This document shows positions 1 to 41,163 of a stretch of DNA of 41,163 nucleotides, one piece after another. Position 1 is the stretch's first letter, and every line of letters begins with the position of its first letter. The notes under the pieces were generated by a model. That model did not search any database, had not been told where the DNA came from, and saw only the letters and a list, made by a program, of their open reading frames with translations. Source of the DNA: Nitrospirota bacterium (lineage in GTDB: Bacteria; JACPQY01); the NCBI GenBank assembly GCA_016190245.1, contig JACPQY010000021.1, forward strand, positions 1-41,163, written 5' to 3'. The translations under genes were made by a program, and so were the position numbers.

Positions 1-1
1 C

Positions 2-106
2 AACAAGATCAAGCTGGTCAGCCACCGGTCCTTCGGCTTCCGCAAGCTCGACACGTACATCACCAACATCTATCACAACTGCTCCAACCTCCCGCTACCC
101 TCGTAA
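2..106 (+). CDS. ISL3-family transposase, C-terminal fragment
   Basis: The window opens inside a reading frame of 34 residues beginning NKIKLVSHRSFGFRKLDTYI and ending in TAA at 104-106. The pattern NKIK-(V/L)-x3-(S/A)-(F/Y)-GFR is the characteristic C-terminal end of DDE transposases of the ISL3 family (IS204/IS1001/IS1096/IS1165 type), just after the last catalytic acidic residue. The rest lies outside the window, so it is unknown whether the element is intact. The next frame, a serine protease, begins less than 30 bases after this stop without its own N-terminus, which fits the IS having inserted into or recombined with that gene. Confidence 0.7.
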   Translation, partial: NKIKLVSHRSFGFRKLDTYITNIYHNCSNLPLPS

Positions 107-134
107 CCCCATGTACCCAAAATGCAGACGAGCC
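107..134 (+). mobile_element. Putative right terminal end of the ISL3-type element
   Basis: Between the transposase stop and the first protease-like codons there are about 28 bases. Read on the minus strand from 134 they begin GGCTCGTCTGCATTTTGGGT. ISL3-family terminal inverted repeats commonly begin with GG, often GGCTC, so this is a reasonable position for the IS end. The matching left end is outside the window and no target duplication can be checked. Confidence 0.3.
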
Positions 135-747
135 TGATTTCGTAATTCTCAAACTGGACGTAGAGGATCTTCCGCCACTTTCTTTGGGTGATTCCGACAC
201 TCTTCAGGTGGGACAACCAATCTATGCCGTGGGATTTCCGCAGGTGGGGGACCTTGCCGCGCTAGGAAGTATCGAGTCCGCGCTAGTCCCAAGCCTGTCC
301 GATGGCATCATTTCAGGCAGGCGGCGCATGGCCGGGGCAGACACGCTCCAAGTTAGCGCACCCATCTCACCCGGATCAAGCGGCGGCCCGATCATCAATA
401 TGGGAAGCCAGGTGGTGGGGGTTGCGACCTTTGCTCTGCGTGAAGGCCAGAATATGAATTTCGCCGTGCCTTCGGCCTATCTCAAGCCGTTCCTTAGGCT
501 TCCGGTGAAGCCGATTGCGGAAGCCCCTTGGTGCAATGCCGGTTCTGCTGCCAGCTCACAGTCACGTGCAGGCCCGACGAGCCAAGCGACGTCCGGGCCT
601 TGGAGCATTTGCATGGTGGTGGAGCGGGGCAAGAAGGCGGACATGTGGTGCTACCCCTCCCAAGAGAAGTGTAGGGATGCTGAACGGCAGACCCGGCAAG
701 ATCAGGCATGGAAGATCGCCGCGGGTTGCCACCCGGCAAGAGACTAG
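127..747 (+). pseudogene. Trypsin-like (S1C/DegP-type) serine protease, N-terminally truncated
   Basis: The frame reads through from before 127. The first family-like residues are DFVILKLD at about 136-159, matching the strand that carries the catalytic Asp of DegP/HtrA-like proteases (D-x-A-L-x-K). The catalytic Ser lies in PGSSGGP (Ser codon 379-381), followed by VVGVATF and NFAVPSAYL, the usual end of the trypsin fold. The His-bearing N-terminal barrel and any signal peptide are absent: the region where they belong is occupied by the IS transposase tail in another frame. After the protease domain comes a tail of about 75 residues with several Cys and no PDZ domain that I can see. As it stands it lacks one triad residue and should be inactive. 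A misassembly at about 120 is the alternative explanation. Confidence 0.7.
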
Positions 748-1439
748 CCCACTGGGTTTTGATGCTACCCGGCTTGAGCCGGTGCGGGGGACTGAACCGA
801 TTCAGAGAGGGGAGAGGTTGCCAGGACATGCAACAACCTGGGCCGGTGCGGGATACTGCTGCGACTCAATCCATTGAAGCGGGGGCTTTGGCAATGTGTG
901 AGTCGGGGGGGAAAGATAACGAGGTCGACTTGACCCTCCACCCGCCCGACGGGTAGACTCCGACAATTCCATCGCAAGGCATGAGTTGGTCGAGATGGTC
1001 AGAGCGTACAAGGCTCTTCAGAACTTCTTGGCCAAGCGGGTGCGCCCAGCTCAGCTCTATGAGCCCGGCGCGGACTTCGAGTGGCGCTTCGGGAGGTCAA
1101 GCGCGGGCAGGCAAGACGCGTCAGATCGTTCCAAGACCTCTCGATGTAGCACCTGCGCGAAATCCTCCGCAGCTCGGTCTTTGCGATGGTCTCACTTCTT
1201 GCGAGTGTCCATGGGGTTCAGCGGGAATTTCAGGCAAACGGGAGGATGAGTTGAATTCCGCCGGTTCCGGCTGATTGACGGGTAGCTGGATCCGGATCGG
1301 GGCCCCGGCAGTTCCCGCCCGTCCCGAGTTCACATCTCGCTGGGACCACCACGGACTGTCCCACGCCAAACGTTTGACAAGAGGGACCTCGAAGGTCACA
1401 CTTGCAGGAATCAAGGGGTTCGGCTTGGGGGCAGCAGAA
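748..1439. other. Region without a convincing gene; possible decayed fragment
   Basis: No ORF here has a recognisable family or a good ribosome binding site. The only stretch that reads like real protein is in the + frame at about 962-1095, beginning DNSIARHELVEMVRAYKALQ and soon followed by ADFEWRFG. It has no start codon of its own before an upstream stop at 917-919 and loses character after 1095. It may be a remnant of a gene broken in the same event that truncated the protease. The rest looks like decayed or non-coding sequence. Confidence 0.35.
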
Positions 1440-4400
1440 ATGGGGGATCGAAGGCCAGTGATTCCAGCATCGCGCGCCGTCCTGCTTGTCGCGGCGCTGA
1501 GCATCGGCTTCTCGTGCTATCGGAAGGTGGGTGACTTGGATGTCCGCCAAGCCCCCGCGAATGCCGTGGCTATCCAGGTCGCCGTGCCCCTGTCGCCCGA
1601 GATGGCGGCGGCCCTCAATGGCGTGGCGGAGTCCGAGGACGTCGTCGCCGATGTCAGCGTGAACGGTCAGGCCGTGGCCGACGGCGTCCGGGGAGGGGTT
1701 CGAGGAGGCGTCCGGGGAGGAGTGAGGGGCGGTGTTCGAGGCGGTGTGCGTGGCGGCATTCAGGGGGGCGTGCGTGGCGGAGTCCGCGGTGGGGTAAGGG
1801 GAGGGGTGCGCGGGGCCCCGTCCCGCCAGACGGATGCCCCTGTCGAGGACGAGCTGTTGCTCGCCTTTGTCGTGGATTTTCCCATGGCGCCCGAGGCCGC
1901 GGTGGATGGCGCCAACAGCTTCCAGACCCGAGTTCGTCCAACCAGCACGGATCTCGTCCTTGTCGAGGTGAAGACCGAAGTCAAGCTGACCCTGCCGTCG
2001 CCGGGGGAGGAGGGCGGGGGTGGCCTGACTGGGGCGGCCTCCTTTGAGGTGGAAGAAACGGTCATCAAGGAAGATCAAGTGGAGCTACCGGACCCGGACA
2101 ACGACGGTGTCTCCGCCCTCGTGGAGGTGGCCACGACAGTGGCCATCGCGAAGGAACAGGGCATCAGCGTCAAGCAGGCGATGCAGCAGGCCGTTCAGGC
2201 CGCCACGAATTCCGAAGTCAAACCGACCGTCGAGCAGGTCAAGAGCACGTTTGCAACCTACGCGACGAAGCTCGAGGAGAAGATCAAGCATGACTATGCC
2301 GCGGCCGGCACGCCCGCCCCCGAAGTGAAGATCGTCGTCGAAGTGGACCTCACGCCGCCGGTGACGACCCTCTGGACGGACGATCCCCTCGCTCTCGCCG
2401 GCGAGCCGGTCACGTTCATGTTCACCTGCAACGAGTCCTTCTGCGCTTTCCGGTGCGCTCTCGATGACGGCGAGTCCACCCCCTGCACGAGCCCCATGGC
2501 CGTCGTCGCCTCCGAGGGGGATCACGAGTTCTTCGTCTACGCGCGTGATCGCTTCGGGAACAAGGAGATCGTTCCGCAGGTGGTCGAGTTCACAGTCCTG
2601 CCGGTGCCCCCCGAGCCTCCTCCGCCTCCTCCTCCTCAAGCGTCTTCCTGCACGCCCTTTGCCGAGACGTGCGACGGTCAGGACAACGACTGCGACGGGG
2701 AGATCGATGAGGACTTCCCCGAGTTGGACGAGGTCTGCGGCGTGGGGATCGGCGAATGTTCGGCGATAAGTGTGTACGTGTGCAATGGCGACGGAACCGA
2801 TACCGAGTGCCCCGTTTCCGAAGGGCAGCCGGGGATCGAGTTGTGCGACGGGGTTGACAACGACTGCGACGGCACCACCGACGAGAACTACGTCTGCGAC
2901 ACCACCGCGCCCAACAGCACGATCACGTCCGCCACCATACCGGACGGCGCGATCACGACCTCGAAGTCCATTACATTCACGTTTTCCTGCAACGAGTCAG
3001 GCTGTGCGCTGGAGTGCTCTCTGGACGGGGTCCCGTTCGTTTCGTGCACCTCGCCCCTCTCGTTCACGGGTCTCCAGGACGGTCCGCACGTCTTCATGGT
3101 CCGCTCGAGGGATCCGGCGGGGCACGCAGACGACACCCCGGCCGTACACGGCTGGTGGATCGATACCGGCGCGCCGGCCGTGCCCGGCGATCTCGTGGCG
3201 GTGGCCACGTCTTCGACAACGATCTATCTCGACTGGTCGGACGTGTCGAACGACGAAGCCGTCGTGACGGTCTGGCAGTCGCTTGACGGCTTCTCGTTCT
3301 GGGAGATCGCCTTCTTGGCTCCGGGGGTGAGCTCCTACAATGACACCGGCCTTTCTCCGAACACGACCTACTTCTACGTGGTCAGCATGGAGGATGCCCT
3401 CGGGAATGAAGCGTTCACAAACGTGGCGTGGGACACCACCTACCCGCCGGATGGCAGCCCCACGTTTTCCGGCCTCACGGGACTTTACGCGATCAACGAG
3501 AGCGAGGTCCTTCTGACCTGGGACACGGCCACGGACGACTCGACGGCCCAGAGCGACATCGAGTACGACGTGTGTCAGTCGGAGACGCCAGGGGCGTGCA
3601 TCTGGTCCTTCACCCCGGCCTACATGCTCGGCAAGGAGGCGTGGAGCTACCGGGTCACGAACCTCACGCCGGGCACCGACTACTACTTTGTTGTCCGTGC
3701 CAGGGACGAGAGTAGCAACTACGATTCCAATGAGATCGAACTTGGCCGGGAGCACCTCGCCGGGGTCGGCTCCATGGATGCCGGCTACGATCACACGTGC
3801 GCGGTCATGCTGGACAGCACGGTGCGCTGCTGGGGATCCAACGTCTGGGGCCAGCTGGGCGATGGGACGACGGACGATGCGGGCGTGCCCGTGGCCGTGC
3901 CGGGGTTGACTGGCGTGTTGTACGTGAGTGCAGGTCAGTTTCATACGTGCGCGCTGCTCATCGACGGCTCAGTGCAGTGTTGGGGCTACAACGGCAACGG
4001 CGAGCTGGGCGATGGCCAGGCATGCGGCACCGGTGCGTGCCTGACGCCGGTGGCGGTCGGCCTTCCCTCGGCCATGGGTATCGCGGCGGGGGGCAGCCAT
4101 TCGTGCGCCCTCCTGACCGGAGGTTCGGTGCAGTGCTGGGGGGGGAACTGGAGCGGGCAACTCGGGGATGGGACGATCATCAACCGGACGACGCCGGTGG
4201 CCGTGACGGGGCTGAGCGGGGGGGCTATGATCACCACCGGATTGCTTCACTCCTGTGCCCTGCTGTCGGACGGGACGGGGAAGTGCTGGGGCGCGAACGC
4301 CAACGGGCAACTAGGAGATGGCGGAAACTGTGGGCCTGGGGATTGCCCAACCCCGACAACGGTGTCCAGCCTGACGGGGGCCATGGAGATTTCCGCGGGC

Positions 4401-5939
4401 GACTACCACACCTGCACGCGCATGAGTGATGGCAGCCTCATGTGCTGGGGATCCAACGTCTACGGGCAGCTTGGGGACGGAAGCCAGTACACGTCTTCCG
4501 TTCCAGTGGCGGTTGTGGGATTCAGTTCGGCCGGCAATATTGCCGCCGGGGGTACTTCAACCTGCGGCGCGAAGACCGATGGGACGGTGGCGTGTTGGGG
4601 CGGGAACGGAGAGGGTCAACTCGGGGATGGGACGCACGTGGACAACAAGAATGTCAATCCCGTGGTCGGGCTCACGAACGCGATGTCCGTTTCAGCGGGG
4701 ACTGACCATGCCTGCGCCCTGCTCAATGGCTATACGGTGCGTTGCTGGGGGTCCAACGCGAATGGCCAGACGGGAACCGGCGCGGGCACCGGGTTGACCA
4801 TGGTCAGCGTCGAGGGAGTGTCGGGCGCCTTCGATATCGCTGCCGGTGAGAACCACTCGTGCGCAGTGTCCTACGACGGCAGCGTGGGGTGCTGGGGATC
4901 CAACTCGGACGGCCAACTCGGCGACAACACCATGAGTGACTCAGCCGTGGCAAAGACGGTGCTGGGCCTCTCGCAGGCTGAGGATGTGGATGCGGGGAAG
5001 TTCCACTCGTGTGCCGTGGATTCCTTAGGTGTCGTCTACTGCTGGGGGAAAAACTCGAGTGGGCAGCTTGGGGATGGGACGGGCCAGTCCTCCTCCACGC
5101 CGGTTGCGGTGACGGGAGTGACGGGGGCCGTTCAGGTGACGACCGGGGGAGCCCATGCTTGCGCGTTGCTCGATATCGGCACGATCATGTGTTGGGGGGA
5201 TAACATGGCGGGGCAGCTTGGCGATGCCAAGTCCTGCGGGCCGACCATATGCCTGAGCCCCACCAGCGTGGTCGGCATCTCCAGCGCCGTTGCGATCTCG
5301 GCCGGGGACAGGCATACCTGCGCGACCCTCATCACGGGTACCGTACAATGCTGGGGTGAGGGATACTACGGACGACTGGGCGATGGGTTGGGCATGAGCA
5401 GCGATATCCCCGTGACGGTGTCGGGAATCTTCAGTGGGACTGAGGTCACGGCGGGCGGTCTGCACAGCTGCGTGTTGCTCAGTTCGGGCGAGCCCATGTG
5501 CTGGGGCGGAGAGGGGGAGGGGAATTCTGGCCAACTGGGGGATGGCCTCGGGATGGACGCATACACACCGGTGTTCGTGTTGATCGCCCCTCTTGCCGTT
5601 GAGATTTCGGCAGGTGACAACCACACGTGCGCGAGACTTTCCGATGGGACGCTCCAGTGCTGGGGCGCCGACTGGACGATGCAGCTCGGCGATGGCGGCA
5701 TGACGAATCAGTGCGCTCCGGTGGATGTTTTGAACATTACGAAAACGTATCGAGTCGATGCTGGTGGTGGGCATACCTGCGCTGTCTTGCAGAATGGGTC
5801 AATCAAGTGCTGGGGTTACAACTTCTACGGAGCATTGGGTGGCGGGTTCTACACCGACGTTGTCGCACCCGCCCCGGTGATCATCCCTGGTACGCCTGCC
5901 GCTGGCGTGGACAGCGGCGGGCTCGGCTGCGCGTACTGA
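1440..5939 (+). CDS. Large secreted lipoprotein with MopE-like, Fn3 and 14 RCC1 repeats
   Basis: The frame is open from a TTG at 1275, but I choose ATG 1440: it follows a purine-rich GGGGGCAGCAG and starts a lipoprotein signal (positive RR, hydrophobic LLVAALSIGFS, then Cys), giving 1499 residues. Visible order: GVRG tetrapeptide array (about 82-125); Ig-like module with CNESFCAFRC (about 325-380); proline linker; two MopE/Stigma-type CDGxDNDCDG motifs (about 405-485); a second Ig-like module; two fibronectin-III-like domains (about 578-770); then 14 RCC1-type repeats (about 775-1499), each with HTCA...CWG and GQLGDG. Fourteen repeats fit two seven-bladed propellers, with a Cys pair per blade likely forming disulfides. 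It is expected at the outer-membrane surface in a binding or adhesion role; ligand and partner are unknown. No operon partner is adjacent. Confidence 0.88.
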   Translation: MGDRRPVIPASRAVLLVAALSIGFSCYRKVGDLDVRQAPANAVAIQVAVPLSPEMAAALNGVAESEDVVADVSVNGQAVADGVRGGVRGGVRGGVRGGVRGGVRGGIQGGVRGGVRGGVRGGVRGAPSRQTDAPVEDELLLAFVVDFPMAPEAAVDGANSFQTRVRPTSTDLVLVEVKTEVKLTLPSPGEEGGGGLTGAASFEVEETVIKEDQVELPDPDNDGVSALVEVATTVAIAKEQGISVKQAMQQAVQAATNSEVKPTVEQVKSTFATYATKLEEKIKHDYAAAGTPAPEVKIVVEVDLTPPVTTLWTDDPLALAGEPVTFMFTCNESFCAFRCALDDGESTPCTSPMAVVASEGDHEFFVYARDRFGNKEIVPQVVEFTVLPVPPEPPPPPPPQASSCTPFAETCDGQDNDCDGEIDEDFPELDEVCGVGIGECSAISVYVCNGDGTDTECPVSEGQPGIELCDGVDNDCDGTTDENYVCDTTAPNSTITSATIPDGAITTSKSITFTFSCNESGCALECSLDGVPFVSCTSPLSFTGLQDGPHVFMVRSRDPAGHADDTPAVHGWWIDTGAPAVPGDLVAVATSSTTIYLDWSDVSNDEAVVTVWQSLDGFSFWEIAFLAPGVSSYNDTGLSPNTTYFYVVSMEDALGNEAFTNVAWDTTYPPDGSPTFSGLTGLYAINESEVLLTWDTATDDSTAQSDIEYDVCQSETPGACIWSFTPAYMLGKEAWSYRVTNLTPGTDYYFVVRARDESSNYDSNEIELGREHLAGVGSMDAGYDHTCAVMLDSTVRCWGSNVWGQLGDGTTDDAGVPVAVPGLTGVLYVSAGQFHTCALLIDGSVQCWGYNGNGELGDGQACGTGACLTPVAVGLPSAMGIAAGGSHSCALLTGGSVQCWGGNWSGQLGDGTIINRTTPVAVTGLSGGAMITTGLLHSCALLSDGTGKCWGANANGQLGDGGNCGPGDCPTPTTVSSLTGAMEISAGDYHTCTRMSDGSLMCWGSNVYGQLGDGSQYTSSVPVAVVGFSSAGNIAAGGTSTCGAKTDGTVACWGGNGEGQLGDGTHVDNKNVNPVVGLTNAMSVSAGTDHACALLNGYTVRCWGSNANGQTGTGAGTGLTMVSVEGVSGAFDIAAGENHSCAVSYDGSVGCWGSNSDGQLGDNTMSDSAVAKTVLGLSQAEDVDAGKFHSCAVDSLGVVYCWGKNSSGQLGDGTGQSSSTPVAVTGVTGAVQVTTGGAHACALLDIGTIMCWGDNMAGQLGDAKSCGPTICLSPTSVVGISSAVAISAGDRHTCATLITGTVQCWGEGYYGRLGDGLGMSSDIPVTVSGIFSGTEVTAGGLHSCVLLSSGEPMCWGGEGEGNSGQLGDGLGMDAYTPVFVLIAPLAVEISAGDNHTCARLSDGTLQCWGADWTMQLGDGGMTNQCAPVDVLNITKTYRVDAGGGHTCAVLQNGSIKCWGYNFYGALGGGFYTDVVAPAPVIIPGTPAAGVDSGGLGCAY
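1683..1814 (+). repeat. Tandem 12-bp array encoding 11 GVRG-type tetrapeptides
   Basis: Eleven in-frame 12-base units encode GVRG; the seventh is GIQG. Codons for Gly, Val and Arg vary between units (GGC/GGA/GGG/GGT, GTC/GTT/GTG/GTA, CGG/CGA/CGT/CGC/AGG), so the peptide is better conserved than the DNA. This argues for selection on the protein rather than recent slippage. It forms a flexible, positively charged segment just after the lipoprotein N-terminus. Confidence 0.9.
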
Positions 5940-6154
5940 TCCGTTCGGCCGGAACTCCCCGGATCCTGGCTCACGGCGCGATTTCCCGTCGGGTTCGTGG
6001 GGTGGAAGATACGCGGTGTTGGGGACGGTGCACCCCAGGCAGGGTGTGATGCGACTCACGTCAGAAGAAGTGTCTGAAACCGGCAAGAGAGGCAGTACGA
6101 AGGCCGTCTTCGCCCGTGCCTGCACTGGCATAGGGCTTGCTCATTCCCAGTGGG
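5940..6154. other. Convergent intergenic region
   Basis: Sequence between the RCC1 lipoprotein and the small ORF at 6155, with the deacetylase gene converging from the right. I find no hairpin followed by a T-run and no coding frame with family character. Confidence 0.5.
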
Positions 6155-6289
6155 ATGCGTGAGATGCTTAACCACCAACTTGGAGACGGGCGATACGCGC
6201 GCGTGCTCAGGCGCAGCGTGTGGATCGCGCTCATCCAGCCCTTGCTCGCCGTGCTCGGGCTGATGAGCCTCATCGCTCTGTTTGCGTAA
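6155..6289 (+). CDS. Possible small single-span membrane protein (44 aa)
   Basis: An ATG-to-TAA frame encodes 44 residues: a basic N-terminal part (YARVLRRS) followed by one hydrophobic span (WIALIQPLLAVLGLMSLIAL). The charge pattern suggests an N-in small membrane protein. The ribosome binding site is weak (GTGGG immediately before the ATG); a second in-frame ATG lies at 6164. It overlaps the 3' end of the converging deacetylase gene by 20 bases. I do not recognise a family; a chance ORF is quite possible. Confidence 0.25.
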   Translation: MREMLNHQLGDGRYARVLRRSVWIALIQPLLAVLGLMSLIALFA

Positions 6290-7679
6290 GGGGAGCCGCG
6301 GTGTAGGGTGCAGGGCTCGCCGAAGGGGTCGGAGCAGAAGCGATGCGTTGAAGGCACCAGGTCGCCACGTCCCGCGGCAGTGCGATCCACGCCGTGGGAT
6401 CGGACGAGACCGAGTGCACGAGCTCGCGGTAGAGATAGAGGCCGTCTGGATTCACCGACAGCCGCGGCTCCGCGTGGGTCACAATGTTGACCACGCCGCC
6501 GCGGGCCTTGATGTCTTCGATGGCGGCGAGTTGAATCTCCAGCGCGTGACGTGGGGAGAGGCCCCGCATGAGGAGGAGGTAGTCCTCCGGCACCGTCGTG
6601 GGGATTTCAAGGAGGGATGTGGTCGGGATGATGAACGGTCTAACCGTCGAGCATCCCCGGCGACCACCGGGCCCTGCGGAGCTGTCGTGGAAGGTCAGAT
6701 CGTAGCAGAAGAAAGGGGCGACGAAATGGAGAAAGCGCTCGGTTTTCAGGTAGTTGGCCGAGCGAAGCCCTTTGACGGCATGCCGCTCCAGGAAGGCTGC
6801 GCATCGCGCCATCCGCCGCGCCATCGCGCGGCGCGAGAGGAACGGGAACCGATGATCGTGATTGTAGCAGTGGAAGCCGATCTCATGACCGTTGCGGGCC
6901 AGGTCGTGCGTGAGGCGCTCGCCTTTCGGGAGGTGCCCGACCACGAAGTACCAGGCGGACTTGACGCGCGCGGCCGTCTCGATGCGGAGAAACTCGGCGG
7001 CGCGCTCGGTGGGATGGAAGATCCACGATGAGTCCACGTCGTGGGTGAAGACGACCGCGTATTTCTTGTTTTCGGGCCAGGCGGGAGCCGCAGGCGGTGC
7101 GCCGCGCACGATGGAGGCGATCTCGGATAGGGCATCCACGCTTCTATCCTTGGGCCAGGCCGGGAATGCCGGGCAGGGGCCCCCGTGTTCGGCCAACTCG
7201 TGCTCTTCGCGCCGGATCAGGCGAGCGAGGATTCTGGCTTTGAGGGCGGTGGGCACGAGCCTCGCGACGCCGGGCACGAAGGTGTAAGCAGGCCGATAGG
7301 GCCGCACGTAGCGTTCGGCGAGGATGAAACGGATGCAGGCGTCGAGGTCGATGTGGGCATGCCAGGCACCGGTTTCGTCGCGTGTGACAAGCGGGAGCCC
7401 TGGGCCTCCGTCCTCCGGTGCAAACGTGAGTGCAGGGGTTTGCGGTTTGGTCTCCGCGATGGCTGCCGGGCGATCGGCCAGAACGAACGGCATCCGATCC
7501 GGGACCCAGGTCGGGAGGAGGGCCCGCAGGGCGGGGTGGACGGTGAGAACGCCTGGGATGCCCGATCCATGTGACGGTGGATCCGTCGCGTGCCCCGTGG
7601 CGCCCAGGCGGTTCAAGGGTGCGGCGGTCAGCGTCGGAGTCCGAGGCGAAGGAAGATCAGCGGCCGGAGGATGCTCCAC
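6270..7679 (-). CDS. NodB-like polysaccharide deacetylase family protein
   Basis: A protein of up to 469 residues with a deacetylase (NodB homology) core in its middle: FTHDVDSSW supplies the Asp-Asp motif, HEIGFHCYNHDH the metal-binding His pair, and a later PTTSLLEIPTTV the substrate-groove motif. An N-terminal domain of about 190 residues precedes it and is not recognised. Such enzymes remove N- or O-acetyl groups from cell-surface or secreted polysaccharides. No signal peptide is seen, so it may act on a precursor in the cytoplasm. The ATG at 7679 overlaps the upstream glycosyltransferase by 52 bases; a TTG at 7616 just after that gene's stop is a plausible alternative. It is last in a run with a sugar dehydrogenase and a glycosyltransferase, pointing to surface glycan assembly. 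Confidence 0.82.
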   Translation of the reverse strand: MEHPPAADLPSPRTPTLTAAPLNRLGATGHATDPPSHGSGIPGVLTVHPALRALLPTWVPDRMPFVLADRPAAIAETKPQTPALTFAPEDGGPGLPLVTRDETGAWHAHIDLDACIRFILAERYVRPYRPAYTFVPGVARLVPTALKARILARLIRREEHELAEHGGPCPAFPAWPKDRSVDALSEIASIVRGAPPAAPAWPENKKYAVVFTHDVDSSWIFHPTERAAEFLRIETAARVKSAWYFVVGHLPKGERLTHDLARNGHEIGFHCYNHDHRFPFLSRRAMARRMARCAAFLERHAVKGLRSANYLKTERFLHFVAPFFCYDLTFHDSSAGPGGRRGCSTVRPFIIPTTSLLEIPTTVPEDYLLLMRGLSPRHALEIQLAAIEDIKARGGVVNIVTHAEPRLSVNPDGLYLYRELVHSVSSDPTAWIALPRDVATWCLQRIASAPTPSASPAPYTAAPLTQTER

Positions 7680-8332
7680 CAGTCGCGGATGGGGATCATC
7701 TTCGTGTAGCCGGTCTTGCCCGTGTGGTAGATCTTCGTGACGGGCGCCTCGGTGAGTCGGTAGCCCAGCTTGAGCGCCTTGTACATCAGGTAGGGTTCGA
7801 GCTCGTACCGGTCAAGCCACGGCTGTGCGAGGAGGATGCGCTCGTCGCGGAGCACGCGTGACCGCAGGGCGCGGAATCCGTTCGTTCCATCGGTGAGGCG
7901 CTTCCCGGTGATCAGCGTGAACAGGATGGAGTAGACGCGCGTCGTGACGCGTCGAAACATGGGCATGTTCACGGCCCGGAGTCCCCCGAGCCGCCGCGAT
8001 CCCTGCACGAAGTCGTAGCCATCTTGGAGCGGGCGGAGGAGCTCGCCAATCTCCTCGGCACGGTCCTGGCAGTCCGCCCCCATGATGACAATCGTCTCGT
8101 AGCCGTCGCGCAGGGCATGATCGAAGCCGGTTCGCAGGGCGGCCCCGACGCCGCGGTTGTCGCCGTGGCGAAGGACGTGAGCGCCGGCCGATTCGGCCTC
8201 CTGCGCGGTGCGGTCGGAGGATCCGTCGTCCACCACGAGGATGTCGTGGCTTGTGTGCTCCTTCACGTCGCGGATGACCCGTCCGACCTTGCCTTCCTCG
8301 TTGAAGGCCGGGACCAGGACCAGCGTGCTCAT
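7628..8332 (-). CDS. Family 2 glycosyltransferase (polyprenyl-phosphate sugar transferase-like)
   Basis: The 234 residues carry the GT-A fold of family 2: N-terminal LVLVPAFNEE, the nucleotide-binding VVDDGSSDRT, a central GADCQD that stands for the DxD metal motif, and QGSRR later on. The arrangement matches dolichyl/undecaprenyl-phosphate mannosyl- or glucosyltransferases (DPM1-like) without C-terminal membrane spans. It would move a sugar from a nucleotide donor to a lipid carrier or glycan at the inner face of the cytoplasmic membrane. Its ATG overlaps the stop of the upstream oxidoreductase by four bases (ATGA), so the two are translationally coupled. Donor sugar and acceptor are not readable from sequence. 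Confidence 0.87.
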   Translation of the reverse strand: MSTLVLVPAFNEEGKVGRVIRDVKEHTSHDILVVDDGSSDRTAQEAESAGAHVLRHGDNRGVGAALRTGFDHALRDGYETIVIMGADCQDRAEEIGELLRPLQDGYDFVQGSRRLGGLRAVNMPMFRRVTTRVYSILFTLITGKRLTDGTNGFRALRSRVLRDERILLAQPWLDRYELEPYLMYKALKLGYRLTEAPVTKIYHTGKTGYTKMIPIRDWWSILRPLIFLRLGLRR

Positions 8333-9351
8333 CTTGCAGGCTGCCCGGACGGTGTGCGCGAGGAGGACGCGGCGAGGGCGGCGGCGATCCGCTCGACCGT
8401 TCGCACGATTCGGAGCCCGAACCGGCCGTCGGAGACGGGCGCTGTCCGGCGTTCAACGCACTCCAGGAACACCGTGTCCTGCGCGCGCAGGGGTTCGACG
8501 AGATTGAGGCGGGGAATGAGGACGTCCCCCTCCCGCGTGAGATAGTGAAACTCCCCGAAGTTGCTGTAGCGCGGTTCGTGGACGATCCCCTTGTCGTAGA
8601 TCCGTATCGGTTCGGTCGTGCTCAGGTCGTTCCAGACGATCATCTTGTGGCTTCCCACCATCGTGATCTGCCGGACCTTGACGGGATCGATCCAACTGAC
8701 GTGGATGCTCGCGAGGACGTTGTTGGGATAGCGGAGCGTGATGAAGCTGACGTCGCCGAGGGGTCGCTGGAGGAAGAACCCGCTGGTGGCCGAGATCTCG
8801 ACCGGCTCCGAGTCGAGGAGGTAGGTGAGGATGGACACATCGTGGGTGGCTAGATCCCAAACGACGTCAACGTCGGGGCGGACGGGACCGAGGTTGAGCC
8901 GGGCCGAGTAGACATAGTGAAGGGTGCCGAGGAGCTTTTCGCGCACGTAGTCCCTCAGTTTTTGAATGCCCGTGTTGTACACGAAGGTGTGGCCTACCAT
9001 CAGGATCCGCCCACGCCGGGTTGCGAGGTCGGCCAACTCCTCCGCCTCCTGCGATTTCAGGGTCAAAGGTTTCTCGCAGAGGACGTCTTTGCCCGCCTCG
9101 ATCGCTTGCCGGACAAGAGCGTAGTGGCTGCCGGCGGGGGTGGCAATGGCGACGGCGTCCAACTCCTGCCGCGCGAGCAGCTCGTCCGGTTCGGTGGTGA
9201 CGGCGAGGGAGGGGAGGATGCGGCGGATTTCGTCCAGCCGCGCGGGTTGGGAGTCGCAGACGGCGACCAGGCGCGATTGAGGGAGCGTCTGGAAGTGGCG
9301 GAAGTGATTCGCTCCCCACTCGCCGTAGCCAATCAATCCGGTACGGATCAT
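8329..9351 (-). CDS. Gfo/Idh/MocA-family sugar oxidoreductase
   Basis: Starting at ATG 9351 the protein (340 aa) begins MIRTGLIGYGEWGANHFR, a Rossmann GxGxxG-type loop at the extreme N-terminus as in this family. The frame is open upstream, but those residues have no family character. CEKPLT at about residue 94-99 holds the conserved EKP lysine of NAD(P)-dependent sugar dehydrogenases, and VWDLATHDVSIL supplies the D-x3-H active-site pair. Members oxidise or epimerise sugars or nucleotide sugars; WlbA/WbpB-type UDP-sugar 3-dehydrogenases are the closest guess. Coupled to the downstream glycosyltransferase, it probably supplies an activated sugar for a surface glycan. It follows ahcY by 52 bases in the same direction. 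Confidence 0.85.
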   Translation of the reverse strand: MIRTGLIGYGEWGANHFRHFQTLPQSRLVAVCDSQPARLDEIRRILPSLAVTTEPDELLARQELDAVAIATPAGSHYALVRQAIEAGKDVLCEKPLTLKSQEAEELADLATRRGRILMVGHTFVYNTGIQKLRDYVREKLLGTLHYVYSARLNLGPVRPDVDVVWDLATHDVSILTYLLDSEPVEISATSGFFLQRPLGDVSFITLRYPNNVLASIHVSWIDPVKVRQITMVGSHKMIVWNDLSTTEPIRIYDKGIVHEPRYSNFGEFHYLTREGDVLIPRLNLVEPLRAQDTVFLECVERRTAPVSDGRFGLRIVRTVERIAAALAASSSRTPSGQPAR

Positions 9352-9403
9352 GGACGCGGGGGGGGCGCCGACAGGGGCCGGCGGATCGCGCGCCGGACGG
9401 GCG

Positions 9404-11819
<2,416 letters not shown>

Positions 11820-11834
11820 GGTCACCCTTCCTTA

Positions 11835-13109
11835 CTATACGGAGATCTGGTTGACAAGCCAGAGGGAGAGGCCCGGCCAGTAGGTGATGGCGACCAGGGC
11901 CAGGAGGAGCACGATGAGGAAGGGAAAGGAGGCGCGGTAGAGCTCGATGACCGGCCGCTGGAAGCGGAAACTGGAGATGAAAAGGTTCATGCCGACGGGC
12001 GGGGTCAGGTAGCCGATCTCAAGGTTGGTAAGGAAGATGATCCCGAGGTGAATGGGGTCAACATGGAAGTTACGGGCGATGGGGACGATGAGAGGGACGA
12101 CCACCACCGTGGCAGAGAAGATGTCCATGAGGCATCCCACGATGAGCAGGAAGATGTTGAGGGCGAGAAGGAACGTCAACTGGTCCGTGATGTAGGCATT
12201 GATCCAGTCGAAGATCTTGTCGGGCACTTGTTCGATGATGAGATAGTTGGTGAAGCCCAGCGCCATGCCGAGGATGATGAGGATGCCCCCCACGAGGAGC
12301 ATGCTCTCCTTCATGATGCGCGGCAGATCACGGAATCGGATTTCCCTGCGGATGAGGACCTCCACGACGAAGACGTAGAACGCCATGATGGCGGCGGCCT
12401 CGCCGGCGGTGAAGTAGCCGCCGTAGATACCACCCAGGATGAGAAGGGGGATCGGCATCTCCCACGCGCTCTCGACCATGGCCCGGCCCAGCGCGCGAAA
12501 GGTGACCGTTGTCGCGCCGATGCCGGACTTCCGGGCCACGTACATCGAGTAAAGGGAAAGGAAAGCTACGATGACGATGCCAGGGACGATACCCGCGATG
12601 AAGAGTTTGCTCACGTCCGTTTCCGCGACGATGCCATAAATAATGAGGGCTAGGCTGGGCGGAAAGAGGAGACCGACACTGCCGCAGCTCGTGACGAGTC
12701 CCAGCGCGAAGCGCTCCGAATACTTCCGCTTGAGGAGGGCGGGCATGAGAAGCCCGCCCAAGGCGATGATGGTGACGCCCGAAGCGCCCGTGAGGGCCGT
12801 GAAGACGGCGCAGACGGCCACGGTGACGACGGACAGGCCGCCAGGCAGCCAACCTAGGGATGCCGTGGCGAGATTGACCATGCGTTCCGGCGCCTTGCTC
12901 TCGGCGAGGATGTACCCGGCGAAGGTGAAGAGCGGTATGGCGATGAGGGAGGGGGCGCTCGCGATTCGGTAGGCCTCGGCGATGAGGGAGGAGAGGGGCA
13001 CATCGGCGCCGTACGAATAGCCGATCAGTGCCGCGCTGCCCATTACGGTGAAGAGCGGACCCCCGAAAGAGGCGTAGAGCAGGAGCAGAAGGATCAGCAG
13101 GAGGACCAC
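11835..13109 (-). CDS. dctM: TRAP transporter large permease (DctM/SiaM type)
   Basis: A 424-residue, almost entirely hydrophobic protein with about a dozen membrane spans, the size and composition of the large TRAP membrane subunit. Family features include an early PLFTFAGYILAES segment, the ALTGASGVTIIALGGLLMP stretch and SCGSVGLLFPPSLALIIYG. It forms the sodium-driven translocation path and works with DctQ and the periplasmic DctP. The start codon is GTG with AGGGGAAAGG upstream; dctQ ends 18 bases before it. The last codons lie 15 bases before metK. Confidence 0.93.
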   Translation of the reverse strand: MVLLLILLLLLYASFGGPLFTVMGSAALIGYSYGADVPLSSLIAEAYRIASAPSLIAIPLFTFAGYILAESKAPERMVNLATASLGWLPGGLSVVTVAVCAVFTALTGASGVTIIALGGLLMPALLKRKYSERFALGLVTSCGSVGLLFPPSLALIIYGIVAETDVSKLFIAGIVPGIVIVAFLSLYSMYVARKSGIGATTVTFRALGRAMVESAWEMPIPLLILGGIYGGYFTAGEAAAIMAFYVFVVEVLIRREIRFRDLPRIMKESMLLVGGILIILGMALGFTNYLIIEQVPDKIFDWINAYITDQLTFLLALNIFLLIVGCLMDIFSATVVVVPLIVPIARNFHVDPIHLGIIFLTNLEIGYLTPPVGMNLFISSFRFQRPVIELYRASFPFLIVLLLALVAITYWPGLSLWLVNQISV

Positions 13110-13127
13110 GAGAGCGGTGCCTTTCCC

Positions 13128-13667
13128 CTACGGCCTCGGCGCCCGGCCGAAGAGGCCGTTAAGCCCCTTTATGGTGAACTTGAAGATGGTGACGCCAAAC
13201 GCCACCGGGAAGATCAACTCCAGAACCCACGTGCTGATGTGCAGCGCGTAGTTCATCTCGGCGAACTCGCGCTCGATTCGGACGAAGTCGTAGGCGCTCC
13301 GAAAGATGATGACACAGATGCCCGCGGCCACAAGGCTGACCGCTCCCTCGACCCGGCCCTTGAGATGATCCGGGAGGCGCAGCGACAGGATGTCGATCTT
13401 GATGTGTTTGCCATCGGTGGTGGCGAGCGACGCGGCGAGAAACCCTGTCCATAGGACGCAATGCCGGAGGAAATCATCCGCCCAGTGGAAACCTTTGGAG
13501 AAGACGTTGCGCGAGACGACCTGCCAGAACGAGAGGAAAACCATGATGAGAAGCAGCGTGAAGACCAGCGCGCTCTCGGCCTTGCAGATCACCGAGTTGA
13601 GCGCGTTGAGCAATCTCAACACGGGGGAGAGAATCACCGAGTTGAGCGCATTCAAGAATCGGAGCAC
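13128..13667 (-). CDS. dctQ: TRAP transporter small permease (DctQ type)
   Basis: Four hydrophobic segments are visible (ALVFTLLLIMVFLSFWQVVS; HCVLWTGFLAASLA; GAVSLVAAGICVIIF; VLELIFPVAFGVTIF), and FWQVVSRNVF with WADDFLRH is typical of DctQ. The gene begins inside a 45-base tandem duplication that presents two GTG starts: 13667 (179 aa), 14 bases after the dctP stop, and 13622 (164 aa). The shorter form puts the first membrane span at the usual distance from the N-terminus; the longer one better fits the operon spacing. It sits between dctP and dctM. Confidence 0.88.
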   Translation of the reverse strand: MLRFLNALNSVILSPVLRLLNALNSVICKAESALVFTLLLIMVFLSFWQVVSRNVFSKGFHWADDFLRHCVLWTGFLAASLATTDGKHIKIDILSLRLPDHLKGRVEGAVSLVAAGICVIIFRSAYDFVRIEREFAEMNYALHISTWVLELIFPVAFGVTIFKFTIKGLNGLFGRAPRP

Positions 13668-13680
13668 GGGGGAGTGGAGC
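13591..13680 (-). repeat. 45-bp imperfect tandem duplication at the dctQ start
   Basis: Positions 13591-13635 and 13636-13680 are two 45-base copies encoding SPVLRLLNALNSVI(C) and SPVLRFLNALNSVIL. Each contains its own GTG. Differences are partly synonymous (AATGCG versus AACGCG). The duplication creates two possible translation starts for dctQ and occupies the dctP-dctQ junction. Confidence 0.8.
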
Positions 13681-13681
13681 C

Positions 13682-14812
13682 TCAGGGGTGTTTTGCGCGA
13701 TATTCCTCGAGTTTGTGCTGCACGAGGTCCAGCAGGGACTTGGGGTACAGGACGCCGACGAGTTTCTGGTGGACCGTGTCCATCTTCGCCTTGAACTCGT
13801 CGAACCCCGCCGGATCGAATTTCGTGAAGCGGATGCCGCGTTTTTGCAGCCCGCGCAGAGCCACTTCGTTGTCCTCCGCAACCTGCTCGGTGAGGCGGCC
13901 GATGAGGTCGTTGGTTCGCTGGATAATGACGGCACGGTCTGCCGCTGAGATCGCGTCCCACGCCTTCTGGCTAACGACGAACCCGCTGAACGCCATCGTG
14001 AGGGGCGTATCCACGATGTACTTGGCGTGGGAGTACCACTGGAGGGCGATCACGCCCAAGGGACTGTTGTAGAACGCGTTGACCATGCCGGTCTGAAGCG
14101 CGGGGAGGACCTCGATGATCGAGAGGGAGACGGGTGTGACGACGCCCAGTTCCTTATAGATCACCTCGGCCAGCGGGTCACCCGCCCAAACCCATGCCTT
14201 TTCACCCGCGATGTCGGACAGGCGGCTGACCGGCTTCTGGGTGAAGATGTAGATGCCGCCGTAGGGGGCGAGGCCCAGGAGGACGGCACCCTTTTTCTCG
14301 AAGGTTGTCTTGAAGGTCGAGTACATCTCGTGGCCGATGTACTCCGCTTCGCGATATTCCCGAATGAGGAGAGGCAGCTCCAGGACTCGGACTTCCGGGG
14401 AAAGGGCGCCGAGGCCCATGCCCGTGAGTCCGGCCGCCTCGACCTGGCCCAGGCGAAGTTTTCGGACTACGTCCACCTCATCGCCCATCTGGCCGCCGGC
14501 ATAGAGGGTGATTTTCACCCGGCCCTGCGTGTCCTGTTCGATTCTTGTCGCGGCCTCTTTGACGAAATCGGTCCACGTGGTTCCCTCCGGGGGGATGATG
14601 GCAAGCTTGAGGTTGATGGCTCGGGCCGCGCCGGGGGATGCCAGAGCCAGAAGGACGGCCGGGAAAAAGACCCATGCCGCCCGCCACAAGCGAAGGCGCG
14701 ACGTGGTGGGGTCGCCTCGGTCCCGGCGGGCGAGCGGGCCGCGGCCCCGTGCCCCGCGTCGTCGCCCGGATCTTGAGAGGGACTCCTGCGACGCGGGGTT
14801 AGAAGAACTCAT
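13682..14812 (-). CDS. dctP: TRAP transporter substrate-binding protein (DctP family)
   Basis: A periplasmic binding protein of about 376 aa with a late hydrophobic signal (WVFFPAVLLALASPGAARA, predicted cut after ARA) and a DctP fold: LKLAIIPPEGTTWTDF, YAGGQMGDEVDVVRKLRLG, EVLPALQTGMVNAFYNSP. In most DctP proteins a conserved Arg in the K-x-R-V segment after the hinge binds the substrate carboxylate; here that segment reads GEKAWVWAG, with no Arg. This resembles the P-components paired with TRAP T-components, thought to take hydrophobic ligands. The start is uncertain: ATG 14812 overlaps the upstream T-component by 14 bases and leaves a long basic N-region; TTG 14689 is an alternative. Confidence 0.88.
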   Translation of the reverse strand: MSSSNPASQESLSRSGRRRGARGRGPLARRDRGDPTTSRLRLWRAAWVFFPAVLLALASPGAARAINLKLAIIPPEGTTWTDFVKEAATRIEQDTQGRVKITLYAGGQMGDEVDVVRKLRLGQVEAAGLTGMGLGALSPEVRVLELPLLIREYREAEYIGHEMYSTFKTTFEKKGAVLLGLAPYGGIYIFTQKPVSRLSDIAGEKAWVWAGDPLAEVIYKELGVVTPVSLSIIEVLPALQTGMVNAFYNSPLGVIALQWYSHAKYIVDTPLTMAFSGFVVSQKAWDAISAADRAVIIQRTNDLIGRLTEQVAEDNEVALRGLQKRGIRFTKFDPAGFDEFKAKMDTVHQKLVGVLYPKSLLDLVQHKLEEYRAKHP

Positions 14813-15698
14813 CCTTGCGCGCGAGGAGTCTCTTCGCCTTGAGTTTGGCAATCTCGTTGGCGAGGCGCAGATCGGCAGGAGCGGCCTCGGGTGGGGTTTC
14901 GATCACCTCGGTCAAGGTGCGAACGAACAGATCCTCATCTTTGATCAGGGTGGCCAGATGCTCCGCGTAGAGCACCTTGGCGAGCAGGAGCTTGCCGTCC
15001 GTCACTTTGAAGGCCTTCTCGAACCAATCCTTGCTTTTGTCCACCCCCCCCCCGGCGATCGAGGGGAGCCCGGCATTGTACACGCCGAAGAAAATCAGGC
15101 CGCCGCCGTAGAAATAGGTCTGATCGAGTTCAACGACCTTCGTCATGAGAGAAAGAACCTTGGGGATGTCGAAGAGGGCGAGGGGATCCCGTTTGTTCAA
15201 ATTGAGCCAGCCGCCCCAGCAGTTGCCGGTCCAGAAGAGGCGATCGACAACGTCCTTATCCTTGATGGCCTCCACGCCTTTCTCGAGGTGTTGAGCCGAG
15301 AGCTCGACGGCCCCCGCCAGATCCTTGGGCTTTTGTCCGGCGGCGGCGATCACGGCCTTGCGGAAGGGGCGATAGAGCCAGAGCGAGCGCAGGCCGAAGG
15401 TTCTCCCGCGGTCGTACATGAGGATGGCCCGCTCGGGATCCTCTTCTTCGACAAAACCCATGGCGTAGCTGCAGTAGGTCTGGGCGAGGAGCATCATGAG
15501 GTCGCCGTTGTCAGCGAACCTGTCGGCCAGCGTTTCGAAGAGCAGGATGTTGCCCGGGGCTCCGTATTTCAGGAGCATGGGATCGGCCGTGCGTTGGGCC
15601 ACGGCGCTGGCGGACTTCAAGTTGTTGACGAGGATGCCGGCGCAACCGGTCGAGCCGAGGAGAAGACACAGTGAGAGAGCAGCGGTTTGTGGTTTCAT
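14799..15698 (-). CDS. TRAP transporter T-component lipoprotein (TatT family)
   Basis: Start ATG 15698 gives 299 residues with a lipoprotein signal (LSLCLLLGSTGCAG). The rest is helical TPR-like sequence: MLLKYGAPGNILLFETLADR, LLAQTYCSYAMGF, WLNLNKRDPLALFDIPKV, FGVYNAGLPSIAGGG, FKVTDGKLLLAKVLYAEHLA. These match the TatT family known from Treponema pallidum Tp0956, a periplasmic TPR protein that trimerises and binds the TRAP P-component. It is the first gene of the TRAP operon and overlaps dctP by 14 bases. With the promoter at 15709-15736 the mRNA leader would be only a few bases long. Role inferred from family and context: delivery of ligand to or from DctP. Confidence 0.88.
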   Translation of the reverse strand: MKPQTAALSLCLLLGSTGCAGILVNNLKSASAVAQRTADPMLLKYGAPGNILLFETLADRFADNGDLMMLLAQTYCSYAMGFVEEEDPERAILMYDRGRTFGLRSLWLYRPFRKAVIAAAGQKPKDLAGAVELSAQHLEKGVEAIKDKDVVDRLFWTGNCWGGWLNLNKRDPLALFDIPKVLSLMTKVVELDQTYFYGGGLIFFGVYNAGLPSIAGGGVDKSKDWFEKAFKVTDGKLLLAKVLYAEHLATLIKDEDLFVRTLTEVIETPPEAAPADLRLANEIAKLKAKRLLARKDEFF

Positions 15699-15708
15699 GA
15701 TCGCGCCT

Positions 15709-15736
15709 ATTCTACCGGGCACCCCCCTCATGTCAA
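15709..15736 (-). promoter_or_regulatory. Sigma70-type promoter of the TRAP operon
   Basis: On the minus strand TTGACA (15736-15731) is followed after 16 bases by TAGAAT (15714-15709), a perfect -35 and a one-mismatch -10. Predicted initiation at about 15702 lies four bases before the ATG, so the message would be nearly leaderless. It is the clearest promoter in the window. Confidence 0.65.
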
Positions 15737-15742
15737 GGCAAA

Positions 15743-15758
15743 CGTGACGAAAATCACA
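15743..15758 (-). promoter_or_regulatory. CRP/FNR-type palindrome upstream of the TRAP promoter
   Basis: The minus strand reads TGTGATTTTCGTCACG, that is TGTGA-N6-TCACG, one base from the CRP consensus TGTGA-N6-TCACA. It lies seven bases upstream of the -35 box, centred at about -48 from the predicted start. That suits activation by a CRP-family regulator, though not at a classical -41.5 or -61.5 spacing. No regulator gene is in the window. Confidence 0.5.
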
Positions 15759-15780
15759 GTGGGCGGCACGTCCTTTCGTG

Positions 15781-16590
15781 CTATTCGCCCTTGAAGGCGG
15801 GCCGTCGCTTTTCCAGGAACGCTTTGCGGCCTTCCTCGAGGTCGCGAGTCCCGGAGAGGACGGCGGCCTGAGTGAATTCATAGTCCAGGCCGTGGTACAG
15901 GGGTGTTTGTTCGGCCCATCGGAGGGCCTGCTTGAGGGCTCTGAGGGCGAGGGGCGCGCGTTCGAGGATCTGGGCTGCCCAGGCGCGCGCAGCCGGCAGA
16001 GGATCCGGGTCCTGCGTAAGGCGGTGGACGAGGCCGATGGACAAGGCCGTGGCCGCGTCCACGGGTTCGCCCGTGAACAGGAGTTCGCGAGCGCGGGCGC
16101 TTCCGATCAGCCGCGAAAGCCTCTGCGTACCCCCGGCCGACGGGATGGCCCCGATCTTTCCCTCCGGGAAGCCAAGACGGGCCGTGGTGGAGGCGATCCG
16201 CAGATCGCAACAGAGGGCCAGTTCGCATCCGCCGCCGAGGACCTGACCGGCCAGGGCCGCCACCACAGGCGTGGGGAACGTCTCGACGGCTTCGAAGAGG
16301 CGGCGGCTCTTTTCCAAGTGGCGCGAACGGTCGAAGGGGCTCGAGGACCGGCTGCGCTGGCGCTCCTCGGCACGTTCCTTCAGGTCCGCGCCGACGCAGA
16401 AGGCCTTCTCGTTGCCGGCGAGGATCAAGCACCGCAGTTCGCTCGCGCCGGAGAGCATTCCGAGCAACTCCTGGAGTTCCGCGATCATCTGGAAGCTGAG
16501 GGCGTTGAGCCGCTCGGGGCGGTTGAGGCGGACGACCGCCAGACCCGGATCGCGCTCGACGAGCAGCGTCGCGTACGCCATCGCGGCCAT
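15781..16590 (-). CDS. Enoyl-CoA hydratase/isomerase (crotonase family)
   Basis: A 269-residue crotonase. CVGADLKE and the glycine-rich GQVLGGGCELALCCD form the oxyanion hole, and both hydratase glutamates are present: FPEGKIGAIPSAGGTQRL and the Glu of ARELLFTGE. It is therefore likely an active enoyl-CoA hydratase adding water to a 2-enoyl-CoA in the cytoplasm. The ATG overlaps the stop of the upstream SDR by one base (TGATG), so the two are coupled and would catalyse successive hydration and oxidation steps. A second in-frame ATG lies nine bases further in. It is the last gene of the acyl-CoA cluster before the TRAP promoter. Confidence 0.9.
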   Translation of the reverse strand: MAAMAYATLLVERDPGLAVVRLNRPERLNALSFQMIAELQELLGMLSGASELRCLILAGNEKAFCVGADLKERAEERQRSRSSSPFDRSRHLEKSRRLFEAVETFPTPVVAALAGQVLGGGCELALCCDLRIASTTARLGFPEGKIGAIPSAGGTQRLSRLIGSARARELLFTGEPVDAATALSIGLVHRLTQDPDPLPAARAWAAQILERAPLALRALKQALRWAEQTPLYHGLDYEFTQAAVLSGTRDLEEGRKAFLEKRRPAFKGE

Positions 16591-17375
16591 CAGACCATGG
16601 AGTAGCCGCCGCTCACACTCAGGGTCTGCCCGGTGATGAACGAGGCCCGGTCTGAGGCGAGGAAACAGACGGCGGATGCCACGTCCTCCACCTCCCCGAA
16701 GCGCCCGATCGGATATCGTTTGAGGACCTTTTTCTGCCGCTCCTCGAAGGCCGCCTCGCCCATCTGCTGCTTCATCCGGGCGTAGAGCTCCTGGATGTGG
16801 TCCGTCATGGTCGCGCCGGGGGAGACGCAATTGACGTGGATGCCGTGGCGGCCCACCTCGCGCGCGAGGGCCTTGGTGAAGCCGATGATGCCGGCCTTCG
16901 CGGCGGAGTAGACGACCAGGCCCGGCTCGCCGACCCGGCCTGCGTCTGAGACAATGCTGATGATCCTCCCGAAGCCACGCTCGATCATGCGGGGCAGGGC
17001 GGCACGTGTGGAGTGGAGCGTGCCGTAGAGGCAAACGCCGAGCACGCGGTTCCAGTCGGAGGACTGCGATTTTGCGAACGGGCCGCTGTCGCCGATGCCG
17101 GCGCAGTTCACGAGGATATCGAGGGGCGGAAGCCGCTCGTTGAGCGTCTTGAACATGGCGCTGACCTGCGTCTCTTCGGAGACGTCGGCGCAGAGCGCCA
17201 AGGAGCCTCGCCCGAGGCCCGACACCTCGGCGGACACGGTGTGCGCCGCCTCCCCACGGAGATCGTTAATCGCCACATGGCATCCTTCCCGGGCGAGGGC
17301 AAGAGCGATGCCTCGCCCCATGCCCTGTCCCGCGCCGGTCACAAGCGCCACGCGATCTTTGAGACCGAGGTCCAT
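16590..17375 (-). CDS. SDR-family 3-hydroxyacyl-CoA dehydrogenase or ketoreductase (FabG-like)
   Basis: A 261-residue classical short-chain dehydrogenase starting MDLGLKDRVALVTGAGQGMG; an ATG at 17399 in frame would add eight residues with no family character. The cofactor loop TGAGQGMGRG, the structural NCAG and the catalytic Ser...YSAAK (SIVSD...VVYSAAKAG) are all present, and the C-terminal VCFLASDRASFITGQTL is typical. It oxidises or reduces a hydroxyl on a CoA ester using NAD(P). Coupling to the downstream enoyl-CoA hydratase and proximity to four acyl-CoA dehydrogenases point to the 3-hydroxyacyl-CoA oxidation step. Substrate specificity is not readable. Confidence 0.9.
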   Translation of the reverse strand: MDLGLKDRVALVTGAGQGMGRGIALALAREGCHVAINDLRGEAAHTVSAEVSGLGRGSLALCADVSEETQVSAMFKTLNERLPPLDILVNCAGIGDSGPFAKSQSSDWNRVLGVCLYGTLHSTRAALPRMIERGFGRIISIVSDAGRVGEPGLVVYSAAKAGIIGFTKALAREVGRHGIHVNCVSPGATMTDHIQELYARMKQQMGEAAFEERQKKVLKRYPIGRFGEVEDVASAVCFLASDRASFITGQTLSVSGGYSMV

Positions 17376-17379
17376 GCTA

Positions 17380-17468
17380 GTGAGCCGCGAGTCCGCCATC
17401 GGGCGGAGAGCCGTGAGCCGAAAGCGGGGGATGGCGGAAGGACAAAGGCGAAGGGCAAAAGGCGAGTT
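17380..17468 (-). repeat. Degenerate heptad-repeat gap upstream of the SDR gene
   Basis: The gap between the SDR and the upstream dehydrogenase is built of similar seven-base words. From 17434 they are GCGGAAG, GACAAAG, GCGAAGG, GCAAAAG, then GCG; GTGAGCC occurs at 17380 and 17413. The phase is continuous from 17413 to about 17465 and less regular before that. No promoter stands out. Confidence 0.5.
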
Positions 17469-17477
17469 GCCGCACCA

Positions 17478-18542
17478 TCACAGCGTTGCCGCGACACGGT
17501 CCAGCATGTCGGCGCCGGCGCCTTTGTTGATCATCCAACCCTTCGCGCGCCGGTAATACAGTTGAAGGTTCGTCTCGGCCATCACGCCGTAGCCGGCGAG
17601 GACTTGGTGGGCGTTCTTCGTGGCCGTGTAGGCGGTCGCGTTGGCCCAGAACTTGGCCATCGCGGCAAGGCGCGGTGCGGCTCGCCCCGTCGAGATCGCC
17701 CAAGAGGCCTCGTAGACGAGCAGGCGGAGCCCCTCGATCTTGACGCGGATGTCGGCCACGAGATGCTGCACGGCTTGGAAGCTCCCGATGGGTCGGCCGA
17801 ACTGTTCGCGCTGTTTGGCGTGCTCGACGGCGAACTCCAAGGCCCTCTCGGACATGCCCAGGAGATAGGCAGCGGCGAGGACGGACGCCCTGGTTTGGAC
17901 CAACTCCCAAGCATGGGCGGGCAGGATGTGGATGTTCTCCTTCCCGAGGGGGCAGTCCTTGAGCCTGACATGATAGAGGCGTTCCCCGCTCGTCACCTCC
18001 ACGGGCTCGGCCCGGAGGCCCTTGGACTGCGACGGGATCAAGAGCAGGCGCGGTGAACCTCGACCTTCCGCGATGGCGAGGAGGAGATCGCTCCCGGCTG
18101 CATAGGGGACGAAGCGAAGCGATCCTGTCACGCGGCCGGGCGTTGCACGCAGCCTGAGCGCCCCCACATGCAGCGTGAGTGTGCAGAGTGTGTCTCCTCT
18201 CGCGAGCCTGGAGAGGAGCTTGTTCCAGCCACCTGAGGCGGGAAGTTCTCGGAGCAGAAGACCTGCCACGACGGTTTCCAGGATCGGGCCATGGGGCAGG
18301 TGATGGCCCATCTGATGGAAGAGGATCGTGAGGTAGTCGAAGGGTTGGCCCAGCCCGCCGGCTTTCTCGGGGAGTGCGATCCCCAGCCAGCCCATGTCGG
18401 CCATCTTCTTGATCGTCTCGCGGGAAAAGCCGAGCGGCTCACCTTCCCAGCGCCGAACGTGCGCCGGCGTGCACTCCGCGGCGAGAAATTCCCTCACGCT
18501 CCGGGCGAAGATCTCTTCCTCCTCGGTCCAGCGCAGGTTCAC
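17478..18542 (-). CDS. Acyl-CoA dehydrogenase-like subunit lacking catalytic Glu (probable partner subunit)
   Basis: The 354 residues have the ACAD helical N-domain (WTEEEEIFARSVREFLA), a shortened middle beta domain without the TEP-x-AGSD FAD-binding loop, and a C-domain with KQREQFGRPIGSFQAVQH. At the usual catalytic position the sequence runs ETNLQLYYRRAKGWMINKGA, with neither the EGT motif nor its Glu. This is the pattern of the second subunit in alpha2-beta2 ACADs such as FadE28/FadE29 of mycobacterial steroid degradation. The neighbour at 18760-19938 has the complementary features, so the two probably form one enzyme. The start is GTG 18542, inside one arm of an inverted repeat. Confidence 0.85.
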   Translation of the reverse strand: MNLRWTEEEEIFARSVREFLAAECTPAHVRRWEGEPLGFSRETIKKMADMGWLGIALPEKAGGLGQPFDYLTILFHQMGHHLPHGPILETVVAGLLLRELPASGGWNKLLSRLARGDTLCTLTLHVGALRLRATPGRVTGSLRFVPYAAGSDLLLAIAEGRGSPRLLLIPSQSKGLRAEPVEVTSGERLYHVRLKDCPLGKENIHILPAHAWELVQTRASVLAAAYLLGMSERALEFAVEHAKQREQFGRPIGSFQAVQHLVADIRVKIEGLRLLVYEASWAISTGRAAPRLAAMAKFWANATAYTATKNAHQVLAGYGVMAETNLQLYYRRAKGWMINKGAGADMLDRVAATL

Positions 18543-18757
18543 CCCGCACCTATCCTTGCCCGAAAATGCACGCCGCCGGCGCCGCAGAGCGGTCGCAAGA
18601 TGATAGTGACACGACGAGGAGAACCACCCGGCTCCTTCACCCGGTCGCGTTTTCGGTTCTGAAGAGCGAGGTGCGGGCGTGAACGAGAATGACGCCTATG
18701 ATCGATGTCGGCCATCATGACGGAGGATGCGACGGCAAGGATGGGTGCGGGGTTCAC
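18537..18757. repeat. Inverted repeat bracketing the gap between two dehydrogenase genes
   Basis: A 24-base arm at 18537-18560 (core CACCCCGCACC, then ATCCTTGCC) is repeated inverted at 18734-18757 (GGCAAGGAT, then GGTGCGGGGTTCAC) with three mismatches. The arms enclose about 173 bases without a gene. The left arm includes the GTG start of the downstream dehydrogenase. The 14-mer GGTGCGGGGTTCAC recurs at 30613-30626. Confidence 0.7.
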
Positions 18758-18759
18758 GG

Positions 18760-19938
18760 CTATTCCTTCCCGCTGGGCAGGCCCAGGCCGCGGATGGCGA
18801 TGATGTTCTTCTGAATCTGGGTGGTGCCGCCGCCGATCGTGCTGGCCGGACAGTGCCGGTGGAGGTATTCGATCTTTCCCCTCAGGGGCGCTGAAGGCGA
18901 GGCCGCCGTGACCTGAGCCTCAGGACCCAGAACGAGGCCGCCGACATCCGCGCACTCGTGGTAGAGCTCGCTCGTGAAGAGCTTGGAGATGGCTGCTGGG
19001 ATGTCGAAGGGAAGCTTGTTCTCCTGGAGCCACGCCGCCTGGTAGTAGAGGAGGCGGGCGATCTCGAGCTTGGTCGCGAATTCTGCGATCGCTCGCCGGA
19101 TCGTGTCGTCCTCCCAGACGCGCCGGCCGTTCGGGGTGGTCTCGCGGGCGCGAACGATCATCTCGCCCAGAAGACGCTTCATGTTCCGGGTCCCGCCGAG
19201 TCCCGTGCGTTCCTCGCCCAGACTTTTCGTCAGACATACCCAGCCCTGATTCAGGCCGCCGACCATCGCGGACGGTGGAACCGGCACCTGATCGTACTGT
19301 AGCTCGGACACCACCCATCCGCTCATCGTCTTGATCCGGTTTGCCTTGAAACCGGGCAGGTTGGTGGGCACGAGGAACAGGGTCAGCCCCTTGTGTTTCG
19401 GGACGTTCGGGTCGGTCCGCGTCAAGGTCAGGATGAAGTCCGCGATGTGGCCACTACTGACGAAAATCTTGCTGCCGGCGATCCGGTAGACGTCGCCGTC
19501 GAGAACGGCCTTCGTCCTGCAGGCGGCCGCGTCGGACCCTGCATTGGGTTCAGTGATGCCCAGCGCGCAGACGATCTCGCCCCGGGCGATGCGGGGGAGA
19601 AGGTCGCGCTTCTGTTCGTCGGAGCCGTACATGAAGAGCGACTGTCCGACGAGCCCCACAGAGGTGCCAACCGCGCCCACGGGGGCTTCGTGGAGACCGA
19701 CGACCTCGGAGAAGACGGCCATGGCCACACGGCCCAAGCCCTCGCCGCCGTACTCCTTTGGCCAGCCGAGAGAGAGCAGCCCCGCCGCCGCCATCTTTCG
19801 GTGGAACTCGGGATCGTAGCCGTCCGAGCCTTCAGCAGGGGGGGGGCCTTGTTTGCCGCGGCGAGGAAGGTGTTTCTTGCAGAAGGCTTCGATCCGCCGG
19901 CGGAGGGCTTCCTGCTCGGGGGTGAATGAAAAGTCCAT
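18760..19938 (-). CDS. Acyl-CoA dehydrogenase (alpha2-beta2 type, FAD-binding subunit)
   Basis: A 392-residue ACAD beginning MDFSFTPEQEALRRRIEAFC. The FAD/substrate loop GITEPNAGSDA and the KIFVSSG strand are intact. At the C-terminus the motif is TIGGGTTQIQKNIIAIRGLG: Gly stands where MCAD-type enzymes carry the catalytic Glu of EGTTQIQ. TIGGGT is typical of steroid-type heterotetrameric ACADs, which use a Glu from elsewhere and pair with a degenerate subunit. The gene immediately downstream is such a subunit. It would introduce a 2,3 double bond into a CoA ester and pass electrons to ETF; no ETF genes are in the window. Confidence 0.9.
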   Translation of the reverse strand: MDFSFTPEQEALRRRIEAFCKKHLPRRGKQGPPPAEGSDGYDPEFHRKMAAAGLLSLGWPKEYGGEGLGRVAMAVFSEVVGLHEAPVGAVGTSVGLVGQSLFMYGSDEQKRDLLPRIARGEIVCALGITEPNAGSDAAACRTKAVLDGDVYRIAGSKIFVSSGHIADFILTLTRTDPNVPKHKGLTLFLVPTNLPGFKANRIKTMSGWVVSELQYDQVPVPPSAMVGGLNQGWVCLTKSLGEERTGLGGTRNMKRLLGEMIVRARETTPNGRRVWEDDTIRRAIAEFATKLEIARLLYYQAAWLQENKLPFDIPAAISKLFTSELYHECADVGGLVLGPEAQVTAASPSAPLRGKIEYLHRHCPASTIGGGTTQIQKNIIAIRGLGLPSGKE

Positions 19939-19941
19939 ACG

Positions 19942-19976
19942 GGACTATCGCCAATGGACTATAGACGATGGAGGAG
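19942..19976 (-). repeat. Heptad-repeat array 5' of the dehydrogenase gene
   Basis: Immediately upstream of the ATG at 19938, seven-base words run GGACTAT, CGCCAAT, GGACTAT, AGACGAT, GGAGGAG. It belongs with the arrays at 17380, 23681 and 27375. Confidence 0.5.
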
Positions 19977-20003
19977 GGGGGCGCAAAGGGCCGCGGCCGC
20001 GAC

Positions 20004-20077
20004 GTAGGGACCGATTCCCACCGCGGGGCGTTCTACGCCCTCGGTCCGAACTTGGACGGATGAGAATCCGTCCCTAC
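20004..20077. repeat. Nested palindromic repeat
   Basis: GTAGGGACCGATTC (20004-20017) pairs with GAATCCGTCCCTAC (20064-20077) at 13 of 14 positions. Inside are two smaller hairpins, GGGCG/CGCCC around 20026-20040 and GGACGGAT/ATCCGTCC around 20054-20073. A related palindrome, GTAGGGACGGCG...CGCCGTCCG, lies at 30928-30952, so this is probably a dispersed repeat. It touches the stop codon of the small ORF at 20074. Confidence 0.6.
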
Positions 20078-20280
20078 TTCTTGGCGGGCTTGGACTTGCG
20101 CTTGGGGGAGGGGGAAACTTCAGGTGCAGGAAGATTACACGCCTTGGCGACTTGGGTGGCGAAGCAGTCCATGTTGAAATACATCAAGGCATAGGCCTCG
20201 GAGGTGAGGGGTTTGGGGGTTGCACCTTCGGGGACGGGGCAATCGAATTCTTTGCAAGAGTTGGATTCGACGAATTGCAT
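20074..20280 (-). CDS. Hypothetical protein, 68 aa
   Basis: The first in-frame ATG close to the coding-like part is at 20280. The product is MQFVESNSCKEFDCPVPEG followed by a hydrophobic/aromatic middle (EAYALMYFNMDCFATQVAKA) and a Lys-rich end (PKRKSKPAKK). Four Cys residues lie at irregular spacing. I do not recognise a family. The frame stays open upstream into palindromic repeat sequence, so the gene may be the 3' remnant of a longer one truncated by the repeat at 20299-20480. It sits between DUF35 genes and the dehydrogenase pair on the same strand. Confidence 0.4.
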   Translation of the reverse strand: MQFVESNSCKEFDCPVPEGATPKPLTSEAYALMYFNMDCFATQVAKACNLPAPEVSPSPKRKSKPAKK

Positions 20281-20298
20281 GAACTCCGCGGCGCGCTG

Positions 20299-20480
20299 CC
20301 TGCCCGCCGAAGTCCGCCCGCCGTGGCGGACTGGACAGGCGGGAAGCCCGCGACTACCGAAGAACCTGGGTGTGGGGGGGGATGTACCGGGCCATTCCGG
20401 CTTCCGCAAGAATGACAGCCTGCGGATGACTTCTCCGTGTCACTGCGGATTCCGCGCGTCCCGCGGGATCGGCACGACGT
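20299..20480. repeat. Palindromic intergenic repeat sequence
   Basis: CCCGCC and AGTCCGCC at 20303-20318 pair with GGCGGACT and GGCGGG at 20325-20343. Further on, a stretch around 20393-20424 (CATTCCGGCTTCCGC, then AAGAATGACAG) resembles the dispersed CATTCC...GAATGAC palindromes of many bacterial genomes. No coding frame with family character is seen. Confidence 0.5.
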
Positions 20481-20502
20481 AGGAGTTTCGGCAGGCGGGG
20501 GT

Positions 20503-20976
20503 TCAGCAGGTGCTTCCGGGCACGAAGCACACGATGTCCTCGATGCTGCCGATGCGCTCGGCGCGCCAGCGGGCGCGGACGCGCAGGGTTTGGGGCAGCG
20601 GGCCCGGCGGGATGTCGCCCAGGATGTGCGTGAAGGAGCTGTCCGCGCCGTCCAGCCGGATCTTGGCGAAGATGATGGGAGGCTTCAGAGCCTGGCCGGG
20701 GTACTCGAGGAGGTAGGGAACGATCGAAGTGGCCATGCCGGTGTCGGGCAGATCGACCCATTCGCTCATCGGCGCGAAACATCGGCCGCACGTGGGCAGG
20801 GGGGGAACCAGCACGCCGCGACACGAGGGGCAGCGGATTCCGAGGAGGCGGCGTTCGGTTCTGATGGCCTCGAAGAAGCGCGTCCCGAGACGGCCCAGGC
20901 TCCACGTGTACTCGATTTCCATCCGCCCCTTGATCTTGAGGGGAGGGGGTGAGCCTTCCGAAACTTGGTTGCTCAT
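20503..20976 (-). CDS. DUF35 / OB-fold Zn-ribbon protein (thiolase partner), copy 1
   Basis: From ATG 20976 the protein has 157 residues. An N-terminal helix (EYTWSLGRLGTRFFEAIRTE) is followed by a rubredoxin-like zinc ribbon CPSC...CGRC and an OB-fold (IIFAKIRLDGADSSFTHILG), the DUF35 architecture. Such proteins act as obligate partners of thiolase-fold enzymes: they scaffold archaeal thiolase/HMG-CoA synthase and form the Ltp2-ChsH2(DUF35) aldolase in steroid catabolism. Its ATG overlaps the stop of the second DUF35 gene by four bases, and two thiolase-like genes lie directly upstream, all overlapping, so a multi-subunit complex is likely. Confidence 0.87.
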   Translation of the reverse strand: MSNQVSEGSPPPLKIKGRMEIEYTWSLGRLGTRFFEAIRTERRLLGIRCPSCRGVLVPPLPTCGRCFAPMSEWVDLPDTGMATSIVPYLLEYPGQALKPPIIFAKIRLDGADSSFTHILGDIPPGPLPQTLRVRARWRAERIGSIEDIVCFVPGSTC

Positions 20977-21380
20977 GCCTCGGCTTCGAACCCGCGGAGG
21001 GCGTGAATGGAGAGATCTGGGGTCTCTGCCCACACTGCTCTCACGCGCGTGCCGGGAGTGGGCGGAGTGTCGCCCAGGTAATAGTGGAGGAGAGAGGTGT
21101 CCGCCCCGTCCAGGCGGATGAGCGCAAAGGTCGTGGCGGTCGAGGTGTGATGCGTGGCGGTTTCGATCACACCTGTTGGGGACAGCGGCACCGGGATTTC
21201 GGTTCGCCCGAGGCATTCCGGGCAGAACGATTTGGGTGGGACGCTGACGCGGCGGCAGCGCCCGCAGCGCGAGCCGACGATCTGGCGGCGGGAGAGGTGC
21301 TCAAGGAATACCGTGCCCGCCCGCCCGGCGTTCCAGGCGAATTCCATGGTGAGCTTTCCGCGGATGAGATCAATCGCCAT
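20973..21380 (-). CDS. DUF35 / OB-fold Zn-ribbon protein (thiolase partner), copy 2
   Basis: A 135-residue DUF35 protein with helix FAWNAGRAGTVFLEHLSRRQ, zinc ribbon CGRC...CPEC and OB-fold strands (TFALIRLDGADTSLLHYYLG). It shares order and the IRLDGADxS segment with copy 1, so the two are ancient paralogues. It overlaps the upstream thiolase-like gene by 11 bases and the downstream DUF35 gene by four. The one-to-one stoichiometry of two thiolase-fold and two DUF35 genes suggests matched pairs or a hetero-oligomer. Confidence 0.87.
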   Translation of the reverse strand: MAIDLIRGKLTMEFAWNAGRAGTVFLEHLSRRQIVGSRCGRCRRVSVPPKSFCPECLGRTEIPVPLSPTGVIETATHHTSTATTFALIRLDGADTSLLHYYLGDTPPTPGTRVRAVWAETPDLSIHALRGFEAEA

Positions 21381-22548
21381 ATGTCTTGCCCAGCACCATC
21401 ACGGACGTGAACTGCTGATTTCCACCCCAGCCCATGGCCACGGCCGTGGAGACGTCCGGTACTTGATGGGGTCCGGCTTTCCCGCGCACCTGTTGTGTCG
21501 CTTCGACGATCCGCAGGAGCGCGGCATCGCTGCCGTTGTTCGTGCAGAGCACCCCTCCTGAGGGGTTGAGGGGGATATCGCCGTCGCGGTCCGTGGCGCC
21601 GGAGAGAAATAGTTCTCCACCTTTTCCCGGGTCGCACAGGAGGAGGGCCTCGCTCCAGATGAGTTGCTGGAAGGAGGCTGCATTGTAGAGTTCGACGACA
21701 TCGATTTCGCGGCGGGGGTCGCGGATGCCGGCCATCCGATAGGCCTTTTTCGCGCTCTCGCGCACGGGGCGGGCCTCGAGCGGATCGCGGCCGGGGTAGA
21801 TGCTCGGTTCGCTGAACGCGCCGAAGCCCCTGACCCAGGCGCAGTCGCGTTCTCTCCCGAGCTGTCGGACTTTTCGTTGCGAGGCGAGGATGACAGCCGC
21901 TGAGCCCACCGAGGTGGGGCACATGTCGAGGAGCTTGATGGGCGGGGCGAGAGGCCGGGAGGAGAGCACTTGGTCCAACGTGACGGCCTCCCTCAGGTGG
22001 GCGAAGGGGTTGAGCGCCCCGTTGGCCCGTTGCTGGACGGCGCAGCGGGCGGCGATCTCCTCGGTAACGCCGGTTCGGGCCATGTAGTCGCGGAAGGTTT
22101 GGGCGAGGCCGAGGAGCGCACCGCCGGAGAACCCGCGGCGGAAGATCGGGTCGGCGGCCATGGCGAGCGCCTTTTGCGCCACCGCGCCTGTCGCGCCGGA
22201 TCTCAGCGTGCCTGCCGCGGCCAGGGCCACCTCGACTTCCCCCGAAGCCACGAGATAGAAGGCCGCGAGGGCGGCGGAGGCCCCCGCCGTGCCGCCCGTC
22301 TGCGTGCGAAACGAGGGACGGAGGCGCCCGGCGATGGCATCAATCACGAGTTTCCCATGGTGTTCGATGCCATCCTGGATGGACGTGATCGCGGAGCCGA
22401 AAACGGCCGCCTCGATGTCGCGCGCCTCGATCCCCGCGTCCTCCAAGGCGGTGGCGACAGCCTCGTGGATGAGCTCGGCATCGTCCACCTCGTCGCGCGA
22501 GGAGGCGTGGACGGTTTGGCCGGTGGCAAGGATGGCGACGGGGGTCAT
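21370..22548 (-). CDS. Thiolase-fold protein without thiolase catalytic residues (possible aldolase), copy 1
   Basis: From ATG 22548 the protein has 392 residues and the SCP2-type thiolase fold: MTPVAILATGQT start, repeated core domains, and LNPSGGVL. The nucleophilic Cys of CASG is missing (QTGGTAGASA). The ELHD-type His is replaced by Tyr (VELYNAASF), and the GHP His is gone (CTNNGSDAA). It cannot work as an ordinary thiolase. Ltp2-type retro-aldolases of steroid side-chain degradation are thiolase-fold enzymes without the Cys that use Tyr residues and need a DUF35 partner; two DUF35 genes follow here. Aldolase function is inference; a structural role is the alternative. Confidence 0.85.
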   Translation of the reverse strand: MTPVAILATGQTVHASSRDEVDDAELIHEAVATALEDAGIEARDIEAAVFGSAITSIQDGIEHHGKLVIDAIAGRLRPSFRTQTGGTAGASAALAAFYLVASGEVEVALAAAGTLRSGATGAVAQKALAMAADPIFRRGFSGGALLGLAQTFRDYMARTGVTEEIAARCAVQQRANGALNPFAHLREAVTLDQVLSSRPLAPPIKLLDMCPTSVGSAAVILASQRKVRQLGRERDCAWVRGFGAFSEPSIYPGRDPLEARPVRESAKKAYRMAGIRDPRREIDVVELYNAASFQQLIWSEALLLCDPGKGGELFLSGATDRDGDIPLNPSGGVLCTNNGSDAALLRIVEATQQVRGKAGPHQVPDVSTAVAMGWGGNQQFTSVMVLGKTYGD

Positions 22549-23711
22549 GGCGACCGCCGTCCGCCGACCACCGGCGCTCGCGGCCTTCTGCTTGAAAGGA
22601 CGAACACGGTGTTCGACTGCATGGCGATCCCGCTCGTGCCGTGGGCGAGGGCGAGAGGATCCCCGCGACGAATGGCGTCTGTCGCGTCCGCGATGCGGCC
22701 CAGACCTGCCGCCACGAGGGCCCGGGCGCTGATGAGGCCGCCGGAGGCGTTGATGACCGGCCCGAGGCGATCTCCGGGGTCTTGTGTCCACAGATGCGCC
22801 CCGCGGCCGGCATCAGCCAGGCCAAGCGCCTCTGCGATCATGAAGGCATGATAGGTGGTGGGCTCGGAGATCTCGGCACAAGCGGCCTCCCGGCGCGGGT
22901 CCTTTAGCCCGGCTTGATTGAAGGCGCGTTCGGCAGCGAGACACAGGCTGCGGATTTCGGCCGTCGGGCGCTCGCCGACGTCATGGGTGTCCACAGCGAG
23001 CGCTGCACCCGCGATCCACACCGGGGCGTGGTGCGGGGATAGGGCATCGGCCGTTCCCAGGACCAGCGCGACCGCGCCGTCGGCCTCGTGCGGGAGATCG
23101 CAGGCACGAAGGGGAGACGAGACGACATCCGTGCTCGGGGCGGCCGGAGGCATCTCGGCGAGCCACGGGTTGCGCGCGGCGGTTTGCCGGGCCTGTTGGA
23201 GGAGCGCGTCGGCGTCGGCGGGTCCCACGCCGTAGCGGTGGGCATACGCGGCGGCCTGCAGGGTGAGGGTAATCGTGTCCGTCAAGCCCAAGGGCCGGTG
23301 AAGGACCGGATTGAACATCATGGACGAATAGGCCTCCAGCGACAGGGAGGTGGACTTGGAATACGCGAATACGAGGGCTGTTCTGTGGAAACCGGAGCGG
23401 AGGCGGATCCAGGCGTAGTACGCGGCAGTGGCCCCGTCCTCTTCGAGCTTGACCTCCTCTTTGAGCATGCAGCCCGCGGCGGCGAGAAGCTCTGTGTTGG
23501 AGATGCCTTTGCCGTCGAGGAGATCGATCCCTGCATCCACGACGGTGTCGATCTCTCCCGCTTCCATGCGGGCATCGGCCAGCGCGGCGCGAACGGCCGC
23601 GTCCACCATCTCGAAGTGCGTTGCGTTGGAGCCCACTCGGAAGGGGATGCGGCCGATGCCGAGGATGGCGACGGGCTTCTGAGATTTGAGATCTGAGATT
23701 TCAGATTTCAA
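22545..23711 (-). CDS. Thiolase-fold protein without thiolase catalytic residues, copy 2
   Basis: A 388-residue thiolase-fold protein with family start KPVAILGIGRIPFRVGSN and core segments VVDAGIDLLDGKG and INASGGLIS. All catalytic positions are lost: the Cys loop reads KLEEDGATAAYY, the ELHD His is Ser (EISEPTTY), and GHP is ARALV. The likely start is TTG 23711, because no ATG or GTG lies between it and the conserved region. The first ten residues (KSEISDLKSQ) are encoded by a heptad-repeat array, so the true N-terminus is uncertain. It overlaps copy 1 by four bases. Probably a non-catalytic partner of copy 1. Confidence 0.82.
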   Translation of the reverse strand: MKSEISDLKSQKPVAILGIGRIPFRVGSNATHFEMVDAAVRAALADARMEAGEIDTVVDAGIDLLDGKGISNTELLAAAGCMLKEEVKLEEDGATAAYYAWIRLRSGFHRTALVFAYSKSTSLSLEAYSSMMFNPVLHRPLGLTDTITLTLQAAAYAHRYGVGPADADALLQQARQTAARNPWLAEMPPAAPSTDVVSSPLRACDLPHEADGAVALVLGTADALSPHHAPVWIAGAALAVDTHDVGERPTAEIRSLCLAAERAFNQAGLKDPRREAACAEISEPTTYHAFMIAEALGLADAGRGAHLWTQDPGDRLGPVINASGGLISARALVAAGLGRIADATDAIRRGDPLALAHGTSGIAMQSNTVFVLSSRRPRAPVVGGRRSP

Positions 23712-23743
23712 GTTCGAGAAATGAAACCTCAGATTTCAGAAGG
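23681..23743 (-). repeat. Nine-unit degenerate heptad array at the thiolase-like gene start
   Basis: Read in sevens from 23681: GAGATTT, GAGATCT, GAGATTT, CAGATTT, CAAGTTC, GAGAAAT, GAAACCT, CAGATTT, CAGAAGG. The phase holds for 63 bases. It fills the gap between two minus-strand genes and runs into the first codons of the thiolase-like gene. It is AT-richer than its surroundings. Confidence 0.7.
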
Positions 23744-23749
23744 GGGGTG

Positions 23750-24901
23750 TCACGTCTTGAAGCCGAGCGTTCGCTCGGCGATCACGATGCGCTGGATGTT
23801 CGAGGTGCCTTCGCCGATCTGGTACATCTTGGCATCGCGGAAAAGGCGTGCCACCGGGTATTCTTCCGAATACCCGTACGAGCCGAAGATCTCCACGGCC
23901 CAGTTGGCGACCTTCACGACCGCCTCCGAAGCGTGATACTTGGCGATCGCGCCGGACATCGTGGCCGGTTCGCCGCGTTGCAGGCGCGCGGCGTGGTCCA
24001 GCACGAGGAGGCGTGTGGCCTGCTCGAGCACGGCCATCTCGGCGATTCTCTCCTGAACCATCTGGAACCGGCCGATCGGCTTGCCGAAGGCCTCACGCGA
24101 GCGCGCGTAGTCCACGCCGGCTTCGAGGCAGGCGCGGAGCACGCCCAGGGCGCCGGCGGCGACCGAGAGGCGGCCGCGGTCCAACGATTCCATCACGATC
24201 CTGAACCCGGTCCCCTCGGGCCCGATCCGGTTCTCCTCGGGCACCTCGCAGTTATCGAAGATGATCTCTCCGGTGGGGGAAGCGTGATGCCCCAGTTTCT
24301 CGCGGTACTCCCTCGCGGTGATGCCGGGGCACGAACGATCGACCACGAAGAGCGTCAGGCCTCCGTAGCGCTCACGATCGTCGGTACGCGCGAGCACCAG
24401 CCCGGCGTCGAACACGGTGGCGTTGGAGATCCACGCCTTCGTGCCATTCAGGATGTAGCGGTTTCCCCGCCGCGTCGCGCGCGTGCGCGTGGCCGCGACG
24501 TCGCTCCCGGCATGGGGCTCCGTGAGGGCGAAGAAACCCATCCACTCCCCCATCACGAGTTTGGGCACGTAGGTCGTCTTCTGCGCCTCCGTCCCGTGGT
24601 GCAGAATCGTCATCGGGCAGGTGAGGGCCTGAGTATTGAAGAGGTGGCGGAGCGAGGACCAGACACGCGAGATCTCTTCCGTGACGAGTGCGTGCGCGGT
24701 GAATCCCGCCTCCGTTCCGCCGTAGGTTTTCGGGAGGGCGCATCCGAAGAGCCCCAGTCGGCCCATCTCGCGCGCCAGGTCTTGCGGGAAGGCTCGGCGG
24801 GCTTCGTGATCCGTCACAAGCGGACGGATGGAACGCTCGGCGAAGTCTTTTGCCGCATCGCGGATGGCCGCTTCTTCGGGCGTGAGGGTGCAGTCTACCA
24901 A
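23750..24901 (-). CDS. Acyl-CoA dehydrogenase (canonical catalytic Glu)
   Basis: A 383-residue ACAD: CTLTPEEAAIRDAAKDFAER start, FALTEPHAGSDVAATRTRA (FAD/substrate loop), AWISNATVFD, and AFGKPIGRFQMVQERIAEM. The C-terminal IGEGTSNIQRIVIAERTLG carries the catalytic Glu before GT. It is a complete homotetrameric short-chain/glutaryl-CoA-like dehydrogenase that forms a 2-enoyl-CoA with electrons passing to ETF. The start is TTG 24901 with AGGAAAC upstream; no ATG fits better. It is the first gene of the cluster's left half, divergent from the small gene at 25051, and a hairpin lies in its leader. Confidence 0.92.
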   Translation of the reverse strand: MVDCTLTPEEAAIRDAAKDFAERSIRPLVTDHEARRAFPQDLAREMGRLGLFGCALPKTYGGTEAGFTAHALVTEEISRVWSSLRHLFNTQALTCPMTILHHGTEAQKTTYVPKLVMGEWMGFFALTEPHAGSDVAATRTRATRRGNRYILNGTKAWISNATVFDAGLVLARTDDRERYGGLTLFVVDRSCPGITAREYREKLGHHASPTGEIIFDNCEVPEENRIGPEGTGFRIVMESLDRGRLSVAAGALGVLRACLEAGVDYARSREAFGKPIGRFQMVQERIAEMAVLEQATRLLVLDHAARLQRGEPATMSGAIAKYHASEAVVKVANWAVEIFGSYGYSEEYPVARLFRDAKMYQIGEGTSNIQRIVIAERTLGFKT

Positions 24902-24930
24902 GGGCGTGTTTCCTGGTACGGTGCGGGGGA

Positions 24931-24951
24931 CTGGAGCGGGAAAGGCTCCAG
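24931..24951 (-). promoter_or_regulatory. Hairpin in the leader of the dehydrogenase gene
   Basis: CTGGAGC (24931-24937) and GCTCCAG (24945-24951) form a perfect seven-base stem with a GGGAAAG loop, about 30 bases upstream of the TTG start at 24901. It has no T-run, so it is more likely an operator or mRNA leader structure than a terminator. Function unknown. Confidence 0.3.
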
Positions 24952-25000
24952 CGGTATGTGAGGTTCACGTGTGACGTTGAGGCAAAAGCTCACAAAGTCC

Positions 25001-25029
25001 TTGACGTTTGTATCGGGGCCGTCTATCCT
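25001..25029 (+). promoter_or_regulatory. Sigma70-type promoter for the small hypothetical gene
   Basis: TTGACG (25001-25006), a 17-base spacer, then TATCCT (25024-25029). The predicted start at about 25036 precedes the ribosome binding site AGGAGGT at 25040-25046 and the ATG at 25051. Confidence 0.5.
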
Positions 25030-25050
25030 TAAGCAGGTAGGAGGTGCTGT

Positions 25051-25437
25051 ATGCCGATGGTTGGGAATGTCCAGGGCGCAGGGAACATGGGAGATCAACT
25101 CGGCTCCAGCGGGGTGTACGGGAACCGCGGGGCGCGGCGCCAGGGAGAGGAATACGAGGTAGCCGCGAAGCCGATCAATGCGGAGCCCGGGACACACCTG
25201 AACAACACGGTCCGGACGGAGAATCATCAGCAGATGATTGCTCGCAGCGATTTCATCGATCCGCCCGGAAGCGTAAAGGAGTCCATTGATCTTAGCACGA
25301 CGGGTTTTCAGGAGATCAAGGACGCCACGACGTCGGTCCGCGTCTCGCTCGAGTACCAGAACCGGCTGAACGGGGCCTACGACCAGGGGATTTACCAGCG
25401 GGTCACGAGCAACTCGCTGGATCAGGGCCAACCGTAA
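25051..25437 (+). CDS. Hypothetical soluble protein, 128 aa
   Basis: ATG 25051 is preceded by a near-perfect Shine-Dalgarno GTAGGAGGTGCTGT and a promoter. The protein is polar and Gly/Asn/Gln-rich, with no signal peptide or membrane span: a start MPMVGNVQGAGNMGDQLG, a middle with NNTVRTENHQQMIARSDF, and an end SLEYQNRLNGAYDQG that looks helical. I do not recognise the family. It is the only plus-strand gene within 15 kb of minus-strand acyl-CoA genes, splits that cluster in two, and ends 14 bases before the converging hydratase gene. A regulator is not supported, as no HTH is visible. Confidence 0.7.
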   Translation: MPMVGNVQGAGNMGDQLGSSGVYGNRGARRQGEEYEVAAKPINAEPGTHLNNTVRTENHQQMIARSDFIDPPGSVKESIDLSTTGFQEIKDATTSVRVSLEYQNRLNGAYDQGIYQRVTSNSLDQGQP

Positions 25438-25451
25438 CCCTTCCCGGGGCT

Positions 25452-26192
25452 TCATCTTTTTTCGGCGAATTTCGTGAGGCGGACGGCCGCTTGGCGCGAG
25501 CGCGCCAGGCGCCTGGCGAGGGTGGACTCCAGTTCGAGGGCGCGATCGAGCGGCATTTGCAGGCCGCGGGTGACGGCCGCTTTCGCCGCCAGCAGTGGCT
25601 CGATCCCCGCGGCGCAGAGTTTATCCGCAAGCTGGTCGGCCTCGCGTTGAAGAGCCTCGCGCGGCACCACGCGACCTACGAGGCCGATGGCGAGGGCCTC
25701 TTTCGCCGTTACACTCTCGCCGGTGAGGATCATTTCGAGCGCCTTGCCCGTGGGGATGAGACGGGGGAGCCGCTGCGTCCCTCCGCCTCCGGGGATGAGA
25801 CCGCGATGAACCTCGGGGAGTCCGAGTTGGGCATCCTCGGCGGCGATCCGGAGATCGCACGCGAGCGCCAGTTCCAGCCCGCCGCCGAGCGCGAGGCCAT
25901 TGATGGCGCAGATCACAGGCTTCCTGACGCGCACGCCCTTGTGAATGCCGCGGGGCCTTCGAGTCCCTCCCGTTCGGCTGCGGGCCGCGAGTTCCTTGAG
26001 GTCCGCCCCCACGCAGAAGGCCCGCTCGCCTACGCCCGTCAGGATCGCCACCCAAAGGTCGTCGTCGCGGTCGAAGGCGAGCCACGCCTTCCGAAGCGCC
26101 TCCAGGGTGGCGACGTTGAGGGCGTTGAGAACCTCCGGGCGGTTGAGCGTCAGGCGGAGGACGTGTCCGCGCCGTTCGATTTCGAGGCTCAC
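25452..26192 (-). CDS. Enoyl-CoA hydratase (crotonase family)
   Basis: A 246-residue crotonase starting with GTG 26192 ([20 protein letters not shown]). It has [10 protein letters not shown] and [20 protein letters not shown] for the oxyanion hole, and both catalytic glutamates ([20 protein letters not shown] and [10 protein letters not shown]), so it should be an active 2-enoyl-CoA hydratase. It follows an acyl-CoA dehydrogenase by 10 bases and ends the right half of the cluster (CoA ligase, DUF35, thiolase, dehydrogenase, hydratase), nearly a complete beta-oxidation set. It is a distant paralogue of the hydratase at 15781-16590. Confidence 0.92.
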
Positions 26193-26202
26193 GCAACCTC
26201 CA

Positions 26203-27363
26203 TCATCGGAAGGCCTTGAGCCCGAGCAGTTCCCGGCCGATCACGAGCTTCTGAATCTGCGTGGTGCCGTCGGGGATGGTGTAGCAGCGTGCGTCCCGGT
26301 AGTAGCGTTCCACGCGGTACTCTTCGGCGAGGCCGTAGGCGCCGTGAACCTGGAGCGCGTCGGACGTCACCTTGACGGCGGCCTCCGTGGCGAAACTTTT
26401 GGCCATGGCGGCCGCCTTCGAGGCGGGTCGGCCGAGGTCGAGGCATCGCAGGGCGTGGTAGGCCATCCAGCGGGCCGCGGAAGTCAGCGTGGCCATGTCC
26501 GCCAATAGCTCCTGGACAAGCTGATAGGAACCGATGGGCTTCCCGAACTGGCGGCGCTCGCCGGCGTAGGAGAGGGCGATGTCGAGAGCCCCTTGGGCCA
26601 CGCCAACGCTCCCCACGGCTGCATTGGCCCTCGCCAAGTCCAGACCTCGAAGCGCCGTTTTCAGTCCGTCGCCGACGTCGCCAAGGAGATTCCCCTCCGG
26701 CACAGTGACGTCGCGGAATGAGAGCTCGGAGAGGGGGCAGGCACGGAGGCCCATCTTCGGAATGTTGCGTGCCTCAAAGGGCGATTCGTTCCTGTCCACG
26801 ATGATTCGCGTCGGCCCGAGGAGCTTCTTCCCATCCACGACGCGCGCGAGGACGATGCAGACATCGGCGATCGAGCCGTTGGTGATCCACGTCTTGGTGC
26901 CGTTCAGGATGTAGCGGCCGCCCTTGCGCGTGGCGGTCATCCGGATGCCCTGAACGTCCGAGCCCGCCTCCGGCTCGGTGATGCCGACACAGCCGATGGA
27001 TTCGCCGCTGAGGAGCCGGGGGATGAAGCGCTTCTTCTGGTCGTCTGTTCCGAGCTCGGACAGAGTGCGCGCGGCGGATGTGGTGATGCTGCAGATGCCG
27101 CCGGCCGAGGCCCAGACGCGCTTGAGTTCTTCGAGCAGGAGGCCGTAGGTGAGGAAGTCCAGCCCCATTCCGCCGGCGCTCTCGGGCAGGATGCCGCCGA
27201 CGTAGCCGAGGGGAGCGAGTCGGCGCAGGAGATCCTGGGCGTCCGACCGGCCGAGCGGTCCGCGGCGGTCCATCTCGTTGGCCGAGGGCGCGATCTCACG
27301 GGCGATGACCTTCCGCGCGGCCTCGAGGAGCTGCTGCTGGATGGAGGTCAGATCGAAGTCCAT
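26203..27363 (-). CDS. Acyl-CoA dehydrogenase with Asp at the usual catalytic Glu position
   Basis: From ATG 27363 the 386 residues show a standard [73 protein letters not shown]. The C-terminal motif is [20 protein letters not shown], where PDGT replaces the usual EGT. Asp may serve as a shorter base, or the enzyme may take its base from another helix; some cyclic-substrate ACADs also use Asp, so a ring or branched substrate is conceivable. The upstream leader consists of heptad repeats. It sits between thiolase and hydratase genes in the right half of the cluster. Confidence 0.9.
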
Positions 27364-27374
27364 CGCGTTGCGGT

Positions 27375-27456
27375 GAGAATCGCGAATCGCAAACCGGAAG
27401 TCGAAGGGCAAGAGGTGGGAGCCCCAGCGATTCTCGATTCCCGATTCACGATTCGC
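27375..27456. repeat. Heptad arrays including GATTCNC x4 at the thiolase-dehydrogenase junction
   Basis: At 27429-27456 the word GATTCNC is repeated four times in exact phase, with N being T, C, A and G in turn. From 27375 the opposite orientation appears as GAGAATC, GCGAATC, GCAAACC, GGAAGTC, GAAGGGC. The two arrays can pair as a hairpin. The right array overlaps the last codons of the thiolase gene and supplies its TGA stop. Confidence 0.75.
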
Positions 27457-28606
27457 GGTCCCTCACGAAGATATGCACCGAGGCCGCGCCCGATTCGGCG
27501 CCGCTGACGCCGCCGCCCATCGTGTGGGTCATGCCGACTCGGGCGTCGGCCACTTGTCGGTCGCCGGCCTGGCCGCGGAGTTGCCACGTGACCTCGCAGA
27601 CCTGGGCGACACCCGTGGCGCCGAGCGGATGGCCCTTCGAAAGCAGCCCTCCCGAGGGATTCACGCACACCTCGCCGGTCATCCCGCTGCGTCCTTCCTG
27701 GATGAACCGTCCGCCCTCGCCTCGGGCACAGAAACCGAGGTTCTCGTAGTGGGCCAGTTCGGCCGCCGTAAAGCAATCGTGCAGCTCGCACAGGTCCACG
27801 TCCCGCGGTCCGAGTCCGGCCTGGTTGTAGGCCACTTGCGCCGCGTTCGTCGTCGCGCGGGAGACGGTGATGTCCCACTCGGCCCCTATGCGGGGTTCGC
27901 CGGAAAGGAGGACGCTGGCGGCCACGCGAACGGAGGCATCGAGGCCGAGGCGACGGACGAGGTCCTCGCCCGCCACCACGGCGGCGGCCGCCCCGTCGCC
28001 GATGGGGGTGCACTGAAGCAGGGTGAGGGGATCGCAGATCATTCTCGACCCGAGAACCTCCTCCGTCGTCACTTCTTTCCTGTACTGCGCGCGCGGGTTG
28101 CGTGCGCCGTGCGCATGGTTCTTGACGGAGATGAGGGCGAGTTGCTCGCGCGTTGTGCCGAAGCGGGCCATGTGCTGTTGGGCGAGCATCGCAAACACCG
28201 AGGGCATGACGCGACCCATCGCGCCCTCGAGGTCGTCCTCGCGCGGGGGGATCACGCCCTTGATCGTGCTGGAGAGTTTGTCCATCCCGACGGCCAGGGC
28301 TGCGTCCGCCATCCCGTGAGCCACTGCAAGAACGGCGTAACGGAACGCGGATGAGCCCGAGGCGCACGCGTTGTCCACATTGAGGATTTCCATCCCGGTG
28401 AGGCCGAGATCGGCTAGGACGCGCTGGCCCGCGCACGTGCCCTGGCGAGTGTGACCGAAAAAGGCCATCTGGATTCGGCGGGGCGGAAGGCGGCTGTCCC
28501 GGAGGGCCTCGACGACCGCGGCGCGCGCGAGGTCCTCGATCCTCGTCTCGGGGAACTTGCCGAAGGGCGTCATCCCGACGCCGACAACGTAGACCTTGCG
28601 TTCCAT
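27446..28606 (-). CDS. SCP2-type thiolase (acetyl-CoA acyltransferase-like)
   Basis: A 386-residue thiolase with the catalytic set intact: nucleophile Cys in NVDNACASGSSA, CELHDCFT, and the general-base His in SKGHPLGATG. HTMGGG replaces the C-terminal CxGGG, as in SCP2/SCPx-type thiolases. It would cleave a 3-ketoacyl-CoA with CoA to give a shortened acyl-CoA plus acetyl- or propionyl-CoA. A DUF35 gene ends nine bases upstream and is presumably its partner. This is the only apparently active thiolase in the window, in contrast to the two degenerate ones at 21370-23711. Confidence 0.93.
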   Translation of the reverse strand: MERKVYVVGVGMTPFGKFPETRIEDLARAAVVEALRDSRLPPRRIQMAFFGHTRQGTCAGQRVLADLGLTGMEILNVDNACASGSSAFRYAVLAVAHGMADAALAVGMDKLSSTIKGVIPPREDDLEGAMGRVMPSVFAMLAQQHMARFGTTREQLALISVKNHAHGARNPRAQYRKEVTTEEVLGSRMICDPLTLLQCTPIGDGAAAAVVAGEDLVRRLGLDASVRVAASVLLSGEPRIGAEWDITVSRATTNAAQVAYNQAGLGPRDVDLCELHDCFTAAELAHYENLGFCARGEGGRFIQEGRSGMTGEVCVNPSGGLLSKGHPLGATGVAQVCEVTWQLRGQAGDRQVADARVGMTHTMGGGVSGAESGAASVHIFVRDRES

Positions 28607-28615
28607 GCGGCTAGG

Positions 28616-29023
28616 TCACGTCGCTGGACGGAACTTGTAGCACCAGATTTCTTTCCCGCCCTGTTCCCGCAGCGGACCGGCGGTCAATTCCATCGGGCGC
28701 CCGATCATCAGGTCGTCTTCCTTCCATTGATCGAGGAGGGCGAACACGCGAACACCCTCGGGAAGATCGATGTAGCCGATGGCATAGGGGCCGGGCAGAT
28801 GGGGCAGGGGAACCCGGCAGATTGCGTAGGAATAGAGTGTGCCGCGGTCGGAAAGATTGATGGACTGCACCTCCGTGGTGAAACACCGTATGCACCACGG
28901 GCGGATGGGGAACATCACGAGCCCGCAGGCGGCGCAGCGGGCGCCCAGCAGGCGAGGGGGATCGCCGGGGCCGGCGGGGATTTCGAAAACGTTTGGCAGA
29001 AAGGGGGCGCGTTCCGGGGGCAC
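28616..29023 (-). CDS. DUF35 / OB-fold Zn-ribbon protein (thiolase partner), copy 3
   Basis: Starting at GTG 29023, 135 residues show the zinc ribbon CAACGLVMFPIRPWCIRC followed by OB-fold strands (GTLYSYAICRV, YAIGYIDLPEGVRVFALLD). This is the DUF35 fold that accompanies SCP2-type thiolases; the thiolase gene begins nine bases downstream and the CoA ligase lies seven bases upstream. It is more distant from the other two DUF35 copies than they are from each other (LPEG where they have LDGAD). Likely role: docking of acyl-CoA or complex assembly with the 27446-28606 thiolase. Confidence 0.88.
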   Translation of the reverse strand: MPPERAPFLPNVFEIPAGPGDPPRLLGARCAACGLVMFPIRPWCIRCFTTEVQSINLSDRGTLYSYAICRVPLPHLPGPYAIGYIDLPEGVRVFALLDQWKEDDLMIGRPMELTAGPLREQGGKEIWCYKFRPAT

Positions 29024-29029
29024 GGTGGG

Positions 29030-30469
29030 TCAGGACCCCGTAGACGGGGTGTGGTACTTTCGTTCGAAGACCTCGCGCTTTCCGGCGGGCTTCGGGAGGG
29101 TGTTCGGAGACATCCACTGGATCTCCGGAGAGACCTTCAGGCGGGTGTGGAAGAGATCCTTGATGCGCAGCTCGATGGCGGGGAGGCGACCCTCGGCGCC
29201 GGGCGCGTGCTCGATCTTGAGCCGGAGTGGTGGGGTAACTTTCGGCGGAGGTTCGGTCAGGACGATCCGGAATTCCCCCGTCAGATCGCACGGCTGGAAG
29301 GCCGCGAGCACGCCTTGAATCCCGGCGGGATACACGATCACGCCTTTCACCTTTAGCATGTCATCCGTGCGGCCGACAAATCGCGAGCGGTATCCCGTGG
29401 CCCCGCAGGGGCAGGGCCGTACGAAGACCTGCTGGAGATCGCCGGCCGTGTACCTTATGAATGGCGCCGCACCCGGCCACAGCTGGGTCGTCACGAGTTC
29501 CCCGACCGCGCCCTCCTCGAAAGGGATCGGTTCCCGAGTCTCGGGATCGATCAATTCGTAGTAGTAGAAGTCATCCATCAGACGGTGAAGGCCGTAGTAG
29601 GACGTCTGCCCGATCCGTTCCCGCGGGGGAGAACAGGACATGTTGGGACCTTGCAGGTCGAAGACCCGTGCGCCGTAGGCGTCTTCCAGCCGGTGCCGCG
29701 TGTCCTCGATGCCGACGCCTGCCTCGCCTCCCAGGAGGAGGACTCGGAGGCCGAGCGAGCGGACTTCTTGGCCGATGACCCCCGGCGATTGTTCGATGAG
29801 GTGCAGGGCCAGCGACGGGGTGGCAAGAAGGGCGTGGGGACGCGTGAGTCGTGCGAACTTCAGCAGGCGAGCCGAGCCCGCCTCCGCGCCCACGGGCACG
29901 ATGCCGAGGCCGAACGCGCGCGCCGCGAAGACGTTCGGGATCCCGCCGACGAACATGCCGAGGCCGAAGCCGATCATGACCCGCATGCCCGGCCTGAGCC
30001 CGGCCCGCCAGAAGGCGCGCGAGCGCCCTTCGCACCAGACGGCCAAGTCTTCATCGGAGAAGAGGTAGAACGTGGGTTCGCCTGTCGTCCCGGATGTGGC
30101 ACAAAAGAGTCGCAGATCCTCCCGGGGTACGGCGAGGGTCGTTCCCAGTCCGTGCCCGGCCGCCCGCAACGACGTCTCCTGGGCACTGCGGTGATCTTCC
30201 TTCGTGAACAGGGGGACGGTGGCGCGGAAGTCTTCAAATGAGCGGATGGCGCGGGGACTGATCCGGTGGGTCCCGAAGAGATCTTGGAAATAGCGCGAGT
30301 GGCGGGAGACGTGCGTCAGGACGCCTCGGAGCCGACGAAGGCGCAGTGCATTGAGGCGGGCCGTGCCAAGCCGCGGCTCCACGCGCATGTTCCAATAGGG
30401 GCGGGCGGTGCGCGGTACTGTGTGGTGTGTGGACTTGCGGGCGCTCCCGCGTCGGGAGGGCGTGCTCAT
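29030..30469 (-). CDS. Phenylacetate-CoA ligase-like acyl/aryl-CoA synthetase (PaaK family)
   Basis: The 479 residues match the PaaK branch of the ANL superfamily: early RPYWNMRVE, LFTKEDHR, the AMP-binding loop CATSGTTGEPT, FIRYTAGDLQ, and CPCGATGYRSRFVGRTDDML-KVKG in the C-terminal hinge. It would activate a carboxylic acid with ATP and CoA, the entry step for the dehydrogenases downstream. PaaK homologues accept aromatic and other cyclic acids, and many divergent ones have unknown substrates. ATG 30469 is preferred over ATG 30388 because the conserved YWN lies between them. It is the first gene of the right half of the cluster. Confidence 0.88.
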   Translation of the reverse strand: MSTPSRRGSARKSTHHTVPRTARPYWNMRVEPRLGTARLNALRLRRLRGVLTHVSRHSRYFQDLFGTHRISPRAIRSFEDFRATVPLFTKEDHRSAQETSLRAAGHGLGTTLAVPREDLRLFCATSGTTGEPTFYLFSDEDLAVWCEGRSRAFWRAGLRPGMRVMIGFGLGMFVGGIPNVFAARAFGLGIVPVGAEAGSARLLKFARLTRPHALLATPSLALHLIEQSPGVIGQEVRSLGLRVLLLGGEAGVGIEDTRHRLEDAYGARVFDLQGPNMSCSPPRERIGQTSYYGLHRLMDDFYYYELIDPETREPIPFEEGAVGELVTTQLWPGAAPFIRYTAGDLQQVFVRPCPCGATGYRSRFVGRTDDMLKVKGVIVYPAGIQGVLAAFQPCDLTGEFRIVLTEPPPKVTPPLRLKIEHAPGAEGRLPAIELRIKDLFHTRLKVSPEIQWMSPNTLPKPAGKREVFERKYHTPSTGS

Positions 30470-31025
30470 CTCATGGCGAGGTGGGCAGTGGACGCTCTTC
30501 GCCGGCTTTCACCCCGCACCGAGGCCCGGCGGCTTGCCGCGGGGAGGCAATCGCCCCCCCCTGAGCGTAGCACGGCGTTTGAGGGCCCGTGCGATCTCAC
30601 CCCGCACAGCCCCGGTGCGGGGTTCACCGCCACCGGACAGCCACCGCAGTCGATCATTGACCTGAAGATGGTTTACCACATCCAGCCCTCCCCGCCCACA
30701 CTCGGGCCGGTGAATCCGCTCGCGCTGCAGCGGCGTGTAGGGTCTACCACCAGAGCCAGAGGGGGCGGAGCGATTCTTTTCAGTACTTCAGAAGCATACC
30801 ATTCATATCTCACAGGGGCGGACACGTGCGGGAAACATCTTGACAATATTTATACGTTTTGGTGAACGTCCCACCATGACCTTGCGGGGAGGGCGGGGAG
30901 CAAGAGAGCAAGAGAGATCTCTTCCTCGTAGGGACGGCGTCCTCGCCGTCCGTTGTGCGGGCCACGCCGCCCATCCAGGCAGGCGGCTTCGCTCGGGCGT
31001 TGACTCCTCATCGGGTGGTGCAGGC
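30470..31025. other. Divergent intergenic region with inverted motifs and palindromes
   Basis: This is the 5' region of the CoA ligase (minus) and of the lipoprotein (plus). TTCACCCCGCACC (30508-30520) and GGTGCGGGGTTCAC (30613-30626) form the same inverted pair as at 18537/18744; a tighter CCCCGCAC/GTGCGGGG hairpin lies at 30599-30621. A palindrome, GTAGGGACGGCG...CGCCGTCCG, is at 30928-30952. A TTGACA occurs at 30840-30845, but no good -10 follows at normal distance. No gene is seen. Confidence 0.5.
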
Positions 31026-34000
31026 GTGAGGCCGCGCCGAAGCCCGCCCGCTCGATCCGTTTCCCTTCTGTTTTCGCTTCTGGTGGCATCGGTCTCTGCG
31101 TGTCACGGGGGCTCCGGGGGCGAGGAGACCCCGGATCTCGATGCAATCTTGCTGAGGACCTCGGGCCGCGTCCTCAAGGCGCAAGGGGGGCGCGCGTACA
31201 CTCCACTGGGTGGGGTCCAGGTTTCGCTCCGTCACCCCGAAACAAGTGAGTGGATTCCGCTGGTGCGATCGGAAAGCGATGGTCGCTTTTCCCTCGAGAA
31301 TGCCGAGATCGCGCTCGATGTGGTCCAATCCTTGACGGAGGCGGACAGTCCTGCGGTGACGTTTCGTCTTTCGGCGGACGGGCTCATTCCCATCGAGCGG
31401 GACGTGAGTCTGAAGGAAGACGCGGGCGGGGCGGTCGGCGAATCCGCCCCGCCCGGGGCGCAGGCCGGAGGGCGTGCCCCGCTGCCATTCGTCCTCCAGG
31501 CGAAGGCCTCGGGTGGACAGATCGTGCGTGGCGACGGCGGCCGGATCGAGTCGGAGGAAGGGGCCGTGGCGGCCGACATTCGCAGTACGAGCGATGCTCG
31601 GGGCAGCCTGCTTGCGATGACTTCGTACGTCTCGGAGTTGGCGCTGGAGCGTCGGCTCCCGCCGGGGCTTCGGATGATGGCCGGGGCGCACATGGAGAGG
31701 CTTGCCGGTGCGCCCCATGGTGCACCCGGGCGCCGCGGGAATTTCGGCTCGCCCTCCCTGGACTCGCCGCGGCACGCGGCACAGGGCCGTCCTGGCCCGC
31801 GCCGCACCCCGAGCGGGCCGCTCACCAGCTTCCCTCTCATCCGAACCCGTGGCCGCGTGCCCGACTCCGTGCTCTCCCAACTGCGCCTTTTCGTTCTGGA
31901 CCCGGACCAAGGTTGGGTGGATCGGGGGGGAACGTTCGTTCGCAATCCGCGCACATCGGATGGGCAGGTCGCCAACGGCTACGTCGGCCTCGACATGGAA
32001 GGCCCGGACGGCTTCCTTCTGAGCGGTGATGAGGCCGCCCCGGCCCTCGAGGGCGAGACGTCGTGGCTCGTCGCCCAGCCCCTGGCCGACACCTACACAC
32101 TCACGGGCACGGTGGTCGATGCGGAGCAGCGTCCCGTGGATCTCGCCACGGTCTTGGGGGGCGGTGCCGTCGCACTATCGGGAGCGGACGGTTCCTTCGT
32201 CTTGGATGGCGCCGCCCCAGAGGCCCTGGCCTCCGCCGCACTTTCCCCTCGGCGCTCCCACCGCGCGGGCGACAGTGTGATTCCTGTTTCGGCCGAGAAA
32301 CCCGGCTACACATCCGCCACCGCCCTGGCCAACACGGAGAATCCGTTCGGTCTGCTGCTTGTCCTCCAGCCCGCGCCCACCACCGCCGCGGTGCGCGGAT
32401 CGGTGCTTTTCCAAGACGCCTCCCCGGCCGTGGGCGCGAGTATCCTGCTCGCAATCTCACCGGGCTATCTCCAGCCGTCCCTGACTCCCTACGTGGACAG
32501 CCCCATCGCCCGCGGCGAGGCCACGGACCTCGAAGAGGCGGAAATCCCCGCTTCCCGCCTCGCGTGGAGCGTAGACCTGACCTCTGTGCCCCCCGTACGG
32601 CTCGACGCGTTTGCCTCCAGCATCCGCTTGTCGTCGCTCGTGGACGGACTCCACCGCCTCGGTCTGACGGCCCAGGACTCCGACGGCCATGAAACGCGGC
32701 TGGAACGCGAGGTCCTGACGGCGACCGATCACATCGTGGATGTCGTGCCGATCGTTCTCCCTGCGCGCATCCTCGAGAGCGTCACGGATGCGGAGGGCGC
32801 CTTCCGATTCGGGAACGTCCCGACCGGCACTCCGGCGGTCCTCCTCCTGCGCGGTCCCTACAAAGACTGGCAACCGATTCCCTTGGGACCCCTCGACCCG
32901 GGCGAGGAAGACGTGCAGACGTTCACCGTGGCTTCCGACCCGCCGGCTCAGGCGATATTCGATGCGGCGGTTCTTCCCCTCCTTGAGAACCATCAATGCC
33001 TGACATGCCACAGCGGCGCCGACCCGCAAGGAGGTGTGGACCTGGCCGGCGCCCAGGCCACCATTGATTCCCTGGCCGCCCACGGGATCCCGCTCACCGA
33101 CCTGCTCGGCTACTTCAGCCGACAAGAACGGGGGGAGATCTTCTATTGGATTGAGAGCGTGGCCCCCGAGCTGAGCAACACGGCCCCGCACGTGGGTCCC
33201 ATCACGATCTCACCTGCCGGCACCGCCGAGGTCCACGAGACGATTTCCTTCTCCGCTGCGGTGTCCGACCCGGAAGGGGACCAACTGAGCGTGGTGTGGA
33301 CCAGTTCCCTTCAGATCACGCCTCAAAACCCTGACGGCAGGATCTTTGAAGAGACGATCGCCGGTTCGGGGACGAGTTCGTTTTCCCTTCCTCCGACGTC
33401 GCTCGCCCTGGGCACTCACGGCATCACGGTGACGGCCACCGACGGCGGCGGCCGGTCCTCGTCGGCCCAAGCGGTCTTGGAGGTCTTCAACACGCCTCCC
33501 ACCGCTTCCATCGTCTCCCCGCAGGCCGACGAGCGCTTCTGCACGAACGATGAGATCCAAGTGCCGCTCTCGGGTTCGGCCTTGGATCCCTTCGAGGCGG
33601 GTCCTGCCCTCAGCGCCGAGTGGTTGGCGCGTCGGGGAGACATCACCGTCTCCATCGCCCCCTCGCAGCCGATGGAACCCGGCCCCGAGGGAACCTCGCT
33701 CTCCAACGCGAGCGGGACCCTCTACTTTTTCGAGGGGGTCACGGAGATCACACTCAAGGTGAAGGACTCCTTCACGGCTGAGGCGACCGCGCGCGTGGAG
33801 GTCTTGGTGGGGGACACGGACCCCCTGCCCGTGATCACGTCGCCTCCGGAAGAAACCGTCTTCCACAGGTTCGAGCCGATCGCGTTCGAGGCGACCGTCA
33901 CCGACGAATGCGACGCCGCCGAGACCATCTTCGGCGAGTGGAGAAGCAATCTGGATGGGATCCTCTTTGCCGGTTTCCTCGACCGCGCGGATCCAGGCGA

Positions 34001-35987
34001 ACCCTCCGCGGGCGTCAGCCGGTTCACCAAGGCCCTCAGTCCGGGCCGGCACTACATAACCTTCACCGCCGCGGACCCCGGTGGACACTTCACCACCGCC
34101 AACCTCCTGGTGATCGTGGAGGGGACGCTCACGCTGAGTGTGGCCGAGGGGTTCTCCTCCCCCGGCTCGCTCGCCTACGACAACACCCAGACCTTCCAAG
34201 ACGACTTCAACGACGCCACCTTCGAGGACCTGTGGTATCCCTTCGTCGCGCTCGCCGACGGCTTCACCTTCCCCTGGCAACTAACCCAGGAGGGCGGCGT
34301 CCTCGTGACCGAATTGGGCACCACCTTCAACCCCATTCCCCAAGGCAGCTTCTGGGCCTTTGTTGGCTTGGCCAGCCGCCTCACCTTCCCCACCAGCCAG
34401 AGCTTCTCGGCTCAAGCCGATCTGAGCGTGGATGCCTTCACGTTCGGATGGACGGATGTGAGCATCAGTTTCATGATGTTCCGGGGGCAGGTCGATGGGA
34501 CCACCGTGCGCATCCTGTGCGTCGAGGACACGCTGTTCGGCAACCGCACGTGCGATCTGACGGGAACCCAGAGCAGCCTGGACGTTCAGGGCCCCCAGTC
34601 CGTGCCCAACTTCAAGGGCCAGCCGCTTGTGGCCAGGCTGGTCCACGACGACGCGGCGAATACCCTGCACGCCGAAGTCCTCCTCAACGGCACTCCGATC
34701 TTCACCGAGACGGCCGCTTGGACCGCCTCCGGCAGCATGATGTTCGCGATCGGCGTGGAAGCCAACACGATCAACCAACTCTCGTACATGCGGGCCACGT
34801 GGGACCGCTTTGCCACGGACCTGATTCTGGACGGCTACCGGGCTTCGCTCACACCCCTGCGCCTCTCGGCCTTCGATTACGTCCCCCCCCAGGTCCCCAG
34901 CACGTTCATCAGCCAGGCGGAGCCCAACACCTCGCTCGGCCTGCAAAGCTACCAAGCCGTGTCGGCGGACGAGACCCCCGTCCTGCTCCTTTCGGGTGAT
35001 CAAAATCTCAACGCGGCCCTCGTGAGCGTGCGGCGCGGAGGTTTCTCTCACCCCTACCAGACGCTCTACACCACCGAGGACGCCCTCGCCGCACTGCCCC
35101 TGGCGGGTTGCGGTGATTCGTGCAACACGGACGCCTTCACGCCGAATGCGTTCCTGGCGGGGGGATTCGGTTCCGACTTCACCTGGAACCTGGGCACGCA
35201 GGACGCGACCGTCGTCGAGTGCACGGCCTCCACCCCGCCTGGCTGCCCGGCCTACATCGCGCCTTTCGGCTTCATCGTCATGCCCTCCAACTCCAGCGGG
35301 ACCAAGAGCGAAGAGGTCCACCTGGACAACGCCCGCGTCGAGATCTGCCCCACCTTCAGCGCCATCGGCCTCACCGGAGACAAACCGGTCTTCGACTGCC
35401 CGCCCGGCGAGGGAACCGTCTTCACGGACGATTTCTCCACCACCGGCGTGTCGGCCTGGGTCTACTCGGGGGCCGATACGCCCGATGGCACCATCCCCCC
35501 GGCCGATCCCGAAGGGGAGGTCAAACTCCAGGTGACAGGGGGCGAGACGGTGGTGTCCAAGGGCGTGACGCTGCCCTCGACGTGGGACGCCTACTACCGC
35601 GGCCTCATCTACACGGGCTTCGGGACGTTCTCGTTGCCATACGATCAAGCATGGAAGCTCAGTTTTGACCTTCGATTCGGCGCGTCCAACGGCGCGTTCC
35701 TCACGCCGTTGCCCATCATGCTCGGGAGGGCCCTGAATCTCTTCTACACGAGCAACGATGCCGACGCCGCCGGGATCGCACCCCGCCACGGGGCAGGGTT
35801 CTACAACGGGCCGGCCTTTCCCTATCCCCTCTTTGCCCTCGAGGATGGTCTCGCCGCCATCGGCGCATCCAAAACGTTCGTTGCCACGGACTCGGCCTAC
35901 CACAGCTACGTCTTCGAGTTCTATCCGGATGTCCGGCGGGTCTACGTCCTTCGTGACGGCGTGCTCCTCATCAACAAGCCCTTCTGA
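31026..35987 (+). CDS. Very large multidomain lipoprotein with one CxxCH heme motif
   Basis: The frame is open from 30840, but residues before 31026 translate a palindromic repeat; GTG 31026 starts a lipoprotein signal (RPRRSPPARSVSLLFSLLVA, then SVSAC), giving 1653 residues. Visible order: carboxypeptidase-regulatory-like modules (about 45-95, 358-400, 585-625); a cytochrome c-like segment with CLTCH at 658-662, preceded by LPLLENHQ and followed by a cytochrome-style helix (ERGEIFYWIESV); three Ig/PKD-like domains (about 725-1040); and two LamG/concanavalin-like jellyroll domains (about 1055-1270 and 1465-1653), each starting DDF. Expected at the cell surface. The heme segment could mediate electron transfer or be purely structural. 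The RHS gene begins three bases after its stop. Confidence 0.82.
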   Translation: MRPRRSPPARSVSLLFSLLVASVSACHGGSGGEETPDLDAILLRTSGRVLKAQGGRAYTPLGGVQVSLRHPETSEWIPLVRSESDGRFSLENAEIALDVVQSLTEADSPAVTFRLSADGLIPIERDVSLKEDAGGAVGESAPPGAQAGGRAPLPFVLQAKASGGQIVRGDGGRIESEEGAVAADIRSTSDARGSLLAMTSYVSELALERRLPPGLRMMAGAHMERLAGAPHGAPGRRGNFGSPSLDSPRHAAQGRPGPRRTPSGPLTSFPLIRTRGRVPDSVLSQLRLFVLDPDQGWVDRGGTFVRNPRTSDGQVANGYVGLDMEGPDGFLLSGDEAAPALEGETSWLVAQPLADTYTLTGTVVDAEQRPVDLATVLGGGAVALSGADGSFVLDGAAPEALASAALSPRRSHRAGDSVIPVSAEKPGYTSATALANTENPFGLLLVLQPAPTTAAVRGSVLFQDASPAVGASILLAISPGYLQPSLTPYVDSPIARGEATDLEEAEIPASRLAWSVDLTSVPPVRLDAFASSIRLSSLVDGLHRLGLTAQDSDGHETRLEREVLTATDHIVDVVPIVLPARILESVTDAEGAFRFGNVPTGTPAVLLLRGPYKDWQPIPLGPLDPGEEDVQTFTVASDPPAQAIFDAAVLPLLENHQCLTCHSGADPQGGVDLAGAQATIDSLAAHGIPLTDLLGYFSRQERGEIFYWIESVAPELSNTAPHVGPITISPAGTAEVHETISFSAAVSDPEGDQLSVVWTSSLQITPQNPDGRIFEETIAGSGTSSFSLPPTSLALGTHGITVTATDGGGRSSSAQAVLEVFNTPPTASIVSPQADERFCTNDEIQVPLSGSALDPFEAGPALSAEWLARRGDITVSIAPSQPMEPGPEGTSLSNASGTLYFFEGVTEITLKVKDSFTAEATARVEVLVGDTDPLPVITSPPEETVFHRFEPIAFEATVTDECDAAETIFGEWRSNLDGILFAGFLDRADPGEPSAGVSRFTKALSPGRHYITFTAADPGGHFTTANLLVIVEGTLTLSVAEGFSSPGSLAYDNTQTFQDDFNDATFEDLWYPFVALADGFTFPWQLTQEGGVLVTELGTTFNPIPQGSFWAFVGLASRLTFPTSQSFSAQADLSVDAFTFGWTDVSISFMMFRGQVDGTTVRILCVEDTLFGNRTCDLTGTQSSLDVQGPQSVPNFKGQPLVARLVHDDAANTLHAEVLLNGTPIFTETAAWTASGSMMFAIGVEANTINQLSYMRATWDRFATDLILDGYRASLTPLRLSAFDYVPPQVPSTFISQAEPNTSLGLQSYQAVSADETPVLLLSGDQNLNAALVSVRRGGFSHPYQTLYTTEDALAALPLAGCGDSCNTDAFTPNAFLAGGFGSDFTWNLGTQDATVVECTASTPPGCPAYIAPFGFIVMPSNSSGTKSEEVHLDNARVEICPTFSAIGLTGDKPVFDCPPGEGTVFTDDFSTTGVSAWVYSGADTPDGTIPPADPEGEVKLQVTGGETVVSKGVTLPSTWDAYYRGLIYTGFGTFSLPYDQAWKLSFDLRFGASNGAFLTPLPIMLGRALNLFYTSNDADAAGIAPRHGAGFYNGPAFPYPLFALEDGLAAIGASKTFVATDSAYHSYVFEFYPDVRRVYVLRDGVLLINKPF

Positions 35988-35989
35988 AC

Positions 35990-38900
35990 ATGCGCCGCGT
36001 CCTGCGCCCCGTGCTGTCCGCCGGCTGGCGGATGCATACGGGGTTGCGCCCCTTCGCCTTCCCCCTCAAGGTCATCCTCTTCCTCCTGGTCCTCCTCGCC
36101 ATCACCTGCGGCCAGGATGGCGACAAGCCCCCGAGGCCCCACCTGAGCCTGACGGTCGTTCGAGGGCGCGTCCTCGGGCCGGATGAGCAGCCCCTGCCGG
36201 GCGCCGTCATCCGCGCCCACAAGATCGTCCCCGAGGGCGAAACCGAAGAGATCGCCGACGATGAGATCGAGGACTTGGAAGACCTGCACGAGGAGAAAGT
36301 GGAGGCGATCGAACGGATCGAAGGGAAGCTCACGTACTTCTCCGTGACCGGCCGCGACGGCTTTTTCAAGCTCTACGTCCTGCGGGGCGGCGACTACGTC
36401 CTCCGGATCGAGAAGAAGGACTACAGTTGGGTCAATCGGTCCGCGCGCGCGATCAAGGGGCGGACGGTGGCCGTGGAGACGTCCATCCTGGTCCCGCTGG
36501 ACGGCGCGGTCACGCGGATCGGGCCGCAAGGGGGCGTGGCCACGAACTCCGACGGCTCCGTTCGAGCCATCATCCCTGCGGGCGCACTCTCGTCTCCCGC
36601 CGACATCCGCCTGACCGTTCTCAAACAGAGGGAATCCCACCCCGGTGCCATGGATCTTCGCCTCGTTCCGCTCAACGTGGTTCTGGCGGAGCCGGACGGG
36701 ATCACCTTCAACGTCCCCATCAAGCTCCAGTCGAGCCTGTGCACCACCCATTTCGACCCGGAACCGGCCCAAGGCGTCCCAGCGGCCTTCTGGGACGAGG
36801 CCGTGCAGGACTGGCAGGCGCTGCCCAACGCGACGCTCTCTGAGGATGGCCAGTATCGGGAGATCACCACCACCCACTTCACGGCCTACGCCGCGTGTGG
36901 GGTCGCCTACGATTGTCCGACGTGCAGTTGCCCTTGTTGCGGCAGCGGGTGTGGTGCCGGGGGCGGGGGGGATGGGGCCGGTGGCGGGGGAGGAGGGGGG
37001 TCCTTTGCCCCGCGCCGCCAAGGGGGCACGCCGGATGACGGCGGAGCAGGAGGGGCGCCCGGCAGCGGCGCAGGGGGCGGCGTCGCATGCGGAACCTGCC
37101 CGCACACCTGCTCCAGCGCCCCGGGGGCGGGCTCCACCCTCGACTACGGCGCGGGTTCGCTTCAACAGGTCCATGAACTGCCCCGCGTGAATGTCCTCGG
37201 CACACCGTATGCACCCCGGCTCTTGTATGACACCGCCGGCGTCCTGCCCAAGATTCCCTTGGAATATGACTTGGCCGGGGCCATGCTCCAACGCTTCGGC
37301 GTCGTGAATTGGGACGGGCGTGTGCGGTGGGAGATCGTTGATCTGGCCGGCCTGAATCAACGGGGTACCGCGATCTTCCCCTATTTCGACGTGACCAGCC
37401 CTGAGAAGATGGCGCTCGTCTGGCCGGGCACCGATCCGGCGGGCACGCCTTTGCCCACCGGCAGCTACCCCTACCGGACGAAAATGACGGTCAGCGTGCC
37501 CCTCAAAATGGTCAATCTGCTTCCCTACTGGGGCGCGCCCTTGCGACTGGCCACCGAACAACGGCTTCAGCAAGACACGTTCTTCGACATCGAGACGTCT
37601 TTCGAAGGACGGATCGGGGTGGCGAACCTGGCCGGGAGCCCCTTTGGAAACGGTTGGGACCTCGCCGGCTGGTTGCGACTTGTGGAGGACCCGGACGGGT
37701 ATGTCACGCTCTTGGACCCGGGCAAGCGGCCGCTGGTGTTCACACCGGGACTCTCGCCCGACACTTTCCTCAGCCCTGCCGGCGATTTCTCCACCCTCAC
37801 GAAGGAACCCGGCCGGCACACCCGCCGCCTCAAGGACGGCACGATCCAAGTCTTCGCCCTCAGCGTGCAAGGACAGGGCAGCCGAACGTGGTTCTTGACT
37901 TCCGACACCGATCGCAACGGCAACACGTATCGGTACGAGTACGATGGCGGCCTCCTCACGGCCCTCGTGGCCCCCACGGGGGCGACGTGGGACTTCGAGT
38001 ACGAGGAGGGGCGCCTCTCGTCCATCCTCGATCCGGCCGGTCGCGTGACCCGTTTCGAGGTGGATGCCGAGGGCCGGCTCACGCAAGTGACCGATCCCGA
38101 CGGCTCGGCCCGCGCGTTCGAGTACGACAGCCGCGGCCTGATGACCCGCAAGGTGGAGAAGGGCGGGGGGGAATTCGCCTACGCCTACGATGACCGCGGG
38201 TTCCTCAAGGAGACCCACAGGCCCGACGGGGGCGTCTACTTCTCGCGCAGTGTGTACGAGGCCTTCCCGTCCGTGGGGGAGGACCCCTTCGTGGTCCAGA
38301 GCATCTCTTTGAGCGACAACCGGTTCTTCGACGAGCTCACCGATCCCAACGGGAACGTCCGGAAGGACGCGAGCTACTCCCTCGTCCAGCCGATCGAAGG
38401 CACCACGCAGACGCTGCTCTATCAGGTCAAAGAGCGCCACTTCCCGGACAGGGCCGTCACGAAGGAGTTTCGGGATTCCCGAGGCCTGCTCCTCAAGGCG
38501 GTGGATGCCCTGGGGGTGGAGACCGTGAACACCTACGATGAGGTCGGGAACCTGCTCTCGACCACGAGCGGCGGGTGCACCTCGTGCGGTTCCCAGACCG
38601 GCTCGCCCACGCCCCTGAGCACGACGTACACCTATGACCCCCGGTTCAACCAAGTCACCTCCGTCACCGACCCGAACGGAAATACCACCACGTTCGAGTA
38701 CGACGAGTGGGGCAACCTCACGAAGACGACCGATGCGCTGGGCCAGGCCACGGCGATCGCCTACTACCCGAACGGCCTCCAATCCCTCATCGCCGATGCC
38801 TCGGGGGCCGTCACGAGATTCCTCTACGACCCAAGCGGCAACCTCGCCTCGATCACCGATCCCTTGGGCCACTCGACCACGCTCACAAACGACGCCTCCG

Positions 38901-39799
38901 GCAACGTGATCCGTCAGACGGATGCCAACGGGATTGCGACCGAGTACCGCTACGACGTGATGAATCGGCTGGTCAAGGTGGTGGATGCCCTCCAGGGGGT
39001 GACGACGTATGAGTATGACGCAGACGGCAACCTCAAGGCCGTGGTGGATGCCAAGGGCCACACCACGCGGTTCACCCACGACGCGCTGGATCGTCTGACG
39101 GCGATGGTGGACCCCTTGGGCCACACCGAGAACTACACGTATGACCGCAACGGCAACCTCGTGAAGAAGGTCAACCGGGATGGATCGTTTATGGAGTATC
39201 AGTACGACGCCCTCAACCGGCTGACCTCCAAGCGGGCTCCGGCTGCGACCGAGTCGGGGGGCTGGGGGCCGGAGGCCAAGTACGAGTACTACTTGGGAGG
39301 TCTGCTCGCCAGCGACGAGGCGAGCGGGGTGGGGATCATCCATCGCTACGAGTACGACTCTCTCAACCGCCTGATCGAGGAGAAGGTTGACAGTCGCGTG
39401 AACAGCGTGCTGAGGTACGCCTACGACGCCGTCGGCAACCGCCTCTCGGTGCACGCAGTCACGGGGTCACTGGATCACGGGCTCACGACGTATCGGTACG
39501 ACGCCCTCAACCGGCCCGTCTCGATCGCCTCCGAGACGATGGGCACGGTGACCTTCGAGTACGACGCCGTGGGCCGGCGTGTGAAGAAGACCTATCCCAA
39601 TGGCACCTTCACGACCTACCAATACGACGCCGCCTCCCGGCTGACGGCTCTGTGGAACCTGCGAACGAGTGGCCCGGCCGTCTCCACCTTCGACTACACG
39701 TATGATACAGTAGGCAACAGGACGAGCATGACCACGCTCGACGGCACCCACCGATACACCTACGACGGAACCACATTTTTGGCCCGAACTACGGCATGA
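35990..39799 (+). CDS. RHS/YD-repeat lipoprotein, apparently truncated at the C-terminus
   Basis: A 1269-residue protein. A lipoprotein signal (FPLKVILFLLVLLAITC) is followed by a carboxypeptidase-regulatory-like domain (about 50-150), a ZU5-like domain (RIGPQGGVATNSDGSVRAII; about 160-300), a Cys/Gly-rich linker (303-374), an RHS N-terminal barrel region (about 385-640) and then YD repeats of the form YxYDxxGNLxxxTD to the end. It stops inside a repeat (HRYTYDGTTFLARTTA) with no RHS core DPxG motif and no C-terminal toxin or variable tip. Complete RHS proteins wrap a cargo domain in a shell made of such repeats. It starts three bases after the preceding lipoprotein gene, so the two are cotranscribed. 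Confidence 0.85.
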   Translation: MRRVLRPVLSAGWRMHTGLRPFAFPLKVILFLLVLLAITCGQDGDKPPRPHLSLTVVRGRVLGPDEQPLPGAVIRAHKIVPEGETEEIADDEIEDLEDLHEEKVEAIERIEGKLTYFSVTGRDGFFKLYVLRGGDYVLRIEKKDYSWVNRSARAIKGRTVAVETSILVPLDGAVTRIGPQGGVATNSDGSVRAIIPAGALSSPADIRLTVLKQRESHPGAMDLRLVPLNVVLAEPDGITFNVPIKLQSSLCTTHFDPEPAQGVPAAFWDEAVQDWQALPNATLSEDGQYREITTTHFTAYAACGVAYDCPTCSCPCCGSGCGAGGGGDGAGGGGGGGSFAPRRQGGTPDDGGAGGAPGSGAGGGVACGTCPHTCSSAPGAGSTLDYGAGSLQQVHELPRVNVLGTPYAPRLLYDTAGVLPKIPLEYDLAGAMLQRFGVVNWDGRVRWEIVDLAGLNQRGTAIFPYFDVTSPEKMALVWPGTDPAGTPLPTGSYPYRTKMTVSVPLKMVNLLPYWGAPLRLATEQRLQQDTFFDIETSFEGRIGVANLAGSPFGNGWDLAGWLRLVEDPDGYVTLLDPGKRPLVFTPGLSPDTFLSPAGDFSTLTKEPGRHTRRLKDGTIQVFALSVQGQGSRTWFLTSDTDRNGNTYRYEYDGGLLTALVAPTGATWDFEYEEGRLSSILDPAGRVTRFEVDAEGRLTQVTDPDGSARAFEYDSRGLMTRKVEKGGGEFAYAYDDRGFLKETHRPDGGVYFSRSVYEAFPSVGEDPFVVQSISLSDNRFFDELTDPNGNVRKDASYSLVQPIEGTTQTLLYQVKERHFPDRAVTKEFRDSRGLLLKAVDALGVETVNTYDEVGNLLSTTSGGCTSCGSQTGSPTPLSTTYTYDPRFNQVTSVTDPNGNTTTFEYDEWGNLTKTTDALGQATAIAYYPNGLQSLIADASGAVTRFLYDPSGNLASITDPLGHSTTLTNDASGNVIRQTDANGIATEYRYDVMNRLVKVVDALQGVTTYEYDADGNLKAVVDAKGHTTRFTHDALDRLTAMVDPLGHTENYTYDRNGNLVKKVNRDGSFMEYQYDALNRLTSKRAPAATESGGWGPEAKYEYYLGGLLASDEASGVGIIHRYEYDSLNRLIEEKVDSRVNSVLRYAYDAVGNRLSVHAVTGSLDHGLTTYRYDALNRPVSIASETMGTVTFEYDAVGRRVKKTYPNGTFTTYQYDAASRLTALWNLRTSGPAVSTFDYTYDTVGNRTSMTTLDGTHRYTYDGTTFLARTTA

Positions 39800-40377
39800 G
39801 ACCCACGGTTTCACTGGGGGGACGGTATGTGGCTTTCCAGCACACGCCGGACCCGGACCACGAGCCTATCGTTCGAGTGTTCGACATGCGGGAGAACCGT
39901 TTCCTCGACTTGGGTGGATGGGGCGGGGGGATAGGGGGCATGACCCCACATCTAGCGGGTGGTGGGCGCTACGTGGCCGTGAACGACCAGGGAGGTATCA
40001 GCGTCTTCGACGTGGAGGCACGCAAGTACGTGCGTCTGCCGGGTATCCGGTCTGCCGCGGGTGGAACGGAGGTGGGGGGTCCGACGCTCTCCTTTGGCGG
40101 CCGCTTCCTTTCTTGGGGGAGGTGTTGCAACGACGAAAAGGAATACTTTTATCTGTATGATCGTTCGGCGCAACGGATGGTGGATCTGCCGCCGCATGTG
40201 AGACGCGATGGCGTGACGATCTCACCGGAGGGCCGATACATTTACCTCACGTCAATCCGAGAGGCGGAACCAGTGGGAGGTGAGCGCCAAGAGGATCGGG
40301 ACTATTTCTGTCTCTACGACCGCGGTCCCGGCACGGAGGACGAGGCGGCCCTCGCGGCCATGGGGAGCACGCCGTGA
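39796..40377 (+). pseudogene. WD40/PD40-like beta-propeller protein, 5'-truncated
   Basis: The frame gives MRPTVSLGGRYVAFQHTPDP..., with repeated S-(x)-GGRY(V/L) and VxVFDxxxRxxxxL units (VSLGGRYVAF, LAGGGRYVAVN, LSFGGRFLSW, ISPEGRYIYL), that is four TolB/PD40-like propeller units in 193 residues. Such domains normally come in six to eight blades after a signal peptide. Here the first unit begins at once, and the frame continues upstream through FGPNYG into the end of the RHS gene, overlapping its stop. It therefore looks like the 3' part of a propeller gene joined to a 3'-truncated RHS gene. Cys-Cys in GRCCNDEKE is unusual. Confidence 0.6.
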
Positions 40378-40417
40378 GAGGGATTGCGGATGGCTCACGA
40401 GGCTCCCGGAGAAACCG

Positions 40418-40813
40418 TTAGTCTACTTCCGTCACCTCCGGATCGCGCAGATCCCTTCCGACAACGATTCGGGTGTCTCCGTTTCGGTTCCGTATGGAGA
40501 TATCCCATTCCTGCATCGTGCCTGCTCCGACGATCAGTTGCCGTTTCAGGTCGATGGCCACCAACGAGCGGGTGCTGATGAGGCTTTTCCCGATCCGAAT
40601 GACGAGGACGGTTTCGCCTTCGATCTCCACGCCCCCACGTTTCCCTGCCGTTCCGAGTTCCCTGGGTTTCCTGTACGGCAGAAGGGCCTTCCGGGAAGGC
40701 AGTTGATCGGCGCGAAGGATGGTGAAGAAGGAGCCCGAGTCGAAGAGGGCCTGAGTCCTCTTCCTCGTTCCCTCGGTGGTTTGGATCGTGACGTTCAAGA
40801 CGGGCTTGCTCAC
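40418..40813 (-). CDS. Retropepsin-like aspartyl protease family protein
   Basis: A 131-residue protein from GTG 40813. ALFDSGSFFTILRADQL carries the D-S-G catalytic triplet in the hydrophobic-hydrophobic-D-(T/S)-G context of retroviral-type aspartyl proteases. GGVEIEGETVLVIRIGKSL and the later QLIVGAGTMQEWDI match the middle strands and the I(V/I)G segment before the helix. Single-domain bacterial members are thought to dimerise. No signal peptide or membrane anchor is visible, so it is probably cytoplasmic. The target is unknown and the neighbours give no hint. A non-proteolytic clan member is possible. Confidence 0.75.
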   Translation of the reverse strand: MSKPVLNVTIQTTEGTRKRTQALFDSGSFFTILRADQLPSRKALLPYRKPRELGTAGKRGGVEIEGETVLVIRIGKSLISTRSLVAIDLKRQLIVGAGTMQEWDISIRNRNGDTRIVVGRDLRDPEVTEVD

Positions 40814-40874
40814 GGCTTCATGCTACTCTTGGGGCAAGGTCGGGGCAAGGCGGCTGCGCCGACGGTGATGGAAG

Positions 40875-41163
40875 TTACGTGAAGAAGCGCGACTTGCCGA
40901 CGCGCCGAGTCCGGCCCATGAAGCGCCGCACCCATCGGAGCGCGGCAGCCACAGCGTCGGCAGGGCGGTGGCCGAGCGCGATGTGTCCCGCAATGGCGCT
41001 GGCGAGCGTGCAGCCCGTTCCGCGCACTTCGTACGGTACCGCCTTCCCGTTGGTGAACCACCGGTATTCCCGACCGTCGAAAAGGAGCTCGCTCTTGAGG
41101 TGACCCGAGCGCGGGAGCTTGAGCAGCACCCGTTGGGCCCCAAGCCGATGAAGTCGCAGCGCC
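40875..41163 (-). CDS. thiD: Hydroxymethylpyrimidine/phosphomethylpyrimidine kinase, C-terminal part
   Basis: The frame is open to the window edge; 96 residues are seen. VRGTGCTLASAIAGHIALG is the anion-hole/ATP-binding motif (GTGCTL-(S/A)-(S/A)-A-I-A) of ThiD in the ribokinase fold, containing the catalytic Cys of the GTGC motif. The flanking ELLFDGREYRW and ADAVAAALRWVRR also match the family end. ThiD phosphorylates HMP and HMP-P in thiamine biosynthesis. A related pyridoxal or ribokinase-type kinase cannot be excluded from the C-terminus alone. Confidence 0.75.
   Translation of the reverse strand, partial: ALRLHRLGAQRVLLKLPRSGHLKSELLFDGREYRWFTNGKAVPYEVRGTGCTLASAIAGHIALGHRPADAVAAALRWVRRFMGRTRRVGKSRFFT

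Follow-up and report, generated by a model that had tools for sequence, protein, structure and literature searches.

The locus raises the question of what a run of 14 genes resembling a complete CoA-ester degradation path acts on, and whether the TRAP importer beside it supplies the substrate. The window (the whole stretch of 41,163 nt analysed here, from genome G000) carries this island at positions 15781-30469, with all genes on the minus strand and two gaps at 24902-25451 and 19939-20502. Every gene listed in a sequence-only reading (ligase, acyl-CoA dehydrogenases, two hydratases, SDR, thiolase-fold proteins and three DUF35 proteins) was present, and the gene inventory was confirmed.

Gene content and conservation

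The PaaK-like AMP-forming acyl-CoA ligase (29030-30388; longest ORF to 30469) is 49% identical to its counterpart in G015, a genome from another phylum. It scored 32 bits against PF14535 (above the cut-off), 25.0 bits against PF00501 (under the cut-off of 29.9) and 157 bits against TIGR02155; the last value is so far under the cut-off of 646 that the protein is not PaaK itself. DUF35a (28616-29023; zinc ribbon and OB fold, PF01796 and PF12172) is the probable partner of THL1 (27446-28606; 61% identity to G015), a thiolase with intact Cys and His motifs (NACASG, HDCF and HPLGATG). The best solved relative of THL1 is benzoylsuccinyl-CoA thiolase (7pxp, E 7.8e-84). Like BbsAB, which is their best sequence match, THL1/DUF35a is a two-protein system with the catalytic Cys and His present. 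However, THL1 has HDCF rather than HDAF, and scores below the curated cut-offs (BbsA, the best NCBIfam model for DUF35a, 93 vs. 250 bits; BbsB for THL1, 332 vs. 750 bits) leave identity with that enzyme unsupported.

Two ordinary acyl-CoA dehydrogenases were found, ACAD1 (26203-27411; 57% to G015), with Asp at the usual EGT position, and ACAD2 (23750-24901; 52-57% to G015), with the canonical GEGTSNIQ. The gap between ACAD2 and the crotonase-type enoyl-CoA hydratase ECH1 (25452-26192; PF00378, 48% to G015) contains an opposite-strand ORF (25051-25437); the two genes are adjacent in G015. The SDR (16590-17399; PF13561, 65% to G015) is presumed to be a 3-hydroxyacyl-CoA dehydrogenase, and the crotonase-type hydratase ECH2 (15781-16590; PF00378, 50% to G015) is the final gene, so that the island ends at 15781.

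The whole island is found in G015 with the same genes, order and orientation, at 29-65% identity. There it spans two contigs, the ends of which overlap by 317 bp at 99.4%. G015 carries one further ACAD and two MaoC genes (ACAD-MaoC130-MaoC123) at the position of the gap 19939-20502, and its DUF35b and DUF35c are fused as one 307-aa protein, to which DUF35c of the window is 42% identical. Because the gene order is kept in G015, the island is a real conserved unit, beyond chance. The search for the same gene order elsewhere, proposed with the sequence-only reading, thus succeeded in one genome, where no steroid-ring genes have been found so far. The island was not found in G001, the sole relative within the family of the window genome, and the phylum of the window genome is represented by two species in the searched set. 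The island is probably accessory and horizontally shared; its base composition was uninformative as a sign of transfer. THL3 orthologues were screened by scoring, in each genome, at most four candidates from a first look, a depth at which absence is no proof. One genome among 386 relatives, G015, gave a close match. No match reached E 1e-95 in 395 genomes from the phylum of Desulfatibacillum. At E 1e-90 there was likewise none in the phylum to which a Dehalococcoidia genome belongs (400 genomes) or in that of a Woeseiaceae genome (398 genomes).

Putative heteromeric dehydrogenase and thiolase-fold pair

ACAD3 (18760-19938) is closest among solved structures to Tcur3483 (E 2.6e-65) and 4x28_A (E 1.3e-64), with the next relative at E 2.3e-43. 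ACADd (17478-18542), which has an RxQFG motif and a middle domain that Pfam fails to recognise, is closest to Tcur3481 (E 9.3e-33) and 4x28_D (E 2.4e-27). The top matches of these adjacent, complementary genes are therefore the corresponding subunits of two solved steroid-type α2β2 dehydrogenases, by a wide margin for ACAD3. We infer from these homologies that ACAD3 (catalytic type) and ACADd (partner) are subunits of one heteromeric dehydrogenase, in line with the α2β2 comparison made earlier. The four acyl-CoA dehydrogenases counted at that time are indeed four genes, but they comprise two ordinary enzymes and one split heteromeric pair. The two genes of ACAD3/ACADd-type pairs are neighbours in other genomes too. 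Desulfatibacillum alkenivorans and a Dehalococcoidia genome both carry Chs-type pairs, and no steroid context is shown for either.

THL2 (22545-23711) and THL3 (21370-22548; 62% to G015) are followed by DUF35b (20973-21380; PF12172, 34.5 bits), which overlaps THL3 by 11 nt, and DUF35c (20503-20976; PF12172, 28 bits), which overlaps DUF35b by 4 nt. The AlphaFold model of THL2 (pLDDT 87) and the structure model of THL3 (pLDDT 88) both show a thiolase fold. Foldseek with the THL3 model placed Ltp2 and Sal lower than SCP2 thiolases, BbsB and an archaeal acetoacetyl-CoA thiolase, so the fold alone leaves the function of THL3 undecided. THL2/THL3 is one of many adjacent pairs, 71 of which were counted in other loci. 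Upstream and downstream members form two separate clades (72/72 each; 76/76 for the upstream, THL2-type clade once four more pairs were added). This type of pair is ancient and is also present in Lokiarchaeota.

Residue conservation was counted in the THL3-type proteins of the 71 homologous pairs. Gly86, at the position where thiolases carry the nucleophilic Cys, and Tyr288, at the catalytic Tyr position of Ltp2/Sal, are each conserved in 71/71, and Asn337 stands in place of the thiolase His in 70/71. THL3 combines a thiolase fold lacking the nucleophilic Cys with the catalytic Tyr of YDxF, as Ltp2/Sal aldolases do; its own motif reads YNAA vs. YDHF or YDCY. The Tyr serves as catalytic base in CtSal/TcLtp2, where the Gly touches the substrate hydroxyl (PMC12329534). 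The bile-acid aldolase CtSal-Shy shares with the island the thiolase fold, the Gly for the nucleophile, the Tyr position and a DUF35 partner. It differs in that the island has a heteromeric thiolase-fold pair and THL3 has no equivalent of the Sal general acid, Cys304, a position occupied by Ala in THL3 and by Pro in 62 of the 71 homologues; this lack counts against the aldolase proposal. In Ltp2 the known general acid is a different residue, Tyr344. We propose from these residues that THL3 is the catalytic subunit, with Tyr288 as the base and Gly86 replacing Cys, and presume that THL2 is an inert partner.

A heteromeric Ltp3-Ltp4 aldol-lyase has been reported for C24-branched sterols (PMC6678751). 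THL2/THL3 resembles it in layout, as an adjacent pair from two thiolase-fold clades beside DUF35, and the best NCBIfam models are PRK08313 for THL3 (Ltp3 type) and PRK07937 for THL2 (Ltp4 type), taken here as models of the two types. However, both scores are below the curated cut-offs (314 vs. 514 bits and 134 vs. 419 bits, respectively), which makes the relation distant, the island has two stand-alone DUF35 genes, and no steroid-ring genes are nearby. Both models are passed by a pair from Tsukamurella that lies close to a 'steroid 3-ketoacyl-CoA thiolase' gene; the equation of this pair with Ltp3/Ltp4 comes from family models and gene order, not from reference sequences. The same type of THL pair stands beside a BKACE/DUF849-like gene on another contig (C33) of the window genome, and since it occurs in other pathways the pair alone does not fix the pathway.

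Proposed pathway and substrate

Our favoured explanation, held with slightly better than even confidence, is that the island serves to break down the CoA ester of a bulky or branched carboxylic acid by β-oxidation plus a retro-aldol branch. The PaaK-like ligase would form this ester; ACAD1/ACAD2, ECH1/ECH2 and the SDR would carry out ordinary β-oxidation, with THL1, a Cys-dependent thiolase, and DUF35a performing the last step. A second branch would serve a tertiary β-carbon (ring-attached or branched) that is unable to become a ketone. In this branch ACAD3/ACADd may generate an alkene, a hydratase would then add water, and a putative THL2/THL3/DUF35b/DUF35c complex would cleave the C-C bond by a retro-aldol reaction, giving acetyl- or propionyl-CoA and a ketone or aldehyde. 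The genes with their order, homologies and conserved residues are observed, whereas the substrate class, the enzyme activities, the sequence of steps and the assembly into complexes are deduced from them. Gene content and homologies agree with the sequence-only reading of a CoA-ester degradation path with a lyase-like thiolase-fold/DUF35 complex.

The igr operon is a set of dehydrogenase, hydratase, DUF35 and aldolase genes (PMC12502768). The same set makes up a module with two MaoC genes in G015 and on Rhodococcus plasmid pLP1. The island shares with igr/ChsE1E2-ChsH1H2-Ltp2 of Mycobacterium tuberculosis (ORF40-44 in Comamonas testosteroni TA441) a heteromeric dehydrogenase, DUF35 and a thiolase-fold aldolase, and in G015 also one active-looking and one inert-looking MaoC protein. 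In contrast to igr, it pairs two thiolase-fold subunits where igr has one, encodes its DUF35 proteins apart from MaoC and includes ordinary β-oxidation genes, and the window is missing the MaoC pair. No MaoC remnant was detected in the gap 19939-20502, and the nearest MaoC of the window genome is on another contig and only 43% identical. The pair was either lost or never present, and hydration in this organism would therefore come from ECH1/ECH2 or from elsewhere.

That the island forms the sterol or bile-acid side-chain part of a complete steroid pathway is suggested by ACAD3/ACADd and THL2/THL3, which are nearest to steroid-pathway proteins, and by the match of the G015 version to the igr gene set. 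We consider it unlikely. The window contains no steroid-ring genes, and the Chs-type pair is distributed more widely than known steroid degraders. No candidate Δ1-ketosteroid dehydrogenase (KstD/AcmB) was found among the FAD_binding_2 proteins of G000, G001 and G015, a result that is not final for G000, which is 84.8% complete. G000 has a single strong FAD_binding_2 protein, which resembles SdhA/FrdA in its start and neighbours; the strong ones in G001 and G015 resemble SdhA and NadB. Because none of the three genomes has such a candidate, classical steroid-core degradation is unlikely. Of the earlier guess that the substrate is cyclic, branched or hydrophobic, a bulky or branched acid is probable, but the evidence speaks against growth on a steroid.

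An aerobic or anaerobic pathway for an alicyclic, terpenoid or alkyl-aromatic acid (e.g., naphthenic or isoprenoid) is a realistic possibility, somewhat short of even chances. It is favoured by the similarity of THL1/DUF35a to BbsAB of the toluene pathway, by the PaaK-type ligase, by BadH as second-best model of the SDR (226 bits, below cut-off) and by how common homologous modules are among Desulfobacterota, Syntrophaceae and Lokiarchaeota. It is weakened by model scores that are all below cut-off and by the absence from the window of a ring-reducing or fumarate-adding enzyme. Such a pathway is a narrower version of the favoured β-oxidation and retro-aldol scheme, with the retro-aldol step stripping a side chain off a carbon of the ring. 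A pathway for linear or methyl-branched fatty acids, with THL2/THL3 as a second Claisen-type enzyme and not an aldolase, would be in keeping with parts that all belong to fatty-acid-oxidation superfamilies and with the Foldseek ranking of SCP2 thiolases for THL3. A Claisen thiolase requires a nucleophilic Cys and the His of HPxG. The THL3 homologues have Gly and Asn at these positions, and ACAD3/ACADd is not of the fatty-acid type by best match, which makes this pathway improbable.

More tentatively, THL2/THL3-DUF35 might be an ancient, obligate two-subunit aldolase that is present in bacteria as well as Asgard archaea, has a third thiolase-fold active-site design (Gly/Tyr/Asn) and is used in many pathways that cut branched or ring-attached side chains. 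The island might then encode the complete breakdown of some bulky natural acid, for instance the side chain of a triterpenoid or hopanoid, that is not known to be degraded by this route.

The proposed scheme brings steroid-style side-chain chemistry to two bacterial phyla that have hardly been sampled, and to organisms in which no steroid core pathway is apparent. It also points to a two-subunit family of thiolase-fold proteins that is widespread but little characterised and whose conserved active site is not that of a thiolase.

The neighbouring TRAP importer

The TatT-DctP-DctQ-DctM importer (11835-15698, minus strand; PF16811, PF03480 and PF04290) had been read as flanking the island, and might be taken to supply its substrate. 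Adjacency in the window, and nothing more, favours such a supply, and we regard it as very improbable. A sigma-70-like promoter (TTGACA-16-TAGAAT, 11/12 matches; 15709-15736, minus strand) precedes TatT at the border between the island and the TRAP genes; such promoter-like sites numbered two in 16.7 kb vs. 1.4 expected by chance. G001 keeps the block TatT-DctP-DctQ-DctM-metK-ahcY-GFO-GT2-PDA without the island. Given this metK-ahcY linkage and the TRAP genes' own promoter, the adjacency is a coincidence. Synteny in G001 and G015 led us to reject the importer as an island component; G015 has its TRAP genes on a separate contig (C6), where they follow genes resembling serS and obg.

Gene content and borders of the island

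Judged from its sequence, the island would bring together a BbsAB-like thiolase branch, a heteromeric aldolase of the Ltp3/Ltp4 type and a Chs-type dehydrogenase without an evident steroid core pathway, a combination that appears to be new. The window is one entire contig (C6) of the Nitrospirota genome G000 (3.29 Mb, 84.8% complete). Every gene of the sequence-only reading was found, all in the same direction (minus strand), from 15781 to 30388/30469. Neighbouring reading frames overlap at THL2/THL3 (4 nt), THL3/DUF35b (11 nt) and DUF35b/DUF35c (4 nt), which suggests that the translation of these four genes is coupled.

The TRAP importer genes beside the island (TatT-DctP-DctQ-DctM, 11835-15698) had been linked with it, and this association did not hold up. 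In G001, a relative from the same family, TatT-DctP-DctQ-DctM-metK-ahcY-GFO-GT2-PDA form one block (53-79% identity) without the island. In G015, a genome of another phylum, the TRAP genes are located on a separate contig (C6), preceded by serS- and obg-like genes, and in the window the interval between ECH2 and TatT carries a TTGACA-16-TAGAAT site (11/12). The island border was therefore placed at ∼15780.

A 128-aa ORF (25051-25437, plus strand), with AGGAGGTG ahead of its ATG, sits in the ECH1-ACAD2 gap, antisense to the island genes; it gave no match in a Pfam search and may be a small inserted gene. The gap at 19939-20502 contains the palindrome GGACGGATGAGAATCCGTCC (20054-20073), possibly a dispersed repeat since similar text, 'CCGTCCCTACG', recurs in the gap at 30389-31262. 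Three giant proteins are encoded around the island on the plus strand (1458-5939, 31263-35987 and 35990-39799): one with RCC1 repeats and fibronectin type III, one PKD/Ig-like and one with RHS repeats.

Conservation in other genomes

In a survey of 145 genomes, mainly one per distant family, THL3 was detected at 63% in a single genome, G015. The same gene order, which had been proposed as a check, was found there over two contig ends, one (C13) carrying PaaK-DUF35a-THL1-ACAD1-ECH1-ACAD2 and the other (C57) ACAD2-THL2-THL3-DUF35bc-ACAD-MaoC-MaoC-ACAD3-ACADd-SDR-ECH2. These ends share 317 bp within ACAD2 (99.4%), so that the cluster is very probably contiguous in G015. Protein identity to the window ranges from 29% (ACADd) to 65% (SDR), and DUF35b and DUF35c are fused in G015. 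The island is absent from G001, where the top THL3-like match reaches no more than 41% identity and belongs to a different cluster. Sharing across phyla and absence from the sister genome suggest horizontal transfer, in a set holding two genomes of the G000 phylum and one of the G015 phylum. The GC content (66.3% in the island vs. 63.5-65.6% in the flanks) gave no sign of transfer.

Directly upstream of the island ligase, G015 carries a further THL3-DUF35-THL2-DUF35 set (L034:7526-13141) with a thiolase and an HMG-CoA-synthase-like protein with a DUF35-like end; its THL2 is broken into two ORFs, perhaps by a frameshift.

Thiolase branch and the steroid question

In the proposed beta-oxidation branch, THL1 retains the Cys and His motifs and best matches BbsB of benzoylsuccinyl-CoA thiolase (E 7.8e-84), and DUF35a matches BbsA. 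Both scores are under the curated cut-offs; the two proteins are thus best called BbsAB-like and would work as BbsAB does. The PaaK-like ligase scored far under the PaaK cut-off.

One strong FAD_binding_2 protein was detected in G000, two in G001 and two in G015. By their starts and neighbours, read by eye, they look like SdhA or NadB, and no candidate for KstD (Delta1-ketosteroid dehydrogenase) was found among them. This makes a steroid substrate less likely, though still conceivable, since G000 is incomplete and KstD was the only ring gene covered by the search. The substrate is probably bulky or branched.

The THL2/THL3 pair and its dehydrogenase

Adjacent THL2/THL3-type pairs numbered 71 in loci of 80 genome contigs and three others. 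In a tree of 147 sequences, upstream (A, THL2-like) and downstream (B, THL3-like) members were fully apart (72/72 including the window; split support 0.89), with THL1, BbsB and Ltp2 on the B side. Adding four named Actinomycetota and Cupriavidus pairs left the A clade pure (76/76, support 0.68), with two B sequences outside the best B-only clade. In B members the nucleophile position is occupied by Gly (71/71), position 288 by Tyr (71/71), 337 by Asn (70/71) and 290 by Pro (62/71); none of these is fixed in A. In the aldolase CtSal, Tyr302 is the base, Cys304 the acid, and Gly89 contacts the hydroxyl (PMC12329534); set against these residues, THL3 shares the base and the Gly but not the Sal acid. 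Structure models gave a thiolase fold for both THL3 (pLDDT 88) and THL2 (pLDDT 87).

The best models for THL2 and THL3 are PRK07937 and PRK08313, below cut-off, as in a Tsukamurella plasmid pair that exceeds it (593 and 734 bits, respectively). The Tsukamurella set includes a DUF35 gene; annotated cytochrome P450 and steroid 3-ketoacyl-CoA thiolase genes lie ∼6-7 kb away. We infer that PRK07937 corresponds to Ltp4 and PRK08313 to Ltp3; Ltp3-Ltp4 has been termed a heteromeric aldol-lyase in a review (PMC6678751), and THL2 and THL3 may form such a heteromer. Plasmid pLP1 of Rhodococcus qingshengii carries ACAD-ACAD-MaoC-MaoC-THL2-like-THL3-DUF35 in a row.

Adjacent THL-THL-DUF35 modules also occur in Lokiarchaeota genomes (L090, L095, L102, L108, L114, L115, L118, L128), mostly with two DUF35 genes and in several with ACAD and crotonase genes near. 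G000 has a second THL2-THL3-DUF35 cluster (L036; contig C33, 18000-37500) with crotonases, a DUF849/BKACE-like protein, ACADs, an amidohydrolase-like protein, an alcohol dehydrogenase and a TetR regulator, named by reading the sequences; G001 (L035) and a genome of the Woeseiaceae (L066) contain clusters that closely resemble it.

ACAD3/ACADd would be the dehydrogenase of the proposed retro-aldol branch. For ACAD3, the best matches are Tcur3483 (2.6e-65) and 4x28 chain A (1.3e-64), the next one following only at 2.3e-43; the first matches of ACADd are Tcur3481 (9.3e-33) and 4x28 chain D (2.4e-27). The 4x28 chains are ChsE4/ChsE5, and both matched structures are steroid dehydrogenases. ACAD3 and 4x28 chain A have GGGT instead of the usual EGT, and GEER of ACAD3 aligns opposite NHER of chain A. 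Genes of the ACAD3/ACADd type adjoin each other at several other loci. Of the two neighbouring MaoC proteins of G015, MaoC123 shows PF01575 and a motif of the Asp/His type (GDFNPIH), both lacking in MaoC130; the two resemble ChsH1 and the inert ChsH2 domain, respectively (PMC11321319).
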